Shown here: one piece after another, positions 1 to 64,000 of the stretch
Position numbering within the stretch: the first letter of the stretch is position 1
Layout: every line of letters begins with the position of its first letter
Assembly (NCBI RefSeq): GCF_003697845.1
Contig: NZ_RDQE01000005.1
Span: forward strand, 62,001 to 126,000
Source of the DNA: Halobellus captivus
GTDB lineage: Archaea; Halobacteriota; Halobacteria; Halobacteriales; Haloferacaceae
Direction of reading: 5' to 3'
DNA length: 64,000 bases
Notes under the pieces: generated by a model
Seen by the model: the letters and a program-made list of their open reading frames with translations, nothing else
The model's database searches: none
What the model was told of the DNA's origin: nothing
Program-made: the position numbers and the translations under genes

Positions 1-272
1 GCGACGACGACGGGCCGGGGTCCGCGGGAGACGACGGAGGGAGCGGGGACGACGAGGGGGACGACGCGGCCGCCGACGTCGACCTCGAGGCCGCCGCCGT
101 CGAGAGGATGGAAGCGCTCGACGACGGCGACGGCGCGGACCGCGAGGCGGTCGTCGAGGCGGTCGCGTCCGAACACGGCGTCGACCCCGATACCGTCGAG
201 GATGCCGTCCAGGACGCGTTGATGGGCGGGAAGTGTTACGAGCCGGGCGACGGACTGCTCAAAGCGATCTGA
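1..272 (+). CDS. C-terminal end of an RPA-associated protein (RPAP-like), cut by the window edge
   Basis: The open frame enters from the left edge and stops at TGA 270-272. The visible ~89 residues are an Asp/Gly-rich acidic linker followed by a small helical domain ending VQDALMGGKCYEPGDGLLKAI. A short terminal module of this kind ending in a CYEP-like motif is what I recall for haloarchaeal RPA-associated proteins (COG3390). The next gene is a phosphoesterase overlapping by one base, which is the known rpa-rpap-rpe operon order in Haloferax. The assignment rests on this tail and the context; an MCM-type C-terminus is the alternative I considered. Confidence 0.55.
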   Translation, partial: DDDGPGSAGDDGGSGDDEGDDAAADVDLEAAAVERMEALDDGDGADREAVVEAVASEHGVDPDTVEDAVQDALMGGKCYEPGDGLLKAI

Positions 273-1069
273 TGGCCGCGGTCGAGCCGGTCGTCGACGA
301 GCCGGCGGCCGTCGCCGACCTCGGCGCGGAGCGGGCGCTGCTCGTCGCGGACGTCCACGCCGGCATCGAGGTCGGCCTCCGCTACGAGCGTGGGGTGGAA
401 CTCGAGAGCCGCGCGGACGAACGCGTCGACCGGCTGTGTTCGCTGATCGACGGGACCGGAGCCGACCGGATCGTCGTCCTCGGCGACCTCGCACACCGGA
501 TCGGCGCGCCGGAGGGCGAGGAGCGCGAGGAGCTGGAGACGCTCGTGTCGGCGGTCACGGACCGCGTCCCGCTGACGCTGGTCGAGGGGAACCACGACGC
601 GGGCGTCGCGGAGGCGTTCGCCGACGAGATCCAGGTGATCGGACCCGAGGGCGGCATCCTGCGGGAGGGCCCCCGTCCGGACGCCCGCCAGTCCGACCTC
701 GCCGTCCTCCACGGGCACACCCGACCCGATCCCGCGATCCGGTCCGCGGACGTGGTCTGTATGGGCCACGAACACCCGCAGGTCAGACTCGAGGACGCGG
801 TCGGCGGGTCGCGGACGGAGCGTGCGTGGCTTCGCGGCCCGCTGAAGCCCGCCGTCTTCGGCGACGAGGAGGCCTCGGACGGCGGGGGGGAGACCGCGGC
901 TTCCGGTCCCGAACTCGTCGTGTTCCCGGCGTTCAACGAGCGCTCCGGCGGGACGTGGATCAACGTCGAGGGGGGGTCGTTCCTCTCGCCGTTCCTCCCG
1001 GAGGGGCTCGCCGCCGGCGACGCGTACCTCCTCGACGGGACTCGACTGGGGGACTTTCGACGGATCTGA
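272..1069 (+). CDS. Calcineurin-like metallophosphoesterase (Rpe-like)
   Basis: Predicted 265-residue cytoplasmic metal-dependent phosphoesterase. The family motifs occur in order: VADVHAG near residue 28, GDLAHR, VEGNHDAG, LHGHTRP and MGHEHPQ, together giving the Asp/His/Asn set that binds two metals. The ATG at 272 overlaps the TGA of the preceding RPA-associated gene (TGATG), implying translational coupling; an upstream in-frame codon at 233 would lie inside that gene and is not chosen. In Haloferax the homologous gene is co-transcribed with rpa and rpap, so a role linked to single-strand DNA handling or repair is likely, but the substrate is unknown. Confidence 0.85.
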   Translation: MAAVEPVVDEPAAVADLGAERALLVADVHAGIEVGLRYERGVELESRADERVDRLCSLIDGTGADRIVVLGDLAHRIGAPEGEEREELETLVSAVTDRVPLTLVEGNHDAGVAEAFADEIQVIGPEGGILREGPRPDARQSDLAVLHGHTRPDPAIRSADVVCMGHEHPQVRLEDAVGGSRTERAWLRGPLKPAVFGDEEASDGGGETAASGPELVVFPAFNERSGGTWINVEGGSFLSPFLPEGLAAGDAYLLDGTRLGDFRRI

Positions 1070-1105
1070 CCTGGCAGACTCGCCCGCGTCGTCGCGGCCG
1101 TCGGC

Positions 1106-2200
1106 TCACTCGACGGGGTCCTCGGAGAGCGGCCAGTCGCCCTCGACGCCCGTCGCGCGGTCGGTCGGCGTCCGCGCGTTCCGGTAGAGGTGCTCGAGGT
1201 TCTCCAGCGTGCGGTCGACGTCGAACCGCTCGACCGCGCCGCGCGTGTCGCGATCGGTCGAGAGACACGTCTCGATCGCCTCGGCCATCCCCCCGAAGTC
1301 GCCGCGTTCGAACCGCTCGCCGTTGTCGGGGCCGATCGTCTGGTCGAACGGCGGAACGTCGGCGGCGGCGACCGGGGTTCCGCAGGCGTTCGCCTCGAGC
1401 GTGGACAGCCCCAGCGTGTCGCCGGTTGAGGCCGTGACGAACGCGTCGATGGAGGAGTAGAAGGTCGGGAGGTCCTCCCGCGGGAGGAAATCACGGAGCT
1501 CCACGTTGTTCGGAGCGTCGCGCTCGAGCGCCTCGCGGCGCGGCCCCTCGCCGACCACGACGAACCGGTATTCGGGGAGCACCTCGGCCACACGGAGTAT
1601 CTCCTCGACGTTCTTCTCCATGCTGAGCCGGCCGCTGTAGCCGATCACGGTCCGTTCGGGATACCAGTCCTCGGCGGTCGGTTCGAAGAAGTCCATGTCG
1701 ATCCCGACCGGGAGCGGGACGTGTTCGACGTCGCGGTCGATCCGCTTCGTCGAGGCGGTCACGACGTCGAACGTCCGGAGGAACGCGTTCTCGAACGGGA
1801 CGTACAGCCGCGAGAGGGCCGACGCGACGGAGGCAATACCGATGCTCTGGTGGAAGTACTCCTCGAGCGGCGTGTGGTGGGTGTATATCGACGGGAGGTC
1901 GTGTTTCCGGGCGTAGTACCGTCCGAGCATCCCGACCGGGGCGGGGCCGTGACAGTGGACCACGTCGAGCTCCGGCAGCGTCGAGAGGCGGCGATACGTC
2001 GGGATGCGGTATCCCTTATAGAACGGGTTCGGTAGGGATCTAACTGGTATCTCCCGCTCGTCGGGCTCGTAGTCGCCGTCCGGATAGATCACGTACACCT
2101 CGTGGCCCCGCGCCTCGAGCTCCTCGCGCCAGAGGTCGATCGTGTAGGTGACGCCGTCGATCCCGGGAAAGTAGCTATCGGTGAAGAAGCCGATCCGCAC
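1106..2200 (-). CDS. GT4-type glycosyltransferase
   Basis: 364-residue GT-B retaining glycosyltransferase of the group-1 (GT4) type. The N-terminal half starts MRIGFFTDSYFPGIDGVTYT, the usual acceptor-side glycine loop, with VVHCHGPAP near residue 80. The C-terminal half has GYSGRLSMEKNVEEIL and VVVGEGPRREAL (donor-binding region), then the E-x7-E type segment around STGDTLGLSTLEANACGTPV. The start is GTG at 2200, directly abutting the TGA of the next glycosyltransferase (TGAGTG), so the two are coupled. It resembles mannosyl- or glucosyltransferases acting on lipids, but donor and acceptor cannot be read from sequence. Probably last in a three-gene operon for cell-surface glycan or glycolipid assembly. 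Confidence 0.88.
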   Translation of the reverse strand: MRIGFFTDSYFPGIDGVTYTIDLWREELEARGHEVYVIYPDGDYEPDEREIPVRSLPNPFYKGYRIPTYRRLSTLPELDVVHCHGPAPVGMLGRYYARKHDLPSIYTHHTPLEEYFHQSIGIASVASALSRLYVPFENAFLRTFDVVTASTKRIDRDVEHVPLPVGIDMDFFEPTAEDWYPERTVIGYSGRLSMEKNVEEILRVAEVLPEYRFVVVGEGPRREALERDAPNNVELRDFLPREDLPTFYSSIDAFVTASTGDTLGLSTLEANACGTPVAAADVPPFDQTIGPDNGERFERGDFGGMAEAIETCLSTDRDTRGAVERFDVDRTLENLEHLYRNARTPTDRATGVEGDWPLSEDPVE

Positions 2201-3187
2201 TCAGATCACCTCCCCGTACAGCGACCGGTATCGCTCCGCGACCGTCTCGAGCGCGAACTCCTCGCTCCGTTCCGCCGCGTTCGTGCCGATCCGGTCGCGG
2301 ACGCCGGGGTCCGCGAGCCGCTCTATCGCCTCGACGAAGGCGTCGACGCCGGCGTCGGCCGCGGTCTTCAGACACTCCCGGCCGTCCTCGAGCCAGGAGA
2401 ACGTCTCGATGTCGCGGACGACGGCGGGCTTTCCGGCCGTCATCGCCTCGAGCAGGGCGATCCCCTCGTTCTCCTCGTGGGTCGGGAAACAGAACACGTC
2501 GCCGACGGCGTAGGCTCCCCGAACGTCGTCGACGTAGCCGGTGAACGTGCAGTTCTCCGGCGATCCCTCGATCAGCGCCGTCGTCTCCCGCCCCTTCAAC
2601 GAGAGGTCGAGCGGGCCGAACCACGCGAAGTCGACGTCGGGCATCCGGCGGGCCGTCTCGACGAACGTCTCGAGGCCCTTGCGTTTGATCACGTGACCGA
2701 CGAGGAAGACGACCGGCTCCTCGAGGTCGTACCGGTCGCGGTAGGTCGCCTCCAGCTCCTCGAAGCCCGCGAGCTTCTCGCGGTCGACGCCGTTCGAGAT
2801 CACCGTCGTCGGGACGTCGGTGTACGACTTGATCACCCCGCGGTTGTACTCGGAGGGACAGACGAGCGCGTCCGCGAGCCCGTAGGCCCACTCGAGATAC
2901 GGTCGGAGCGGCTTCGCGAGGGCGTTCGTAAAGCGGAAGCTGTCGCCGAAGTCCTCCGCGGTGACGTGCGTGTTCGCGACGACCGGCACGCCTCGGCGGG
3001 CCGCGCGGCGCGCGTACCACGCCGACCGAGGTCCGAGCAGGTTACAGTGGAACACGTCGGCCTCGAGCGTCGGCTCGGTCGTGTACTCGATCCCGAGCCG
3101 GTCGAGCATCTTCCGCTGGTGGACGACGGACTCGCGGATCCCCCCGGTGACCCGCGACTCGAACTCGAAGTAGTGGCTGACCTTCAT
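2201..3187 (-). CDS. GT4-type glycosyltransferase (second of pair)
   Basis: 328-residue GT-B glycosyltransferase. It begins MKVSHYFEFESRVTGGIRESV (acceptor-side Gly loop), has DVFHCNLLGP near residue 65, FLVGHVIKRKGLETFVETAR as the start of the donor domain and FPTHEENEGIALLEAMTAGKPAVV as the E-x7-E motif near residue 240. No membrane segment or signal is visible, so it probably acts at the cytoplasmic face on a lipid-linked acceptor. It lies 10 bases downstream of the phosphatase-fold gene and abuts the next glycosyltransferase, forming one operon. The two glycosyltransferases are not close copies, suggesting successive sugar additions. Confidence 0.87.
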   Translation of the reverse strand: MKVSHYFEFESRVTGGIRESVVHQRKMLDRLGIEYTTEPTLEADVFHCNLLGPRSAWYARRAARRGVPVVANTHVTAEDFGDSFRFTNALAKPLRPYLEWAYGLADALVCPSEYNRGVIKSYTDVPTTVISNGVDREKLAGFEELEATYRDRYDLEEPVVFLVGHVIKRKGLETFVETARRMPDVDFAWFGPLDLSLKGRETTALIEGSPENCTFTGYVDDVRGAYAVGDVFCFPTHEENEGIALLEAMTAGKPAVVRDIETFSWLEDGRECLKTAADAGVDAFVEAIERLADPGVRDRIGTNAAERSEEFALETVAERYRSLYGEVI

Positions 3188-3197
3188 CGTCCGGCGG

Positions 3198-4064
3198 TCA
3201 CTCCACTTCGAGCCACGGCACCTCCATCAGCGGCGGGATGTGCGTCTCGATGTGGTGTTCCCAGACGCCCTCCTCGCCGAAGGCCTCCCCGTGGTCGGCG
3301 GTGACGACGACCGTCCCGTCGAGCTCGTCGACCAGGTCGGCGACGGACTCCAGGGCGATCCGCAGGTTCTCCTCGTACAGCCGGAGCGCAGTGACGCGGG
3401 TCCCGTCCGTCACGAGGTCGGTGGGATCGAGCTCCAGCCACAGCCCGGCCTTCTGGGCGAACTCGCTGTCGTCCAGCCGACTCTCGATCTTCGGCCGGAT
3501 CGAGTCGCTGATCGAGGAGAGCAGCCCGTCGTCGGAGCCGTCCCCGTCGGCTTCCGCCTCCTCCTCCTGTCGTTTGATCCCCTTCTGGATCTGTTTGAGC
3601 TTCTGGCCCTTACCGCGGGAGAGGTACGGCGCGTGCGGCTGCATGTAGTGGAGCACGGTGCGGTCGGCCCGCTCGACGGCCGCCTGCTCGTTTCGGAACG
3701 CCTCCGCGATCCCCTCGGGCGGGACGGTTCCGAGGTCGTCGTCCCAACCGCTCTTCCAGACGTCGAAGACGTCGCTGATGTGCTCGGAGGCGGTCCACTC
3801 GTAGTCACAGCTCGCGCCCCACTTGAGCTCGTTCAGCGGGATTCCCAGGTCGTTGATGAACGGGTTCCCGGAGAAGTACGCGATGTCGTGATCGCCGGTG
3901 AACGTCCGGTAGGCCCACTCCGGCGTCGACGAACCCGTACTCCAGCGCTTCTGTAGATCGCCCTCGAGATAGTCGTCGTAGACGTCCCGGAAGACGTCGT
4001 ATCGGCACGCATCGAGCACCAGACAGTAGTCCCACTCCGATTCGAGGAAACGCTGGTCTTCCAT
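3198..4064 (-). CDS. Alkaline-phosphatase/sulfatase-superfamily protein
   Basis: 288-residue soluble-looking protein of the alkaline phosphatase fold. Near the N-terminus YCLVLDACRYDVF supplies the first metal-binding Asp, GSSTPEW (around residue 45) offers Ser/Thr as possible nucleophile, and VVVTADHGEAFGE near residue 265 gives the second Asp-His metal site. The Cys-x-Pro-x-Arg signature of formylglycine sulfatases is absent, so true sulfatase chemistry is unlikely; phosphotransfer or phosphatase activity fits better. Such genes are frequent in haloarchaeal surface-glycan clusters. It heads the operon with the two glycosyltransferases and is divergent from the flippase-like gene. Confidence 0.78.
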   Translation of the reverse strand: MEDQRFLESEWDYCLVLDACRYDVFRDVYDDYLEGDLQKRWSTGSSTPEWAYRTFTGDHDIAYFSGNPFINDLGIPLNELKWGASCDYEWTASEHISDVFDVWKSGWDDDLGTVPPEGIAEAFRNEQAAVERADRTVLHYMQPHAPYLSRGKGQKLKQIQKGIKRQEEEAEADGDGSDDGLLSSISDSIRPKIESRLDDSEFAQKAGLWLELDPTDLVTDGTRVTALRLYEENLRIALESVADLVDELDGTVVVTADHGEAFGEEGVWEHHIETHIPPLMEVPWLEVE

Positions 4065-4234
4065 CGGTTGCGGGTACGTTTCGGATCGACCGTTGTATTC
4101 TTATTGGTCCGTGGATCGCCGTGGCGATCCGTGTCGTCGTCAAATCCAGTGGCCGTCGGCCATCGCCCGCGCGGATCCGCCGGGCGCTCGTGGTCGATCA
4201 GACGTTTCAAGTTCGCTACCGCGGTAAGTCGGGC

Positions 4235-5254
4235 ATGGCCGACGGCAACCGCCGCGCGCTGCTTCTCGGGTCGATCGCGGCGGTCGCCGTCCTCGGGGTC
4301 CTGTTCTACCTCGTCGGCGCGGGGGACGTGGTCGACACGCTCCGGTCGGCCGACCCCACGTTCGTCGCGGCGACGGTCGCGTTCGCGCTCTGCTGGCTGG
4401 CCGCGTGGAGCCTGATGCTCCGGACCGTCCTCGGCTCGCTCGACGTCTCGATCCCCGTCGTCACGTCCTTTTTCGTCTACGCCGGCGCGGTGTTCGCGAA
4501 CAACGTCACCCCGTTCGGGCAGGCCGGCGGGGAGCCAGTCGCCGCGCTGCTCATCTCGAAGGTGTCCGACTGTCGATACGAGACGGGGCTCGCCGGCATC
4601 GCGAGCGTCGACGTGCTCAACGTGATCCCGTCGCTCTCCCTCGTCTTCGTCGGCGTCGGCTACTACGCGACCATCGCCGCCGTCGGCGAGCGTCTCGAGA
4701 CGGCGGTTACCTCGGCGGTCGTCCTCGTTGGGGGGATCGTCGTCGCGATCGCCGTCGTCTGGCGGTACCGCGAGACGCTCGTCGACCGCGTTCCGGGGGT
4801 CGTCGCCCCGTGGGTCGGACGGCTCGGGCGCGGACGGTACGACGCGGCGGACCTCGAGTCGGACCTCGCGGGACGGCTGGACCGGTTCTTCGCGGACATC
4901 GAACGCGTGGGGACGAACCGTTTCCGGCTGTCGGCCGTCGTCGGGCTGTCGCTTCTGGGATGGCTCGCGCAGGCGGTCGCGCTGACGGCGGCGTTCGCCG
5001 CGGTCGGCCACGCGATCCCGCCGTACGTCGTGCTCTTCGCGATCCCGCTCGCCAACCTCGCCGGCGCGACGCCGATGCCGGGCGGGCTCGGCGGGATCGA
5101 GGCCGCCTACGTCGCGCTGCTCGTGCCGACCACGGGGATAGAGGCGTCGGCGATCACCGCGGCCGTGCTCGTGTTCCGCGGCGGCACCTACTGGATGCCC
5201 GTCGCCATCGGCGGGATAGCCACGTCCACCCTCGGCGTTCGGGCGGTGCGGTAA
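4235..5254 (+). CDS. Flippase-like membrane protein (lysylphosphatidylglycerol synthase TM family)
   Basis: 339-residue polytopic membrane protein with about eight hydrophobic segments, starting MADGNRRALLLGSIAAVAVL. The family hallmarks are visible: NNVTPFGQAGGEP near residue 90 and GATPMPGGLGGIEAAYV near residue 280, both typical of the UPF0104/AglD C-terminal flippase-like domain. ATG 4235 is chosen because the family starts with a membrane segment here; the upstream in-frame extension to 4121 is Arg-rich and has no family character. It is divergent from the glycosyltransferase operon and may translocate or organise the lipid-linked glycans made there. Confidence 0.82.
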   Translation: MADGNRRALLLGSIAAVAVLGVLFYLVGAGDVVDTLRSADPTFVAATVAFALCWLAAWSLMLRTVLGSLDVSIPVVTSFFVYAGAVFANNVTPFGQAGGEPVAALLISKVSDCRYETGLAGIASVDVLNVIPSLSLVFVGVGYYATIAAVGERLETAVTSAVVLVGGIVVAIAVVWRYRETLVDRVPGVVAPWVGRLGRGRYDAADLESDLAGRLDRFFADIERVGTNRFRLSAVVGLSLLGWLAQAVALTAAFAAVGHAIPPYVVLFAIPLANLAGATPMPGGLGGIEAAYVALLVPTTGIEASAITAAVLVFRGGTYWMPVAIGGIATSTLGVRAVR

Positions 5255-5289
5255 GGCGAGGGGGTGGTACCGGAGCGTTCGTGGGTCAC

Positions 5290-6030
5290 TCATCGAGTGA
5301 TCCGACGGAAGCGGCCGACGATCCGGTCAGGCGTGTCGCGGGGGCCGAGGGCCCGTCCGGCCAGGTACAACGGTAGCCCGACGATCGACCCGACTGCGAG
5401 CAACGAGACCGCGACGCCGACCGCGAAGATCCCCGCCAGGACCGCCAGGCCACCCCCCGAAACGACGAGCAACGCCGTGAACGCGACCGCCGCGAGCGGG
5501 AGCGTCGCGATCCCGGCCCCGATGACCGCCCGTTCCCGACGGGTCGCCGCCACGCCGAGCGGGAACGACCAGGCCGCCACGTAACTCAGCAGGAACCGAA
5601 CGTCCACGAGTCGCTCGATGACCGGCGGCCCGGCTATCGGACCGCCCGGCGGTGGCCCGAGCGGCAGCGCCACGACGACGACCGCGAACCCGAGCCCCGC
5701 CGACCCGAGCGCCGTGGAGAAGCGGATCGGTGCCGGGTCGCGTCCGGCGTCGTCCGACGCCGGACCGTTCGCCGCCGTCCCGATCACGCTGGCACCGACG
5801 ACGGCAGTGAGCACGCCCACGAGGTCAGTCTCGAACATACGGGCGGCTTCACCCGGATACAGTCCGAGCACCGAGGAGTGAGCGAACGGTCCGGCGAGGT
5901 CCACGACGCCCGTTCGGAGCGCGAACCCCAGAGCGATCCAGCCGAGGCCGACGAGGATCAGGACGCCCCCGACCCGACCCCGACCCGCGACGGGACCGCC
6001 GTGTACGTCGTCGGTTTCCATGGAGGGCAT
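5290..6030 (-). CDS. Predicted multi-pass membrane protein, function unknown
   Basis: About 246 residues with roughly six hydrophobic segments (for example VGGVLILVGLGWIALGFAL, AGLGFAVVVVALPLG and AVLAGIFAVGVAVSLLAVG). A long loop, LAGPFAHSSVLGLYPGEAARMFETD, lies between the first two segments. Starts at ATG 6030 (MPSMETDD) or 6021 (METDD) are both possible; longer upstream reading is Arg/Ser-rich and looks like antisense. No enzymatic motif was recognised. It converges with the flippase-like gene and no partner suggests a role. Confidence 0.6.
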   Translation of the reverse strand: MPSMETDDVHGGPVAGRGRVGGVLILVGLGWIALGFALRTGVVDLAGPFAHSSVLGLYPGEAARMFETDLVGVLTAVVGASVIGTAANGPASDDAGRDPAPIRFSTALGSAGLGFAVVVVALPLGPPPGGPIAGPPVIERLVDVRFLLSYVAAWSFPLGVAATRRERAVIGAGIATLPLAAVAFTALLVVSGGGLAVLAGIFAVGVAVSLLAVGSIVGLPLYLAGRALGPRDTPDRIVGRFRRITR

Positions 6031-6118
6031 ACGCCCACGGTTTCGCGCCCGCGACAAGTGTCTTCGGCCGGACCGCCCGTCGCGGATACCGCTCCGACGC
6101 GGTCGACGTGGACCTCGC

Positions 6119-6574
6119 CTACTCGACCGGCCGGAACCGGAACCCGTCCCACGCCTGGCTCGCCGGCTCGCGTATTCCCGCGCCGGGCTCGCGGAGCTCG
6201 TCGGCGTAGACGGGTTCGACGTGGTCACCGATGACGACGTCGAACGCGTTGCCGTCCGGGTCGGCCGCGACCTGCCCCAGCGCGCGGACCGGCGGACCGT
6301 CGTACTCCTCCCCCATCTCGAACTCGACTATCGCGAGCGTGTTGGGCGCTCGGACGCCGGGCGGCGTCGCCATCGAGGTGGTCCACGTCACGACGCGCGC
6401 CTCGTGCTCGCGGAGGTCCACGGACCCGACTCGCTCCGCGCCGTTCGGCCCGACGGGATGGGGCGGATACGAGACGCTCCCGTCGGCGTACTCCGCGGCC
6501 TCGAAGGTCGGTTCGTCTCTCGCTTCGTCGGTCGGTTCCTCGTGCGTGTCGTCGTCGGCGTTCGTGTCGCTCAT
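6119..6574 (-). CDS. DUF35-type OB-fold protein, thiolase partner
   Basis: 151-residue protein of the DUF35 family (OB-fold nucleic-acid-binding-like, acyl-CoA associated). The conserved core reads GSVSYPPHPVGPNGAERVGSVDL, then VVTWTTSMATPPGVRAPNTLAIVEF and a terminal AWDGFRFRPV. The N-terminal zinc-ribbon cysteines found in many relatives are missing; an acidic tail is there instead. Its start overlaps the stop of the thiolase by four bases, so the two are coupled. In characterised archaea a thiolase, a DUF35 protein and HMG-CoA synthase form a complex that channels acetoacetyl-CoA into mevalonate; whether this pair does that or another acyl-CoA reaction is open. Confidence 0.85.
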   Translation of the reverse strand: MSDTNADDDTHEEPTDEARDEPTFEAAEYADGSVSYPPHPVGPNGAERVGSVDLREHEARVVTWTTSMATPPGVRAPNTLAIVEFEMGEEYDGPPVRALGQVAADPDGNAFDVVIGDHVEPVYADELREPGAGIREPASQAWDGFRFRPVE

Positions 6575-7731
6575 TGGCTTCCCTCCAGGATCGCGGTGGT
6601 CACGCAGTTCCCGAACCCGCCGACGTTACACGCGAGGCCCGTGTCGGCCTCGACCTGCCGCGGGCCGGCGTCCCCGGTGACCTGCTTGTAGATCTCGTAC
6701 ACCTGTGCGACGCCGCTGGCCCCGAGCGGGTGACCCTTCGACTTGAGCCCGCCGGAGGTGTTGATCGGGAGCTCGCCGTCGCGGTCGGTGACGCCCTCCT
6801 CGACCGCCTTCCACCCCTCGCCCTTCTCGAAGAAGCCGAGGTCCTCGCTCTGGAGGAACTCGAGGATGGTGAACATGTCGTGGAGCTCCGCCACGTCGAC
6901 GTCGTCGGGGGCGATCCCGGCCATCTCGTAGGCGATCGCCGAGGAGTCGACGACCCCGCCCATCGTGGTGGGATCCGCGCGCTCGTGGACGACGTGGGTG
7001 TCGGTCGCGCCGCCGATCCCGCTGATCACGGCATATTCTCCGTCCGGCGCGTACTCCTCGGCGACCGACTCGGGACAGAACACGAGCGCGGCGGAGCCGT
7101 CCGTGATCGGACAGAAGTCGTACAGCCGGAGGGGGTCGGCGACGACCGGCGACTCGAGGACGGTCTCGAGGTCGACCTCCTTGCGGAACTGGGCGTGGGG
7201 GTTGTCCACGCCGTTGGCGTGGTTCTTCACCGCGACCTTGCCGAGGCTCTCGCGGGGCGCGTCGTACTCGTCGAGGTAGAGGCGCGCCGTGAGCCCCGCG
7301 AACGAGGGGAGCGTCACGCCGTGTTTGTACTCGACGGGGTGGGTGAGCGAGGCGATCACGTCGGTCGCCTCCGCGGTGCTCCGGTGGGTCATCTTCTCGC
7401 CGCCGACCAGCATCGTGAGATCGCTCGCGCCCGAGGCGACCGACTGCCAGGCGGCGTAGACGCCCGCGCCGCCGGAGGAGGAGGTCTGGTCGATCCGGGC
7501 GGTGTAGGCGGGCGTGGCCGCGAGGTCGTGAGCGAGCGCGTTCGGGACGCCGGTCTGCCCCTCGAACTCGCCGCTGGCCATGTTCGAGACGTACAAGTGG
7601 TCGAGGTCGTCGCCGACGATCCCGGCGTCGGAGAGCGCCGCCTCGCCCGCCTCCGCGAGCAGTTCCCGAACCCAGGCGTCGCGCTGCCCGAACCGGGTCA
7701 TCGACGCGCCGACGATCGCTACGCGTTCCAT
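6571..7731 (-). CDS. Thiolase-family protein (acetyl-CoA acetyltransferase type)
   Basis: 386-residue thiolase-fold protein beginning MERVAIVGASMTRFGQRD. The archaeal SCP2/thiolase layout is seen: DQTSSSGGAGVYAAWQSVASG around residue 85, VAELHDMFTILE near 280, GGLKSKGHPLGASGVAQVYEI near 330 (active His) and a terminal ACNVGGFGNCVTTAIL carrying the C-terminal Cys. The nucleophilic Cys expected after the first SSGG block is not evident, as in several archaeal non-canonical thiolases. First gene of a two-gene unit with the DUF35 protein; likely in acyl-CoA condensation or cleavage (mevalonate or fatty-acid metabolism). Confidence 0.85.
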   Translation of the reverse strand: MERVAIVGASMTRFGQRDAWVRELLAEAGEAALSDAGIVGDDLDHLYVSNMASGEFEGQTGVPNALAHDLAATPAYTARIDQTSSSGGAGVYAAWQSVASGASDLTMLVGGEKMTHRSTAEATDVIASLTHPVEYKHGVTLPSFAGLTARLYLDEYDAPRESLGKVAVKNHANGVDNPHAQFRKEVDLETVLESPVVADPLRLYDFCPITDGSAALVFCPESVAEEYAPDGEYAVISGIGGATDTHVVHERADPTTMGGVVDSSAIAYEMAGIAPDDVDVAELHDMFTILEFLQSEDLGFFEKGEGWKAVEEGVTDRDGELPINTSGGLKSKGHPLGASGVAQVYEIYKQVTGDAGPRQVEADTGLACNVGGFGNCVTTAILEGSQ

Positions 7732-7817
7732 GCGTCGGGGTCGCCCCGGCGTGGCAAAAGCGTACCTCTCCGCGACCGTTCAGCCGGCACAGTCGAGAGA
7801 CCGCTACGGGAAGGGGA

Positions 7818-10211
7818 TCACTCCGCGCGCCGACCGGCGTGGCCGGGATAGTCGCGCTCGAAACGGGACTCCAGTTCCTCGCGGTCGAACCGGATCACGA
7901 CCGGCCGGCCGTGCGGACAGGCGTAGGGGTTCTCGCAGGCGTCGAGCCGGTCGAGGAGGTCGACGACGCGACCCTCCGTGAGCGACGTGTTCCCGGTCAC
8001 GGAGGGGTAACACGCGAGGTCCGCGAGGAGGTCGTCGACCGCGTCGGTCACCGGGTTCCCGGCCGGCGAAGCGGCCGTGGCGTCGTCGGACGCTCCGGCC
8101 TCCGCGGTCGCCGCCGCGTCCGCGACGAACTCCGTGAGGACGTCACGGAGGAGTTCGGGGTCGAGCGCGGCGTCGAAGACCGCGGGAACCGCCTTGACGA
8201 CGACCTCGCGCTCGCCCGCTCGCTCGGCGCGGAACCCCACTCCCGACAGTTCCTCGAGGAACTCGCCGAACAGCGCGGCCTCGCGCGCCGTCAACTCGAC
8301 CGTCACCGGCTCCGCGAGCGCCTGCGCGGGCGGGCCGTCGGCGAACTCACGTCTGAGCCGCTCGTAGTTCACCCGCTCGTCGGCGGCGTGCTGGTCGATC
8401 AACACGAGCCCGTCGGGAGCCTCCGCGACGACGTACGTGTCGTGAAGCTGACCGAGCACGCGCAACGACGGGAGCGAGTCGTACGCGCGCTCGTCGCTCG
8501 TCTCCTCGCCCGCGAGGGTGTGCTGGCTGGTCGCGGCGCGCCGGGGCGTCGGGTCCGCGTCGGCGGGCGGCGCGGCGTCGGCGACCGGATCGGAATCGGA
8601 ACCGGCGTCGGCGACCGGATCGGAGTCGGACGGGGAGTCGAAGCCGACGACCGGATCGGGCTCGCCCGACGAGTCGGGATCGACGAGGGTACCGTCCGCT
8701 TCGTCGGGGGATCGACCGTTCCCACCCGCGTCGGCGTCCGGCTCCGAGTCGGGACCGGACGCCGCGTCGGTGGACTGCCAACTCCGCGGAGAGGGGCGGT
8801 CGGATCCCGAGAGACCGGTGTCGTCGTGGGGGTCGCCGTCCTCATCACGGTCGGACCCTCCGGCGGGATCCGCGTCGCCGGCGAGCCCCTCGACCGCCCA
8901 TGCGTCCTCGTCGTCCGGGTCGAGTTCGGTCGCCGACCCGGTCGCCGTGGCGGGTTTCGCGTCGTCTCCGTCACCGGCGTTGCCACGACCATCGTCCGCG
9001 TCGTCATCCACATCGGGATCGCCGTCCGCGTCGACCGCGCCGTCCACACGTTCACGCCGTCGGTCCGCGGTCCCCGCTCCGCCGACCACCTCGCCGTCGA
9101 CGGTCTCGGGAGCGACGTCGACCTCGTCGGGCGCGGACCGCCCGCGCGGCGCGGTCGATCGGATCAGCCCGTGGTCGAGCAGCGCCGCCTCCACGGCCGA
9201 CTCGACCGCGGACCTGACGCCCGCCTCCCGGTCGAACCGCACCTCCAGCTTCCGCGGGTGGACGTTCACGTCCACCTCGTCGGGCGGAACCTCGACGAAC
9301 AGCACCGCGAAGGGGTACCGGTCGGGCGCGAGCTGTCCGCCGTACGCCTCGAGGACCGCCTCGCGGAGCGCGCCCGCCGTGACGTATCGGTCGTTGACGT
9401 ACGTCGCGAGGTAGTCCCGGGCCGACCGGGTCGTCTCCGGATGCGAGACGAGGCCGGTGACGCGTTTCACGGCCGGATCTCCGCCCTTCCTCCCTTCATC
9501 CGTTTCCGCCGCCGACGAGGGTTCCCAGTCGACCTCGACCATCGACTCCGCGACCTCGCGGCCGTAGACCGAAAGCACCGCCGACCGCAGATCCCCGTTG
9601 CCCTCGGTCGCGAACGTCTCGCGGCCGTCGTGTTCGAGCGAGACGGCCACGTCGGGGTTCGCGAGCGCGTACCCCGTGACCACCGTGTTGACGTGGTCGA
9701 ACTCCGTGGTCACCCGCTTGAGGAACTTCTTGCGAGCTGGCGTGTTGTAAAACAGGTCCGCGACCTCGACGGTCGTCCCGACCGGACATCCAGCGGGGCG
9801 CACCGCGCCGACGTCGCCGCCCTCGACTGCGATCTCGGCTCCCGCCTCGGCGTCGGGCGGCCGCGATCGGACCGTCAGCCGCGAGACGGCGCCGACCGTG
9901 TACAGCGCCTCGCCGCGGAAACCGAGCGTTCCGACGCCGGCCTCCAAATCCTCGATGTCGGCGATCTTCGAGGTGGCGTGTTCGGCGACGGCGGCCTCGA
10001 GCTGGTCCGCCGGGATCCCGACGCCGTCGTCGCGGACGCGGATCCCCTCCGTGCCGCCGGCCTCGACCGAGACGGCAACGCGGCTCGCGCCCGCGTCGAG
10101 GCTGTTCTCGATCAGCTCCTTCACGACGCTGGCCGGCCGCTCGACCACCTCGCCCGCCGCGATCCGCTGGATCGTCCGCTCGTCCAACCGTTCGATCTCG
10201 GGCGGCTCCAT
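7818..10211 (-). CDS. mutL: DNA mismatch repair protein MutL (endonuclease type)
   Basis: 797 residues. The N-terminal GHKL ATPase shows IQRIAAGEVVERPASVVKEL, ENSLDAGA, DDGVGI and GTLGFRGEAL, then the DNA-gyrase-like domain with VNVHPRKLEVRF. The C-terminal dimerisation domain has DQHAADERVNYE near residue 605, the metal-binding endonuclease motif (DQHA-x2-E-x4-E), plus YACPHGRPVVIRFDREEL. Between them lies a ~250-residue Asp/Ser/Pro-rich linker with repeated DSDPVADA-like units, longer than in most bacterial MutL. ATG 10211 (MEPPEIERLDERTI) matches the family start. No mutS is next to it here, unlike many haloarchaea. Confidence 0.95.
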   Translation of the reverse strand: MEPPEIERLDERTIQRIAAGEVVERPASVVKELIENSLDAGASRVAVSVEAGGTEGIRVRDDGVGIPADQLEAAVAEHATSKIADIEDLEAGVGTLGFRGEALYTVGAVSRLTVRSRPPDAEAGAEIAVEGGDVGAVRPAGCPVGTTVEVADLFYNTPARKKFLKRVTTEFDHVNTVVTGYALANPDVAVSLEHDGRETFATEGNGDLRSAVLSVYGREVAESMVEVDWEPSSAAETDEGRKGGDPAVKRVTGLVSHPETTRSARDYLATYVNDRYVTAGALREAVLEAYGGQLAPDRYPFAVLFVEVPPDEVDVNVHPRKLEVRFDREAGVRSAVESAVEAALLDHGLIRSTAPRGRSAPDEVDVAPETVDGEVVGGAGTADRRRERVDGAVDADGDPDVDDDADDGRGNAGDGDDAKPATATGSATELDPDDEDAWAVEGLAGDADPAGGSDRDEDGDPHDDTGLSGSDRPSPRSWQSTDAASGPDSEPDADAGGNGRSPDEADGTLVDPDSSGEPDPVVGFDSPSDSDPVADAGSDSDPVADAAPPADADPTPRRAATSQHTLAGEETSDERAYDSLPSLRVLGQLHDTYVVAEAPDGLVLIDQHAADERVNYERLRREFADGPPAQALAEPVTVELTAREAALFGEFLEELSGVGFRAERAGEREVVVKAVPAVFDAALDPELLRDVLTEFVADAAATAEAGASDDATAASPAGNPVTDAVDDLLADLACYPSVTGNTSLTEGRVVDLLDRLDACENPYACPHGRPVVIRFDREELESRFERDYPGHAGRRAE

Positions 10212-10314
10212 GGCTGCTCGTGGGTGGGGGAAGCGAGTACTTGAAACCGTCCCCGTCGGTGACGGAGACCGTGTCGGCGGCACGGCGCGATCCCGATCGA
10301 TCGCGTGGGACGTT

Positions 10315-11034
10315 TCACACGTCGTTCACGTACTCCATGACCAGCTGTTCTTCGGCCCGCCGGAGCCGGTAGGAGAGCGTCGAGCGTGGCACGTTCAGTT
10401 TCGACGCCAGTTCCTCGAGCGTGATCTCGCTCGGCGATCGATAGTACCCGTTCCGGGCGGCCGCGCGCAACGCCGTCCGCTGCTCGGGGTCGAGCGAGAC
10501 CGTCCCGAGCGAGTCGTGTCCCCACCGGCGGGCGTCCCGGAGGTGGCCCATGTGAAACGAGAGCCCGGACCGCAGGTTCGCGCCGAGGGCGTCGTAGAGC
10601 AGACCGACCTTCTCGTCCGACCGCATCAGGATGCGCCACTCGTGCCGATCCTCCGACCGGCGGGAACAGAGGAGCGATCCTCGGGGGAGATACCGACCGG
10701 CGAGCGTCTGGACGGATCTGCCGCCGCCGACTCGCTCGACGTACGTGTAGACCACCCGCTCCCCGTCGGAGCGCTCCAGGATCTCGTGGTGTTCGGTGGC
10801 GAGGAAGTCCGTCTCGGTCACGGACTCCGTTCGTACGTCCCCGTCGAGGCGAAGCCGTTCGACTGCGTCGAGCGCCGCCATCGGCCCGCTGAAGCGCTCG
10901 ATACGCCAGAAGTCGTCGTCGTTCACACAGCCGTGTAATCCCCGTGCGACGAGCGACGGATGGTCGATGAACACGTCCGTCATCGGATCGACGCCGGCCT
11001 CGTAGTCGATGCTGAACGTGAACTCGCGCATCAC
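10315..11034 (-). CDS. HTH-10 (bacterio-opsin activator type) transcriptional regulator
   Basis: 239 residues. The N-terminal ~170 residues form a sensor-like domain without a recognised ligand motif. The C-terminus carries the HTH-10 domain typical of haloarchaeal Bat regulators: LRAAARNGYYRSPSEITLEELASKLNVPRSTLSYRLRRAEEQL, with the recognition helix around LNVPRSTLSYRL (this is described by its key residues). It is divergent from the selenium-binding protein gene, and the 140-base gap holds an inverted repeat, so it probably controls that operon and itself. Signal unknown; a sulfur compound or redox cue is a guess from the neighbour. Confidence 0.85.
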   Translation of the reverse strand: MMREFTFSIDYEAGVDPMTDVFIDHPSLVARGLHGCVNDDDFWRIERFSGPMAALDAVERLRLDGDVRTESVTETDFLATEHHEILERSDGERVVYTYVERVGGGRSVQTLAGRYLPRGSLLCSRRSEDRHEWRILMRSDEKVGLLYDALGANLRSGLSFHMGHLRDARRWGHDSLGTVSLDPEQRTALRAAARNGYYRSPSEITLEELASKLNVPRSTLSYRLRRAEEQLVMEYVNDV

Positions 11035-11133
11035 CCACTCTCCGGTTCGTCACGAGAACTCGAGGACACACTCTCGAACGCCGTCGACGAGCGCGGACGG
11101 ATCCCCATCAGGTGTGGATTGTCGTTCGACAAG

Positions 11134-11158
11134 CATATCATTATTCATTATGGATATG
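11134..11158. promoter_or_regulatory. Operator/promoter-like inverted repeat in the divergent intergenic region
   Basis: A perfect 6-bp inverted repeat, CATATC-N13-GATATG, with an AT-rich centre (TTATTCATTA) in an otherwise GC-rich gap. It lies 18 bases before the ATG of the selenium-binding protein gene and about 100 bases before the HTH-10 gene. The centre could also serve as a TATA-like element. Binding by the HTH-10 protein is inferred from position only. Confidence 0.4.
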
Positions 11159-11176
11159 ACTGTGTGGGTGCTTACC

Positions 11177-12580
11177 ATGAGCACCGACGAACCCAGCCAG
11201 TCGACCGACGCGCACGGCCACGAACACCACGGGGTAGAGGGGCCGGGATATCCAACCCCGGCTGCGATGCGAACCGAATCGGAACGCGAGAAGACCGCCT
11301 TCGTCATGTCGCTCCGGGTCGGGATGGACGTGGACGGTCCCGACTTCGTCGGCGTCGTCGACGTCGATCCCGACTCCGACACCTACGCGGAGCTGATCGA
11401 TACCGTCGAGATGCCGAACAAGGGTGACGAACTCCACCACTTCGGCTGGAACAGCTGTTCGTCCTCCTGTCACGCCGAGGGTCTCATGCGGGACCACCTG
11501 ATCGTCCCGGGCCAGCGATCCTCGCGCATCCACATCATCGACGCCTCGGACCCGCGGAATCCGGCGATCGAGAAAGTGATCGAACCCGAAGCAGTGTTCG
11601 AACACGACCTCTCCGCGCCACACACGGTTCACTGCGTCCCCGAGGGGAAGATCGTCATCAGCATGCTCGGCAACGCCGACGGCGAACTCCCCGGCGGCTT
11701 CCTTCAGCTCGATCAGGACGACTTCTCCATCGACGGCCACTGGGAGATCGACCGCGGCGACATGGAGATGAACTACGACTACTGGTACCAGCCTCGACAC
11801 GGCGTGATGCTGTCGACGGAGTGGGCCGCGCCGGAGACCTACTATCCGGGCTTCGACTTGGACGACGTCGAAGCCGGCAAGTACGGCGACAGCATCCACG
11901 TCTGGGACTGGGAGACGAAGGAACACGAACAGACGCTGACCTTCGGCGAGGAGGGTCTCATCCCGCTCGAGATCCGGATGCCCCACAACCCCGAGGAGAC
12001 CGAAGGCTACGTCGGTGCCGCGCTCTCCTCGAACATCCTCCGGTTCTGGGAGGCGGAGGACGGACGCTGGGAGTGGGAGAAGGTCATCGACGTCGAGGAC
12101 CGCGAACACCCCGACTGGGACATGCCCGTGCCGGGACTGGTGACCGACGTCCTCCTCTCGCTCGACGACCAGTACATGTTCTTCTCGAACTGGCTACACG
12201 GCGACGTGCGGATGTACGACATCAGTGACACGGGGAGCCCGCGGTTGGTCGATCAGTGTTGGGTCGGCGGGAACTTCGCCGAGCGCCAGTCCGTCGGCGG
12301 CCACGACGTCCGCGGCGCACCGCAGATGCTCCAGCTCTCCCGGGACGGCAGACGGCTCTACTGGACCACGTCGCTGTTCTCCTCGTGGGACAACCAGTTC
12401 TACCCCGAGATGAGCGAAGAGGGGTCGCTGATGATGAAAGCGGACGTATACCCCGAGGAGGGACGGATGGAACTCGACGAGGAGTTCGTCGTCGACTTCG
12501 GCGACGCCCCCGGCGGCCCGGCCCGCGCCCACGAGATCCGCTGGCCCGGCGGCGACTGTACCAGCGACGTCTGGCAGTAG
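11177..12580 (+). CDS. Selenium-binding protein 56 family / methanethiol oxidase
   Basis: 467-residue SBP56 beta-propeller protein. Family signatures: FGWNSCSSSCH near residue 90 (Cys pair used for metal/selenium binding), repeated His-rich segments (APHTVHCVPEGKI, PRHGVMLSTEW, GGHDVRGAPQMLQLSRDGRRLYWT) and the terminal AHEIRWPGGDCTSDVW. In bacteria the homologue MtoX oxidises methanethiol to formaldehyde, sulfide and peroxide and uses copper; the His set fits a metal enzyme. There is no signal peptide, so it is probably cytoplasmic here, unlike periplasmic MtoX. ATG 11177 follows a promoter-like region. A [2Fe-2S] ferredoxin gene follows after six bases, suggesting an electron partner. Confidence 0.85.
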   Translation: MSTDEPSQSTDAHGHEHHGVEGPGYPTPAAMRTESEREKTAFVMSLRVGMDVDGPDFVGVVDVDPDSDTYAELIDTVEMPNKGDELHHFGWNSCSSSCHAEGLMRDHLIVPGQRSSRIHIIDASDPRNPAIEKVIEPEAVFEHDLSAPHTVHCVPEGKIVISMLGNADGELPGGFLQLDQDDFSIDGHWEIDRGDMEMNYDYWYQPRHGVMLSTEWAAPETYYPGFDLDDVEAGKYGDSIHVWDWETKEHEQTLTFGEEGLIPLEIRMPHNPEETEGYVGAALSSNILRFWEAEDGRWEWEKVIDVEDREHPDWDMPVPGLVTDVLLSLDDQYMFFSNWLHGDVRMYDISDTGSPRLVDQCWVGGNFAERQSVGGHDVRGAPQMLQLSRDGRRLYWTTSLFSSWDNQFYPEMSEEGSLMMKADVYPEEGRMELDEEFVVDFGDAPGGPARAHEIRWPGGDCTSDVWQ

Positions 12581-12586
12581 CCGCCG

Positions 12587-12904
12587 ATGTCCCACACGGT
12601 CACGCTGGAGTGGCGCGACGGCCGGGAGACGACCGTCGACGTCCGGGAGTCCGAGACGGTCATCGACGCGACCGAGCGTGCCGGTCTCGGCGTCCCCTAC
12701 GGCTGTCTGTACGGTGCCTGTGCCACCTGTACCGGACGCTTGCTTGAGGGTGACCTCGCCCACGTCGAACGACCGCGGGGGTTGAAACCCGACCACCGAC
12801 TGGAGGGGTACGTCCTGCTCTGTGTGGCCGAGCCGCGCTCCGACTGCCGGATCGAGGTGGGCGCGGAGATACAGGCCGACCTCGTGCCGAACCCGTGGAA
12901 GTGA
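12587..12904 (+). CDS. [2Fe-2S] ferredoxin, plant type
   Basis: 105 residues. The cluster ligands follow the plant-type pattern: YGCLYGACATCTGRL (residues ~42-56, Cys-x4-Cys-x2-Cys) and YVLLCVAEPRSDC about 30 residues later supplying the fourth Cys. It lacks the N-terminal acidic insertion of the abundant halophilic ferredoxin, so it is a specialised, smaller one. It starts six bases after the methanethiol-oxidase-like gene and is almost certainly co-transcribed, pointing to a dedicated electron-transfer role for that enzyme. Confidence 0.9.
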   Translation: MSHTVTLEWRDGRETTVDVRESETVIDATERAGLGVPYGCLYGACATCTGRLLEGDLAHVERPRGLKPDHRLEGYVLLCVAEPRSDCRIEVGAEIQADLVPNPWK

Positions 12905-13059
12905 CTCACGTTCCGTTTTTCATCGGCCGGAGCAGCCGATAGGTCGCCTGGAAGATCCGCCGTTGATCGCAGTCCTGCTCTTTGGTTTCACTTCCGAACT
13001 CACGGCTCGCTTCGCTCGCCGTTCCTGTTTCGAGGCGCGATCGAAGCGAACGCCTCGCA

Positions 13060-13084
13060 ATGCGCGGGACCGGATTCGAACCGG
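13060..13084. repeat. Displaced copy of the tRNA-Leu 3' end (att-like)
   Basis: These 25 bases are identical to 13164-13188, the T-arm and acceptor 3' end of the tRNA-Leu gene, 104 bases away and in the same orientation. The rest of the tRNA is missing. Between the two copies lies 13108-13132, which resembles a further T-arm/acceptor end on the other strand (GGGTTCAAATCC). The stretch 12905-13163 holds no gene that I can support; it looks like a scar left by integrations at the tRNA. Confidence 0.7.
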
Positions 13085-13164
13085 ATGAAACCTCGCTTCG
13101 CTCGGTTTCCAGGGTTCAAATCCTCGTCGCGCATACACGCCTCTCACGTTCGTTCGAGACGGTA

Positions 13165-13249
13165 TGCGCGGGACCGGATTCGAACCGGCGGACCCCTACG
13201 GGATAGCGTCCTAAGCGCTACGCCTTTGGCCTGGCTCGGCAACCCGCGC
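13165..13249 (-). tRNA. tRNA-Leu (anticodon TAG)
   Basis: 85-nt tRNA read on the minus strand. The 7-bp acceptor stem pairs GCGCGGG (13249-13243) with CCCGCGC (13172-13166) and the discriminator is A at 13165. The anticodon loop is CTTAGGA with anticodon TAG at 13213-13211, flanked by a GCG/CGC-type stem. A long variable arm (class II) and the T-loop GGTTCGAATCC are visible, as expected for Leu. CCA is not encoded. The 3' end is duplicated 104 bases downstream. Confidence 0.93.
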
Positions 13250-13356
13250 GCGACCACTCGTAGGCGGAACCGCCTCAAGAACCTGACGACCGACCACGGC
13301 CCACCGCCACCCGACCGCACGCACCGCTTTTGTACGTCGGCCGCCAACGAAGACGC

Positions 13357-13665
13357 ATGTACCGGGCGAGTGACCGCGTCGACAACGCCGAGTGGATCGA
13401 GCGCCTCGAGGAGGCCTGCGCCGACCTCGGCCTCGACGACGAGGCGTGCTCGACCGCGACCGACGTCTTCCTCTCTGCGGTCCCCGACGAGGAACGCTCG
13501 AAGCCCGCCGCCGCCGCCGCCAGCCTCTACGCCGCCGCGCTGATCCGCGGCCAGGAGCGCCCCCAGTCCGCCGTCGCCGACGCGATGGACGTCTCGCGAC
13601 TTTCCGTCCAGAAACGGTGGAAGCCCCTCCTCGAGAACGCCGGGTTCTCGCCGCCGACGTGGTGA
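13357..13665 (+). CDS. Small TFB-like protein with one cyclin repeat
   Basis: 102 residues starting MYRASDRVDN. The segment KPAAAAASLYAAALIRGQERPQSAVADAMDVSRLSVQKRWKPLLE resembles the second cyclin repeat of archaeal transcription factor B (described here by its pattern: PAAxAASLYxAA ... VSxLSVQxRWKxL). There is no zinc ribbon, B-finger or first cyclin repeat, so it cannot be a complete TFB. It may bind DNA near TATA/BRE or antagonise TFB; this is inference. It stands alone between tRNA-Leu and flpA on the opposite strand. Confidence 0.65.
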   Translation: MYRASDRVDNAEWIERLEEACADLGLDDEACSTATDVFLSAVPDEERSKPAAAAASLYAAALIRGQERPQSAVADAMDVSRLSVQKRWKPLLENAGFSPPTW

Positions 13666-13696
13666 GGGGTCAGATCCCGTCCTCCTCCGCCCCGTC

Positions 13697-14335
13697 TCAC
13701 CGCGGCGTCGCCACGATCCCGAGGTGGTCCTCGTGGAACCGGTCGAGCCGCCCGCTCTCGAGCACCTCGTAGGTTCCATCCAGCTCCGCGAGCACGTCCG
13801 TGAACACGTCGTCCGGGTCGGCGGTGACGTCCTCGCTACGGGCCTTCACGGCCAGCAGCAGCCGCCCGTCGTCGGCGAGAAAGCGCGCGTTTCGATTCGC
13901 GACCGTCGCCTGCCCGCGGGTCGCGACGTCCTGGACGATCGCGTCGACGTCGCTCTCGACGACGTGCGCGTACGTCTCCGGCTTCCGGGCGTCCTTCAGG
14001 AGGGGAAACAGCCGGTCGCGGGACTCGGCCACGTCGAGCAGGTCCCGCGTCGGCCGCGGAGCGAACTCCACCGCGTACGTCGGCCCGGCGAAGTCGGCGA
14101 CGTGGCCCACGGTCGTGCCCGCGGCCGCGCCGAGGTACAACACCGTCTCGCCGCCCGAGAGGCCGGTGTCGAACCCGAGCTCGAACATCCCCCCGAGCTT
14201 CGACCGCTCGGGGTCCCACGCGCGCCACTCGCCATCGGTCGGCTCGCCGTAGACGGGCGGTCCGCGCGTCGCCAGCCGCGTCTCGCCGCCGAACTCGCGT
14301 CGCTCGACCCCGTCCGGGAGGGCGGAGTCAGGCAT
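13697..14335 (-). CDS. flpA: Fibrillarin-like rRNA/tRNA 2'-O-methyltransferase
   Basis: 212 residues. Fibrillarin signatures are clear: RAWDPERSKLGGMF near residue 40, VLYLGAAAGTTVGHVADFAG (SAM motif I), YAVEFAPRPTRDLL, and DVDAIVQDVATRGQA with LLLAVKARSEDVT towards the C-terminus. It is the catalytic subunit of archaeal box C/D RNPs, methylating ribose 2'-OH in rRNA and tRNA with SAM. ATG 14335 overlaps the 3' end of nop5 by eight bases, the conserved archaeal nop5-flpA operon. The operon's upstream part has been replaced by the integrated element (see nop5). Confidence 0.95.
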   Translation of the reverse strand: MPDSALPDGVERREFGGETRLATRGPPVYGEPTDGEWRAWDPERSKLGGMFELGFDTGLSGGETVLYLGAAAGTTVGHVADFAGPTYAVEFAPRPTRDLLDVAESRDRLFPLLKDARKPETYAHVVESDVDAIVQDVATRGQATVANRNARFLADDGRLLLAVKARSEDVTADPDDVFTDVLAELDGTYEVLESGRLDRFHEDHLGIVATPR

Positions 14336-15248
14336 CGTCTCCCTCCGTGGCCGCCGAGTCGCCCCCCGGACCCGGCGCGTCGTCCGCATCTCCGTCCACG
14401 CCCGCCGGCTCCGCCCGCGCCCGGATCGTCGCCATTCGCTCGCGGAGGTCCTCGTGGAGCACCTCGCGGTACTCCCCCGAGTAGTGGTCGGCGCGCGCCG
14501 CGAGCGCCAGCTTTCCGGCGAGCGCCCGCGCGGCCGACCCGCGGTCCTCGGGGCGGGTTCCCCTGACGAACTCGTGGGTGTAGATGATCCCGTGTTTCGG
14601 CGAGGGGGCTCGCCCGGAGAGATGCGCGAAGAGCGCGTCCTCCGCGCCGAGCACCTGAACCGTCCCCGAGGGCTTCTTCGCCAGCGGCTCCAGCCCGCCC
14701 GCGAGCGCGATCAGCCGCGCCGCGAGCTCCGGGCCGGCCATGTCCGCGAGGTTCGGCGCGACCGCGGGCGCGATCCGGTCGATCGTCGCCGCCAACGCGT
14801 CCCGCTCGTCGGCGAGGGCGGCCGCCCGCGCCGAAAGCGAGACGACCCGTCCGTCGAGGTCGCCGCTCGGCTCCCGCTCGGCGAGATCGCGAGCCCCCGC
14901 GATCCCCGTATCGACGTCGTCGAAGCGGCTCCCCGCCCACTCGGTCGCCCGTTCGGCCAGTTCGTTCGCGACGCGCTCGCAGTCGTCCATAGCACGAATA
15001 CTATGTTTTAACTGTTGGTCATCTGCCCTCTCTCGTTCTTTAACGACTTCTCGGGTAGTGTAAGTCGCTGCTTCGTGGAGTTTATCGTAGTATTCGTTTT
15101 TGTCCTCCGCAAAACCAGACTCAACGGCCTTTGTGGGCCAATCCTTTGGCGATTCTGTGTTTCCGCTGTCGATGGCTTTTCGAGCGGCTTCTAGGTCGTC
15201 AGGTGGGACTGATTCAAACCATCCTGAGTCGGCATCGGCGTCTGTCAT
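14328..15248 (-). CDS. nop5: Nop5/Nop56-58 box C/D RNP scaffold, hybrid of element-encoded N-terminus and native C-terminus
   Basis: 306 residues. The C-terminal Nop domain is recognised by FAHLSGRAPSPKHGIIYTHEFVRG and GKLALAARADHYSGEY; the middle is coiled-coil-like; the N-terminus (MTDADADSGWFESVPPDD) is the fibrillarin-binding part. Codons 1-86 (15248 to ~14991) are AT-rich with K/N/T choices like the adjacent island, whereas the rest is GC-rich like flpA. A GC-rich allele of the same 86 residues lies stranded at 35987-36274, aligning without gaps (about 55 of 86 identical by eye). The element therefore inserted at the codons for RAMDD and rebuilt the gene with its own promoter and 5' end. 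The frame is intact, so the protein is probably functional. Confidence 0.9.
   Translation of the reverse strand: MTDADADSGWFESVPPDDLEAARKAIDSGNTESPKDWPTKAVESGFAEDKNEYYDKLHEAATYTTREVVKERERADDQQLKHSIRAMDDCERVANELAERATEWAGSRFDDVDTGIAGARDLAEREPSGDLDGRVVSLSARAAALADERDALAATIDRIAPAVAPNLADMAGPELAARLIALAGGLEPLAKKPSGTVQVLGAEDALFAHLSGRAPSPKHGIIYTHEFVRGTRPEDRGSAARALAGKLALAARADHYSGEYREVLHEDLRERMATIRARAEPAGVDGDADDAPGPGGDSAATEGDDA
14983..15003. other. attL: recombination junction inside nop5
   Basis: Core TCGTCCA (14983-14989), six bases, then the arm GAATACTA (14996-15003). On the nop5 strand the arm and core encode S-I-R-A-M, so this arm is both coding sequence and probable integrase-binding site. It is the mirror image of the arm at attR. 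Confidence 0.75.
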
Positions 15249-15267
15249 ATACAGGATGGTGGACTCG

Positions 15268-15286
15268 AATTCGTATATGTATCCCG
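15268..15286 (-). promoter_or_regulatory. nop5 promoter supplied by the integrated element
   Basis: On the minus strand CGGGATACATATACGAATTCG-like sequence lies 23 bases upstream of the nop5 ATG. Nearly the same block (TCGTATAGGTATCCCG on the plus strand, 36298-36313) lies 24 bases upstream of the displaced native start. The block holds a TATA-like ATACATATA; its conservation in sequence and spacing between the two diverged copies suggests that it is the functional promoter of a nearly leaderless mRNA. Confidence 0.55.
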
Positions 15287-15361
15287 ATGTGGTGGTCTCG
15301 CTTAGTTTTTAGTCTAGACATTTTAGCAAAGAATATCACTTGTCAATAATAGACACAGAGT

Positions 15362-18175
15362 ATGGATACTTCGCATGGATCCAGATGGAACAAATGGGAT
15401 TTACATGTACATTCTCCTTCCTCGTTCCACGAAAATTTCAATTTGGAGCGATCACTCGGAGCTGAGGAAGACCATGAAGATGCTGTCTGGGAGCGCTACC
15501 TTGACGAATTAGAAGACATAGACGATATATCCTGTATCGGAATAACGGACTACTTCTCTGTTGAGGGTTATGAACGAGTTCAAGAGGCGATTGAACAAGA
15601 TGACCGGTTACAGAACTTCGACCTAGTTCTTCCAAATGTTGAACTACGCGTAGATCATTTCGTCACTAGTCGTTCAGGCGGTCATTCGTCGGAAGCCGTC
15701 GAAATGCATGTTCTCTTTAGTGACGAACTAGACCCTGTCAGAATTCGAGAGAATTTCATAAATCAACTCGAAGCAAAAAAGCCCGACGGAAATACAATGC
15801 CTCCCACTCGGGAAAACCTTGAACGGCTGGGTCAAAATTCTGAGTTCGATACGTATGATGATTACGATGACCCGTATATTGCTGGTTGTAACAGAATCAC
15901 CGTTGACGTTGATACGATCTATGAAGCGCTGGACAGCGATGTCTTTGAAGGTAAGTATCTCACTGTCTTAGTCGAAGACAACTGGGAAAAGATTTCTTGG
16001 GAAGGTCGGGCAGGTACACTTAGAGGAAGTCTCTTGGGCAAGGCCGACGCTGTATTTATCAGTAATTCAGATACGAGGGATTGGTTACTTGGCCGGACCG
16101 AAATGATGTCTACTGCTGAGTTTCGGAAAGCGTTCGGTAGTCTAAAACCGGCACTTAGAGGATCAGACTCACACGACTTTGACGATTTTTGCGTCCCCGA
16201 TAAGAATCGCTACTGCTGGATTAAGGCGGACACGACTTTTGAAGGACTAAAGCAGATCAAGTACGAACCGGGAGATCGAGTTTATATTGGTGAGTACGAC
16301 CCTCAGCGGCGTGTCTCAATCCATACGCCAAATAACGTGAATATTCGAGAGGGTGTAATAAATGACCGGCTGACTGTGTCAGATACCACTCTCCCTCTTA
16401 ATCCAAATCTCGTTACAGTAATCGGTGGTAAGGGGGCAGGAAAAACTGCGTTACTAGATTTAATTGCCAATTTTTATCAAAACAGGCACATTTCTGGGGA
16501 AGATGAAGAGATCGATGTTAATTCATTCATCCAACGGATTCAGGACGAAAATCCGGGCATTACGACAGAACTCGAATTCAATGGAGAAGACGTAGATCCA
16601 TTTGAGAAGTCAGTACTTGATGAAGAGTGTATCTCGCATTCGAATGTTGAGTATCTACCTCAAGGGAAGATATCTGAATATTGCCGGGATGAAGATCGGA
16701 TGCACGATCAGGTTCTGGAATTAATCCAGCAATCAGTTCGAACGACTGATTCAGAACTGATGGAACGTTTTGAGGAGAAACGCAATAGTATCCGCCATAT
16801 CGAGAAGGAACTCGAGGAATTAACGAACCGAATTCACGAGTATGACCCGGAAACAATTGATGAGCGAATTAGTGATGCGAAATCGGATCTAAACGCCGCA
16901 CGCGGCAAACTAGAAGATAAAGAACGGGAGATTGAGGAGTTTAGGGAAGAGCACGGAGATGAATTGCGGGACGAAAACTCCACAGAACTCCAGAACCAAT
17001 TAGATACTTATGATAAAGAGCTGCAAACAGTAGAGGAAATTAAATCTATTCTATCGGACCAACTCGAACGGCTTGGTGAGATTGAGGATTTCAATCGGGA
17101 TATTGGGAAGCTTAGATCCTTATCTGAAGAAACAGAGATTGAGGAGAATCTCGAAATAACCCAATTCTCTGTAGAGGAAGCCCGTTCAAAATTGCGTGAT
17201 TACGAACAAGCGATTGATGACGACATCTTGAGAATAACAGATCAACGAGAGCGTGTCCAAGACCAGCTAGACGATCTAGAAGATTTTGATCAAGAACTTT
17301 CTCAACTACTAAAAGAGAAACGAGAACAGCAGAAAGTCGTCGAGGAAGAAGAAAATAACGTCCAGTCAATAGAGACGGACTCCCAAAAAATCCAAGAGCT
17401 ACGAACTAAACGACGGAGCGAGTTCGTTAATTATGTAGATGCATATCACGACTTGAGGAACCTCTATTCATTAGTAATCTCTGAATTCGAAGCGGATCAG
17501 TCAGCAATTCTTGACGAAGTCAAATTCGATGCTAATTTAGACGTTATTGACGGTCTACAATCCAAGTTATATGACTTACTTGATGGGCGGAGTGTGAATA
17601 TCGCTGAAATTCAGCCAATAATCCAAATTGCACTAGATGCGATCGAAGGCAGTGAACAGTCAGAACATAATGCTGAAGCGTATCTTGAGGCAGCTCTGTC
17701 GTTCAAAGATCAGTTGTTAGCTAACGCTTCCACTGCGGAGTTTGAGCGACGCGTGTTTACTGGCAATTTCAAGCTATCAGAGCAGATTCTGCTAGAAGGA
17801 ACTCGAATGGAAGATCTATCTCTTGGACAGAAGGGAACGGTACTATTGAAGATCCTCCTCGCTCAAGATGAGAAGCCGCTGATTATCGACCAACCCGAAG
17901 AGAATCTCGACAATCGGTTCGTCTACAGAACCCTCAAAGACGCGTTCAAGGAGGCAAAAAAGAAGCGTCAGGTTATTATTGCGACCCATAATGCTAATTT
18001 GGTGGTGAATACGGACGCTGAACAGGTCGTTGTGGCGCAGTATGAGGAAAATGAGATATCGTTCAAGTCCGGTCCTCTGGAAGATGAGAGCATCAGAGAG
18101 GAAGTTACGACCGTATTGGAAGGGGGTAAAGAGGCCTTTGTTCAGCGCGAGGAGAAGTACGGGCTTGCTGAGTAA
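15362..18175 (+). CDS. TrlF-like protein: PHP phosphoesterase domain fused to SMC/RecN-type ATPase
   Basis: 937 residues. The N-terminus has the PHP metal motif WNKWDLHVHSPSSF (His15, His17), with further PHP-like patches CIGITDYFSVEGY and LRGSDSHDFDDFC (around 275). A Walker A, VIGGKGAGKTALLDLI, lies near residue 355, a ~230-residue coiled coil follows (about 465-690), and the ABC-type C-terminus has LSLGQKGTVLLKILLA (~820) and PLIIDQPEENLDNRFVYRTL (Walker B, ~840). This is the architecture of TrlF-family AAA-like ATPases, which occur in defence neighbourhoods; the PHP part may hydrolyse a nucleic acid or nucleotide. It sits alone at the element's left edge, divergent from nop5. Confidence 0.82.
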   Translation: MDTSHGSRWNKWDLHVHSPSSFHENFNLERSLGAEEDHEDAVWERYLDELEDIDDISCIGITDYFSVEGYERVQEAIEQDDRLQNFDLVLPNVELRVDHFVTSRSGGHSSEAVEMHVLFSDELDPVRIRENFINQLEAKKPDGNTMPPTRENLERLGQNSEFDTYDDYDDPYIAGCNRITVDVDTIYEALDSDVFEGKYLTVLVEDNWEKISWEGRAGTLRGSLLGKADAVFISNSDTRDWLLGRTEMMSTAEFRKAFGSLKPALRGSDSHDFDDFCVPDKNRYCWIKADTTFEGLKQIKYEPGDRVYIGEYDPQRRVSIHTPNNVNIREGVINDRLTVSDTTLPLNPNLVTVIGGKGAGKTALLDLIANFYQNRHISGEDEEIDVNSFIQRIQDENPGITTELEFNGEDVDPFEKSVLDEECISHSNVEYLPQGKISEYCRDEDRMHDQVLELIQQSVRTTDSELMERFEEKRNSIRHIEKELEELTNRIHEYDPETIDERISDAKSDLNAARGKLEDKEREIEEFREEHGDELRDENSTELQNQLDTYDKELQTVEEIKSILSDQLERLGEIEDFNRDIGKLRSLSEETEIEENLEITQFSVEEARSKLRDYEQAIDDDILRITDQRERVQDQLDDLEDFDQELSQLLKEKREQQKVVEEEENNVQSIETDSQKIQELRTKRRSEFVNYVDAYHDLRNLYSLVISEFEADQSAILDEVKFDANLDVIDGLQSKLYDLLDGRSVNIAEIQPIIQIALDAIEGSEQSEHNAEAYLEAALSFKDQLLANASTAEFERRVFTGNFKLSEQILLEGTRMEDLSLGQKGTVLLKILLAQDEKPLIIDQPEENLDNRFVYRTLKDAFKEAKKKRQVIIATHNANLVVNTDAEQVVVAQYEENEISFKSGPLEDESIREEVTTVLEGGKEAFVQREEKYGLAE

Positions 18176-18198
18176 CTAAAGAATAGAATTCTTTTTGG

Positions 18199-19290
18199 CT
18201 ATATTCCAAATTTGTAGATACGCTCGCGGTAGAGAGGTTCGATATCCTCATAGTAGCTGTGTATATAGTGGTCAATCCCACCAGCGGGATCCGTAGTCCC
18301 ACCAGCTGAGGTATCCCCTCGCATGTACTTGATTAATTCCCGATTCAGGTCCTGCTCAACACGCCAGAACGTAGTGAACCGGTGGCGACCGTAGTGCGAG
18401 GTAACTGCCCTGTGCTGCTGTGTTTCCTCATACTCCGGATGGAAGTGGCGCTTCCAAGCGAGGTTAATTGCTTCGTCGTCTACCTGTGAGTGGCTCGTAC
18501 GAGAGAGGAACAACCATGGCTGCTCATTGTCAGGCCGGATGAGTAGATAGTTCATCCAAAGTCGGCGAAGTTCCTCGTCAACAGGGAGAATTCGGGGGCG
18601 TTTTGATTTATTCCCTTTACGATCGTGGGGGATGTAGACAGCATTCTCAAACCGAGAGACCTGCGGTGAGGTTCCCATCTCCGGGTAATGATCGGCCACC
18701 TCGCTGTTGGTGATGTTCAGCTCGCTAATCTTGATGTTCGCCATCTCGCTGGCGCGCAGACCTAGTTTGAGCTGTGTTACGATGAACGCGCGGTCCCGAA
18801 TGTGCTTCACGTCTCGGACTATCCCCCGTAGGTCCTCAACCGGAATTCGGGGCGGTTCCTTCACTCGCCGAGTTGAGAGAGACAGTTTCTTTTTCGCGAT
18901 CATGAACGGGTTGTAATCTACTGGATGCGGAAACTCCGCCCCGTTCTGCCAGTACTTGTAGATTTTGTTCAGTTCCCAGAGCTTCTTCTTCGCCGTCCGT
19001 CGGGTGTTCCCCTTTTCATCCAGTTCCCGACGAACGAATCGCTTAACGTGGTCTTCATGGGGACAGGCAGGGTGGCGACCCTCTCCTTGCATGAACTCGC
19101 TCCACTCCTCGATCGTTCGCTCATAGGAGACTATGGTCCCCTCTGCGGGATCCTTTGGTTTCAGTACATCTTCAATGAACAAGCCGAACACGTCGACATC
19201 GACGTGATCGAACGTCGAAGCGTGGTCTGCTAATGGGTCTATCTCTCGGTCGAAGGCGTCTGCTAGTGCTTGGCGGTCGTTTTCGGACAT
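18199..19290 (-). CDS. Tyrosine recombinase (site-specific integrase)
   Basis: 363 residues. The N-terminal SAM-like core-binding domain spans about residues 25-120 and the catalytic domain about 145-360. Active-site residues: Arg179 in KLGLRASEMANI, a Lys-rich strand RKGNKSKRPRILPV, His299-x-x-Arg302 in SHYGRHRF, His341 in GGIDHYIH and Tyr346 or Tyr347. All catalytic positions are present, so it should be active. It is the obvious candidate to act at the att sites. The gene lies 3 kb inside the element and is last in a minus-strand run with two small partner genes, four bases after the nearest. Confidence 0.92.
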   Translation of the reverse strand: MSENDRQALADAFDREIDPLADHASTFDHVDVDVFGLFIEDVLKPKDPAEGTIVSYERTIEEWSEFMQGEGRHPACPHEDHVKRFVRRELDEKGNTRRTAKKKLWELNKIYKYWQNGAEFPHPVDYNPFMIAKKKLSLSTRRVKEPPRIPVEDLRGIVRDVKHIRDRAFIVTQLKLGLRASEMANIKISELNITNSEVADHYPEMGTSPQVSRFENAVYIPHDRKGNKSKRPRILPVDEELRRLWMNYLLIRPDNEQPWLFLSRTSHSQVDDEAINLAWKRHFHPEYEETQQHRAVTSHYGRHRFTTFWRVEQDLNRELIKYMRGDTSAGGTTDPAGGIDHYIHSYYEDIEPLYRERIYKFGI

Positions 19291-19294
19291 GGAT

Positions 19295-19801
19295 TCAACG
19301 TTTGTCGTTTTGCTCTAACTTTCGATCCCACACCTTTCGGGCGAATCCCCCAGCTGCGACGGCCATCAACACGGGATGATACACGTGCGGGTGGTCGGTA
19401 TGCCACTGGAGCCAGGTGTAGAACTCTTCCAGCGGCTGGAAGTACTCGAAATACACCGTCTGGAGCTTCCGAGGTTGGTTACGCCTCCCGACTTCGCCAT
19501 CCCGCAGACCAGTCAGATATCCCTCGATGTGTTCGGGAGCGGCCAACGCGTGATGTCGGCCAGCCTTCTGCATGAAGTTCTGAAGGTACCGACCTGCTTT
19601 CTCGTAGCGGTCCCGAGTAGATTTAGTGTTGAATACCGCAGTCTTCTCTTCGAAGTAGTTCGCCCACACATCCCGATCTGCATAGGCAGGTTCGTGGTTT
19701 TGGAGACGATATTTCGTCGGGACGCTATCAATATCCTTGTACACGCCCATTCGCTGGCGTACGTCGTTCGAAAGTCGGGGACGATTTTTCGGTGCAGCCA
19801 T
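19295..19801 (-). CDS. Integrase-associated protein resembling a stand-alone core-binding domain
   Basis: 168 residues, basic, mostly helical: DVWANYFEEKTAVFNTKSTRDRYEKAGRYLQNFM, PEHIEGYLTGLRDGE and TVYFEYFQPLEEFYTWLQWH. The pattern (T-x3-Y at a helix start, then an LxxFYxWL helix) is that of the N-terminal SAM-like domain of tyrosine recombinases, but no catalytic domain follows. The stop lies four bases before the full integrase, which has its own core-binding domain. It could be an accessory architectural or directionality factor. Decay of a second integrase is the alternative. Confidence 0.6.
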   Translation of the reverse strand: MAAPKNRPRLSNDVRQRMGVYKDIDSVPTKYRLQNHEPAYADRDVWANYFEEKTAVFNTKSTRDRYEKAGRYLQNFMQKAGRHHALAAPEHIEGYLTGLRDGEVGRRNQPRKLQTVYFEYFQPLEEFYTWLQWHTDHPHVYHPVLMAVAAGGFARKVWDRKLEQNDKR

Positions 19802-19803
19802 GA

Positions 19804-20265
19804 CTATGCTTCCTCAACGTCTCGGGCGATCTCGTCCTGGAGATAGTACTGTTCGTCTTCTACGCGGAGGTCATCACCCTCCATCTCATCCAAGTGTGTC
19901 GTAACTCGGGCGGGGACTGTCTCAACTAGGTGTTGGATAATTTCGTCGTAGATCGCTCCCGGATTCTCAGCAACGTATTCCTTGACTTCTCTCCGCTCGC
20001 TGTTGTAGACTGCTTCCTCTAAATCGCCAATCCTCTCACGGGCCCGGTCCAGTTCGGTCTTCAGTTCGTTCCGTTGCTGACGTAGTTCCCGATTCGTTTC
20101 GTCTGGTTCTACGTTGCTGGTGTCGAACTTCTTCAGCCCGGCTTCGACCATCGCCTCCATGAACTCCGACATTGATCGCATCCCGAGTTCTTCGCACTGA
20201 TTTTCCCATCGGTCGTACTGCTCCTCAGATGGGTAGGTCGCAGCCTGTTTGTAGTCGTCCCCCAT
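19804..20265 (-). CDS. Coiled-coil DNA-binding-like protein of integrase modules
   Basis: 153 residues. An N-terminal segment, YKQAATYPSEEQYDRWENQCEELGMRSMSEFMEAMVEAGLKKF, has the strand-helix-helix look of a ribbon-helix-helix protein; a charged coiled coil (about 60-95) follows, then a winged-helix-like end (NPGAIYDEIIQHLVETVPARVTTHLDEM). Related proteins commonly precede integrases in haloarchaeal elements as far as I recall. Two bases separate it from the next gene, so the three genes form an operon. Possible role: regulator or recombination directionality factor; not established. Confidence 0.65.
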   Translation of the reverse strand: MGDDYKQAATYPSEEQYDRWENQCEELGMRSMSEFMEAMVEAGLKKFDTSNVEPDETNRELRQQRNELKTELDRARERIGDLEEAVYNSERREVKEYVAENPGAIYDEIIQHLVETVPARVTTHLDEMEGDDLRVEDEQYYLQDEIARDVEEA

Positions 20266-20317
20266 CGTCTATTTGTGGGCTAGCTGAAGCAAGTGCGCGA
20301 TGGTGATTCTGGAGGGG

Positions 20318-20542
20318 CTACTCATCGTCTTCCTCACTGTCGTCGTCAGAGACAGCCTCTCGAAGTTCCTCACTGAGGTCCGGGTGATGCTCTTCAAGGA
20401 GTGCTGCGTCCCGAGAGAGGTTATCAATTTTTCGCCGGACCCGACTTACGACTGAGTAGTAGTACTCGTCGTTCACGTCCGCATCGCCAGAGATGATCTC
20501 ACGCTCCCGTTCAGTCAACAGGCCCCTGCGTTCGTCTGCCAT
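20318..20542 (-). CDS. Small acidic protein common in haloarchaeal elements
   Basis: 74 residues starting MADERRGLLTEREREIISGDADVNDEYYYSVVSRVRRKIDNL. The tyrosine/arginine-rich central helix and acidic tail (DDDSEEDDE) match a small family seen beside haloarchaeal integrases and proviruses. ATG 20542 is chosen because the family starts there; a longer in-frame reading to 20707 crosses the operator-like repeats. Function unknown; its promoter region contains three dyad motifs, so it is probably repressed by an element-encoded regulator. Confidence 0.6.
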   Translation of the reverse strand: MADERRGLLTEREREIISGDADVNDEYYYSVVSRVRRKIDNLSRDAALLEEHHPDLSEELREAVSDDDSEEDDE

Positions 20543-20572
20543 TGATTGGAAGCCAGTTATCGCCATGTACCT

Positions 20573-20633
20573 TACCGTATGTGGTTCATCTGTGATAAAA
20601 TAACCGCATGCGGTTATGTTACCATATTCGGTT
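20573..20633. promoter_or_regulatory. Operator-like array of three TACC-N6-GGTT dyads
   Basis: Three copies of a 14-bp dyad lie just upstream of the small gene at 20542: TACCGTATGTGGTT (20573-20586), AACCGCATGCGGTT (20602-20615, extended to the perfect 18-bp palindrome ATAACCGCATGCGGTTAT at 20600-20617) and TACCATATTCGGTT (20620-20633). Repeated half-sites at close spacing suggest cooperative binding of a small dimeric repressor, the nearby ribbon-helix-helix protein being a candidate. Confidence 0.6.
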
Positions 20634-20663
20634 CCCACTATTGACTTGGAACTGCTTTCCTTG

Positions 20664-20887
20664 CTACTCATCATCCTTCCAGCTGATCGGGAGGAAATGA
20701 GCTTCATCGTCCCTGATTTGGAGCTCTACTGCATCCGCTACAGCTGTATTGACTCCCAATGATTCGATTTCTTCCGACGTGAGGAATACTGCAACGCCGA
20801 TAGATCGCCCTTCGCATTGCGTGCGATACGTGCCGTTCGACCTTCTGGCTCTTCGCGGACAATTGCCGGGATCACGTTTGTCGCCAT
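20664..20887 (-). pseudogene. Small-protein gene with unresolved reading frame
   Basis: The minus-strand frame ending at 20664 encodes SNGTYRTQCEGRSIGVAVFL and TSEEIESLGVNTAVADAVEL, which looks like a real haloarchaeal small-protein core, but it has no good start codon after the preceding gene. The ATG at 20887, overlapping the TAA of the upstream gene, begins another frame (MATNVIPAIVREEPEGRTAR) that stops after ~49 codons. Either a frameshift has split one gene, or a non-ATG start is used. Confidence 0.35.
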
Positions 20888-21096
20888 TATTCGACCAACT
20901 CTGTAACGAACTGCTCCAGCGAATCCTCGGCGTAGAACGCTCGAATTTCGTCGGGGTTCTGTTTGACGTAATACCGAATCGTTCGTCGAACGAACCCCGA
21001 CTTTGTCCAGTTTGTATCCTCAAGTGCGTCTTCGATCTGTGCTGCTTCTGAGGCGGTGATGCGGGTGGCGAACGCCTTTGTCGGTGATGTCTCCAC
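20887..21096 (-). CDS. Small ribbon-helix-helix-type DNA-binding protein
   Basis: 69 residues: METSPTKAFATRITASEAAQ, then IEDALEDTNWTKSGFVRRTIRYYVKQNPDEI. A short strand (AFATRITASEA) followed by two helices separated by a turn (NWTKSGF) fits the ribbon-helix-helix fold of CopG/NikR-like repressors. It is first in a minus-strand run of small element genes and is the best candidate to bind the dyads at 20573-20633. Confidence 0.6.
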   Translation of the reverse strand: METSPTKAFATRITASEAAQIEDALEDTNWTKSGFVRRTIRYYVKQNPDEIRAFYAEDSLEQFVTELVE

Positions 21097-21135
21097 GTTC
21101 GCCGTCTGGTCAGTAGTGTATATATAGATTAGTGC

Positions 21136-22196
21136 GAATTGGTGGTTGGTGGAGATTATATCACCAATCCCGTGAGACTTGTGGTATATTATTGTATGTA
21201 TATGACTTTTTGATGGATAAAAGTATATTTTTCAAACACCTCTACCAACTCCTCTGGGTATTCTGTAGGCAGAATTGGTGACGAGATCTCGGAATTGGTA
21301 ATTCACTGGAAACCAAGCTCACCGTCGAGGAATTGGTTATCTTTCTCGATATAGGTGTGGAATGGTGTCAAGGTAGAACGCCTCACAATCGACTGCCGCC
21401 CAGACGAAATGCTCGTCGCCGTCGATTTTGATTTTCGTCTCATCGACGGCGACCTCTTGGCGATCCCATCAGTCGGTCTCAAAGAAGTGTTTCAGTCGAT
21501 GAAACCACGGTGGTAATGTAGGTCGGCAGGTGAGATTTCTTTCAAGCCATCAACCCTATCTCAACGCCTCTACACCCTCCGTTGTCGACGACGCTTTCGA
21601 GTCCGCCGGACTTCACGGGTAACGCCCCGGGAGAATTGGTCGGGGATCTCGGGGGAAGTGACCTCGAGTACTTCCCAGGTATATTGCTCGGAGCTTTTCC
21701 CTGTTACCCTGGGATAGTCCCGACAGACGCCGGGAGCATTCCCTCCCACGTCGAGAACACGAACAGGAGGCCTTCTAAATATCCGAATTTGGCAGTTCTG
21801 CTCGGCCTAAAACAGTGAAATCACGCGAAGCGATGATCAGTTGCTCCCGATCAGGGGCCGGCGTAATTTGGTATCCTTGAGGAGCCTTACAGATAGTACG
21901 TGGATCCTGAGGGAAACAGTCCCCAACTGTCCGGAAGAATTGGTCGGGGATTCCGGGGATACGTCGGGAGATCATCCGGGTACGAACCGGACATCACTTG
22001 GGTTTCCGGAGACGAGAGAGGGGAGGAATCAATATCTCTGAATTTGGCAGTTTTGATCGACCAGAAACGTCGAAATCAGGAGGTATCCAAATCAGCAGCT
22101 ACTAACTATACTAGGATACAGTACGACATCTTCGAGGGACGTGCCAACGGTCTCGGTTCTTTGGGAAGAGACTCTGGCAATCCCCCAAGAATTGGT
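21136..22196 (+). repeat. Recurring 8-mer GAATTGGT in a gene-poor zone
   Basis: Seven same-strand copies start at 21136, 21272, 21292, 21330, 21633, 21937 and 22189. The first is part of an inverted repeat, ATTGGTG...CACCAAT (21138-21165). The last three are extended (GAATTGGTCGG plus a G/C-rich tail) and belong to the ~254-bp degenerate repeats. From 21097 to 21350 I see no gene, only very AT-rich DNA. Confidence 0.5.
21356..21525 (-). pseudogene. Fragment of an IS6-type (ISH) DDE transposase
   Basis: The minus strand reads LPPWFHRLKHFFETD, an in-frame TGA, then WDRQEVAVDETKIKIDGDEH and FVWAAVDCEAFYLDTIP. The block with VDET-x-K near a first catalytic Asp and the AAVD repeat is typical of IS6-family haloarchaeal transposases. 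Neither the N-terminal HTH nor the second Asp and Glu regions are present, and there is a stop inside, so it is dead debris. Confidence 0.7.
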
Positions 22197-22500
22197 CGGA
22201 GACCCCGAGGCTGCTCCGGGGAGTGACCCTAGCGAGGATTGGAAATCATTTGAACTCCGAAAACCGGAGGTTGGAAAATCTTCATAACATCCGGATTCAA
22301 CGATTTTGATCCAGCAGAGATGTCGAAATCGGTCAATATATTGGTCAGCTACTATCGACAATACTAGAGGGTAGTGTGACTTCCTTGGTGGAGTGCGCCG
22401 GCGATACTCGGTTCTTGGAGGAGAGGCCCCGGCGAGAAGGAATACGCATAATACTTGGATTCGACAGCGTTGATCGATCGGAAACGCCGAAAACGGTCGA
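21633..22500. repeat. Degenerate tandem repeats of about 254 bp, non-coding
   Basis: Several diverged motifs recur in register. The motif GAATTTGGCAG...GAAATCA starts at 21785 and 22040; its weaker forms GATTCAACG...GAAATCGG and GATTCGACAG...AAAACGG start at 22294 and 22458. GAATTGGTCGG starts at 21633, 21937 and 22189. CTCGGTTCTT-type blocks lie near 22151 and 22409. Most offsets are 252-258 bp. No open frame is conserved between units. The zone adjoins the trailer end of the CRISPR array. Nature unknown: decayed satellite, replication-origin-like repeats or relics of nested insertions. Confidence 0.55.
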
Positions 22501-22756
22501 TCAGGTTGTTAGCTGCCCCCATCTTCGGCAGAAGATTGGACAGTGTTTCAAGTGACCGCACCAGCTGGACCTCGTTCTCGTAGTCGGTGGTAACTCGATA
22601 CTCGTCTTCGCTTTGTGTAACAACCCCGATATCCAGGTATGCGAGGAGTTGGATGGTGAACCTGATCTCGTGAGTCACACCTTCCGTTTTGGCCGGTCGA
22701 GTATATGATGACCTCTTTTCGTGTTCGTACCTCCGTCGAGCCGCAGGTTCCGTCAA
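22364..22756 (-). pseudogene. Winged-helix-like ORF remnant abutting the CRISPR trailer
   Basis: The 130-codon frame contains THEIRFTIQLLAYLDIGVVT, then QSEDEYRVTTDYENEVQLVR, a pattern like the second half of a winged-helix regulator (helix, wing, return strand). Its first codon is directly next to the terminal CRISPR repeat, so the natural N-terminus is missing or replaced, and the C-terminal half runs into the degenerate ~254-bp repeats. I regard it as a truncated regulator gene, though expression of the remnant cannot be excluded. Confidence 0.4.
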
Positions 22757-25700
22757 ACTTCTATCCTACGAGGGTTCGTCTGAAACTATTGCGGTCGGCG
22801 ACTCGGATCGGATGGTTCCTGCTTCAATCCCACGAGGGTTCGTCTGAAACGGGCGAGCTCGACCGGACCGTGTCGACGTGGATCGCTTCAACCCCACGAG
22901 GGTTCGTCTGAAACGGCCCACGAGCAGGTGACGCTGGGGGAGGTGACGGGCGCTTCAACCCCACGAGGGTTCGTCTGAAACCCGGCGTTTGAGTGGACGC
23001 TACTCCATGATAACGGGCTTCAACCCCACGAGGGTTCGTCTGAAACCGGCCCGATGCGAGCGCCGTCCTCGACGTGGTACCTCGCTTCAACCCCACGAGG
23101 GTTCGTCTGAAACCGGACCAGCTCCGCGCCTTCGTCGAACGTCGCGGCGTGCTTCAACCCCACGAGGGTTCGTCTGAAACCACTCCCCCACACGAGGGGA
23201 CACCCACCCGCGGAGTCGCTTCAACCCCACGAGGGTTCGTCTGAAACCAGGCAGAGACGCGGGGGACGCGGACGGCCACCCCGCTTCAACCCCACGAGGG
23301 TTCGTCTGAAACCGCGACGTTCTCCGAGTTCACGATCTCCGACGGGGCTTCAACCCCACGAGGGTTCGTCTGAAACAACCGAGAGGCTATCGACCTAAAC
23401 GACATCGACAAGCTTCAACCCCACGAGGGTTCGTCTGAAACTGGACGACCGGATCGACTCGGGGAGTTGGCCCGCTTCAACCCCACGAGGGTTCGTCTGA
23501 AACAGTCGTAGAGCCCCTCATCGAGATTCGAGCTGTCGCTTCAACCCCACGAGGGTTCGTCTGAAACGCGGTTCGACCGCCGCCGGTGGATCGAACGCCG
23601 GGGGCTTCAACCCCACGAGGGTTCGTCTGAAACTTGTTCGGGTTTCCAAAGTGGATGTTCCTCGCCCGCTTCAACCCCACGAGGGTTCGTCTGAAACCGT
23701 CTCGCGTTTCGCCCGCTCGTCGATGAGCCGGCGGCTTCAACCCCACGAGGGTTCGTCTGAAACCGTCTCGCGTTTCGCCCGCTCGTCGATGAGCCGGCGG
23801 CTTCAACCCCACGAGGGTTCGTCTGAAACCGCTCCGCCGAGCAAGGCCGTTAGCCCCCACGCGAGGCTTCAACCCCACGAGGGTTCGTCTGAAACGGACG
23901 CCGTCGACACCGACCACTCCGAGATCGACGGGCTTCAACCCCACGAGGGTTCGTCTGAAACGCTCACCAGACGACACGCAGTACAAGACACCAGGACGGC
24001 TTCAACCCCACGAGGGTTCGTCTGAAACCGTTGCCGCCCGCGGCGGCCTCGGCCTCCTGGAAGGGGCTTCAACCCCACGAGGGTTCGTCTGAAACTCGCC
24101 GGAGACAGCGAGCGCTTTGCCGTCGTCTCGCTTCAACCCCACGAGGGTTCGTCTGAAACCCGTCCCCAACTCGGACTACGGCGTGTTGGACATCGCTTCA
24201 ACCCCACGAGGGTTCGTCTGAAACTATGGATCGCTGTCACGCTCGGCCAGCCGGGCGAGGCTTCAACCCCACGAGGGTTCGTCTGAAACCGCTGTTTCTG
24301 GAGTCGCGCTTTTACACCACGTACAGCTTCAACCCCACGAGGGTTCGTCTGAAACTGTCTGCCGATATACGTCGTTCCAGTCCCCCCGATCGCTTCAACC
24401 CCACGAGGGTTCGTCTGAAACCCGCTATACGAAGTCGACTACTCCGAGCGCGCGGGGCTTCAACCCCACGAGGGTTCGTCTGAAACCGATCGACGCGACG
24501 CTACGCCCGGTCGAGAGCCCCGAGCTTCAACCCCACGAGGGTTCGTCTGAAACCTGAGGCAATCGGGCAACATCGAACCATCAGACCTGCTTCAACCCCA
24601 CGAGGGTTCGTCTGAAACGATCGACGTGCTGGTGACGCTCCACGAGCGTTACGCGCTTCAACCCCACGAGGGTTCGTCTGAAACAGGCTGCTCGGAGAGC
24701 CAGATGGCGTCGATGTCATCGCTTCAACCCCACGAGGGTTCGTCTGAAACAACCGCCTCGTCGATCGTCCGGGTCGCCGCGTTCTGCTTCAACCCCACGA
24801 GGGTTCGTCTGAAACGAGCACATCAAGACTGCCATCAAAGCGGCCGACTCGGGCTTCAACCCCACGAGGGTTCGTCTGAAACTCGCGGAGTTGGCGGACG
24901 ATTTCTTGCCGCGCGGTCCGCTTCAACCCCACGAGGGTTCGTCTGAAACGTTAGAGTTTCAAGCCCGCGACACCGATGGCCAAGCTTCAACCCCACGAGG
25001 GTTCGTCTGAAACCGTCGCGGTCGTCATCCCGACGTGGCTCGTTCTCCAGCTTCAACCCCACGAGGGTTCGTCTGAAACGTAGTGTCTCGGGGAGTGGGT
25101 CGGACGTAGAGCGCGCTTCAACCCCACGAGGGTTCGTCTGAAACTGTCCTTGAGCGCCTGTGCTTGGTCCGTCCGTACCGCTTCAACCCCACGAGGGTTC
25201 GTCTGAAACCCACGGCGTCGGTGTCCTCCGCGAGTTGGTCCTCGCTTCAACCCCACGAGGGTTCGTCTGAAACCGGCGTCGCATGCGACTGGGACGGAGA
25301 TACGGGCAAGCTTCAACCCCACGAGGGTTCGTCTGAAACATAGCCGCGTCCATTCCGAGGCCGTTCGCCACTGGCTTCAACCCCACGAGGGTTCGTCTGA
25401 AACCCGCGGCCGTCTCGGGTGTGTCGTCGGTGCGTGGGCTTCAACCCCACGAGGGTTCGTCTGAAACGAACAGGCCCATGCGCGTGGCGAGGCCGAGTTG
25501 CCCGCTTCAACCCCACGAGGGTTCGTCTGAAACTATGCGCGTCGAACGACTCGCGGTACTCCCGCAAGAGCTTCAACCCCACGAGGGTTCGTCTGAAACC
25601 CCATCCACGGCGTTAGGCGTCCTCTTCGTTCGTGCCGCTTCAACCCCACGAGGGTTCGTCTGAAACGAGCAACTGCGACGGGACGGGTTTAGTCCGCACG

Positions 25701-26127
25701 TCGTGCTTCAACCCCACGAGGGTTCGTCTGAAACGGGTGTCGCACCTCAACGGGGCGCGTCGCGAGCGAGTGCTTCAACCCCACGAGGGTTCGTCTGAAA
25801 CTCCTGATAGGGCTTGTCGAGCCACGCGTCGACGTCGCTTCAACCCCACGAGGGTTCGTCTGAAACCCTTGTCGTGAGCGACGAGGCGATAGATCGCGGA
25901 CCAGCTTCAACCCCACGAGGGTTCGTCTGAAACTACCGGGTTCTTGTGGGTGGGTGTGGTTAGGGATCGCTTCAACCCCACGAGGGTTCGTCTGAAACCG
26001 ACTCGATTTCCGTGTCCGTGATATTGGGATCGCTTCAACCCCACGAGGGTTCGTCTGAAACACCTATGAGACACGGAAACAACGGGAGAGACGCGGAGCT
26101 TCAACCCCACGAGGGTTCGTCTGAAAC
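22757..26127 (-). CRISPR. CRISPR array, 52 repeats and 51 spacers, type I-B
   Basis: 30-nt repeats begin GCTTCAACCCC and end TTCGTCTGAAAC on the plus strand; the transcribed (minus) form begins GTTTCAGACGAACCC, the classic haloarchaeal I-B repeat. I located 51 near-identical repeats from 22821 to 26127 plus a degenerate one at 22757-22786 (four mismatches); the repeat at 22821 has one mismatch. Spacers are 32-37 nt. The degenerate end is distal and the cas2 side is leader-proximal, so transcription runs right to left like the cas genes. Spacers 23698-23733 and 23764-23799 are identical. Spacer targets could not be searched. Confidence 0.98.
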
Positions 26128-26231
26128 CATGCCCGATTTCCGGGGCATACGCCTGCTAACGTGTGGATACAGTAAAGAGCTTCCGTCAACCCTCAATAGG
26201 CCGCGTCACCCGTGGGGGTCGACGGAACTGG
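26128..26231 (-). promoter_or_regulatory. Probable CRISPR leader
   Basis: The 104 bases between the stop of cas2 and the first perfect repeat, at the end opposite to the degenerate repeat. It contains an inverted repeat ATGCCC...GGGCAT (26129-26148) immediately next to the first repeat. The leader is short for haloarchaea, so promoter elements may extend into the 3' end of cas2. Confidence 0.6.
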
Positions 26232-26492
26232 TTATAGAAACCGCTGGCCTTCGGTTGGATCGTCACCATATACCGTCCGATTAAGGAGTGTATCGGAAGA
26301 TAGCTCATAGATAATCGTTGACTCACCGGGGATTAGCAGGTCATCAATCTCGTCTTTCAGCGTAGCCAGATCACCTTCTGAGATCTCCCCTTCGAGTACT
26401 GAGTTCTGGACATGGGTCAGGTACCGCCGACCGAGTTTGAGAGCCTTCTGCGTGCGGTCGGCTTCCAAGTCGTAGACCATCACAACGTACAT
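26232..26492 (-). CDS. cas2: CRISPR-associated endoribonuclease/adaptation protein Cas2
   Basis: 86 residues starting MYVVMVYDLEADRTQKALKL, with the conserved first-strand Asp (YDLEADR), then LTHVQNSVLEGEISEGDLATL and a ferredoxin-like C-terminus. It forms the Cas1-Cas2 complex that inserts new spacers at the leader end. ATG 26492 sits one base after the cas1 stop; upstream in-frame codons overlap cas1 and are not used. Directly precedes the array. Confidence 0.95.
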   Translation of the reverse strand: MYVVMVYDLEADRTQKALKLGRRYLTHVQNSVLEGEISEGDLATLKDEIDDLLIPGESTIIYELSSDTLLNRTVYGDDPTEGQRFL

Positions 26493-26493
26493 G

Positions 26494-27489
26494 TCACCAC
26501 CACCGTTGGAACGGATCGTATTCCTCACCAGTGAGCAAGTGCTTCTTCATTTTGTACGCTTCGAGCCGCATCAGGTATTGATAGCTGACCTTCCGGTTCA
26601 GGTTCGGGTGCTCAACAGTCCGTTCCAACGTTTCTTCGAATGCCTTCGTGTACGTCTTTCGTCCGGACTCGTTCAACAGACAGGAGCCTAGTTCCGTCTC
26701 GAAATCGGCATCTGAAATCTGGTTTCGGTTCACCAACCGGAATAGGACCCGATCAGCGAGCACGGGTTTGAACAGGTCCGCGATATCGAGCGACAACGAG
26801 TACCGTCGCTCCCCTGGCTCGTGGAGGTAACTGATCGTCGGATCGAGTGCGGTCGCCCGGATCGCCGAGACGCAGTTGGCATAGACCAGCGAATTACCGA
26901 ACGAGATGAGGCTGTTGATCTCGTTGGGTGGTGGGTTGTACTTTCGTCGGCTGAGCTGGAACTCGCTTGGAAGGATTTCGTTGAAGCTCCGGTAGTAGGC
27001 TTTTCTCGCCGTCGCTTCGGTACCCAGTAGTTCATCGATAGGAAGTGAGTCGTCGACACGTGCGGCTGCCGCTTCCAGATCATCGATGACATCGTCGAGA
27101 TCGCAATCCCGGCCGTTGTAGTAGACGACATTTGTCCGCATATTGTGGATGCTTCCCCTCACAATCGCGGCGGCGAGCTGTCGTCGATGTTTGCTATCCT
27201 CGTAGGCGCGTACTTGGTTGACGACGGTCTTTCCGGAGGTCTGCCCGCGTTTCGGCATCACTGAACCCGAGTAGTAATCCTCCCACCCGAAGACGTGGAG
27301 TGCGACTGTGCGGTCGTTGAGAAACGACATCAGCCGCGTGTTGAAATCGATCTGGCCATGGAGGAAGAACGCCTCGGCGTTCTCGATTGGGATGTACTTC
27401 TTGTCGCCCCCGTCGTCGGGAACGAGTCTGAGCGTGTCGTCGCTTCGTTCGAGTCGGCCGTCCGAAAAGACGTGGTAGTTTCGGTCCAT
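26494..27489 (-). CDS. cas1: CRISPR integrase Cas1
   Basis: 331 residues from ATG 27489 (MDRNYHVFSDGRL), the family start. The beta-rich N-terminal domain (ENAEAFFLHGQIDFNTRLMSFL) is followed by the helical catalytic domain with FGNSLVYANCVSAIRATALD, the HEPGERRYSLSLDIADLFKP block (metal-binding His and Asp) and LNRKVSYQYLMRLEAYKMKKH at the end. This is the type I-B Cas1b group. It integrates prespacers with Cas2. Located between cas4 and cas2 with only 1-2 base gaps. Confidence 0.96.
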   Translation of the reverse strand: MDRNYHVFSDGRLERSDDTLRLVPDDGGDKKYIPIENAEAFFLHGQIDFNTRLMSFLNDRTVALHVFGWEDYYSGSVMPKRGQTSGKTVVNQVRAYEDSKHRRQLAAAIVRGSIHNMRTNVVYYNGRDCDLDDVIDDLEAAAARVDDSLPIDELLGTEATARKAYYRSFNEILPSEFQLSRRKYNPPPNEINSLISFGNSLVYANCVSAIRATALDPTISYLHEPGERRYSLSLDIADLFKPVLADRVLFRLVNRNQISDADFETELGSCLLNESGRKTYTKAFEETLERTVEHPNLNRKVSYQYLMRLEAYKMKKHLLTGEEYDPFQRWW

Positions 27490-27491
27490 GG

Positions 27492-28040
27492 TTAACACCA
27501 ACAGAAGTCGTGGTACGCACACGAGTCACAGAACGGTTTTTCCTCGGCCGGTGGCGGCGAGGACTGACTGACGATGTCATGAATCCCACGGATCGCCGTT
27601 TTGATTTTCTCTCTTCGTTCGTCAGTAAGGTCGACAGGCTCTCGTTTGCGTTCTCGGGGATGGGCCAAGACGCCATCTCGCTGGATGTCGGCCACACGGT
27701 CGAGATACCAGAGGTAGTACGACAGCTGCATCTCGGCCGGTTCAGTCAGCGTTGAGGAGGGTTTGACCTCGACGACGCGGCCGTCGTCCAACAGATCGAG
27801 TGAGATCATCCCGAGGTGGAGGTTTTCCCGCTTGTCGCTGTAGGCCGTGTCGTCGACGCGAGTGCCACGAACGACAGTCGGGTTCTCGCGGTCGATTTCG
27901 AGATTCCGGCTCTCGAACCAAAGTTCGCGCTTACAGACGTAGTAGTACTGTATCATGACGCCCGTCACGCGGAACGGGTCGTCAACCGGCTTGCCGCGAG
28001 CTGTGGCGAGGAGTCGATCGACCGGATCAGCGTCGGTCAT
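27492..28040 (-). CDS. cas4: CRISPR-associated exonuclease Cas4
   Basis: 182 residues, RecB-like nuclease with an Fe-S cluster. The first cysteine is in YYYVCKRELWF (~residue 32); three more form FCDSCAYHDFCWC at the C-terminus. The nuclease core shows HLGMISLDLLDDGRVVEVKPS (Asp and ExK). It trims prespacers and checks PAMs before integration. The start overlaps the cas3 stop (ATGA), confirming an operon. Confidence 0.95.
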   Translation of the reverse strand: MTDADPVDRLLATARGKPVDDPFRVTGVMIQYYYVCKRELWFESRNLEIDRENPTVVRGTRVDDTAYSDKRENLHLGMISLDLLDDGRVVEVKPSSTLTEPAEMQLSYYLWYLDRVADIQRDGVLAHPRERKREPVDLTDERREKIKTAIRGIHDIVSQSSPPPAEEKPFCDSCAYHDFCWC

Positions 28041-30670
28041 ATAATTCGCCTCTCCGCGGTACTGTCCGGAATAACGAATCCTGTGTTCTGGTCGAAATAC
28101 TGGCTCAATCCGTGTTCACGGGTATCGAGACACAGGACATCCGTGTCCTCATGAACCGGATTCAGTTGTCCGATTTTTTCCTTCTTATCGGATTCACCGC
28201 GGTAGATCGGCATCGACACGCGTAGCTCTTTGAGCTCATCCATCAGTCGACGAACACGGTCAAACTCGTAGTGCTTCCACGCGTCACGTACCTGTTCTAC
28301 CTGCCTCCGTTCAGCTTCAGTACGACAAATGATGATGTCCACTGCGTTTCGCTGATCGATCAGCGATAGCTCTCTCAATTTATCTCCACGTAGATCGTCG
28401 ACATACTCAACGTATTCCTGTTTACCGACATTTTTGTCGGCATGTAGTCGTCGATAATATTCTGTGACCGCTGTGCGGGCAACCGCTGTCTCCGAAAGAG
28501 GTGTATCAGCTTCACGGATGGAATCCAGCGTTTCGGCTGCAACGGGAAGCAGTGTCGCTCCGCGATTATAGACTGCTTCTGCCGGCGTTTTTTTCTGCTC
28601 GTCTGGAACATCGAGCCACCAGATGATGACCCGCCCTTGTTCTCGTTCAAACGACCGATTACAGCGACCGGCCGCTTGGACGATACTGTCGATTGGGGCC
28701 AAGTCGCGGTAGACGCGGTCGAAGCTGATGTCAACACCGGCCTCAATGAGTTGCGTCGAGACTGTAATAAGACCGTGTTCGTCGTCAGTGAGTTCTTTCG
28801 CTGTTTCGATAAGTTTGAGCCGATCTAGCGGACGAAGACGCGTCGAGAGATGAAGTATCGATACATCGCTTTGGTTTTTGATACGAGTAGCGAGTGCCTC
28901 CGGATCGATGTCAGCTGTCGTATCGGCAGCTTCGAGTTCGTTGGCATAGACATCCCCAACACTCAGGAGCGAACGTCGGGGACCAGTGAGTTCGTCAAAG
29001 AGTGTGCGCGCACTATCAATTGTGTTACAGACGGCAAGGGTTGACGCTCCAGCATCGACCGCACTGAGCAGTTCGGCTCCTGCGTCGGGGTATGCTTTCG
29101 GCTCGGATTGGGTTTCGAGATACCGTTCGGCCGATACATCGAGTTCGTACTGAACGCGTTCGGTCGCCTCGAAGTATACATCCGGATCATCGACCAGTTC
29201 GCTTACGTTGCCTATTCGCTCGGTTCCTGCATCGAACAGCTGTGGCTGCGTGGCAGTCATAGCGATCACCGTCGCGTTGTACTGCTCGGTCAGAATTGTA
29301 ACGAGGCGAGGGATGAGCTTCCACCAGTCAAGTGGTAGGCTCTGTGGTTCATCGAGGATCACAACGCTGTCACGGAGTGCAGAGATCTTCATCGACTGCT
29401 TGTTGGCCGGGCCAGCGAGGCTTTCGAACAGCTGGACGAAGGTTGTCACGGTAAGCCCCGCACGCCAACTTTCGGCGAGCATCCCGGCCACGTCGTCGTT
29501 CCTGTCTGCCTTATCGGCGTCTACGTCGTCTTCGTCGACGATTTTGGTTTCCGAGAGGTGGTGGTGAGCCGTCAGTAACCGACCGAGGGTGTCAGTCTCG
29601 TAGATTTCTTCGACCTCATTGACCACCTGATCGATGATACTGGTAAACGGCAACGCATAGACGATACGCTCGCCGCCGAGTTTATCACGGATCGTCTGTG
29701 CGGCCGACAGCCCGGAGAGTGTTTTTCCCATACCGGTTGGCAGTGTGAGCGTCGCTACACCGCCGCCCCCCTCGGCAAACTCCTCCGCATTCGCTATGAC
29801 AGCTGATCGTGCGCGTGACCGGTAGTGATTCAATCGTTCTGTTCTGGAGCCATCCGGATCAGCAGGCGATGACGATTCGAGATCGTCAACGTACTCGTCT
29901 AATACCCGCATCGATGGCCGTTCTGCTTTGTAGGGTTCCCCCGAGCTAGCATCCTTGCTCCGGCTCGCTGCACTCGTCTTATCCGCAAGCACGAGCGATC
30001 CCCAGCATTCGAGAACCAGTCCATAACAGGAATCGGACAGCGAGTCACGACTGATTGTCGTCCCGCTCTCCGTGGCAACAGCAGCGGCAATCTCGTCAAG
30101 AAGCTCTTTGTACGAATACCGAAAATCGTCCCACGACCCGTGGCTATCAGTTGCACCGTTGAAAATATCGGTCGCAAGCTCAGGAACGTGTTCTTCGATG
30201 TCGTTCAACTGCATGGCGATTGCTGCCTGTTGCTGTTCGGCATTGGTCTGGGCACCCCCCGTTGAGTTCTCCGAGTTGTACGCACGGTTGTGGATGTACT
30301 GAGTCACATCCGGCAGCCGACCGTGGTGTTTGGCAACCGCGACGAAGCCGGCTAGGCAGGTCTCAGTTTCAAATCCCTGTGTGTCGAGGGCGTAATACGC
30401 TGCGAACGAGCCGATTGGGGCATGGTATCGACACGGCTTGTACTCAGGTTCGGTGTTGTGTCGAAGGTACTCCTGAAAGAACGTCGTCGCTTTTCCGAAG
30501 TCGTGAACGTAAGCAAGCGTCTTAACGACTCGCTGTAGCGATTTATCCGCAGGCGTTGATGCCTCGTCAGGCACGATTTTACTGGCTCGTCGGGCGACAT
30601 CATCCAGATGCTCTTGAAGATGGACACCATCATGACCGTCTTCGGGTGGGTGGGAGTACCGAACAGACAT
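28037..30670 (-). CDS. cas3: CRISPR-associated helicase-nuclease Cas3 (HD + SF2)
   Basis: 877 residues. The N-terminal HD nuclease shows HLDDVARRASKI, AYVHDFGKATTFFQ (~residue 55) and VAVAKHHGRLPD. The helicase has LTLPTGMGKTLSGLSAAQ (Walker A, ~315), VVILDEPQSLPLDWW (DExx) and VSTQLIEAGVDISFDRVYRD followed by QAAGRCNR (motifs V and VI). It is recruited by Cascade to degrade target DNA. One-base overlap with the cas5 stop; all motifs appear intact. Confidence 0.97.
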   Translation of the reverse strand: MSVRYSHPPEDGHDGVHLQEHLDDVARRASKIVPDEASTPADKSLQRVVKTLAYVHDFGKATTFFQEYLRHNTEPEYKPCRYHAPIGSFAAYYALDTQGFETETCLAGFVAVAKHHGRLPDVTQYIHNRAYNSENSTGGAQTNAEQQQAAIAMQLNDIEEHVPELATDIFNGATDSHGSWDDFRYSYKELLDEIAAAVATESGTTISRDSLSDSCYGLVLECWGSLVLADKTSAASRSKDASSGEPYKAERPSMRVLDEYVDDLESSSPADPDGSRTERLNHYRSRARSAVIANAEEFAEGGGGVATLTLPTGMGKTLSGLSAAQTIRDKLGGERIVYALPFTSIIDQVVNEVEEIYETDTLGRLLTAHHHLSETKIVDEDDVDADKADRNDDVAGMLAESWRAGLTVTTFVQLFESLAGPANKQSMKISALRDSVVILDEPQSLPLDWWKLIPRLVTILTEQYNATVIAMTATQPQLFDAGTERIGNVSELVDDPDVYFEATERVQYELDVSAERYLETQSEPKAYPDAGAELLSAVDAGASTLAVCNTIDSARTLFDELTGPRRSLLSVGDVYANELEAADTTADIDPEALATRIKNQSDVSILHLSTRLRPLDRLKLIETAKELTDDEHGLITVSTQLIEAGVDISFDRVYRDLAPIDSIVQAAGRCNRSFEREQGRVIIWWLDVPDEQKKTPAEAVYNRGATLLPVAAETLDSIREADTPLSETAVARTAVTEYYRRLHADKNVGKQEYVEYVDDLRGDKLRELSLIDQRNAVDIIICRTEAERRQVEQVRDAWKHYEFDRVRRLMDELKELRVSMPIYRGESDKKEKIGQLNPVHEDTDVLCLDTREHGLSQYFDQNTGFVIPDSTAERRII

Positions 30671-31467
30671 CAGACGAACACCACAGTTCGACCGTCGACA
30701 CTGGCAGCTGACGTGTTTGTAACTTTGAGAGACTCGGCATCAGGATTATACGCGTAGTTGGTGAATCTCGTTGTTGTCCGACCACCAGAGTCAGCTTTCA
30801 TAAACGCTGGTGATTCTTCGATCTGACAGCGTGTGCCTGCCTCAAGGACGACATCGTCGACCGCATTCGGTACGGCCGAATCGACCTCGATAGTGCCGGT
30901 CTGAGGGCCATCCTCAATATCGAACTCACCGTGATACTCGATATCTGCGAGGTGTTCGGAGAGACCGAGACTCGGCACATAGTGAGATTCCCCTGAAGCA
31001 AGCGTTTTACGCAGCTCGGAATACCATTGATCGTCAGCGAGTGCGATATCGATACGGTAGGCCGGATCGACCAGTACCTCGTAGTTGTGCTGCTGCCGGA
31101 GGGTCGTCGGGTCAGGTAGTTTGATGCTGATTTTTCCGCGACCATTGAGTGACTGTAAGTTTCCAGCAGCAGTCGAGAGCGTGTTCATCGGCATGTTAAC
31201 CGTTCGAATCTCACGAACAGGCTCAATTGCGACTGCTGAGTTATCAGGCCCGAACAGGTCGTAGTAACCATCCCGTTCGATTCCAAGGACTGCTGCGAGG
31301 AGTCCAGCAGCGGTTGTACGAGGAATGATCCGATAGGTTTGCTTGACGATGTTGCCCTCGATCCGTCGGAAGTGCCCCCACGGGCCCCGAACGGTAAACG
31401 AGAGACAGCGATCAGGCTGGTCGTCGTCTTCGTCGTCCGTCCAGCCGTCCAGCGATTGTTGGGACAT
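30670..31467 (-). CDS. cas5: Cascade subunit Cas5 (type I-B)
   Basis: 265 residues. The N-terminal RAMP strand reads RCLSFTVRGPWGHFRRIEGN, with the family pattern SFxVxGxxxHFR; YRIIPRTTAAGLLAAVLGIERDGYYD follows. It caps the 5' handle of crRNA in Cascade. Close to Haloferax Cas5h. Preceded by cas7 with a two-base gap. Confidence 0.94.
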   Translation of the reverse strand: MSQQSLDGWTDDEDDDQPDRCLSFTVRGPWGHFRRIEGNIVKQTYRIIPRTTAAGLLAAVLGIERDGYYDLFGPDNSAVAIEPVREIRTVNMPMNTLSTAAGNLQSLNGRGKISIKLPDPTTLRQQHNYEVLVDPAYRIDIALADDQWYSELRKTLASGESHYVPSLGLSEHLADIEYHGEFDIEDGPQTGTIEVDSAVPNAVDDVVLEAGTRCQIEESPAFMKADSGGRTTTRFTNYAYNPDAESLKVTNTSAASVDGRTVVFV

Positions 31468-31469
31468 CG

Positions 31470-32552
31470 TTAGGCCGTGTCGTCGTCACTTGGGAGTGTC
31501 GCAGTCTGTTCGTCGTAGACATCGATTTTCTCGACGGCATCCGCTCCGAGGGCGTCTTCGAGTGCGTCGTGAAGCACCGCTGGTCCACCAAGATCGCCAT
31601 CGTAGGAGAGTTCTAATACGTCGCTGGCAACAAACCGAACTTGGTTGATTCTGTCACTCGCCCCATCGAGTCGATTCACGAGGCCTGTCACGTCAAGCGT
31701 GAGGTCACGAACCGTTCGAAGTTCCTCGTCAGGTTTCGAATGTTCGTCGTCGAGTTCGAGATCACGGTCAAGACCGCCAAGGTGGAAACTCTCGTCGGCG
31801 TACTCGACACGGAAGTAGATCCGCGGTTCCTGTCCGACTTTGCTACGACTAATAGTCTGATTCTTGATCGCGCGCCAGCACAGCGTATCGAGCCGTTTGA
31901 CATCCGCTTCAGTGAGGTTTGTGTCCGCCGCACCGTGTTCGTCGACGAGTCCGTGGAACCGAATCAGCCCGTACTGAATCCGATGGTCGTCAAGATCGAA
32001 CCCGCCCTGCTGTTTGTTCTCCTGTGTGGCGATCACGCTCGTCAGGCTGTCGTACTCCTCGTTTTCGTTGACGGCGTGTATCGATTTGCCGGGTGAGAAC
32101 TGAACGGGGCCAGTGAAGTGATCCGGCAGGTGCTTGGCATATACCTCGTCGGTATCCACTGACATCGTCGCACCAAAGTATCGCACGTCGACGCTTTCAT
32201 TCAGGAACTCCCCGAACACGTCGTCGCGGAACTCGTCGGCTCCCTCGTCATCATCGAGATCGTAGTCGTCGGGCTCGACAGCCTTGAGCCGATTTTCGAG
32301 GAGCTGCCCGCGTGTGTACTGATCGCCGTCTTCCTGTACGTTTCGGATGTAGACGCCGTGGCCGTCATCGTCGAGTTGGTCGCGGAGATACCGCTTCAGG
32401 CGAACGTCGGTAACGATTGCTTGCTGGGTTTGTGGATCGATTCGCGGCCGGTTAGCACCGGACAGTGGGTTGCCGTTTGGATTTGCATCAACGGCATCGT
32501 ACAGGAAGACGATTTCTGAGCGGTTCGTTACTGGATCAGGTGTGTCGGACAT
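31470..32552 (-). CDS. cas7: Cascade backbone subunit Cas7 (Csh2 type)
   Basis: 360 residues. The N-terminus NRSEIVFLYDAVDANPNGNP, then LSGANRPRIDPQTQQAIVTDVRLKR, is diagnostic of Csh2/Cas7 of subtype I-B. Further blocks are VRYFGATMSVD and GPVQFSPGKSIHAVNENEEYD. It multimerises along the crRNA. Follows cas8b after one base. Confidence 0.96.
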   Translation of the reverse strand: MSDTPDPVTNRSEIVFLYDAVDANPNGNPLSGANRPRIDPQTQQAIVTDVRLKRYLRDQLDDDGHGVYIRNVQEDGDQYTRGQLLENRLKAVEPDDYDLDDDEGADEFRDDVFGEFLNESVDVRYFGATMSVDTDEVYAKHLPDHFTGPVQFSPGKSIHAVNENEEYDSLTSVIATQENKQQGGFDLDDHRIQYGLIRFHGLVDEHGAADTNLTEADVKRLDTLCWRAIKNQTISRSKVGQEPRIYFRVEYADESFHLGGLDRDLELDDEHSKPDEELRTVRDLTLDVTGLVNRLDGASDRINQVRFVASDVLELSYDGDLGGPAVLHDALEDALGADAVEKIDVYDEQTATLPSDDDTA

Positions 32553-32553
32553 G

Positions 32554-34707
32554 TTAGTGTTCCTCCTCGATTTCGTCTACATCGCTTTCGTCCCGGTTCC
32601 ACGGGTGGTCGTTCATTCCATACGTCACCCCAAGGGCGTAGTAGAAGCGGAGATCGTCGGTTTCGATCTCCCACTCTTCCGGATCGGGTTTGAGGATTGT
32701 ATCCCGAAGCCGATCGACGATGTGATCCGCCTTCGTGCCGGGATAATTCCCTTGCTGTTTCTTTTCCTGACGCGTATAGGTCAACGTCTTAGCGACAGTC
32801 TCCTGTGTTACCTTCTTGATTCGGGATCGAGTGATCGATTTGACTGGATACTGGTCAACGAGTGTCGTCGACCGATCTTCGCTATATTCTTGATAACTTC
32901 CGATGTCGCCAACGAGTGCGCCGAGTAGGAACGCCCCGCGGCGTTGGCTCGTCACGGAATCCGGATCGTCGTCATGGGCTGGCGACAGTGCAGGCGTTTC
33001 GTTGATGAACGATTCGAGTTTCGGTGCGGCAGGGTGGCCCCCATCCGCGATTGGTATTTCATCTAGTGATGGCATGATGTATCTGTCATAGGTTGGTTCG
33101 TGTGCAATCGGTTCGTTACTCGGATCGGTCGGTCTCAATAGCTGAAGTTCGTTGTCTGCCAGCGCACAGAGTTGCGCGAACTGGCTGGCGATCAAAAATG
33201 ACGGGAAACCCTCGTGTTCGTCGTCATCGGTCTGCTCGTCAACGATTCGGTTGACGTACTCTTCGAGGAGCATGTCGACTGCAATCGGCTCGCCACTCAG
33301 AACACTGATGAGTGCCTTAATTCGTGGATCGTCTGCATCGGCTTCGTCATCGTCGCGTTCGGAGAACGTCTGATAGAAGTACCAGCCTGTCGAGACGGCG
33401 TGTAACTGTTCATCGCTCGTTGAGAGCAGCCCCCACTTCTCGTTTGTTGGAAGCGGTGCGGTCCACTCCGCCTCAGATTTCATATTGAATGCCGAGACAC
33501 TTTCGACAAGACGGTTGTGAGTAAACGCGAGTTCTTTCGGGTAGTGGAGACGTCCGTTTAGCGTCTCGCCGAACACGTCGTATCGAGACATTTGGTGCGG
33601 CATGACTGCCGAAATGTAGAACCGAAGGTCTCGGGTGTTGATATCAGCATCCCGTTCATCTTTGTAGGCATCTTCGATTGGTGTTGTATCATCGTTTTCC
33701 ACTGCATGGTATAGCAGTCCATACAGCCGATGTACCTTGTTGGCTGTCAGTCGACCGAACACGTATGGCAGGTAGTACACCTTCGCGCCGAACGTCCGGT
33801 AGGTACAGGCTTCGACGAACGTCCCGGCATTCATCACGGTGATTGCGGCGTCCTCCGAAATCGGATGTGAACGCCACGCTTCTTCGATGTCGAGTCCAGG
33901 GAATTTTTCCAGCTGTTTGCCGAGGAAGTAGTTCTGCGGATCTTCAGAAGTTCCGACCGTCCGAGCGGGCAGTCCCGTAACGAGGTCGGTCGCATCTCCC
34001 GACGAATCGTCTGCCTTATTCTTCGTGACGAGCTTTGCAAGCTTCCGCTGTCGCATCGCCTCGTTGAACACGTCGAGATCACCGGGCCACTGGTAGTCTC
34101 CGTCCGACGCGGTTTTGACTTGGACCGTTAACAGCGATGTGGCCGATTCGCCGCCGAGCTTCCGCGTGATCGTCTCTTCGATCGTTTCGAGTATGGTCTC
34201 GTCCTCACCGAGTTCAGCTAATCGTTCGATAATCCATCCATCGGTGTGGTCGTCGGCTGCTTTCGTCACGACTTCATCGACAGCCCACCTTGTCAGCCGT
34301 TCTTTCGCGTAGCGTGCCAGCTTTTCTGGGTCACTGTCCTGACCGGCTTGGTGGGTCACGCTATGATCAATTCCGGCGGCTGCCGAATACTTACAGTGGC
34401 CAACCTGCTGAATCAGGTCGTCAGAGTACCTCGTTATCAGCACTGGATCGAGATCAGCAGCCAGCCGTGGCTCGTCACCTGACATGTCCACCCGGACGAC
34501 GATTAGGCTATCATCGGTGTCAACGAGATCGCTAGCTGCGTCGGGCGTGAGATACGGTGCGTACTCGCCGCCACCTGTCGTGGCGAGCGTGTAGAGCTTA
34601 CCGTAGAGGTATTGTAGATCTCGAAGTGACCCGATTGGCGAGTTCGGAAGTTCGTCTTCTAATACCTCTGCTGGGTACTTCTCCCGAAACTCATCAGGCG
34701 AAAGCAT
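32554..34707 (-). CDS. cas8b: Cascade large subunit Cas8b (Csh1 type)
   Basis: 717 residues, the expected size for haloarchaeal Cas8b. Recognisable blocks are YFLGKQLEKFPGLDIEEAWR, PYVFGRLTANKVHRLYGLLYH and FLLGALVGDIGSYQEYSED near the C-terminus. The protein recognises the PAM and recruits Cas3. Sequence varies widely within the family, so identification also rests on its place between cas6 and cas7. Its start overlaps cas6 by 14 bases. Confidence 0.92.
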   Translation of the reverse strand: MLSPDEFREKYPAEVLEDELPNSPIGSLRDLQYLYGKLYTLATTGGGEYAPYLTPDAASDLVDTDDSLIVVRVDMSGDEPRLAADLDPVLITRYSDDLIQQVGHCKYSAAAGIDHSVTHQAGQDSDPEKLARYAKERLTRWAVDEVVTKAADDHTDGWIIERLAELGEDETILETIEETITRKLGGESATSLLTVQVKTASDGDYQWPGDLDVFNEAMRQRKLAKLVTKNKADDSSGDATDLVTGLPARTVGTSEDPQNYFLGKQLEKFPGLDIEEAWRSHPISEDAAITVMNAGTFVEACTYRTFGAKVYYLPYVFGRLTANKVHRLYGLLYHAVENDDTTPIEDAYKDERDADINTRDLRFYISAVMPHQMSRYDVFGETLNGRLHYPKELAFTHNRLVESVSAFNMKSEAEWTAPLPTNEKWGLLSTSDEQLHAVSTGWYFYQTFSERDDDEADADDPRIKALISVLSGEPIAVDMLLEEYVNRIVDEQTDDDEHEGFPSFLIASQFAQLCALADNELQLLRPTDPSNEPIAHEPTYDRYIMPSLDEIPIADGGHPAAPKLESFINETPALSPAHDDDPDSVTSQRRGAFLLGALVGDIGSYQEYSEDRSTTLVDQYPVKSITRSRIKKVTQETVAKTLTYTRQEKKQQGNYPGTKADHIVDRLRDTILKPDPEEWEIETDDLRFYYALGVTYGMNDHPWNRDESDVDEIEEEH

Positions 34708-35509
34708 CGGCTCCCTCCAGTTCGCTCTCGCCTGGTCGCGTTTTCTCCGTGATATTCACGAACCCGAGTCCCAGCGAGTTCCGTTCACCAAGCCCGCAAT
34801 CCAACGCGAGATTGAGGTGCCGGCGATGATGATCGTCCCGAACCGTATAGGAGAACTCCCACTTGCTCAGGACGTAGGTCATCTCCTGACCCTCGGTGAC
34901 GGTCACCGGAACGGCGAACGTCTTGATGAGTTCGTAGCCGTCGAACAGATCGCCATCGACATCGCTCGGCCCCGGCAGGTGGTCGTGGGCGAAGCGGTCG
35001 TGTTTCTGATCGAGGTTGTCCTCCAGCTGCTTACGCAGTGGCTCCATCGAGTGCTCTGGTCGCCAGAACACGGCAGTGTCGCCGCCGGGATGGTCGATCC
35101 CGTACTCCTCGCATCGCCACGGCGGAATCCGAACCAAGAGGCCAGTGCCGGTTTCGATCGTCCCTCGCGTGCCTGGTTCGCCAACATCGGGGTCGAGCGA
35201 AGTCACGTCATCGACGTGGAACGGCATCTCACCGATGTTCAGCTCCGGCTCTTCAAGCAGATCGGCAGCGACGTTAGCCAGTAGCTCCTCCTCTGGCGAA
35301 GCGACCAACAGTTTACGGTCGTCACCCTCCTCCATGTCGTAGGGGGGAAACGGGTTTGAGTAGGCGAACCCTGGCGGCTCGCCGTCGTCGTGTCGTTCGC
35401 CGTAGGTGGTCCCCTCAAGTGCGTCCCAGAGACGGCTGCGCAGCTTGTGGTGGTAGTCGTTCTGGTAAGCGGCATCCGCGCGTGCGGACAGATGTGCCAT
35501 TATACGCAC
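34694..35509 (-). CDS. cas6: crRNA-processing endoribonuclease Cas6
   Basis: 271 residues of double ferredoxin-like fold. It starts MRIMAHLSARADAAYQNDYH and ends with the Gly-rich loop ALDCGLGERNSLGLGFVNI, the G-rich signature of Cas6. A His near residue 20 (NDYHHKL) is a candidate catalytic base, as in Haloferax Cas6. It cuts pre-crRNA in the repeat, leaving the 8-nt handle. First gene of the cas operon; the gap upstream (35510-35986) holds its promoter. Confidence 0.94.
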   Translation of the reverse strand: MRIMAHLSARADAAYQNDYHHKLRSRLWDALEGTTYGERHDDGEPPGFAYSNPFPPYDMEEGDDRKLLVASPEEELLANVAADLLEEPELNIGEMPFHVDDVTSLDPDVGEPGTRGTIETGTGLLVRIPPWRCEEYGIDHPGGDTAVFWRPEHSMEPLRKQLEDNLDQKHDRFAHDHLPGPSDVDGDLFDGYELIKTFAVPVTVTEGQEMTYVLSKWEFSYTVRDDHHRRHLNLALDCGLGERNSLGLGFVNITEKTRPGESELEGADAFA

Positions 35510-35767
35510 CCGGATGACTCACCTCTGTAGCGGGAAAGCATACGGCCTATCATTCAAACAACGAATACAAAAAGGGACGCAAAGGTCAGTGAAAGTAAAT
35601 CTACACACGGGTCGTCTATGGACTGTAAAACTAACTCGCTTAGATCAGTTGCTAGTGCCCGTGATGAATACGACCGGAGTTCTACGGCCAGTTACTTAGG
35701 CACACCCCTAACGGGAAGCAAAACTTCTCGGGTTGAATTCCTGAAGAATGGCGGTTGAGCATGACCG

Positions 35768-35876
35768 ATAGTGATTACTTCGAGTCTTTACCGCTGTGAC
35801 GATCTGCATCTTTGGTGAGAGCTGTTGAAATGACGTCTTTCGACACCGTCCAGAAACTATTCGCAGTAATCACTAT
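35768..35876. mobile_element. MITE-like element, 109 bp with 12-bp terminal inverted repeats
   Basis: Bounded by ATAGTGATTACT (35768-35779) and its perfect reverse complement AGTAATCACTAT (35865-35876), with some further similarity inward. It encodes nothing. The remaining gap 35510-35986 between cas6 and the element's end has no gene that I can support. No clear target-site duplication was seen, so it may be an old insertion or simply a long hairpin. Confidence 0.5.
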
Positions 35877-35986
35877 GAGACGCCTTCCTGAATTATGTGG
35901 AACAGACCGTTCGGCTTGCTGTACTTGGCGATTTATGCTGGATTCTATTAACCGATTGATATTTCAATAGAGCTAATCGGAATTAT

Positions 35987-36274
35987 CTATACTAGTATTC
36001 TGGCCATCGTCCAGAGGGCGCGGACCGCATGGATCAGCTGCTGGTCGTCCGCGCGCTCGCGCTCCGCGACGGCCTCGCGGGTGGCGTGGAGGCTCGCCTC
36101 GTGAAGCCGGTCGTAGTAGTCGTCGACGTCGTCCGCGAAGCCGGACTCGACGGCGAGACGCGGCCAGTCCGCGGGTGACGCCGCGCTCCCGCGTTCGATC
36201 GCGTCGCGGGCGGCAGCGGGGTCGTCGGGCGGAACGGACGCGAACCAGCCCGCGTCGCTCTCGTCGGTCGTCAT
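35987..36274 (-). pseudogene. Displaced native 5' end of nop5
   Basis: The frame starts MTTDESDAGWFASVPPDD and matches residues 1-86 of the intact nop5 at 14328-15248 without gaps; after RA it diverges into LWTMARILV and stops at TAG in element DNA. Its GC-rich codons match the chromosome, so this is the original gene start, cut off by the insertion. Its own promoter block (36298-36313) survives, so a 95-residue truncated product could still be made. The 2-3 bases next to the att core differ in number from the restored gene. Confidence 0.9.
35993..36013. other. attR: recombination junction at displaced nop5 fragment
   Basis: Arm TAGTATTC (35993-36000), six bases TGGCCA, then core TCGTCCA (36007-36013). 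Joined to attL, the circular element would carry TAGTATTC-N6-core(7)-N6-GAATACTA, a symmetric dyad of the kind bound by tyrosine recombinases. Confidence 0.75.
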
Positions 36275-36368
36275 ACTCGGAGCACTGCGGGCGAACTCGT
36301 ATAGGTATCCCGGTGTGTCGGTGCTCGTTCGGTAGAACCCTCGCCGCCCCCGCCCGTGACTTCGTCGG

Positions 36369-36788
36369 TCACTCCACGCTCACGTGTCGCCTGACCGAGA
36401 ACGCGTACTTGGAGTCGGCCACCCACTCGTCGACGCTCGTCTCGACGATATCGCCCGACGAGTACACGCGCTCGTCGTCGAAGGCGATCACGTGTCGCGG
36501 CCAGGGGTACGGGAGGTCCCAACAGAACGCGATGCCGACCCCCTCGCGCTCGTGTGCGACCGCCCAGGAGAGGGCGACGAGCGCGTAGTCTTCACAGTCG
36601 CCGCGCCCCGCCTCGACGCACTCGTGCGGGCGGCGGGCGAAATCCCGGAATCCGTTCCAGGGGTCCTGCGTCCAGTCGTACTCCGATCGTGACCACTCCT
36701 CGAGATCGAACTCCGCCCACCGCTCGCCGCGGTCGACGTAGCGGTCGGGCGCGAGGAACGTGAACGGCGTCCAGCGACGGGGATTCAT
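36369..36788 (-). CDS. Transglutaminase-like (papain-fold) protein
   Basis: 139 residues. The motif HECVEAGRGDCEDYALVALSWA (Cys in GDCEDYAL, ~residue 66) is the transglutaminase-like nucleophile region; PWPRHVIAFDDERVYSSGDI supplies the downstream His and Asp. All three members of the Cys-His-Asp triad are present. There is no signal peptide, so it is probably cytoplasmic; substrate unknown. Short for the family, and stands between the element's end and a small membrane protein. Confidence 0.8.
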   Translation of the reverse strand: MNPRRWTPFTFLAPDRYVDRGERWAEFDLEEWSRSEYDWTQDPWNGFRDFARRPHECVEAGRGDCEDYALVALSWAVAHEREGVGIAFCWDLPYPWPRHVIAFDDERVYSSGDIVETSVDEWVADSKYAFSVRRHVSVE

Positions 36789-36836
36789 TGCGTCGATAGT
36801 GGGGGATCCCTCGGCGACGGTCCCGAGTCGGCGACC

Positions 36837-37079
36837 TTAGTCGTCGGACGGCGGTTCCAAGTCCACGTCATCGTCCGTCTCGTCGTTTCCGGAAAGAACG
36901 CCCTCGAAGAGCCTGGAATCGCCGGCCCGGATCTCTCCGACGGTCGCCCCGGCGAGCCCGCCCAGCGCGCCACCGGTGCTCGCCGCGTTTCGATTCACCA
37001 GTCCGCCGATCGCCGCGCCGACGGCCGCTCCGACGGCGGCGTACTTCGCCCGTGAGACCGCAGTTCTGATTCGTCCCAT
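36837..37079 (-). CDS. Small glycine-zipper-like membrane protein
   Basis: 80 residues. The central part, YAAVGAAVGAAIGGLVNRNA followed by STGGALGGLAGATVGE, has GxxxG spacing typical of glycine-zipper membrane helices, with an acidic C-terminal tail (DETDDDVDLEPPSDD). Probably two short hairpin helices. Function unknown. Confidence 0.65.
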   Translation of the reverse strand: MGRIRTAVSRAKYAAVGAAVGAAIGGLVNRNAASTGGALGGLAGATVGEIRAGDSRLFEGVLSGNDETDDDVDLEPPSDD

Positions 37080-37130
37080 GGGTCGAACTACTCGGTTCGT
37101 TTACAAAAAGGTGTCCGTCGGATCGGCCGG

Positions 37131-38327
37131 CTACTCTCGCGCGATCGGCGTCGTCATACAGTGGAGGCCGCCGGCTCCGTTCGTGAGCGCCGCCCGCGGG
37201 ATCCCGACGCCGTCGGGGAGGACCTCCACTCCCCGGTCGCGGAGCGCCTCGATGGTCGGGTTGTCCTCGGGTCGATACGTCCCCTCCTCGTCGGGTTCGT
37301 AGAGCGGGATCACGGTGCCGTCGTCGATCGCGAGGAAGTTGGTCGGCCACCGCTCGCCGTCGGCGACGTCGATCACGTCGAACCCCTTCTCGTCGCGTAC
37401 GTACTCCAGCGTCGAGGTCGCGTGGCTGTGTTCGTAGACGTCACCGTCCTTGCGGTAGACGTCGACCTCGGCCGCCTCGGCCAGGTCGGCGTCGAGCACG
37501 GCCAGCCCCTCGGCGGCGATGTTGAACCAGCCGAGCAGGTGCATGACTCGGGAGCCGAGCCCGCGATCCCGCCGCAGTCGCCGGTCCGCCTCCAGCGGGG
37601 CACGTACCAGTCCGAACTCGTCGTACGAGACCGCGCCCTCGCGCATGAGGCGCTCGCCGGCCTCGTAACTGGTCCGGATGACGTGCTCCTCGCCGTCGAC
37701 CTCGGCGGAGACGCCGAGCAGCGCGAACTCGCCGGCGGGCATGAACTCGCCGCCCTCCAGCGGCTCGCCCGTCATCTCGTAGCACGGTTCCGCCCCGATG
37801 GCCTCCCAGGCACGTTTCACGATCGGCTCCTCGCGCCGCCGGATCGGCTTCGACATGTGACAGAGGATCGGCCCCTGGTCCCCGACGATCGTCGTGTCCC
37901 GCTGGAAGTAGACGTTGGAGATCGGCGCGTCGAGCGTCATCGACGCCCCGTCGGTCCCGCCGTCCGCCGTCGTCTCCGGCGTGAGACTCGGCCGGGAGAG
38001 GACGACCTGGAGCTTCTCTCGGGGCGAGAACGTCGAGAGCACGTCGTCGACCCGGTCGACGCCGCCGTCCTCGAGGACGTCCCGCGTCAGGTCGTCGAGC
38101 GCGTCCCCGGCCGCGAGGTCGTCGGCGAGACGGTGGACCTCGACGTGGGTCGACGCCAGCGTCTCGACGAGCTGTTCGTGCTCGCGTCGCGCCTGTTCGG
38201 GAGGGACGTGGTCCTCGAACAGGTTCGCCTCGGGCGCGAGGCTTCCGGACCACAGCTCGAGCCCGGGCGTGTGCACCCTGACCGCCGAGAGCCGTTCCCA
38301 CTCCGCGCGCACCGAATACTCGGACAT
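37131..38327 (-). CDS. Arginine deiminase / amidinotransferase-family enzyme
   Basis: 398 residues, the usual arginine deiminase length. Motifs: YFQRDTTIVGDQGPILCHM (Asp near 145), GEPLEGGEFMPAGEFALLGVS (substrate-contact Glu-Gly-Gly-Glu, ~195), MHLLGWFNIA in place of the common HLDTVF, and a terminal GGLHCMTTPIARE with the nucleophilic Cys. It would hydrolyse arginine (or a guanidino relative) to citrulline and ammonia. The altered HLDT-type motif leaves the substrate open. No arcBC genes are adjacent, so fermentation via the ADI pathway is not supported by context. Confidence 0.82.
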   Translation of the reverse strand: MSEYSVRAEWERLSAVRVHTPGLELWSGSLAPEANLFEDHVPPEQARREHEQLVETLASTHVEVHRLADDLAAGDALDDLTRDVLEDGGVDRVDDVLSTFSPREKLQVVLSRPSLTPETTADGGTDGASMTLDAPISNVYFQRDTTIVGDQGPILCHMSKPIRRREEPIVKRAWEAIGAEPCYEMTGEPLEGGEFMPAGEFALLGVSAEVDGEEHVIRTSYEAGERLMREGAVSYDEFGLVRAPLEADRRLRRDRGLGSRVMHLLGWFNIAAEGLAVLDADLAEAAEVDVYRKDGDVYEHSHATSTLEYVRDEKGFDVIDVADGERWPTNFLAIDDGTVIPLYEPDEEGTYRPEDNPTIEALRDRGVEVLPDGVGIPRAALTNGAGGLHCMTTPIARE

Positions 38328-38429
38328 GGTGTCGAGTCGTCACCGGGCTCGAAAAAGCTCCCGGAGCCGGTCATCGGAGCCGCGTCGCCGTCGTGAGTCA
38401 CCCTCGACGTCGACGGAGCCGCGTCGCCG

Positions 38430-39212
38430 TCACTGGAGCCGCTTCGTCGTCTCGACGAGCGGGTGGCGCGCGTAATCCACCACGTCGATGTCGCGTATCG
38501 ACTCCAATCCCTCCTTCTTCGCGGTCTTGGCCATCCCGAGGTCCACCGGGGTCCTCGTGACGATGACGTACGCGTCCATCGACTCGATCCCCATCTCGTG
38601 GGCGGCCATCACGCGGTGGTGTCCGTCCGCGAGGTGGAGGACGCCGCCGTTGTCGATGACGACGAGCGGCTCGGCAAGTCCCCGCTCGAGCTCGTACTGT
38701 CTGCCCTCCAGTTCGTCGGCGTACACCCGCGCCTGCGTGGGCGTGAGGTCCTCGAGGCGGACTTCACGGCGCTCCTCATCGAGTTCGACGCCGTGGATCT
38801 GCTCGAGCGTTCGCATCAGCTTGCCGACCTTCCCGGGAGTCGCCCGCTCGATCTGTGAGCGAACGACGTCCGCGTTCGAGATGATCCCGACGAGGTTGTC
38901 GGCGTCGTCGACGACCGGGAGCTTCTGGATCCCCGACCGCAGGATCACGCGGGCGGCGTCGGTGACCTTCATGTCGGGATGGGCGACGATCAGGTCCTCG
39001 GACATCACCGTGAACACCGGGGCGTCGTCGTCGGCCAGGAGCAGGTCACCCGCCGAGACGAACCCCTCGACGGTTCGCCCCTGCGTGACGGGAAATCCCT
39101 TGTGACCGGCCGTCTCGACCATCCGCTTCGCGACGGCCGCCACGGTGTCGTCGGGGCTGACCGTCTCGACGTCCCGAGTCATGTACTCGCCGACCGTCGG
39201 CTTTCCGGTCAT
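38430..39212 (-). CDS. Two CBS domains fused to a ParB/sulfiredoxin-like domain
   Basis: 260 residues. CBS1 (about 5-60) starts VGEYMTRDVETVSPDDTVAAV, and CBS2 (about 65-125) contains LRSGIQKLPVVDDADNLVGI. The C-terminal part has EDLTPTQARVYADELEG and GGVLHLADGHHRVMAAHEMG, the ParB/Srx-like nucleotide-binding motif (G-H-H-R). CBS pairs sense adenine nucleotides; the ParB-like part may bind or hydrolyse nucleotide or kinase-type substrates, as in SerK-like proteins. Monocistronic between the deiminase and lonB. Confidence 0.85.
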   Translation of the reverse strand: MTGKPTVGEYMTRDVETVSPDDTVAAVAKRMVETAGHKGFPVTQGRTVEGFVSAGDLLLADDDAPVFTVMSEDLIVAHPDMKVTDAARVILRSGIQKLPVVDDADNLVGIISNADVVRSQIERATPGKVGKLMRTLEQIHGVELDEERREVRLEDLTPTQARVYADELEGRQYELERGLAEPLVVIDNGGVLHLADGHHRVMAAHEMGIESMDAYVIVTRTPVDLGMAKTAKKEGLESIRDIDVVDYARHPLVETTKRLQ

Positions 39213-39323
39213 GACGGTTCGTACGTCCTCGACCGTACAAAAAGGGGCGGGACCGGCAGGGGCCGACGACGGATGGACCGCGGAACCGTCGACCGCGACG
39301 CGGGACCCGCCGGCGACGACCGA

Positions 39324-41648
39324 CTACTGCGGGCTCGGACTGGAGGGCCCGGAGACGCCCTGGTCCTTGAGCGCCGAGCCGGTGATCGACTTGAGCCGGG
39401 AGACGAGCGAGTCCTTCTCGGCTTCGCCCTCCAGCGCGATGTCGAGCACCTCGCTGATGTGGCTCACCGGGATGACCTCGATCATGTCCTCGTACTCCTC
39501 CTCGATCATCACGTCCTGCTCGTTCGCCTGCGGGATGATCACCCGAGTACAGCCGGCCTTCGCGGCCGCCTCGATCTTGTGGGTGACGCCGCCGACCGGA
39601 AGCACGTCGCCGCGGACCGAAAGCGAGCCGGTCATCGCGAGGCTCTGGTCGACGCCGACGTTCTCCAGCGCGCTGATCACCGCGGTCGCGACGGTGATCG
39701 ACGCGCTGTCCCCGTCGACGCCCTGCTGGCCCGCCTGGACGAACTGGATGTGGATGTCCATCTCCGAGATGTTCTCGTCGGAGAACTTCTTGATGATCGC
39801 CGAGACGTTCGAGACCGACTCCTGGGCCATCTCCTTCAGCTGACCCGTGGCGATGACCTCGCCCGGCCCCTGCGAGGGCGCGACCTCGGCCATCACCGGG
39901 AGCATGATCCCGGAGTCCTCGCCCATCACGGCGAGGCCGTTGACGCGGCCGACGACGTAGCCGTCGGAGACCTGGAGCTCGTAGTCCTTCCGGCGCTCGA
40001 TGAAGTCGTCGGCGAGCTGCTGTTCGATGGAGCGGGACCGCCCTTTGGCCTGTAACACGTGCTCGCGGGTGGTGAAGTCGGCGTCCTCGCCGCGGGCGAT
40101 GTCGCCGGCGACCCGGACGAGCCCGCCGAGGTTCCGGAAGTGAAGCGTCAGGTGTCCCTTCCGGCCGGAGCGCCGCTTCGCCTCGAGGATGACCTCCTCG
40201 ATCGCCTCGGCCGTGAACTCCGGCAGACGGCCGTCCTTCGTGACCTCCTGGGCGATGAAGCGCACGTACTGCCGGCGCATCTTCGGGGTGTCCTCGATGG
40301 TGTCCTCCATGTACACCTCGTAGCCGTACCCCTTGATACGGCTCCGCAGCGCCGGGTGCATGTTCTCCATCGCGTCGAGGTTCCCGGCCGCGATCATGAC
40401 GAAGTCCGTCGGGACGGGCTCCGTCTGGACCATCGCGCCCGAGGAGCGCTCGGACTGGCCCGTGATCGAGAACTCGCCCTCCTGGATCGCCGTCATGAGG
40501 TGCTGCTGTGAGCGGATGTCGAGCGTGTTGATCTCGTCGATGAACAGCACGCCCTTGTTCGCCTTGTGGATCGCGCCGGCCTCGACGCGGTCGTGGCTCG
40601 GCGTCTCCATCCCGCCGGACTGGAACGGGTCGTGCCGGACGTCGCCGAGCAGCGCGCCGGCGTGTGCGCCCGTCGAGTCACGGAACGGCGCGGACTTCGT
40701 GTCCGCGTTGTTCACGAGCAGGTTCGGGATCATCGCGTCGGAGCCGCGGTTGAGATAGCGGAAGACGAGGTAGACGACCCCGGCGGCGATGATGCCGACG
40801 AGGATCTGGCCGACGATGATTAGCGCGTAGCCCAGCACGACGGCGATGATGATCCACATGAGGAGCGACCGCATCTGGTTGCGCTTGCGGGCCTCCTCCT
40901 TGTGTGCGTCGACGATCTGTTCGCCCTTGCCGGCCGGGACGGTCCGGACCTTCGGCTTGTTGCCGTCGTCGGGGTTGTGGTACACCAGGACGTCCTGGAG
41001 CTCCTCCTTGGGGAGGAGCTCGGACATCGCCTTCGCGAGCATCGACTTCCCGGTCCCGGGCGAGCCGATCATCATCACGTGACGGCGCTGTTTGGCCGCC
41101 TTGATGATCACGTCGCGGGCGTGCTCCTGGCCGATCACCTGGTCGACGAGCCGGTCGGGGATGGATATCTCCGCGGTGGTGTCGATCTTGAGTCCCCCGA
41201 GCAGGTCGTCCTCGTCGGGGTCCTCATCGATCTCCGCACCCTCGACCTCGACGGTGCTCCCGAGGTCGTCTATCCCGCCGTCTTCGGAGTCGATCCCCCC
41301 GTCGCCGGGAACGATCGCCTGGTCGTCCTCGCGGTCACCGTTCTCGAGATCGCCCTTTCCGAGGTCGTCGTTCTCGAGGTCGTCGTTCTCGAGATCGTCC
41401 TCGGGTTCGCTCCCGTCGGCCGGGTCGTCTCCCGTGACCGGAGCGACCTCGGGCTCTCGGAACCCGTCGTCGATGGGTTCCGTGTGGTCCGCCTCGTCTC
41501 CGGAGCGGCCCCGACGCTCCTCGTCGGGGGCGTCCTCGCCGTTCCCGGACGGACTTCGGACGTCCTCGCCCGCCCCGTCGGGCGCGGAGTCGTCGGGGGG
41601 CGCGGCGTCCTCCTCCGGCGGGTCGTTCGTGTCCTTCTCGTTGCTCAT
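39324..41648 (-). CDS. lon: Membrane-anchored ATP-dependent protease LonB
   Basis: 774 residues. An acidic ~140-residue N-terminal extension precedes the AAA+ domain: GSPGTGKSMLAKAM (Walker A, ~200), two membrane helices within MWIIIAVVLGYALIIVGQIL and GIIAAGVVYLVFRYL (~265-303), and GVLFIDEINTLD (Walker B). The protease domain has GDSASITVATAVISAL with catalytic Ser (~650) and GGVTHKIEAAAKAG with the Lys (~692). Archaeal LonB is inserted in the membrane and degrades membrane and soluble proteins; in Haloferax it is essential and controls carotenoid synthesis. Single gene, divergent from nadM. Confidence 0.97.
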   Translation of the reverse strand: MSNEKDTNDPPEEDAAPPDDSAPDGAGEDVRSPSGNGEDAPDEERRGRSGDEADHTEPIDDGFREPEVAPVTGDDPADGSEPEDDLENDDLENDDLGKGDLENGDREDDQAIVPGDGGIDSEDGGIDDLGSTVEVEGAEIDEDPDEDDLLGGLKIDTTAEISIPDRLVDQVIGQEHARDVIIKAAKQRRHVMMIGSPGTGKSMLAKAMSELLPKEELQDVLVYHNPDDGNKPKVRTVPAGKGEQIVDAHKEEARKRNQMRSLLMWIIIAVVLGYALIIVGQILVGIIAAGVVYLVFRYLNRGSDAMIPNLLVNNADTKSAPFRDSTGAHAGALLGDVRHDPFQSGGMETPSHDRVEAGAIHKANKGVLFIDEINTLDIRSQQHLMTAIQEGEFSITGQSERSSGAMVQTEPVPTDFVMIAAGNLDAMENMHPALRSRIKGYGYEVYMEDTIEDTPKMRRQYVRFIAQEVTKDGRLPEFTAEAIEEVILEAKRRSGRKGHLTLHFRNLGGLVRVAGDIARGEDADFTTREHVLQAKGRSRSIEQQLADDFIERRKDYELQVSDGYVVGRVNGLAVMGEDSGIMLPVMAEVAPSQGPGEVIATGQLKEMAQESVSNVSAIIKKFSDENISEMDIHIQFVQAGQQGVDGDSASITVATAVISALENVGVDQSLAMTGSLSVRGDVLPVGGVTHKIEAAAKAGCTRVIIPQANEQDVMIEEEYEDMIEVIPVSHISEVLDIALEGEAEKDSLVSRLKSITGSALKDQGVSGPSSPSPQ

Positions 41649-41816
41649 AGAATCGGTATCCGTTATCGGGACGGAAGGGTCGGCTACTGATATACTTTCT
41701 CCCCGCGACCATCGCTCCCCAACGCGTTAGACCGCCGATATCGGCATATAACGCCCGTATACGTCGGCGTTCCGGTCCCACGAGGTTTATAAATCCAGCC
41801 GTCGCATCGTGTATCC

Positions 41817-42335
41817 ATGCGGGGCTTTTACATCGGGCGGTACCAGCCGTTTCACGACGGCCACCGACACATGGTCGAGGAGATAGCCGAGGAGGTCGAC
41901 GAGCTGGTGTTGGGGATCGGTTCCGCCGGCGACTCGCACACGACCCGCAACCCGTTCACCGCGGGAGAGCGCGTGATGATGGTCACGAAGGCCGTCGAGG
42001 ACCTCGACGTCACCACCTACGTCGTCCCCATCGAGGACCTCGACCGAAACTCGGTGTGGGTGAGCCACGTCCGGAGCATGACCCCGCGGTTCGACGTGGC
42101 GTACTCGAACAACCCGCTCGTCGTCCGGCTCTTCGAGGAGGCCGGCGTCGAGGTCAAGGGATCGCCGATGTTCCGGCGGGAGGTCCTCGAGGGCGCGGAG
42201 CTCCGCGAGCGAATGGTCCGCGGCCGCGACTGGGTCGAACTCGTCCCCGAGGCCGTCGTCGAAGTGATAGAGGAAGTGGACGGCGTCGAGCGGATCCGAC
42301 GCATCGCCGAGACCGACGCGACGGGTGGCGAGTGA
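41817..42335 (+). CDS. nadM: Nicotinamide-nucleotide adenylyltransferase (archaeal NadM)
   Basis: 172 residues, beginning MRGFYIGRYQPFHDGHRHMV; GRYQPFHDGH is the nucleotidyltransferase HxGH-type motif. IGSAGDSHTTRNPFTAGER follows, and the ISTTR-like site is DSHTTRN. It makes NAD from NMN and ATP in the cytoplasm. The ATG lies about 170 bases from the lonB start; the stop overlaps the GTG of the next gene, implying coupling. Confidence 0.95.
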   Translation: MRGFYIGRYQPFHDGHRHMVEEIAEEVDELVLGIGSAGDSHTTRNPFTAGERVMMVTKAVEDLDVTTYVVPIEDLDRNSVWVSHVRSMTPRFDVAYSNNPLVVRLFEEAGVEVKGSPMFRREVLEGAELRERMVRGRDWVELVPEAVVEVIEEVDGVERIRRIAETDATGGE

Positions 42336-43282
42336 CTCGGACCGCCCCGGGGAGGTTCCCCCTCACGCTCGCGTCCGACTTCGGCTCGCCGTATCCGGCG
42401 GCGATGAAGGGCGTCGTCCGTCGACGGAGCGACGCCGAGATACTCGACGTGGATCACGATCTCCCGCGGGGAGATCCCCTGGCGGCCGCCTTCTGGCTAC
42501 GGTTCGTCCTCCCGGAGTTCCCGCCGGCGGTCCACTGTGCCGTCGTCGACCCGGGCGTCGGGACCGACCGCGCCGCGCTCGCCGTTCGCGCCGGGGCACA
42601 CGCGATCGTCGCTCCCGACAACGGGCTCGCGCTGCCGCCGGCGCGGGCGCTGGCCGCCGCCGGAGGGAACGGGGACGGTGAGACCGAGGAGGATGGGAGG
42701 GACGACGGGGACGTCGACGTGTACCGGATCGACGGCTTCGACCCGGCGAGTTCGACGTTCCACGGGCGCGACGTCTTCGCGCCCGCGGCCGCGGACCTCC
42801 GGGAGACGATCGTCGACGAACTCGACGGGTCGGACGCGTCGACCGTCACCGCCCGGACGGTCCGTCGGACCCTCGACGACGCCGACTGGTTGGACCGAAC
42901 GGACGACTACGTCGACGTCGAGATCCCCGAACCGACGATCCGGAAGGGCGAGGAGGGCGACGGAGCCGCCACGGATACCGATCTCGACGTGGAGCCCGTC
43001 GCCATCGAGGGGGAGGTGGTCGTCGAGGGAGAAGTGGTCGTCGTCGACGACTTCGGGAACGCGATCACCAACGTTCCCGGAGAGTACGTTCGCGGTCGCG
43101 AGCGGGTAAGCGTGAACGGCGAGTCGGTCCCGATCGGCGAGACGTTCGCGGACGTGCCCGTCGGCGACCGGCTCGTCACGGTGGGGAGCCACGGCTACGT
43201 CGAGTGCGACGTCAACGACGGCCGGGGGTCGGAGGCGTTCGGGCTCTCGCCCCGTGACGCGGTCGCGTTCGAGTTCGAGTAG
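42332..43282 (+). CDS. SAM hydroxide adenosyltransferase (DUF62 family)
   Basis: 316 residues from GTG 42332, overlapping the nadM stop by four bases. The N-terminus has TLASDFGSPYPAAMKGVV (the catalytic Asp of the fluorinase/chlorinase fold), VVDPGVGTDRAAL and IVAPDNGLALP, then FHGRDVFAPAAA with the family His. The C-terminal beta-domain has VVVDDFGNAITNVP. The enzyme splits S-adenosylmethionine with water to adenosine and methionine. An acidic insert (~residues 108-125) is halophile-specific. Coupling with nadM is widespread in haloarchaea as I recall. Confidence 0.9.
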   Translation: MTRTAPGRFPLTLASDFGSPYPAAMKGVVRRRSDAEILDVDHDLPRGDPLAAAFWLRFVLPEFPPAVHCAVVDPGVGTDRAALAVRAGAHAIVAPDNGLALPPARALAAAGGNGDGETEEDGRDDGDVDVYRIDGFDPASSTFHGRDVFAPAAADLRETIVDELDGSDASTVTARTVRRTLDDADWLDRTDDYVDVEIPEPTIRKGEEGDGAATDTDLDVEPVAIEGEVVVEGEVVVVDDFGNAITNVPGEYVRGRERVSVNGESVPIGETFADVPVGDRLVTVGSHGYVECDVNDGRGSEAFGLSPRDAVAFEFE

Positions 43283-43318
43283 GCACCATCGGGCCGATGA
43301 ACCGGCGGACGAAGCGAC

Positions 43319-43786
43319 CTACAGTTCGACGCCCGAGGGGATCAGGCTCTCGCTCCGGAGGAGGTTCCCCTCGTGGTCGTACACGAGGAACGTCTCCTTG
43401 TCGTAGCTCACGAGCCGATCGCCGTCGAGGTCGATGTCGACGCGGTAGCGCGCGTCGTCGCCGTCCCCGGCGTCGACGGACTCTCGCGCGGCGCGGATGA
43501 ACGGGAGGACGTCGTCGGCGGTCTCGTTGAGTTCGAGGACGAAGTCGCCCGTGAACCGGTTCGTCACGCCCACGACGCCCTCGGCGGTGCCGACCTCGAG
43601 CGGCTCGCGGAGCCGGAAGGCCACGTCGATCTCGTCCGCGGAGAGCAGGTCGCCGTCCGCGTTCGAGAGCCGGTCGCGTAGCAGTCCCTCCGGTCCGTGA
43701 AAGTCGATGCGGACCCGCGGGGTCGTCGGCTCGCCGGCGTCGTCCCCGACGCCCTCGACGGTCAACTCGAAGTAGTCACGCCGCAT
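43319..43786 (-). CDS. Haloarchaeal conserved protein (DUF5793-like)
   Basis: 155 residues, acidic and beta-rich: MRRDYFELTVEGVGDDAGEP, PRVRIDFHGPEGLLRDRLSN and VVGVTNRFTGDFVLELNETA. There is no catalytic motif or membrane segment. The pattern matches a family I recall as DUF5793, restricted to haloarchaea; function unknown. It converges on the SAM hydroxide adenosyltransferase gene and stands back to back with the pilus-type ATPase. Confidence 0.7.
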   Translation of the reverse strand: MRRDYFELTVEGVGDDAGEPTTPRVRIDFHGPEGLLRDRLSNADGDLLSADEIDVAFRLREPLEVGTAEGVVGVTNRFTGDFVLELNETADDVLPFIRAARESVDAGDGDDARYRVDIDLDGDRLVSYDKETFLVYDHEGNLLRSESLIPSGVEL

Positions 43787-43952
43787 TTCCTGTCCGACAC
43801 TTAGCGGTCATGCCGTATCAACGTAACGGGCGCTTCCCGGTGCGTAGCACGGGCCGACGGACCCCGCTCGGCGACCGCGAACCGCCGAACTCGTCGCTGA
43901 TAATCGACGGGTGCGTTTTAAACCGCGGCACCGTGTATACGGGGACGAGAGA

Positions 43953-45647
43953 ATGGCGGGGGACGCTCGCGCGGAGGAGTTCGGGGACGCAGTCGAGGCG
44001 TTCCGGCAGCGACTCCGGCGCACGTGGGAGATGCTCCAGGGGTCGGAGCTCGCGGTTCGTCCGTTCAGGCCGGGCGAGGACGGCCCGCTCGCCTCGTTCA
44101 CCGTGCCGCCGGACGAGCGCGAGGTCGACCGCTACTGGGTGAACGCGCCGTACGCGTACGTCGTGATCACCTACGAAGAGATCGAGAGCGAACATCGCTA
44201 CTACGCGGTCGAACCCGACCTCGACGGCTTCGAGCGTGACCTGCTCGACCGCGTCGCCGACGACATCCGGGACCCCCTCCTCTACCGCGAGGGAACCGGT
44301 CGAACCGACGAGGAGACGCTCCGGACGGAGCTCGAGTCGTTGCTCGAGGGATACGGCGTCGACGCGGGAATGGACACGTTCCACTCGCTCGCGTACTACC
44401 TCTACCGCGACTTCCGCGGGTTCGGGAAGGTCGACCCCCTCCTGAACGACGACCACATCGAGGACGTCTCCTGTGACGGGTACGACCTCCCGATCTTCGT
44501 CTATCACGACGAGTACACCGACATCGAGACGAACGTCTCGTTCCCGAAGTCGGAGCTCGACAACTACGTCATCCGGCTCGCCCAGCAGTCCGGCCGGCAC
44601 GTCTCCGTCGGCGACCCGATGGTGGAGACCACGCTCCCGGACGGGTCTCGCGCCGAACTCGCGCTCGGCGAGGAGGTGACGCCGCGCGGGTCGGCGTTCA
44701 CCATCCGCCAGTACGCCGACGAGCCGTTCACCCCGATCGACCTCGTCGAGTACGGGACGTTCTCGATCGAGCAGATGGCGTACTTCTGGCTCTGTATCGA
44801 GCACAACAAGAGCCTCATCTTCGCGGGCGGGACCGCCTCCGGGAAGACCACCTCGATGAACGCGGTCTCGATGTTCATCCCGCCGCGGGCGAAGGTGCTG
44901 TCGATCGAGGACACCCGCGAGCTCTCCTTGTACCACGACAACTGGCTCTCATCGGTCACCCGCGAGCGACGCTACGAGGGGACCGACATCGACATGTACG
45001 ACCTGCTTCGGTCGGCGCTCCGACACCGTCCGGAGTACATCATCGTCGGCGAGGTCCGCGGCGAGGAGGCGATCACGCTGTTCCAGGCGATGAACACGGG
45101 ACACACCACGTTCTCGACGATGCACGCCGACTCGATCGAGACCGTGATCAACCGGCTCGAGAACGAGCCGATCAACGTTCCACGCGCGATGGTCCAGTCG
45201 CTCGACATGCTCTCGGTCCAGACGCTGACGCGCTCGGAGGACCAGCGGGTTCGGCGGGCGAAGACGATCGGCGAGATCGGCGGGATCGACCAGCGAACCG
45301 GCGAGCTCGACTACTCCTCCGCGTTCGAGTGGCGCGCGGGGACCGACGAGTTCCGCCGCAACGACTCGATACTTCTCGAGGAGATACAGACGGAACGGGG
45401 CTGGAACCGGTCCGAGCTGCTTCGGGAGGTCGACCGGCGCGAGCGGTTCCTCGAACTGCTCTCCCGGCTCGGCGTGAACGGATACAAGCGGTTCACGGCG
45501 CTCGTCAACGAGTACTACGCGGACGCCGATCGGGTGATGGAACGACTCGAGGAACGGGCGGACGTCGCCGACGGAGACGGCGAGGGGCCCGATCTCTCCG
45601 ACGGAGACGGCGAGGGCCCCGATCGAGACGGGATCGGCGACGGATGA
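43953..45647 (+). CDS. Type II/IV secretion-system ATPase (archaeal pilus/flagellum PilB type)
   Basis: 564 residues from ATG 43953 (MAGDARAEEFGDAVEAF). The ATPase core has LIFAGGTASGKTTSMNAVSM (Walker A, ~290), KVLSIEDTRELSLYH (Asp box), PEYIIVGEVRGEEAITLFQAMNTGHTTFSTMHADS (Walker B and His box, described by key residues), and LDMLSVQTLT. An acidic repeat (DVADGDGEGPDLSDGDGEGPD) ends it. It powers assembly of type IV pilus-like filaments from the cytoplasmic face. The stop overlaps the start of the TadC-type membrane gene. Confidence 0.92.
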   Translation: MAGDARAEEFGDAVEAFRQRLRRTWEMLQGSELAVRPFRPGEDGPLASFTVPPDEREVDRYWVNAPYAYVVITYEEIESEHRYYAVEPDLDGFERDLLDRVADDIRDPLLYREGTGRTDEETLRTELESLLEGYGVDAGMDTFHSLAYYLYRDFRGFGKVDPLLNDDHIEDVSCDGYDLPIFVYHDEYTDIETNVSFPKSELDNYVIRLAQQSGRHVSVGDPMVETTLPDGSRAELALGEEVTPRGSAFTIRQYADEPFTPIDLVEYGTFSIEQMAYFWLCIEHNKSLIFAGGTASGKTTSMNAVSMFIPPRAKVLSIEDTRELSLYHDNWLSSVTRERRYEGTDIDMYDLLRSALRHRPEYIIVGEVRGEEAITLFQAMNTGHTTFSTMHADSIETVINRLENEPINVPRAMVQSLDMLSVQTLTRSEDQRVRRAKTIGEIGGIDQRTGELDYSSAFEWRAGTDEFRRNDSILLEEIQTERGWNRSELLREVDRRERFLELLSRLGVNGYKRFTALVNEYYADADRVMERLEERADVADGDGEGPDLSDGDGEGPDRDGIGDG

Positions 45648-47788
45648 TCGCGTATCTCCCGCTCGTCGTCGCCGTCGCCTGTTGTCTCGCGCTCGCGGCG
45701 TCACGGGCGTCTCCGAAGGCAGATCTGGTGGTCACTAGACTGGCGCTGTCGCTCTTCGGCGACTACGTCGCCGGGCGGGACCGCAGACGGCGCGAACGCG
45801 ACCTGATGCGCGCCGCGCACGTCGGCGGAACCCATCGGGAGTACGCCTCACGAACCCTGCTGTACGCCGGCGTTCTCGGGGTCGCCGGCAGCGTGAGCGG
45901 CGTGTACCTCGCCGCCGCGGCCCTGACCGCGCTCGAGGTCGGCGGCGACGGCCTGAGCGAACTCCTCCCGGCCCAGCTGTCCTTCCTGGCCGGGGTGACG
46001 CGGCTGACGGAGGTCGGCCTCCCCGGGCTGTTCGTCCTCCTCGTGGTCGCGTCGGCGACCGTGGGCGCGGCGCTCGCGGTCGGTGCGTACTACGCCCGCT
46101 GGATGCTGTTGAGCCAGCGGGCGACCGCCCGCGCCGCGAGGATCGACGCAACCCTCCCGCGGACCGTGGCGTTCGTGTACGCGCTCTCGCGGTCGGGAAT
46201 GGCGTTCCCCCGGGTGATGGATACGCTCGCCGAGAACGAGGCGGTGTACGGCGAAGCCGCCACGGAGCTGTCGGTCGCGGTCCGCGAGATGAACGCGTTC
46301 GGAACCGACGTGTTGACCGCGCTCCGACACACCGCGCGGCGGACGCCGAGCGACGACCTCTCCGAGTTCGCCGAGAACCTCGCGTCGGTCCTCGGAACCG
46401 GTCGGTCGCTGTCGGCGTTCCTCAACGACCAGTACGAGCGGTACCAGGAGGAGGCGGAGACCAAACAGGAGCAGTACCTCGAGCTGCTCTCGACGTTCGC
46501 GGAGGCGTACGTCACGACCCTCGTCGCCGGCCCGCTGTTCTTCATCACCATCCTCGTCGTGATCGGGCTCGTCTTAGAGGACACGCTCCCGCTCCTGCGC
46601 GTCGTCGTCTACGTCGCGATCCCGCTTGCGACGTTCGGATTCGCGGTGTACGTCGACAGCATCACGCAGGGGATCGGCGGCACCGAGCAGGTTCGGACGT
46701 CCGAGACGCCGCACGGTCGCGGTGCCGGTCACGGCGGCGATCGCGACGACCGATCCTCGAGCAGGTCCGCGGCGACGGCGGCGTCCACCCGTTCGGACGG
46801 GGGGATCGTCTCCGACGGGTGGCAGGCGAGCCGCGAGCGGCTCCGAGCCTACGACCGGTTCCGCTCGGTCCGGGCGTGGGCGAACTCGCCGGTCGAACAC
46901 GTCCTGCGGTCGCCCGAGGCCGTCCTCGCCGTCGCCGTTCCGGTCGCGATCCTCGGGGTCATCGCGGCCGTCCATCCGCTGTCCCCCGGGAGTCCGACCG
47001 AGTTCGTCGCACGGATCGACGCACCGATCGTGGCCGCGTCCGCGTTCGTCCTCGCGACCTATGCCGTCGTCTACGAGGTCAGAAAACGCCGAGTACGCCG
47101 GATCGAGGGGGCGATACCCGACTTCCTCGATCGGCTCGCCAGCGTCAACGAGGCGGGGACCTCCGTCGTGGCGAGCATCCGCCGCGTGGCCGGAACGGAC
47201 CTCGAAGCGCTGACGGTCGACCTAGAGCGCACCCGCCGGGACATGGACTGGGGTGCCGACGTGACCTCGGCGCTCCACCGCATGGAACGGCGGGTCGCCT
47301 CGCCGATGACGTCGCGGGCGGTCGTGCTCGTGACGAACGCGATGCATGCGAGCGGCGACGTCGCGCCGGTGCTCCGGATCGCGGCCGACGAGGCGCGGGC
47401 GACGTGGACGCTCCGGCGCGAGCGGCGGCAAGTGATGTTGACGTACCTCATCGTCATCTACATCTCGTTTCTGGTGTTCCTCGGCGTGATCGCCGCGCTC
47501 TCGGTGTCGTTCATCCCCGCGGTCGAGGGGGCGTCGGTCTCGGGGGCGGCCACGGGGTCCGGAACCGGCGTCGGAGCGGGAGCCGGCGGCGGGATCGCGG
47601 CCGGCCTCGGCGACATCGACGCGGACGCCTACGAGCGCCTGTTCTTCCACTCGGCGGCGATCCAGGCGCTGTGTTCGGGGATCGTCGCCGGCCAGCTCGG
47701 CGAAGGCTCCGCCCGGGACGGCGCGAAACACGCCGCGATCCTCCTCGTTCTCACGCTCGTCGCCTTCGCGGCGATGGGGAGTCCGTGA
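45644..47788 (+). CDS. Pilus-assembly membrane protein (TadC/PilC type, two T2SSF domains)
   Basis: 714 residues, starting MIAYLPLVVAVACCLALAAS and overlapping the ATPase gene by ATGA. Two T2SSF domains occur: the first with PRTVAFVYALSRSGMAFPRVM and LGTGRSLSAFLNDQYERYQEE, the second with IEGAIPDFLDRLASVNEAG and APVLRIAADEARATWTLRRE, each flanked by membrane helices (about nine in all). A Gly-rich loop and two C-terminal helices end the protein. It is the membrane platform for the neighbouring ATPase. No pilin gene was recognised nearby. Confidence 0.88.
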   Translation: MIAYLPLVVAVACCLALAASRASPKADLVVTRLALSLFGDYVAGRDRRRRERDLMRAAHVGGTHREYASRTLLYAGVLGVAGSVSGVYLAAAALTALEVGGDGLSELLPAQLSFLAGVTRLTEVGLPGLFVLLVVASATVGAALAVGAYYARWMLLSQRATARAARIDATLPRTVAFVYALSRSGMAFPRVMDTLAENEAVYGEAATELSVAVREMNAFGTDVLTALRHTARRTPSDDLSEFAENLASVLGTGRSLSAFLNDQYERYQEEAETKQEQYLELLSTFAEAYVTTLVAGPLFFITILVVIGLVLEDTLPLLRVVVYVAIPLATFGFAVYVDSITQGIGGTEQVRTSETPHGRGAGHGGDRDDRSSSRSAATAASTRSDGGIVSDGWQASRERLRAYDRFRSVRAWANSPVEHVLRSPEAVLAVAVPVAILGVIAAVHPLSPGSPTEFVARIDAPIVAASAFVLATYAVVYEVRKRRVRRIEGAIPDFLDRLASVNEAGTSVVASIRRVAGTDLEALTVDLERTRRDMDWGADVTSALHRMERRVASPMTSRAVVLVTNAMHASGDVAPVLRIAADEARATWTLRRERRQVMLTYLIVIYISFLVFLGVIAALSVSFIPAVEGASVSGAATGSGTGVGAGAGGGIAAGLGDIDADAYERLFFHSAAIQALCSGIVAGQLGEGSARDGAKHAAILLVLTLVAFAAMGSP

Positions 47789-47870
47789 GCGAGAGGAGAT
47801 CGGAGACTTCCGAAGCCGACTGCGGTACCGAGGACATCGGAGCTATATTCCTCGCGCTCGACCGACGAGT

Positions 47871-48509
47871 ATGGACCCGCAGTCGACGTACGACCGGATC
47901 GCCGGGCACTTCTCGAAGACGCGGGAGTACGCCTGGCCGGAGGTCGAGGCGTTCCTCGAGGGACGGACCGGCGACCGTGCGCTCGACGTCGGCTGCGGGA
48001 ACGGACGCCACACCGAACTCCTGGCCGATCACGCGCCGGTCACGGTCGGCGTCGACCTCAGTCGAGGGCTGCTCCGGGAGGCGGGTCGTCGGGCGCGCGA
48101 CCGGGGGTTCGACGATCGGGCGACGTTCGTCCACGGCGACGCCGCGGCCCTCCCGATCGGGGCGGACGCGGTCGATCTGGCGGTGTACGTCGCCACGCTG
48201 CACCACCTCTCGCCGCGATCCGAGCGAGTCCGGAGCCTGAACGAACTCGCTCGGGTCCTCAGGTCGGACGGCGTCGCGCTCGTGAGCGCGTGGAGCACCG
48301 CTCACGACGGGTTCGACCGCGAGGAGGGGTTCGACACGACCGTCGACTGGACGCTCCCCGGCGGCGAGACGGTCCCGCGGTACTTCCACATATACGACCC
48401 AGAGGAGTTCGCCGCGGACCTCGCCGAGAGCGACCTGGTCGCCGTCGACGTCGAGGTCTCGAGCGGGAACTGCTACGGAACCGTCCGAGCGCCGGATCCG
48501 GTCGCGTGA
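47871..48509 (+). CDS. Class I SAM-dependent methyltransferase, Trm9-like
   Basis: 212 residues. It begins MDPQSTYDRIAGHFSKTREYAWPEV, then ALDVGCGNGRHTELLADHAP (SAM motif I, ~40), GDAAALPIGADAVDLAVYVATLHHL (motifs II-III) and YFHIYDPEEFAADL towards the end. The YDxIAxHFxxTRxxxWPxV start and the HHL and RYFH patterns fit Trm9/ABH8-type tRNA wobble-uridine methyltransferases. The tRNA substrate is inferred from the family. Single gene 82 bases after the pilus pair. Confidence 0.82.
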   Translation: MDPQSTYDRIAGHFSKTREYAWPEVEAFLEGRTGDRALDVGCGNGRHTELLADHAPVTVGVDLSRGLLREAGRRARDRGFDDRATFVHGDAAALPIGADAVDLAVYVATLHHLSPRSERVRSLNELARVLRSDGVALVSAWSTAHDGFDREEGFDTTVDWTLPGGETVPRYFHIYDPEEFAADLAESDLVAVDVEVSSGNCYGTVRAPDPVA

Positions 48510-48616
48510 GGCGTCGTTCAGGTCGCAGAAGGCGTCCTTCAGGCTCACGGAAGGCGTCGCTCGGGACGTCCGTCGAAGCGTCGGAAAACGGGATCGGAGA
48601 TCCGACCCGGTTCGGA

Positions 48617-48907
48617 TCAGTCGGCCGGCACTTCCTTCCGCGTCGTCGTTTCCTCCGGCATCGGCGTCACGAGCCTGTAGGCCGCGTACAGGCCGAGCAC
48701 GGCGATACCGGCGAGGACGAGCCCCGTCCGGAGCGTCGGGTCGACGAGCGGAGTCGCGACGACCTCGCCGGCGTCGTTGGTTATCGGGACCGGGCTGTAG
48801 GGTTGGCCGGCGAGGATCTCGACCACGCCGAGCACGACGATCCCCGTGAGCATCAGTCCGGCACTCAGTGCCATCGCCGCCCTGTCGATGATGTCTGGTT
48901 CGGTCAT
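48617..48907 (-). CDS. Small two-helix membrane protein beside DoxX
   Basis: 96 residues with two hydrophobic segments: AALSAGLMLTGIVVLGVVEILA-type (residues ~10-32) and LVLAGIAVLGLYAAYRLV (~63-82), joined by a loop with PITNDAGEVVATPLVDPT. No catalytic motif. It lies 14 bases after the DoxX gene and is probably co-transcribed; a small subunit of a DoxD/DoxX-type quinone-linked complex is possible but unproven. Confidence 0.65.
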   Translation of the reverse strand: MTEPDIIDRAAMALSAGLMLTGIVVLGVVEILAGQPYSPVPITNDAGEVVATPLVDPTLRTGLVLAGIAVLGLYAAYRLVTPMPEETTTRKEVPAD

Positions 48908-48920
48908 TGGATGTCACCTC

Positions 48921-49445
48921 TCAGCCGAGCAGGTACCGCAGCTTCGGGCGTTGCTTGACGAACGCGGTGCGCTCGAGGACCGCGTCGAGTCCGTAGTACC
49001 GGCCGGCGGCCAACACGATCACCGTCATGAACAACAGCAGGCCCATGAAGTCGCCGTTGACCACCCCGTTGCCGAAGCCGGCGTTGCCGACCCAGAACAG
49101 GACCATGAAGATCACCCCGCCGAACGCGGCGAGGCGGGTGAGCGCCCCCGCCATGAGCGCCAGCCCGATCAGCGTCTCGAACAGCGGGACGCCGGGCTCG
49201 ATGAGCCACGCGAGGTTGTTCCCCATCCAGACCGGGATGGGGCCGAGCGCCGTGCCCGTCATCTCCTGCATGTACGCCGGGCCGTAGGTGTACGCGAGCC
49301 CGTCCTCGATGAGTTTCGTCACGCCGGCGTGGAAGAACCACCAGCCGGTGGCGACGCGCAGGAACGCGACCCAGTAGGCCGTCCACGGGCCGTCCAGCGC
49401 GAACTCGACGTCCGTCGTCAGGGGATTCCCCGTTTGGTATGACAT
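48921..49445 (-). CDS. DoxX/DoxD-family membrane protein
   Basis: 174 residues from ATG 49445 (MSYQTGNPLTTDVEFAL). Four to five hydrophobic segments: AFLRVATGWWFFHAGVTKLIEDG (the DoxX R-x-x-x-G-x-x-F-x-x-G-x-x-K pattern), LFETLIGLALMAGALTRLAA, FGGVIFMVLFWVGNAGF and LLFMTVIVLAAGRYYGLD. DoxD is the quinone-reducing subunit of thiosulfate:quinone oxidoreductase in Acidianus; in haloarchaea DoxX proteins are mostly unassigned. Heads a two-gene unit. Confidence 0.85.
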   Translation of the reverse strand: MSYQTGNPLTTDVEFALDGPWTAYWVAFLRVATGWWFFHAGVTKLIEDGLAYTYGPAYMQEMTGTALGPIPVWMGNNLAWLIEPGVPLFETLIGLALMAGALTRLAAFGGVIFMVLFWVGNAGFGNGVVNGDFMGLLLFMTVIVLAAGRYYGLDAVLERTAFVKQRPKLRYLLG

Positions 49446-49720
49446 GGGCGTCACCTCACGTGTGGACGTTGCGTCGGAACCGAGTTATACTCCGGCGGCT
49501 ACTCCCACCGGCTGGTAAGCGTTTCGAGGGCGTGAGAACTCGCAACCGTCGAATTCCACGGCCGATCACTGCGGTCGAACCCGAACCGCGATCGTCGATC
49601 GTTCGTGGTGGTTTCGAACGGGATCGGCCGAGCTAGACGCTCGTCGAGGGACCCTGGACGGTGGCGTCGCCGGCGGCTCCGTCGCCGGCTTCCAGAGGCG
49701 CGTAGCGCCTCGCTGCGCCG

Positions 49721-49814
49721 GTGAGCGGGTGCGTCAGCACCCGCGAGCCGACCGCGAGGGACGCGGTGAGCGCTCGGAGAGCGCGAACCGCGAGGCTGGG
49801 GAGGCGTGAGGTGC
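49721..49814 (-). repeat. Dispersed GC-rich intergenic repeat, copy A
   Basis: The minus strand of this stretch matches 61722-61806: shared blocks are GCACCTCACGCCTCC, CCAGCCTCGCGG, CCGCGTCCCTCGCG, CGGCTCGCG and CGCTCAC in the same order, with small gaps. The whole interval 49446-49993 otherwise shows no gene that I can support. Such repeats near tRNA and housekeeping genes recall intergenic repeats of Halorubrum genomes. Confidence 0.55.
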
Positions 49815-49993
49815 GGGGCGGGACTGTGCGGGGCGGGCGTTGGAGGAGCTCCGCTCGACGTGTCCCAGATTCGCGCGGGGAGACGGCGGATCCCACGGAA
49901 CGGATCGATCGAACACTCCGGAACCGGATCCGGGTCGCCGTCATCGGCCCAAAGGGTAAACTCCTTATTCCGGCACCGTTTTTCGAGAAACGC

Positions 49994-50064
49994 GCACCGG
50001 TGGTCTAGTGGTAGGACCTGAGCCTTCCAAGCTCATGGCCCGGGTTCAAATCCCGGCCGGTGCA
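49994..50064 (+). tRNA. tRNA-Gly (anticodon TCC)
   Basis: 71 nt. Acceptor stem GCACCGG (49994-50000) pairs with CCGGTGC (50057-50063), discriminator A at 50064. D-arm TGGTCTAGTGGTAGGAC, anticodon loop CTTCCAA with anticodon TCC, and T-arm GGGTTCAAATCCC are all present. CCA is not encoded. Two partial copies of its 3' end follow within 190 bases. Confidence 0.95.
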
Positions 50065-50155
50065 TTTCTCGAACGAAGTGAGAGAAATCTCCGACGAGTT
50101 TGAACCCTATCAGTCGCGCGCAGCGAACGAAGTGAGCGAGCACGTCTGATTCCGG

Positions 50156-50250
50156 TTCAAATCCCGGCCGGTGCACTCACTTCGTTCGTGCTCCGCCCGT
50201 ACCCCCGCTCGCTCACTTCGTTCGCTCGCGAGGATCCCGGCCGGTGCATT
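50156..50250 (+). repeat. Two extra copies of the tRNA-Gly 3' end
   Basis: Positions 50156-50177 repeat exactly the last 22 bases of tRNA-Gly (50043-50064). Positions 50236-50250 repeat its last 15 bases and are followed by TTCCTCGAACG, which differs by one base from the sequence after the genuine tRNA (TTTCTCGAACG). They look like attachment-site copies left by successive integrations and excisions. The DNA between them holds only short GAAGTGAGCGAGC-type repeats, no gene. Confidence 0.75.
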
Positions 50251-50288
50251 CCTCGAACGTTACAGGGGAACCACAACAGGAGCTATAT

Positions 50289-51371
50289 TCACCAGTCACC
50301 GTCAAATTCGACGGTGAAGTCGTAGTGATCGACCAGTCGGTCGATCTCCCGGCGCTTCTGAACCGAACTCAGATTCGTCTCTACGTAGTATCCACCGGTT
50401 ATCTCGCGAGGCTGGACCATCTCTATCCCATCGATCGATGCCCCTTCGTGTAGAATTGGCCGTGTTCGCCCGGGAATATACGGGAATTCACCGATCTTGG
50501 AGACGATCGAATGCTCCCTCACGAGGTAATCGACCGCTTCGACGAACGTCTCTGCCTGCTGGTCGCCACGAAATTCGGCGATCAGATCGTCTCCGTTAGC
50601 AAACGCGATCAGATACTCGGTACCAGTCGAGTCGTTTCGGTCACTATGATGGTCTCGTAGCGTCTCCGTCCCTTCCGGGTCACGACGTTCGTTCTGTCCG
50701 CTATCGATTTCGCGTTCGATCTCCGTGACCAGTCGGTCGATGAGTTCCTTGGACTCCGACTCGGCAAGCGAGGCGATCGATCCGGAAACCTCCTCGATGA
50801 GTACTTCTACTAACTCTCTCGCGAGTTCGTCTTTCCGCGTTTCGAGTTTCTCCGTAGCTTCCCGAAGTTCGTTTATTCGTTCGAGTTTTTCTCGTCCCTC
50901 CCCCGACTCGATGTCGTCTTTCGTGTATGCCTCTAGCAGCGTCGATCGGTCTTCGAGAGCCTCCAAGTCGGCAGTACCGACGCGTCTGACACTGACTTCG
51001 GATCCCGTGACCCGCCGCTGAAAGAACCGATACTTCTCCGCGTTCGTGAGGATACCGTAGTTGACGTTCTTGTTGGACATGTACGACGACAACTGTTCCT
51101 CGTGGTCGTCGTTCAGCGGTGTATCGACTCCTTTCGCTTCTAGGAACGCGACCGGTGTTCCCTCGAGAACGAGCGCGTAATCGACCTTGTACGTCCGGCC
51201 AAACGCCTTGACGGAGTACTCTAGTTGAGTATTCTCCGGGATTTTCCAATCGAGGAGCGTCAGGAAACTCTGTAGAATCGCTGCCTTCGTATTGGCTTCA
51301 TCCATCTGCGGTGCCGCCTCGATCGTCGATCGAGCGTCTTCCACGTATTCGGCTACCGCATCGTCGTCCAT
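50289..51371 (-). CDS. Protein with type I restriction HsdR N-terminal nuclease domain
   Basis: 360 residues from ATG 51371 (MDDDAVAEYVEDARSTI). The N-terminal part matches HSDR_N-type PD-(D/E)xK nucleases: TKAAILQSFLTLLDWKIP, YSVKAFGRTYKVDYALVLEGTPVAFLEAKG (Asp, then Glu-x-Lys, ~80-95) and NYGILTNAEKYRFFQ. A coiled coil (~165-210) and an unrecognised C-terminal domain follow; helicase motifs are absent, so it is not a full restriction subunit. AT-richer than its neighbours and located just beyond the duplicated tRNA-Gly ends, so it was probably acquired. Role in defence is inferred. Confidence 0.8.
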   Translation of the reverse strand: MDDDAVAEYVEDARSTIEAAPQMDEANTKAAILQSFLTLLDWKIPENTQLEYSVKAFGRTYKVDYALVLEGTPVAFLEAKGVDTPLNDDHEEQLSSYMSNKNVNYGILTNAEKYRFFQRRVTGSEVSVRRVGTADLEALEDRSTLLEAYTKDDIESGEGREKLERINELREATEKLETRKDELARELVEVLIEEVSGSIASLAESESKELIDRLVTEIEREIDSGQNERRDPEGTETLRDHHSDRNDSTGTEYLIAFANGDDLIAEFRGDQQAETFVEAVDYLVREHSIVSKIGEFPYIPGRTRPILHEGASIDGIEMVQPREITGGYYVETNLSSVQKRREIDRLVDHYDFTVEFDGDW

Positions 51372-51439
51372 GAATACGGAACAGTTCACGAGAGAGTCAT
51401 ATCAAGGTTTATCAGTAGCCCGGGATCGAAAGCCCCAGT

Positions 51440-52210
51440 CTACAAACTCGCGCCGCCGTCGACCAACACCGTCTCGCCGGTCACGTAGCTCGCCTCCGTC
51501 GAGGCGAGATAGAGGTACGCGCCGCGTAAGTCCGCGGGCGTCCCGGCTCGGGACGGGAGCCCCTCGCTCTCCCCGATCTCGCCCGCCTCCTCGGACCAGC
51601 CCTCGCGGATCTCGGTGGCGATCGGTCCCGGCGCGACCGCGTTCACCCTGATCCCGTGGCGGTCGAGCTCGAGTGCGGCACTTCGCGTGAGCATCCGGAT
51701 CCCGCCCTTCGTCGTCGCGTAGTGGGAGTGGTTCCACTCCGCGCGCTCGGCCGTCGTCGACGACGTGTTCACGATCGCCCCCTCGACGCCGCGGTCGATC
51801 ATGTCCCTGGCGGCCAGTTGCGTCCCGAAGAACGCGCCACGGAGGTTGACGCCGTGGACGAAGTCGAACGTCTCCGGCGTGACGTCGAGAAACTCGGCGC
51901 TTCGGTGGACGCCGGCGTTGTTCACCATCACGTCGACGCCGCCGAACTCGCGGGCCGCCTCGATCACCGCCTCGATCTGTGCCGGATCGGAGACGTCGGT
52001 CTCGACGAACTCGGCGGTTCCGCCGCGCTCCTCGATGACCTCGTGTGTGGGCGTCTCGGCGTCGACGTCCTTCGGCACTGCGCGGACGTCGGCGTTGATC
52101 ACGGTCGCGCCCGCGTCGCCGAACCCCGTCGCGACCGCGCGACCGATACCGCTCGATCCCCCCGTGACCACGACCGTGTCGCCGGAGAAGTCCGCGTCGA
52201 TGGTTCCCAT
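51440..52210 (-). CDS. Short-chain dehydrogenase/reductase
   Basis: 256 residues from ATG 52210 (MGTIDADFSGDTVVVTGGSS). NAD(P)-binding TGGSSGIGRAV (~16-26), NNAGVH (~85), catalytic Ser in VNTSSTTAE and Tyr-x3-Lys in HYATTKGG, then NAVAPGPIATEI. Classical FabG-like SDR ending with SYVTGETVLVDGGASL. Substrate unknown; a 3-oxoacyl or sugar alcohol reductase is likely. An Arg-containing second strand is not evident (NADVRAVP), which favours NAD+ via Asp. Confidence 0.9.
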   Translation of the reverse strand: MGTIDADFSGDTVVVTGGSSGIGRAVATGFGDAGATVINADVRAVPKDVDAETPTHEVIEERGGTAEFVETDVSDPAQIEAVIEAAREFGGVDVMVNNAGVHRSAEFLDVTPETFDFVHGVNLRGAFFGTQLAARDMIDRGVEGAIVNTSSTTAERAEWNHSHYATTKGGIRMLTRSAALELDRHGIRVNAVAPGPIATEIREGWSEEAGEIGESEGLPSRAGTPADLRGAYLYLASTEASYVTGETVLVDGGASL

Positions 52211-52313
52211 ACGGAGGGTCGGCGACGCCGGATCAAAAGGGTTGGCGTCGCGTCTCACTCGTCGGGTCGTCGATCCGGGTCGGGAGCCGCCGGCCTCCTA
52301 CGACCGACCCGAT

Positions 52314-53396
52314 TCAGTCGTCGTCCGCCGCCGCCTCCGCCGACGGCGACCCCCGCGGCCCGCCGGCGTGGCCCTCGTGGGCGACGGCGGTCGCCAGAAG
52401 CTCCGGCGAGATGGCGGGCACCTCCGCCTCGCTCACGGGGCCGTCGCGCGCGATGGTCTCCTTCGAACGCGGGAACTCGCGGATCTCCTTGTGGATCGCG
52501 AGGCCGGCCTTCGCGCCCTGACCCATCGCGACCGGGATCTGGTTGTGACCGGGGGTGACGTCGCCGACCGCGAAGACGCCGTCGACGCTCGTGCGGCCGT
52601 GGTCGTCGACGTCGATCCGGCCGTCCTCGGTCAGCTCACAGCCGAGCGACTCCGCGAGGGCGGTGTTGTAGTCGGAGCCGTACATCGGGAACCCGCCGCG
52701 GTACTCCCGACGGGTGCCGTCCTCGAACTCCAGGGCCTCCAGCCAGCCGGAGTCGGGGTCGTTCTCGACGCCCGACACCTCCTCGTGGACCACCTCGATC
52801 GGGTGTGCCTCGAGCTGTGCCGCGGTCTCGTCGCTCCAGGTCGGCTCCGCCCCGCGGGTCAACAGGTCCACGTCGTCGGTGACGTTGAGCATGATCATCG
52901 CGACGTGGGCGGCCGCCTCGCCGTGGCCCATCACGTACACCGGCTCGTCGACGAACATGTACGCGTCACAGTGGAGACAGTAGTGGAGTCCCTTGCCGGT
53001 GCGGGGCAGGGGGGGATCGGGTCGCTTATCGGAGAACCCGGTCGCGAGCACGACCCGCTCGGCCGTGAACTCGTCGTCGCCGGCGACGAGCCTGAAGCGG
53101 TCGTCGCCGTCCTCCTCGTCGTCGATCCTGTCTATCGACTCGACGAACCCGCGCTCGAAGTCGCCGCCGTAGGAAGCCACCTGCTCGCGGGCGGTCGCGA
53201 GGAACTCGTTGCCGGAGGTCTCCTCGGTGACGCCGATCACGTTGTGGGTGTCGGCCATCATCGCGGCGCGGCCGCCGCCGCGGTCGATCAGCACCGTCTC
53301 GTGGCCGAGTCGCGCGCCGTACAGCGCCGTCGTCAATCCGGCCGGACCGCCGCCAACGACCGCGACGTCGTAAGCGTTCTCGTCGGAAGCACTCAT
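52314..53396 (-). CDS. FAD-dependent thioredoxin-reductase-like oxidoreductase
   Basis: 360 residues from ATG 53396 (MSASDENAYDVAVVGGGPAG). The FAD site GGGPAGLTTALYGARLGHET, the redox pair HYCLHCDAY (Cys-x2-Cys, ~140), the second nucleotide-binding VYVMGHGEAAAHVA, and GVFAVGDVTPGHNQIPVAMG (FAD-binding end) are seen. The NADPH-binding loop reads GHGEAA rather than GGGDSA, so the reductant may not be NADPH. Acidic Ala-rich tail. Probable thiol-disulfide reductase in the cytoplasm. Confidence 0.88.
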   Translation of the reverse strand: MSASDENAYDVAVVGGGPAGLTTALYGARLGHETVLIDRGGGRAAMMADTHNVIGVTEETSGNEFLATAREQVASYGGDFERGFVESIDRIDDEEDGDDRFRLVAGDDEFTAERVVLATGFSDKRPDPPLPRTGKGLHYCLHCDAYMFVDEPVYVMGHGEAAAHVAMIMLNVTDDVDLLTRGAEPTWSDETAAQLEAHPIEVVHEEVSGVENDPDSGWLEALEFEDGTRREYRGGFPMYGSDYNTALAESLGCELTEDGRIDVDDHGRTSVDGVFAVGDVTPGHNQIPVAMGQGAKAGLAIHKEIREFPRSKETIARDGPVSEAEVPAISPELLATAVAHEGHAGGPRGSPSAEAAADDD

Positions 53397-53487
53397 TGTC
53401 GGTGCTACGAGTCGGACGGGGTTAAATGTCCATGAGGTGTGCGCGTCCCTCGACCAGCCGCGTCGACGGCCGGCGGTCAGGGAATTT

Positions 53488-53832
53488 ATGCTCGCCGGGC
53501 GCGTGCGTCCGGTCGTGTCCGGACGCCTCGTCGCCGCGATCGCCCTCCTCCTCGTCGGCACCGTCGCCGACGTGTGGTCGACGTACCTCGCGATCTCGAC
53601 GGGCGAGTTCGTCGAGGGGTCGCCGGTCGGCAGGACGTTCATCACGTGGCTCGGCCCGCTCCGCGGCATGTTGGTCACGAAGGCGCTCGGGATGGTCGTG
53701 ATCGGGATCCCGGTCGCGGTCGCGGGCGGGAGCCGCCGGCTCGTGGCCACGGTGATGTGTGCGGGCGTCGGCGCGATATCGCTTCTCGCGGCCGGCAGGA
53801 ACCTGCTCCTCGTCGCGGGCTACTGGCCCTGA
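53488..53832 (+). CDS. Small membrane protein, four helices, DUF5658-like
   Basis: 114 residues from ATG 53488 (MLAGRVRPVVSGRLVAAIAL). Hydrophobic segments alternate with RR motifs; VADVWSTYLAISTGEFVEGSP resembles DUF5658-type proteins (D-x-x-S/T-T after helix one). TTTATG immediately at the start suggests a leaderless or short-leader mRNA. Function unknown. Confidence 0.6.
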   Translation: MLAGRVRPVVSGRLVAAIALLLVGTVADVWSTYLAISTGEFVEGSPVGRTFITWLGPLRGMLVTKALGMVVIGIPVAVAGGSRRLVATVMCAGVGAISLLAAGRNLLLVAGYWP

Positions 53833-53854
53833 CCGGACGGTCGATTCCGCGTCG

Positions 53855-54601
53855 TCACTCCCCGCGATACAGCCGTTCGCCGGTCCGCTCCGGCAACCCC
53901 TCGCGCTCGACCGCCTCGGCGACGCGGTCGACGTCGTAGGCGACCCGTCTGAGGTCGACCTCGCCGGCGTCGACGTCGAGCACCGCGTAGGCGGCGTCCG
54001 GGTCGCCGTCGCGGGGCTGGCCGACGCTTCCCGGATTGACGACGAGCCGTCCGTCGATCGACCGGGCCCCCTGGACGTGGGTGTGACCGAGCACGAGGCC
54101 GTCGAAGTCGCCGCCCGAGCCACGGTCACCGCTCGAGTCGCGGTCGCCTCCCGCGTCGTCCGGCGCATCGTCGGCGAGCGCGTCGAGGTGCCGGTCGAGC
54201 GCCGGGAACTCCTCGGGGTAGACGTACGCGTCCTCGCGATCGGGCGCGGGATGCGAGTGGACCAGATGGTATCGGCCGTCCGCGAACCACGTCGCTCGCG
54301 GAAGCGAGGCGAGCCACGCGAGACCCTCCGTCGAAAGTTCGCGTTTCGCGTGTTCGAGCCCGGCCTCGGCCATCCGGTTGGCGCGGTACCGCTCGGGCGT
54401 CTCGACGGTCCGGTCGTGGTTGCCGCGAACCGTCGCCGCGGAGACCTCGCGAACGCGCGCGAGACACTCGGCGGGCCACGGGTTGTAGCCGATCACGTCG
54501 CCGGCACAGACGACCGTCTCGACCGGCGGCATGTCCTCGAGCACCGCCTCCAGCGCGGGCAGGTTCGCGTGGACGTCCGAGAGGAGTCCGACCTTCATCA
54601 C
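53855..54601 (-). CDS. Metallophosphoesterase (YfcE/MJ0936 type)
   Basis: 248 residues. Metal motifs: GLLSDVHANLPALEAVL (Asp-x-His), CAGDVIGYNPWP (Gly-Asp), VRGNHDRTV (Gly-Asn-His-Asp), HLVHSHPAP, and LVLGHTHVQGARSI (Gly-His-x-His), followed by VVNPGSVGQPRDG. A halophile-type insert rich in Asp/Gly (DDAGGDRDSSGDRGSGGD) precedes the last motif. Soluble phosphodiesterase of unknown substrate; not closely similar to the Rpe-like enzyme at 272-1069. Confidence 0.9.
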   Translation of the reverse strand: MMKVGLLSDVHANLPALEAVLEDMPPVETVVCAGDVIGYNPWPAECLARVREVSAATVRGNHDRTVETPERYRANRMAEAGLEHAKRELSTEGLAWLASLPRATWFADGRYHLVHSHPAPDREDAYVYPEEFPALDRHLDALADDAPDDAGGDRDSSGDRGSGGDFDGLVLGHTHVQGARSIDGRLVVNPGSVGQPRDGDPDAAYAVLDVDAGEVDLRRVAYDVDRVAEAVEREGLPERTGERLYRGE

Positions 54602-54720
54602 GCGACCGTTCGGGATCGAGACCGGAATAGCTTCGGTCGGCGTTCGTCGGAACGCACGAGGCGGCGGCCGCTCCGTCCCCCGCCCGAGGGCTTATCCTCG
54701 CGGGACCGAAGGAACCGCCA

Positions 54721-55419
54721 ATGGCACCGACCCTCCTCAACGCCGCGCTCGGCGCGTTGCTCGCGGCGGCGCTCCTCGGACCGGCGTTCGACCGGCGATC
54801 GGTCGCGGTCGTCGTCGCGGCCGCCCTCCTACCGAACCTCGACGCGGTCGCAAGCCTCGCGATCGCTGGCGCGACGAACGCGCTCGCTCACAACGTCTGG
54901 GTCCCGATCGCGCTCGCGGGGCTCCTCTACTGGGACACGGCGCTTCGCGACCGGTCCGTTCTCCGCGAGCGGTACGGCTGGCGGGGCGTGCGGATCGGTT
55001 GGGTCGCGCTCGCCGGGTTCGCGCTCGCCGGGATCGCCCCGGACCTCTTCGCCGAACCGGGCGTGAGCCTGCTGTACCCCGTCGAGAACGTCTACTACGT
55101 CGTCGACGGCCTCCTGCTGTTCTCGACGCAGGACGGCGTCGTACAGACGTTCGTCTCGACGACCGCCGACGCCCCCGGCGTCCTCCCGTTCGAGAGCCCG
55201 GGGACGACCGAAACGCACGCCGTCCCGACGTGGGTGAACCCCGACGGCCGGCCGGGGCTCGCGCTCGGAAGCGAGCGGCGGCTCGTCCTCGTCGACGCCG
55301 GGTGGCAGGCGGTCGTCGTCGCGAGCGCGGTCGCGTCGCTCGCGGTCCGGTTCCGACCGTGGACACGAGCGGGAACCGAGGCCGCTCCGGAGGGATCCGT
55401 GAAGGAGACGAGCCGATAG
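54721..55419 (+). CDS. Membrane-bound metal-dependent-hydrolase-like protein (degenerate copy)
   Basis: 232 residues, four to five membrane segments: MAPTLLNAALGALLAAALLG, VVAAALLPNLDAVASL, NALAHNVWVPIALAGLLYWD and VALAGFALAGIAPDLF. It is collinear with the following gene (shared SVLRERYGWRGVRIGWVAL / SLLRERVTERGVRIAWVAL block and the VQTFV region) but lacks its first His (NAAL against HAGF) and the terminal His-rich motif, so it may be catalytically inactive. The stop directly abuts the next gene's ATG. Confidence 0.75.
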   Translation: MAPTLLNAALGALLAAALLGPAFDRRSVAVVVAAALLPNLDAVASLAIAGATNALAHNVWVPIALAGLLYWDTALRDRSVLRERYGWRGVRIGWVALAGFALAGIAPDLFAEPGVSLLYPVENVYYVVDGLLLFSTQDGVVQTFVSTTADAPGVLPFESPGTTETHAVPTWVNPDGRPGLALGSERRLVLVDAGWQAVVVASAVASLAVRFRPWTRAGTEAAPEGSVKETSR

Positions 55420-56094
55420 ATGGTCTCCACGATCGTCCACGCCGGGTTCGCGCTGGTGCTCGCGGCGGGACTGTTGCGGGGCGACTACGACCGGCGGGCG
55501 CTCGCGGTCGTCCTCGCCGTGGTCCTCCTGCCCGAGGCCGACTCGTTTCTCGGTCCGGTCATGTCCGGAGCGCATCGAACCGTCGGTCACAACTTCACGT
55601 TCCCGGCGGCGGCCGCGTTCCTGATCTACTACGACACCCGGATGCGCGGACAGTCCCTCCTCCGCGAACGCGTCACGGAGCGCGGCGTCCGGATCGCCTG
55701 GGTGGCGCTTTTCGTCCACGTCTTCGCACACGTCTCGCTCGATTGGGCGCACCTCGACGGCGTGAACGTTCTGTGGCCGCTCCACGACTCCTTCTTCCGA
55801 CTGGAGGGCGAGCTGTTCTGGTCCTCGGTCGACGGCCTGGTCCAGACGTTCGTCGATGTCGATCTCGACCCGGAGACGGGGAGCCGGCGGGTCGACGCCG
55901 GGAGCACGGGAACCACGCAGTCGGTCCACGTGAACAACCCGGTCGAGCCGGACGACCCGGAGGCGCTCGCGGAGGCGGAGACGATAGACCGGCGTTTCCC
56001 GGTCGCGGGGCGCGGATGGCGGCTCTACCTCGTCGGGCTCGGGTTGTTCACCGTGATCGCCCGGCGACTTCAGAACGATCCGCCGGCGGAGTGA
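55420..56094 (+). CDS. Membrane-bound metal-dependent hydrolase (DUF457/YdjM-like)
   Basis: 224 residues. Candidate metal ligands: His in MVSTIVHAGFALVLA, Glu/Asp in LLPEADSFLGPV, His in HRTVGHNFTF and the cluster HVFAHVSLDWAHLDGVNVLWPL (~105-125), the usual pattern of this family. Four to five membrane helices. Function in any organism is poorly defined; a phospholipid or membrane hydrolase is assumed. Tandem paralogue of the preceding gene with no gap, so one transcript. Confidence 0.8.
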   Translation: MVSTIVHAGFALVLAAGLLRGDYDRRALAVVLAVVLLPEADSFLGPVMSGAHRTVGHNFTFPAAAAFLIYYDTRMRGQSLLRERVTERGVRIAWVALFVHVFAHVSLDWAHLDGVNVLWPLHDSFFRLEGELFWSSVDGLVQTFVDVDLDPETGSRRVDAGSTGTTQSVHVNNPVEPDDPEALAEAETIDRRFPVAGRGWRLYLVGLGLFTVIARRLQNDPPAE

Positions 56095-56148
56095 CTCGGG
56101 AGTACGAACGAGTCGTCACGCCGCAAAACGAGAGAGAACCCCGCTACC

Positions 56149-58647
56149 TCAGAAGAGGTAGAAGAGCGGGAAGAGGAAGACCCAGACGATGTCGACGAAG
56201 TGCCAGTAGAGCCCGAAGTACTCGATCGGCCGCTCGTCGTCCATGTAGTGTCCGTGCCACGCCCGGTAGAACAGGAACCCGGCGATCAACAGCCCGCCGA
56301 CCACGTGGACGCCGTGCAATCCCGTCGTCACGTAGTAGATCGACGCCTGGACCGGGTCGCCGTGGGAGTTCTCCGCGATCGTGACGCCCACGTCGTAGAT
56401 CTCGTGGTGCCACTCCCACATCTTGATCGCGAGGAACGTCAGCCCCAACGCGATCGTCGTCCCGAGCGACGCGAGCAGCCCCTTCCGGCTGTTGCGGTGG
56501 GCCGCCACCAGCGCGAGGATCACCGTGAACGACGAGGTCAACAACACGAACGTGTTGATCAGTCCCGGCAGCGACTCGGTCAGCGGCGACCACTCCCGCC
56601 ACCCGGCGTTGTACCGGATGAACACCGCCGCCGAGATGAACGCGCCGAACACGATCACGTCCGAGGCCAGGAAGAACCACATCCCCAGTTTCACCTTCTC
56701 GACGCCGTTGAACGGCCACCGCTCGGCGAACTCGGACGGCGGCGCGTAGAAGTCCTCCAGTCCCCACTTCACGCCGGTGTACACGAGCCCGAGCAACCCG
56801 AGGGCCGCCAACGCGGGATACACCGGGTTGCTGATCGTCACCGGCGTCGTCGCCAGCGAGTCGGCAACCCCGATCGAGATCGAGTCGTTGAACCCGGACA
56901 GCCCGAGGAACATAACGAGCGTCGCGAACGAGAGCGCGATCGGCCAGATGCTCGCGTGGCTCGGGTGTTTGTCCCAGTACGGATACTCGCGGATGTGATC
57001 GGAGTGGCTGTCGCCGCCGTCGGTGGCGGCGTTGCCGTTCTCGTCGGCTTTCACCGCCGGACCGCCGTCCGGAATATAATCCTTCACGAACTCCAGTTTC
57101 CCGGAGGCGTAGGAGGGGCGGTTCGGCCAGTTCTCCAGCGGCGGCGGCGAGGAAACCGCCCACTCCGCCGTCCGCGAGTAGTCCCACGGATTATCGCCCG
57201 CCTCGGGACCCGAGACGAACGACTTCAGGAAGTTGTAGAACATGATGAAGAAGGAGAACCCGAGCAGGAACGCCCCGATCGTCCCGATCTGGTGGAAGAG
57301 CTGGAACTCGGGGTTGTACTCGAACACCCGACGGGGCGTCTCCCACCCGAGGAACATGGAGGCGTAGACGGCGTTGAAGCCGATGAAGAACACGGCGAAG
57401 TGGACCTTGCCGAGGAACTCGTCGTACATCTTCCCCGTCATCTTCGGGAACCAGTAGTAGGCCCCGCCGAACAGCGCGGTCGCGCCGCCGAACATGACGT
57501 AGTGGAAGTGCGCGACAACCCAGTAGGTGCCGCGGAACTCGTAGTCGAGGACGATGGCGCCGAGGAAGACGCCCGTGATTCCCCCGAGGATGAACAGCAA
57601 CAGCGCGCCGAACGCGAACAGGAACGGCGTGGTGAACTGGATGCGGCCCTTCATCAGCGTGTAGATGAGCGAGAAGACGATCAGGTCGAACGGCAACGAG
57701 ATCCCGATGGTCGTCGCCATCATCAGCGTCTTGATCTCGAGATTGATCGTCGTCAGGAACATGTGGTGCATCCACACGAGGAACGACTGAACGGAGATCA
57801 GACAGATGGCGATGATGACCCACTTGCGGCCGACGAGCCGACGGCCGGAGAACGTCTGGAACAGCTCGAGCATGACTCCCAAGGCGGGGAAGAAGACGAT
57901 GTACACCTCGGGATGTCCGAAGAACCAGAAGAGGTGACCCCACAGCAGGGATCCCCCCTCGGTCGCCGAGAAGTAGACGCTCCCGAGCACCCGGTCGGAC
58001 GCGAGAATGAGCCCGACGGCAAGCACCGCGGCGAAGGCGAAGAGCATCATCCAGACGGTCGCGAGCATCGACCACGTGAACATCGGCATGTCCATGATGC
58101 CCATCCCCTCCGCACGCGAGTGGTGGATCGAGGTGAGGAAGTTCACCGTCGACGCGGTGACGCCGATGACGAACATCGCGAGCGCCAACACCGCCCCGGT
58201 CGAGCCGATGCTCGGCGTGTACATCGGGACGTTGAGCGGCGCGTACATCGTCCAGCCGGCACTCAGCGTGCCGCCCTGGAAGAAGCTCACCGCCAGCAGG
58301 ATCCCCGAGAAGAGATACATCCAGTAGGAGAGGGCGTTCAGCCGGGGGAACGCGAGGTCGTCGGCGCCGATCTGGAGCGGAACGAAGTAGTTCGCGAAGC
58401 CGAACGCGAACGGCGAGAGGAACCAGAACACCATGATCAACCCGTGGGCGGTGACCGCTTCGTTGTACGCCAGCCCGGAGAGGACCTGGTTGGCTGGGTC
58501 CCACAGCTGGACGCGGATCAGAAGCGCCAGAACCCCGCCGAAGAGCAGGAAGAACAGCGCCGTGATCAGGTAGAGGATCCCGATGTCCTTGTGGTTGGTC
58601 GTGACGAGCCAGCGGCGGACCGAGGTCGTCGGCGGGAGCTCGCTCAT
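56149..58647 (-). CDS. Haem-copper oxidase, subunits I and III fused
   Basis: 832 residues. Subunit [19 protein letters not shown] near the start, [34 protein letters not shown] (Cu-B His and cross-linked Tyr), MHHMFLT and [17 protein letters not shown] (haem ligands). From about residue 640 subunit III follows: [22 protein letters not shown] and [22 protein letters not shown]. It reduces O2 to water and pumps protons (A-type). The fusion is shared by several haloarchaea. The start overlaps the subunit II stop (ATGA). Confidence 0.95.
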
Positions 58648-59441
58648 GCGGAGACACCTCCGACGTCCGAACCCGTAACGCGCGGGTTAGCGAGGTCACC
58701 CTCGACGCTCGAACTGTTGGCGTCCGCCGAGTCGTCGCCGGTGCCCGCGTACCACTCCTCCCACTCGTCCTGGGGAAGGACGGTGATCTGGCCCTTCATC
58801 GCCGAGTGGCCGGAGCCGCAGAGTTCGAAGCACTCGACGAGATAGGTCGCCTCGCCGCCCCGTTCCTCGACCTCCTCGGAACTCACGGTGAACCAGGTCT
58901 CGCTGGTCTCACCGGGGATGGCGTCGGATTTTATCCGTAACTCGGAGGATCCGAAGTTGTGCCACACGTCCCGTGAGGTTATCTTCAGGTCGATCCGCTG
59001 GTCCGCGGGAACGACGAGTTCGTTCATCTCCGAATGGCCGTTGGGGTAGAAGTACTCCCAGCCGAACTGGTATCCCTCGACGGTGATCTCGATGTCACCC
59101 TCCTCGCCCGTGTCGGGACCGTCCTCGACGTAGAGGAGCAGTCCGTACGCGTACACGACGAGACTGATGACGACGATCGCGCTCAGTCCGAACGAGAGGA
59201 AGAGCTTCTTCGCCTTCGGGCCGCCCTGTCCGGTGGGCAGCTCTCCGACCACCGGCGCGTCGAAGTCGTCGGACGGTTCGCTGCCGTCGTCGCGATATTT
59301 GTAGACGTTCCACAACGTGTACGAGACCACGATGATGCCGACGACCGTGCCCAGCGTGAGGAAGACGAAGAATATCTCGTCGAACACCTCCGCTTGTGCC
59401 CGCCAGTCGGTCCCTTGTTGTAGGGTAATTGGGTCTATCAT
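58644..59441 (-). CDS. Haem-copper oxidase subunit II (Cu-A)
   Basis: 265 residues: two membrane helices ([22 protein letters not shown] and [22 protein letters not shown] by key stretches) and a cupredoxin domain with [16 protein letters not shown] (first Cu-A His) and [19 protein letters not shown] (Cys-x3-Cys-x3-His-x2-Met). All Cu-A ligands are present, so it accepts electrons from a halocyanin or cytochrome. Upstream of the fused I+III gene in one operon. Confidence 0.95.
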
Positions 59442-59577
59442 GTTCGTCTCTCAGCTCTTATCGTTCCCTTGGTGATGGCGCACTTAGCTCTTGTGTACGC
59501 CGGCGTCGCGAGTCTCACGGAGGCGCATACGAAGGCTATTTGTACACGCGTCCGGACCGGGTAGTAACGAGGAAATC

Positions 59578-60030
59578 ATGGTTTCGCTTACCCTCTTGAG
59601 TACGGCGCTGATGGGGCTGCTCGTCCTGGCCACGTTCGTCGCCGCCGCTCGGATCGGCGGGCAGCGCGCGCCGGGAACCGACGAGTCGGAGGACAGGTAC
59701 ACCGCGATCACCCGGCGGCTGGCGGAGGTCGTGAGGACGCCGGCCGTGTGGTCGATCGCGTTCGTCGTCATCGCGCTCGGCGTCGGCGCGCTCGTCGTCC
59801 TCTCGGTCGGAAACTTCGCGTTCGTCGAGGGCTTCGCCGACTCGCTCCTCGGAGTTCTGTACGCCGTCGTCGGACTGCTCCTCACCGGCTTCGTCTTTCT
59901 CGGAGCGTACTTCGGCGTGCGCGGTCGGGGACTCGGAAACGCACACGGCGTCGCGGCCGGGTCGTTCGCGGCCGGGCTGGTCTTCCTCGTGTTGATCGCC
60001 GTTCAGCTCCTCGTCGGCGTCATCGGCTGA
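59578..60030 (+). CDS. Four-helix membrane protein, divergent from the oxidase
   Basis: 150 residues from ATG 59578 (MVSLTLLSTALMGLLVLATF). Hydrophobic segments near 5-22, 60-80, 95-118 and 128-148; the loop GQRAPGTDESEDRYTAITRRL is cytoplasmic-looking. No known motif. It shares the promoter gap with the oxidase operon, so a role in oxidase assembly or membrane energetics is possible but not shown. Confidence 0.6.
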   Translation: MVSLTLLSTALMGLLVLATFVAAARIGGQRAPGTDESEDRYTAITRRLAEVVRTPAVWSIAFVVIALGVGALVVLSVGNFAFVEGFADSLLGVLYAVVGLLLTGFVFLGAYFGVRGRGLGNAHGVAAGSFAAGLVFLVLIAVQLLVGVIG

Positions 60031-60116
60031 TCGTCGGCGTCATGGATCGGCGGTTGAGGGGTTCGCGTCCAGTCGCGTTTTTCGGGTCGGGCGTACGCTC
60101 CGAACCGATCCCGTTC

Positions 60117-60317
60117 TCACGCGATCGAGACGCCGTTGCGTGAGAGGTACGCGCTCGCGTCCTTGATCTCGACCGGGCTTCCGATGATCCGACACCGGTC
60201 GCCGGCCTCGACGATCGTCAGGGTGAATCGCTCCTCGAGTCCGTCCCGGAGCCCGTCGATCGCGCAGGCGGGAAGCAGGATCTGCGTGCTATCGCGGAAC
60301 GTCGAGGCGTCGGGCAT
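60117..60317 (-). CDS. Small conserved haloarchaeal protein
   Basis: 66 residues: MPDASTFRDSTQILLPACAI, DGLRDGLEERFTLTIVEAGD, then RCRIIGSPVEIKDASAYLSR. A compact alpha/beta protein, resembling the family I recall under the name VNG_1110C. No catalytic residues stand out. ATG 60317; the longer upstream frame is Arg/Ser-rich and unlikely. Confidence 0.6.
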   Translation of the reverse strand: MPDASTFRDSTQILLPACAIDGLRDGLEERFTLTIVEAGDRCRIIGSPVEIKDASAYLSRNGVSIA

Positions 60318-60549
60318 TCGACGTGTGCCGCGAGGAGCGACCGACGCATAACCGTGTCGAAATGTCTCTCCAGTAACGTGTCCCCCCCAATAGCCGTAGT
60401 GACGTCCGGGTGACCAGACGGGACCGGACGGCCGAGACCGTCGGACGGCAGTCGACGCGGTTCGACGGCGACCGAAGCGAGGCGGCGATCGGGGCCCGGC
60501 GGCCGTCGAAGGAACACTTTTAACGAGTCGAGCGGCCGAGATGGTACCG

Positions 60550-61659
60550 ATGGGACTGGAAGCAGAGATAGAGGACCTCCGCGAGGAGATCGCGAACACG
60601 CCCTACAACAAGGCCACCGAGGCACACATCGGGCGGTTGAAGGCGAAACTCGCGGAGAAAAAGGAGAAACTGGAGAACCAGTCCTCCGCCGGCGGCGGCC
60701 ACGGATACGCCGTCGAGAAGCACGGCGACGCCACCGTCGCGCTCGTCGGGTTCCCGAGCGTGGGAAAGTCCACGCTGATCAACGCCCTCACCAACGCCGA
60801 CAGCGAGGTCGGCTCCTACGAGTTCACGACGCTCGACGTCAACCCGGGCATGTTGAAGTACCGCGGCGCGAACATTCAGATCCTCGACGTTCCCGGACTG
60901 ATCGAGGGGGCCGCGGGAGGTCGCGGCGGCGGCAAGGAAGTGTTGTCGGTCGTCCGGACCGCGGACCTCGTCGTGTTCATGCTCTCCGTGTTCGAGATCG
61001 AGCAGTACGACCGGCTCCGCGAGGAGCTGTACGAAACCAACATCCGGCTCGACACGGAGCCGCCGAACATCAACATCCGGAAGACCCACAAGGACGGGAT
61101 CGGGGTGACGACCAGCGACGACGTGAGCCTCGACGAGGACACCGTCAAACAGGTGCTACGCGAGTACGGCTACGTCAACGCGAAGGTGACGATCCCGCAC
61201 GACCTTACGATCGACGAGCTGGTCGACGCCGTGATGGACAACCGCGAGTACCTCCCGTCGATGGTGACGGTGAACAAGGCGGACCTCATCGACAAGTCCT
61301 ACCTCCCGACGGTGAAGAAGGAACTCCGCGAGCGCGACCTCGACCCGGACGACGTGCTCTTCATCTCCGCCGAGGAGGAGCTCGGGCTCGACGGCCTCAA
61401 AGAGCGCCTCTGGGAGGAACTCGGACTCATCCGGATCTACATGGACAAGCCCGGACGCGGCGTCGACTACGAGGAGCCGCTGGTGCTCTTCGAGGGCGAC
61501 ACCGTCGGCGACGCCTGCGAGAAGATCGGCGGCGAGTTCGACGAGCGGTTCAAGTTCGCGCGGGTGTCCGGGCCGAGCGCGAAACACGACGACCAGCAGG
61601 TCGGGAAGGGCCACGAACTCGCCGACGAGGACGTGCTCCGCATCGTCGCGCGGAAGTAG
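60550..61659 (+). CDS. DRG-family GTPase (Obg-like, TGS domain)
   Basis: 369 residues. N-terminal helix-turn-helix MGLEAEIEDLREEIANTPYN with KATEAHIGRLKAKLAEKK; G1 VGFPSVGKSTLINAL, G2/G3 region FTTLDVNPGML and DVPGLIEGAAGGRGGG, G4 VNKADL (~245) and a TGS domain at the end (LIRIYMDKPGRGVDYEEPLV, DDVLRIVARK type end). DRG GTPases are conserved in archaea and eukaryotes and act with ribosomes. ATG 60550 is preferred over 60541 (MVPMGLE). Single gene. Confidence 0.95.
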   Translation: MGLEAEIEDLREEIANTPYNKATEAHIGRLKAKLAEKKEKLENQSSAGGGHGYAVEKHGDATVALVGFPSVGKSTLINALTNADSEVGSYEFTTLDVNPGMLKYRGANIQILDVPGLIEGAAGGRGGGKEVLSVVRTADLVVFMLSVFEIEQYDRLREELYETNIRLDTEPPNINIRKTHKDGIGVTTSDDVSLDEDTVKQVLREYGYVNAKVTIPHDLTIDELVDAVMDNREYLPSMVTVNKADLIDKSYLPTVKKELRERDLDPDDVLFISAEEELGLDGLKERLWEELGLIRIYMDKPGRGVDYEEPLVLFEGDTVGDACEKIGGEFDERFKFARVSGPSAKHDDQQVGKGHELADEDVLRIVARK

Positions 61660-61721
61660 CGGATAGCTGAAGTCCACTACGGGACAACTGAGATCCACTA
61701 CGGAGACCACCGCACGGCCCC

Positions 61722-61806
61722 GCACCTCACGCCTCCCCAGCCTCGCGGCTCACTTCGTTCGCCGCGTCCCTCGCGCGGGCCGGCTCGCGCCCTGTCGGGC
61801 GCTCAC
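61722..61806 (+). repeat. Dispersed GC-rich intergenic repeat, copy B
   Basis: Matches the minus strand of 49721-49814 in ordered blocks (GCACCTCACGCCTCC, CCAGCCTCGCGG, CCGCGTCCCTCGCG). Just upstream, 61665-61705 has a short tandem-like pair, TCCACTACGG twice, 20-odd bases apart. It may form hairpins between the DRG and YchF genes. Confidence 0.55.
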
Positions 61807-61868
61807 GGGCACACGCCACCGCGACCACCGACCGAAAGGCGCTTTTCGTGCGGCCGCGACCCACGAGC

Positions 61869-63056
61869 ATGCTCACGGTCGCGCTCGCCGGGAAGCCGAA
61901 CGCCGGCAAGTCCACCTTCTATACCGCCGCGACGATGGCCGACGTCGACGTCGCGAACTACCCGTTCACGACGATCGACGCCAATCGCGGGGTGACCGCC
62001 GTCCGCACCGAGTGCCCGTGTCTCGACCGCGAGGAGCGCTGCGGGAACGACCGCTGTCACGACGGGACGCGATACGTCCCCGTGGAACTCCTCGACGTGG
62101 CCGGACTCGTCCCCGGCGCACACGAGGGAAAGGGGCTCGGAAACCGGTTCCTCGACGAACTGACGAACGCGGACGTCGTCCTCAACGTCGTCGACGCCTC
62201 CGGCGGCACGAACCGGGAGGGCGAGCCCGTCGAGGTCGGCAGTTACGACCCGGTCGAGGAGGTCGACTTCATCGAGGAGGAGATGGACCTCTGGCTCGCC
62301 GGCGTGATCGGCGACAACTGGGAGGGCGTCGAGCGGAAGTCGCGCGCGCCCGACTTCGACCTCGACGGGACGCTCACCGAGATGCTGACCGGCGTGGGCG
62401 CGACGGAGGCCGACGTGGCCGCGGTGCTCCGCGACCTCGAGTATCCCGACGACCCGAAGCGGTGGGACGACGCGGATCGCGAGGCGCTGGCCCGGGAGAT
62501 CCGTCGGCGGACGAAACCCATGGTCGTCGTCGCGAACAAGGCCGACGTCGCGCCGCCGGAGAACCTCGACCGGCTCCGTGAGGCGACCGACAAGCCGGTC
62601 GTTCCGGCGACCGCCGACGGCGAGCTCGCGCTCCGCCGGGCCGCCGAGGCCGGCGTCGTCTCCTATGACCCCGGCGACCCCGACTTCGAGGTCGTCGGCG
62701 ACGTCTCCGCCGAGCAGCGCGCCGGCCTCGACGCGATCCGGGAGGTGATGGGTCGGTTCGGCGGGACGGGAGTCCAGGCGGCGTTGAACGCGGCCGTCTA
62801 CGACCTCCTCGATCGGATCACGGTCTACCCGGTCCAGGACGCCGGAAAATGGACCGACGGGACGGGGAACGTCCTCCCTGACGCGTTCCTGTTGTCAGAG
62901 GGCGCCACCCCGCCGGACCTCGCGTACGCGGTCCACACGGACATCGGCGAGGGATACCTCCACGCGGTCGACGCCCGATCGAACCGCCGGATCGGCGAGG
63001 ACCACGTCCTCTCGGAGGGGGACGTGGTGAAGATCGTTTCGACGGCGGGGCCGTAG
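61869..63056 (+). CDS. YchF/OLA1-family ATPase (redox-regulated GTPase-like)
   Basis: 395 residues from ATG 61869 (MLTVALAGKPNAGKSTFYTA). G1 GKPNAGKSTF, G2/G3 PFTTIDANRG and DVAGLVPGAHEGKGLGNRFL, G4 VVANKADVA (~225) and a C-terminal TGS domain (DAFLLSEGATPPDLAYAVHTDIG). The insert ECPCLDREERCGNDRCHDG has four Cys typical of the archaeal YchF group. Such proteins bind ribosomes; many prefer ATP. No partner gene adjacent. Confidence 0.93.
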   Translation: MLTVALAGKPNAGKSTFYTAATMADVDVANYPFTTIDANRGVTAVRTECPCLDREERCGNDRCHDGTRYVPVELLDVAGLVPGAHEGKGLGNRFLDELTNADVVLNVVDASGGTNREGEPVEVGSYDPVEEVDFIEEEMDLWLAGVIGDNWEGVERKSRAPDFDLDGTLTEMLTGVGATEADVAAVLRDLEYPDDPKRWDDADREALAREIRRRTKPMVVVANKADVAPPENLDRLREATDKPVVPATADGELALRRAAEAGVVSYDPGDPDFEVVGDVSAEQRAGLDAIREVMGRFGGTGVQAALNAAVYDLLDRITVYPVQDAGKWTDGTGNVLPDAFLLSEGATPPDLAYAVHTDIGEGYLHAVDARSNRRIGEDHVLSEGDVVKIVSTAGP

Positions 63057-63084
63057 GAACGCGGCTACGGCGCGGCGGTTCCGA

Positions 63085-64000
63085 CTACTCCGCGAAGATG
63101 ACGTCGTCGATTCGGAGGATCATCCGCGCCGCCTCGGTCGCGGAGTCGACCGCCTCGCGTTTCACCGCGGCGGGGTCGACGATCCCCTCCTCGAGCGGAT
63201 CGCCGACGCGAGCGGTCCGGCCGTCGGCGATGACGCCCGCCCGCCCGTCGCGGTCGTGAGTCGCCCGCAGGTCGACGAGCGTGTCGATCGGGTCCGCGCC
63301 GGCGTTCTCCGCGAGCGTTCGCGGAAGCGCGTCGACGGCGTCCGCGAACGCCTCGATCGCGAGCTGTTTGCGGCCCTCCACGGAGGCCGCCGCCCCGCGG
63401 AGGTGCGCGGCGATCGCGACCTCTGTCGCGCCCGCACCCGGAACGGTCCCGGCGTCGCGAGCGGCCACGACCGCGTCGACCGCGTCGTTCACGGCGCGCT
63501 CGAGCTCGTCGACGACGTGTTCGGTGGACCCATACACGAGGAGGGTCACCGCCCGGGAGGCGTCGCCGCCGCGGACGGAGACGAGGTCGTCGTCGTCGCC
63601 GTCGACCTCGACCGCGATCGACTCGGCGTGGCCGAGGTCGCTCGCCTCGACGTCCTCGAGGGTTCCGAGTCGCTTCGCGCCAGTCACACGGGCGACGTCG
63701 GTCGCGTCGGAGGACTTCACGCTCTCGAACGCGAGGATCCCGGCGTCGGCGAGGTAGCCGGCCACGCGGTCGTCGATCTTCTTCCGGCAGAAGAGGACGT
63801 CGACGCCCGCTTCCGAGAGGGCGTCCGCGTATCCGCGAAGCTCGGCGTCCTCCGCTTCGATGGCCGCGTTGAGTCCGTCGACGGAGGTGATCGAGTACTC
63901 CGCGTCGACGTCGCCCTGCCGAACCTCGAGTTTCGTCTCGAGGACCGTGACGGAGGCGTTCTCGACCTCGTGGGGCATCCCGTCGTGGACGGGCTCCTCC
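63085..64000 (-). CDS. Thermosome (group II chaperonin) subunit, C-terminal part, cut by window edge
   Basis: About 304 residues visible, reading in from the right edge. The apical/equatorial region is recognised by YSITSVDGLNAAIEAEDAEL, VDVLFCRKKIDDRVAGYLAD, RVTGAKRLGTLEDV, VPGAGATEVAIAAHLRGAAA and the end VDSATEAARMILRIDDVIF. The protein stops at AE without the GGM-rich tail, which fits the divergent third subunit (Cct3/ThsC type) of haloarchaea. ATP-binding GDGTT lies outside the window. Convergent with ychF. Confidence 0.9.
   Translation of the reverse strand, partial: EEPVHDGMPHEVENASVTVLETKLEVRQGDVDAEYSITSVDGLNAAIEAEDAELRGYADALSEAGVDVLFCRKKIDDRVAGYLADAGILAFESVKSSDATDVARVTGAKRLGTLEDVEASDLGHAESIAVEVDGDDDDLVSVRGGDASRAVTLLVYGSTEHVVDELERAVNDAVDAVVAARDAGTVPGAGATEVAIAAHLRGAAASVEGRKQLAIEAFADAVDALPRTLAENAGADPIDTLVDLRATHDRDGRAGVIADGRTARVGDPLEEGIVDPAAVKREAVDSATEAARMILRIDDVIFAE

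Follow-up and report, generated by a model that had tools for sequence, protein, structure and literature searches.

A nop5 gene in the window, by which we mean the whole 64,000-nucleotide stretch of DNA analysed, is interrupted at codon 87 by a GC-poor island of 21 kb (~14990-36003) and is present as a mosaic of an island-borne and a native part. We consider it highly probable (roughly 0.94) that this is a site-specific integrative island that inserts at a ATGGACGAC core in nop5 and supplies its own promoter and N-terminal domain, keeping nop5 functional. All 145 high-quality genomes examined in the window's family contain the target gene.

At the left junction, the chimeric nop5 (14328-15248, minus strand; Pfam Nop E 6e-37) consists of element codons 1-86 fused in frame to native codons 87-306; downstream of it lies the host gene flpA, which encodes a fibrillarin-like methyltransferase (13697-14335, minus strand; Pfam PF01269 E 2e-49). 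The element-supplied promoter region and codons 1-86 occupy 14991-15283 (minus strand); these codons have 49.6% GC and a GC3 of 0.44, and the ~35 bp upstream are likewise AT-rich. At the right junction lies a second nop5 5' end (35987-36274, minus strand) of 86 native codons and a short tail, with 74% GC and a GC3 of 0.92; this stranded piece (codons 1-86 at 36008-36274, minus strand) has its native promoter just upstream and an element-derived stop. The two 5' ends have the same orientation, align without gaps over 86 codons and have in common a CATATACGA/CCTATACGA motif ~25-35 nt upstream of the ATG. GC content falls from ~70% outside to 42-62% exactly between the two junctions, within surrounding DNA of 66-75% GC. 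The first-pass annotation had proposed a GC-rich nop5 promoter with codons 1-86 stranded at the far side, an AT-rich allele of that part joined in frame to the native rest at ~14990, a gap-free alignment of the two alleles and an AT-rich island with an integrase between them; composition, alignment and the protein-family matches of the integrase bore this out in every part. Elsewhere in the window, at 49994-52000, GC dips locally (56-63%) after a tRNA-Gly, which marks a possible separate insertion.

In five related Halorubrum genomes (G033, G007, G001, G022 and G012), nop5 is uninterrupted, and the match to the window up to 14990 runs straight into the match from 36007, at 82-91% nucleotide identity. 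Relatives with the two pieces in place and no island between them, which would have spoken against an insertion, were thus not what this comparison returned: their nop5 is in one piece and the window flanks are joined. The flanks of the G024 island are likewise contiguous in G035, with a 15-bp overlap there at the core, and the Halopenitus island of G117 is missing from G118, G117 still having its native 5' end as a frameshifted remnant. A search for other genomes with a second, truncated nop5 5' end, as the first-pass annotation had suggested, gave 13 genomes from several families, including that of the window (G000). The others are G024, G117, G125, G136, G165 (decayed and displaced), Natronomonas sp. 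LUM.42 (G174/G370), QS_8_65_32 (G175, on two contigs), G382, G235, G301, G198 (on two contigs) and G431. When a single contig holds both copies at the locus, the partial one lies upstream in the same orientation and stops near the same codon, and the cut point is identical wherever both copies are well preserved. Because the flanks are contiguous in five relatives and the two-piece arrangement recurs in 13 genomes, chance can be excluded as an explanation of the split gene. Carriers of the element 5' end include Halorubrum californiense DSM 19288, H. yunnanense Q85, Halorubrum sp. Atlit-26R, Halopenitus persicus and Halolamina salifodinae. A stranded piece was not found in G006, G051 and Halolamina (G105), two of these being near contig ends; a second nop5 match in G006 (C67), which spans residues 164-259, was rejected as such a piece. 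In G125 (L110), a 1-kb insert with two small toxin-antitoxin-like genes lies between nop5 5' ends that are identical from ~codon 20, a near-identity that suggests gene conversion after insertion.

The attachment sites are highly regular. In most islands attL is (A/G)CATAGTATTCGTGCNATGGACGAC; that of the window, CATAGTATTCGTGCTATGGACGAC (14982-15005, minus strand), comprises the left arm and the shared core and is exact in several genera. In G382, G235, G301 and G198, attR consists of ATGGACGAC followed by element sequence with ACGAATACTAT, and the element side reads AGAATACTAT in G431, CACGAATACT in G165 and AGAATACTAG in the window, where attR (35987-36028, minus strand) passes from native TCTGGACGA into the right arm of the element, TGGCCAGAATACTAGTATAG. 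The right arm ACGAATACTAT is the reverse complement of the left arm ATAGTATTCGT (an 11/11 inverted match in G382), and the centre of symmetry falls within ATGGACGAC, which is common to attL, attR and the empty sites. Judged by sequence, inverted arms around ATGGACGAC are the layout expected of a tyrosine recombinase core; clear arm symmetry was not seen in attB. With up to 3 mismatches allowed, a class-wide scan recovered the att sequence in 22 of 391 genomes versus 2 of 391 for the reversed pattern, and with at most 1 mismatch it was found in 13 genomes from three families. An att match in Patescibacteria (L072) lies outside nop5 and was taken as chance.

In most attR cases a stop follows shortly after the core, from the element side. 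When the flanks were joined in silico, six of the seven genomes tested (G024, G174, G382, G235, G301 and G431) yielded a native Nop5 that is intact, and the seventh, the window, a frameshift; there the junction of the stranded piece carries a net change of +2 nt and reads GCC CTC TGGACGA rather than GCC ATGGACGA. The N-terminal domain of archaeal Nop5 contacts fibrillarin. By alignment with archaeal Nop5 chains of known structure (4by9 and 3nmu), the core encodes A-M-D-D at the start of the coiled coil, so that the element supplies the N-terminal domain and the host the coiled coil and the Nop domain.

The island encodes a tyrosine integrase of 363 aa (18199-19290, minus strand; Pfam PF00589/PF02899), whose R...HxxR...Y residues are conserved in the alignment and whose best NCBIfam match is XerA/XerC-like, below the cut-off. 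Beside it are a 168-aa relative of the integrase N-terminal domain that lacks the catalytic domain (19295-19801, minus strand; hhalign 94.5%, E 7.6e-8) and a 153-aa protein (19804-20265, minus strand). This adjacent trio recurs, with its order kept, in related islands with intact modules and adjoins nop5 in the window genome, G006, G174, G175, G235 (partly decayed) and G382. Integrases at least 73% identical to that of the window adjoin nop5 in all cases checked (G006, G024, G174, G235 and G382); relatives at 35-62% identity sit elsewhere, and tRNA targets for these were rejected, no tRNA being found in the stretches scanned. With an intact catalytic integrase, a fixed target, empty-site counterparts and a shared core, the window island has the features of a site-specific tyrosine-recombinase island. 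In Natronomonas LUM.42 and QS_8_65_32 (L073/L074), the element nop5 begins ~10-20 bp past the integrase stop and may therefore be cotranscribed with the integrase. The integrase is truncated N-terminally in G024 and was not seen in the islands of G117, G136 and G125; since these lack an intact integrase, some copies are probably immobile. A sister clade of integrases lies near mutY in G132, G014, G092 and G089. The G132 integrase is bracketed by a complete mutY and a stranded 3' end (8567-9568 and 24990-25404 of the joined loci L153-L154), a layout that suggests the same strategy at a 3' end; self-comparison for split targets of other integrases gave a result for mutY only.

The cargo of the nop5 islands is mainly antiviral defence. 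The window island holds a CRISPR array (22757-26127) of 52 repeats of 30 nt with spacers of 32-38 nt, and a cas operon (26232-35509, minus strand) with cas6, cas8b, cas7, cas5, cas3, cas4, cas1 and cas2, recognised by Pfam and NCBIfam (Csh2 E 2e-125, Csh1 E 3e-100, Cas1 E 6e-84, and others). The complete set of cas1-8, Csh1/Csh2 and the array identify a type I-B system. A TrlF-family PHP/AAA-like ATPase (15362-18175, plus strand; NCBIfam NF045780 E 4e-159; PADLOC Ppl E 7e-32) is a further candidate for defence cargo. The same cas operon is present in the nop5 islands of G235 and G301, in the same order and with Cas7 and Cas1 ~70% identical, and in that of G431, where it is inverted. Other islands carry a Pbe system with a methyltransferase (G174), a type IV restriction enzyme and PDC-S54 (G024), an LmuB-like ATPase (G117) or PDC-S31 (Atlit-26R), and a few have non-defence cargo, such as a metal-transport ATPase (G105). 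A 6-kb nop5 insertion without the trio in G136 (L211) contains tricarboxylate-transporter-like, metallo-hydrolase-like and regulator-like genes. Of the ~53 type I-B loci across the window's family, the one in the window is the sole example at nop5, and the idea that nop5 is the usual home of these systems was rejected. Elsewhere than in the island, the window genome encodes another type I-B Cas7 (G000:C3:95576-96469). Comparison of the CRISPR spacers with the available loci gave 16-nt matches only, which were taken as chance.

Phylogenetic analysis separates the two parts of the gene. A tree built from codons 1-86 places the element 5' ends of seven hosts in a single clade (99/98), that of the window with those of six others; the hosts are five Halorubrum, one Halopenitus and one Halolamina, apparently three genera. 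The stranded pieces group with relatives of their hosts, that of the window with G033 (93/89) and that of G024 with the G035 group (97/98). A tree of the codons after 86 disperses these seven hosts among native genes, and forcing them together cost 142 log-likelihood units (p-AU 2.5e-76). Element 5' ends have dN/dS values of 0.10-0.30 and are therefore kept as coding sequence, under purifying selection.

These results bear directly on the possibility that the nop5 5' end was duplicated in tandem long ago and that unrelated DNA entered later between the copies, the outcome that the first-pass annotation had named as fatal to its proposal. A duplication would account for two 5' ends in direct orientation and might seem to fit the nearly identical ends of G125. 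We regard it as extremely improbable: the grouping of the stranded pieces with host relatives and the clade of AT-rich ends across hosts, a clade that the C-terminal part rejects, exclude it, relatives have a single copy with joined flanks, GC3 differs greatly between the copies and the breakpoints fall at the same att core. It is also very unlikely that a foreign nop5 5' end arrived together with the island by homologous recombination, without site-specific recombination at nop5. Haloarchaea readily recombine, and five genomes with a single 5' end, G172 (L094), G091 (L172), G121 (L175), G128 (L176) and G140 (L177), carry a short, AT-rich patch resembling att in a nop5 that otherwise looks native and is GC-rich; yet such an allelic replacement would leave no native 5' end stranded beyond the island and would give no fixed core with inverted arms. 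The patches themselves are possibly scars, given that an island would be lost if its two 5' ends recombined upstream of att, a form in which allelic replacement may apply to these cases; alternatively, they are element 5' ends that are ageing.

A remnant of a self-transmissible virus or conjugative plasmid, as opposed to a mobile island of its own, is less improbable than either of these but still unlikely. Archaeal integrases come mostly from viruses and plasmids (PMC8371274), and a 129-aa ORF beside the trio in the window island (20318-20707, minus strand), also present in the H. californiense island at 81% identity, matches a viral family of unknown function (phrog_26393, E 2e-19). However, the integrase was absent from 50,697 phage records and from IMG/VR contigs, its best match on plasmids was partial and at 40%, and structural, replication or transfer genes were not recognised in the ten or so islands examined. 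Direct searches for a source were no more productive: a viral origin was rejected, the att pattern, like the integrase, having no matches in IMG/VR or the phage records, and so was a plasmid origin, for which the searches gave no more than a Natrinema megaplasmid with an ordinary nop5 and the 40% integrase match.

If the island is a site-specific integrative element, as we favour, a circular form would recombine through the tyrosine integrase between attP and the ATGGACGAC core in nop5 (codons 87-89), probably assisted by the two co-encoded proteins of the trio. Integration would cut the remainder of nop5 off from its native promoter and N-terminal domain and, in the same event, provide those of the element, fused in frame to the coiled coil and Nop domain of the host, the last codons of the element domain being the attP arm; nop5 would then be expressed from the element promoter. 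The native 5' end would be left at the far end of the island, closed by the element-encoded stop, and excision would restore the native gene as long as this stranded piece stayed intact. Once the stranded piece has decayed, as in the window, the host would depend on the island. Excision from the window would probably break nop5, because the rejoined flanks are frameshifted, if the base change is real; on sequence grounds this copy looks locked in, and its present-day mobility is doubtful.

Replacement of the 5' end of a gene by an integrating element has bacterial precedents, among them SXT, which supplies prfC with a new promoter and N-terminus. SXT inserts by a tyrosine recombinase at the 5' end of prfC, a conserved translation-related gene (PMC2791158), and the parallel drawn in the first-pass annotation stands as a likeness, in that a tyrosine recombinase acts in both and the 5' end of a conserved gene is replaced by the element. 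SXT/R391 elements are bacterial, ~100 kb and conjugative, whereas the nop5 islands are archaeal, span 1-21 kb without recognised conjugation genes, have the recombinase trio and replace the whole N-terminal domain; the window island targets nop5, not prfC, its integrase, with XerA/XerC-like as best family match, is no near-identical copy of Int(SXT), and conjugation genes were not found in it. The parallel extends to dusA islands, in which element sequence replaces the 5' end of an RNA-modification gene, the original is left at the far side and excision restores the gene (PMC4482086). These work in the same way but are bacterial; the nop5 islands differ in the trio, the mainly defensive cargo and the exchange up to a domain boundary (86 codons), and we set the two apart by target.

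Other systems share single features. IntSNJ2 of haloarchaeal pleolipoviruses is likewise a tyrosine integrase in an operon with two small helpers, but SNJ2 has a tRNA target and coiled-coil and MarR-like helpers (PMC8371274), whereas one presumed helper of the nop5 trio is an integrase-domain paralogue; membership of the IntSNJ2 family calls for at least 30% identity over 60%, and the phage collection, which may not include SNJ2, gave no match. GInts and Tn554-like elements resemble the nop5 islands in having several recombinase-related proteins and a small protein, cargo and protein-gene targets (PMC5385486). GInts, not found in archaea, encode three integrases and GinD in ginABCD (PMC5385486), unlike the single catalytic integrase, domain paralogue and small protein seen here. 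In Thermococcales, pTN3 inserts in the 5' half of a gene that is then expressed from the element side, but its target is a tRNA gene and no coding sequence is replaced (PMC8371274). Haloarchaeal type I-B systems beside integrases on mobile or proviral DNA have been described (PMC12596717); the proviral ones are incomplete, and neither the nop5 site nor a defined island family was found in that study. Archaeal protein-gene att sites listed in a 2021 review are in genes for HMG-CoA reductase, cation efflux and an AsnC regulator (PMC8371274). In the open-access papers searched, a scope that leaves most subscription journals aside, nop5 was not found as an integration target, and to that extent the earlier claim of no previous description held. 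The nop5 islands are a new archaeal family using a strategy of 5'-end replacement already known in bacteria from SXT in prfC and the dusA islands; they have an unusual target, a recombinase arrangement not matched here to a described one, and CRISPR-Cas cargo.

A broader reading, to which we give somewhat less than even odds, is that defence islands across the class hold a core RNP gene hostage: the fibrillarin-facing N-terminal domain is swapped, the native piece decays and loss of the island and its immune systems would mean loss of Nop5, with sister integrases acting likewise on other core genes, such as mutY at its 3' end. The decay of stranded pieces makes such stabilisation testable. The islands also provide att sites in archaeal protein genes whose dyad symmetry is clear, a point that a review of archaeal tyrosine recombinases had not settled (PMC8371274, section 19), and the precise att site offers a means of detecting, dating and testing transfers. 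In haloarchaea, the nop5 islands serve as mobile carriers of entire CRISPR-Cas loci and of further immune systems, and they make a near-universal RNP protein a mosaic whose N-terminal domain travels horizontally and by which nop5 phylogenies are misled.

Follow-up and report, generated by a model that had tools for sequence, protein, structure and literature searches.

A dyad-symmetric site at the ends of nop5-integrated elements of haloarchaea is probably their attP core site

The nop5 gene of Halobellus captivus, on the minus strand, is interrupted by a segment whose G+C content (42-62%) lies below the roughly 70% of its surroundings. When the two ends of this segment are joined, an inverted repeat appears around seven shared bases. 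Is this dyad the attachment site of an integrative element, and which of its features belong to the site itself? The window, that is, the whole 64-kb stretch of DNA analysed, corresponds to positions 62001-126000 of contig C33 in this genome (G000). The drop in G+C delimits the element, which spans from one core copy (14983-14989) to the other (36007-36013). The host locus contains the following features:

13697..14389, minus strand: fibrillarin gene, the nop5 partner downstream in the host operon (Pfam Fibrillarin, 2e-49)
14328..15248, minus strand: hybrid nop5, 306 aa, host C-terminal part and element N-terminal part (codons before about 14990), assigned by Pfam (Nop, E 6e-37) and tree
15271..15285, minus strand: nop5-type promoter motif GGGATACATATACGA, a TATA-like box about 26-32 bp before the ATG
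35987..36274, minus strand: displaced host nop5 N-terminal remnant, 95 aa, with an in-frame stop just past the arm

Both a nop5 promoter and about 91 N-terminal codons are supplied by the element itself. The motif GGGATACATATACGA also precedes the displaced copy and most intact nop5 genes of the genus, and in the element it has the spacing of the intact genes. Over the compared stretch, the remnant is 89% identical to an intact homologue of the genus, against 67% to the element copy. The element N-termini of the H. captivus, G023, Natrinema and Haloglomus groups are 84-95% alike and nearer to each other than to any host gene. In a tree of the N-terminal region (77 columns, many forks open), element copies mostly cluster together and displaced remnants group with their hosts; the contrast does not extend to G336, G317 and G405, which have diverged too far. 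As judged from the sequences, integration splits the host nop5 and rebuilds a hybrid gene, and the Nop5 N-terminus is itself cargo of the element. In 10/10 right junctions the remnant frame runs into a stop only a few codons from the crossover, and in the circular form this right-junction stop would terminate the N-terminus carried by the element. The displaced remnant (35987-36274) keeps an open frame and is possibly expressed as a truncated protein.

The junctions carry the following sites:

14983..15003, minus strand: attL, with core TCGTCCA (14983-14989), gap and arm GAATACTA (14996-15003); the same half-site is found in the nop5 elements of relatives
14988-15003, minus strand: fuller attL half-site CATAGCACGAATACTA, encoding H-S-I-R-A-M-D-D of the hybrid Nop5
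35993..36013, plus strand: attR, with arm TAGTATTC (35993-36000), gap TGGCCA and core TCGTCCA (36007-36013); the arm is kept in relatives

Read directly from the sequence, the arms, the 6-bp gaps (TAGCAC and TGGCCA) and the 7-bp core lie exactly where the original prediction had placed them. It had also been correct for H. captivus that TCGTCCA is the sole exact match common to both junctions and that the left arm encodes Ser-Ile-Arg-Ala of Nop5, here the hybrid protein. TCGTCCA alone is frequent (20 matches, 17.6 expected), TAGTATTC occurs three times in the window against 0.38 expected, and the 21-base half TAGTATTC-N6-TCGTCCA occurs once genome-wide. The third copy of TAGTATTC (15088-15095) was rejected as a site, being codon-driven (Nop5 Glu-Tyr-Tyr) and not conserved as DNA. 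When the element ends were shuffled, a perfect 8-bp dyad with equal gaps arose with a chance of 1.8e-4, and of 2e-3 when the gaps were allowed to differ by up to 4.

Relatives were searched for with the integrase protein against 391 genomes of the class and with Nop5 against 59 genomes. Seven other genomes from four families (G034, G023, G317, G336, G131, G222 and G345) showed the same insertion with the left half-site. A contig scan with the left half-site yielded 13 loci, including Halorubrum, Natrinema, Halolamina, Halopenitus, Haloglomus and Natronomonas, some of them in genomes already found by the protein search. As these 13 loci were picked by the left arm, its invariance in L085-L097 was built into the search pattern and excluded as evidence, and only their right ends count independently. 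Both ends were recovered in 10 genomes, namely H. captivus, G023, G131, G222, G336, G317, G406, G407, G410 and G405; in G407 and G405 they lie on different contigs, so that their pairing is inferred. Insertion at one target site in independent genomes, with a part of the host gene on either end, marks these segments as site-specific integrative elements. No episomal copy was found in the plasmid, phage and IMG/VR viral collections. One plasmid match was rejected as a free copy because it belongs to a normal nop5-fibrillarin locus of a megaplasmid, and one pattern match on a viral contig (L098) because it is not in the Nop5 frame.

Related elements that lack the arms were to count against the original prediction; the comparison spoke for the arms. 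Among the elements of other haloarchaea recovered at both ends, eight carry these arms, each time within nop5 and at an identical codon. Two mismatches are present in each of the right arms of G317 and G410, and no right arm is recognisable at the recovered right end of G405. Each of the eight relatives whose right arm can be recognised has 21 bp between the arms, compared with 19 bp in H. captivus, and a right gap of 8 bp rather than 6 bp; the best dyad centre of their reconstructed attP is in every case the C of TGGACGA, one base away from the centre proposed originally. In G131, G222 and G407 the dyad reads TAGTATTCGnnCCATG-GACGA-CATGGnnCGAATACTA, with 14 of 16 pairs matched. The fuller site is this pair of 16-bp half-sites flanking a 5-bp centre.

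The integrase and the genes next to it are as follows:

18199..19290, minus strand: tyrosine integrase, 363 aa, intact; Phage_integrase (1e-9) and SAM-like N-terminal domain, aligned to a PDB XerC-like recombinase
19295..20265, minus strand: a pair of small ORFs (168 and 153 aa), immediately upstream of the integrase gene

Both PF00589 (Phage_integrase, 38.9 bits against a cut-off of 27.1) and PF02899 (SAM-like) score above their cut-offs, which is the domain pair of the SNJ2 type. In the alignment with the XerC-like recombinase, the Arg (GLRASE), the Lys region and H-Y-G-R are visible; where a second His/Trp is usually found the sequence is RGD, and the alignment ends before the nucleophilic Tyr. 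The two small ORFs probably share an operon with the integrase, and a similar pair precedes a related integrase in L069. The integrase is intact in H. captivus, G034, G317 and G410, and truncated or broken in G023, G336, G131, G222, G345 and G405. Integrases of at least 60% identity adjoin nop5 with the sole exception of G019, whose integrase is broken, 62% identical over the C-terminal part and not located at nop5; a single GAATACTA near it was dismissed as a codon coincidence. Among 24 more distant integrases (about 45-56% identity), neither a link to nop5 nor an obviously truncated gene was seen, and the 1.5-kb flanks contained no tRNA. The linkage between integrase and site is correlative.

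Taken together, these features make it likely that the dyad is the attP core site of a haloarchaeal integrative-element family inserting at one nop5 codon. In the proposed mechanism, the tyrosine integrase of the element would bind two TAGTATTCGnnCCATG half-sites, arranged as an inverted pair around GACGA, and would recombine them with the nop5 sequence encoding Arg-Ala-Met-Asp-Asp, leaving one half-site at each end. The host 5' part of nop5 would be displaced to the far end and an intact hybrid nop5 formed, because the promoter and N-terminal codons brought by the element run into the left half-site. For the same reason the left arm would serve as both protein code and recombination site.

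The original prediction had been stricter, giving the attP of H. captivus as TAGTATTC-N6-TCGTCCA-N6-GAATACTA with TCGTCCA as a 7-bp overlap. This layout is exactly symmetric in H. captivus (13/18 pairs matched) and has the unique shared heptamer at its middle, but the spacing and centre of all eight two-armed relatives speak against it. The junction-shared sequence varies among genomes, from TGGACGA in H. captivus to ATGGACGAC in several and 14 bp in G222, and is only ACGAC in G023 and ACGA in G336; TCGTCCA therefore does not define the overlap, and the shared sequence does not by itself establish a 7-bp overlap. At the H. captivus right junction, CGC GCC CTC TGG ACG ATG GCC stands where homologues encode Arg-Ala followed by ATG-GAC-GAC-ATG. 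Compared with homologues, this junction lacks CA on the core's element side and has two additional bases on its host side, with the overall length unchanged and the remnant frame preserved. The codons CTC-TGG-ACG against the mostly ATG-GAC-GAC of homologues point to indels, and the right junction appears to have been altered by small indels after integration, which is the simplest view since the right end is unconstrained by an essential gene; a sequencing error could also account for the difference. With such indels, the 8-6-7-6-8 pattern and the unique 7-bp match are peculiar to this genome, and joining the present ends would not restore the attP used for integration, provided that the relatives preserve the ancestral state. 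Excision in H. captivus may also be impaired. The exact geometry is thus very unlikely to be that of the site; what stands of the original prediction is a tyrosine-integrase dyad attP in nop5 with one arm in coding sequence.

Could the symmetry instead be a coincidence of codon choice and AT-rich DNA? One arm does lie within coding sequence, and short arms can arise by chance at the rate obtained with relaxed gaps. The right arm, however, is read by no essential gene and is nevertheless retained in seven diverged elements (two with two mismatches), whose sequences diverge beyond the TATAG motif adjoining it. Intact nop5 genes mostly encode Ala-Val-Arg or Ala-Ile-Arg here, in other codons and without the arm. 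Among nine element copies (eight of these loci found without reference to the arm), 26 Nop5 residues are invariant, Met and Trp excluded, and only five of them use a single codon; two of these five, His CAT and Ser AGT, start the left arm. Coincidence is contradicted by the relatives and hardly credible, and the dyad is, on this comparative evidence, a real conserved site. The target behaves differently: attB is without the outer arms and has a weak dyad at the same centre, the centre at +4 ranking best of 100 positions in 25 intact nop5 genes. A selected dyad in the target gene was rejected, since synonymous resampling gave 9.53 against 9.36 observed, and the weak dyad of attB is thus explained by amino-acid sequence and codon usage. 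Several observations count against the core-site reading. The best-conserved arm pairs, located +/-10 to +/-18 from the centre, are far out for a core-type site; the outer arms are absent from attB; the right arms of G317 and G410 are imperfect and that of G405 is not recognisable; several copies have a broken integrase or none; and the G019 integrase is not at nop5. The outer arms might instead bind an accessory protein, such as a directionality factor or a small neighbour protein, the integrase binding only the inner CCATG/CATGG. This would suit best arm matches located 10-18 bp from the centre and missing from attB, as well as the two small ORFs that precede the integrase; the activity of the SNJ2 integrase is raised by two such proteins (PMC8371274). 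Against it, the arms are inverted and equidistant from the crossover, as expected of recombinase half-sites, and neither Pfam nor NCBIfam gave a DNA-binding domain in the small proteins beyond one sub-threshold match. Such an accessory role is unlikely, and the attP core site is the preferred reading.

Besides nop5 and the integrase, the H. captivus element carries the following cargo:

15362..18175, plus strand: TrlF-family ATPase (NF045780, 532 bits against a cut-off of 350)
22754..26080, no strand assigned: CRISPR array, about 52 repeats, end approximate
26232..35509, minus strand: type I-B cas operon (cas2, cas1, cas4, cas3, cas5, cas7, cas8b, cas6)

A site-specific integrative element thus contains a complete type I-B CRISPR-Cas system together with a long array. 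Type I-B genes are also present in the nop5 elements of G222, G131 and G406, and nop5 elements carry CRISPR-Cas systems among haloarchaea. The G023 element has Mrr-like and HNH nuclease genes, and that of G317 a helicase and an AAA ATPase. In H. captivus the TrlF ATPase gene separates the integrase from the nop5 N-terminus, and the two are directly adjacent in some relatives. About 10 bases separate the end of the integrase gene from the Nop5 start codon in L064 and L090; the last integrase codons overlap a nop5 promoter-like motif (CGAGAACGAATATAC in L090), a possible double use of DNA. In some genomes a hybrid nop5 remains and the integrase or the remnant was not found. L093, L094 and L095 have a hybrid nop5 with an element-type N-terminus, and no related integrase was found in the available DNA; in L093 and L095 the host remnant was also not found genome-wide, and these could be scars of lost elements.

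The SNJ2 pleolipovirus integrase and its relatives in Halobacteria are likewise haloarchaeal tyrosine integrases that combine a SAM-like with a Phage_integrase domain, share their operon with two small genes and use a short att site. The likeness is one of domains and gene layout, and no protein similar to the nop5-element integrase was found in the phage collection. SNJ2 targets a tRNA 3' end, whereas nop5 elements target a protein gene and rebuild its 5' part. When SNJ2 circularises, an ORF that spans attP is newly formed downstream of the integrase (PMC13107129). Only by analogy with this ORF, which acts in replication, might the circle of the nop5 element make a truncated Nop5 N-terminal regulator across attP, the undescribed family coupling defence cargo to an RNA-modification gene. 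Each element has its own nop5 promoter and N-terminus, so the attachment half-site would also be protein code; taken as a whole, this extended reading is quite unlikely.

Cre/loxP and XerCD/dif core sites consist of inverted half-sites around a short central overlap. The nop5 elements likewise have inverted half-sites, but here attP and attB differ outside the inner part. In the pTN3-like elements of Thermococcales, the 5' half of the target gene serves as attB, and the element side restores and expresses it (PMC8371274). Restoration of a 5' half is shared with the nop5 elements; the pTN3-like elements use a tRNA target and a suicidal-type integrase, in contrast to the conserved protein gene and unsplit integrase gene found here.

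Archaeal tyrosine recombinases mostly have tRNA targets, with few protein-gene targets and no recombination tests for these, and a 2021 review asks whether protein-gene targets have dyad symmetry (PMC8371274). No account of nop5 as an integration site was found in the literature. BJ1, Msmi-Pro1 and NitGar-E6 resemble the nop5 elements in having attB in a protein gene (PMC8371274); they differ in that the nop5 elements have a conserved dyad on the element side, which the review leaves as a question for the others. The nop5 family combines conserved half-sites with a defined target codon and an intact integrase, and offers a clear case of a protein-gene target, in which a mobile element repeatedly swaps the N-terminal part of a core protein.
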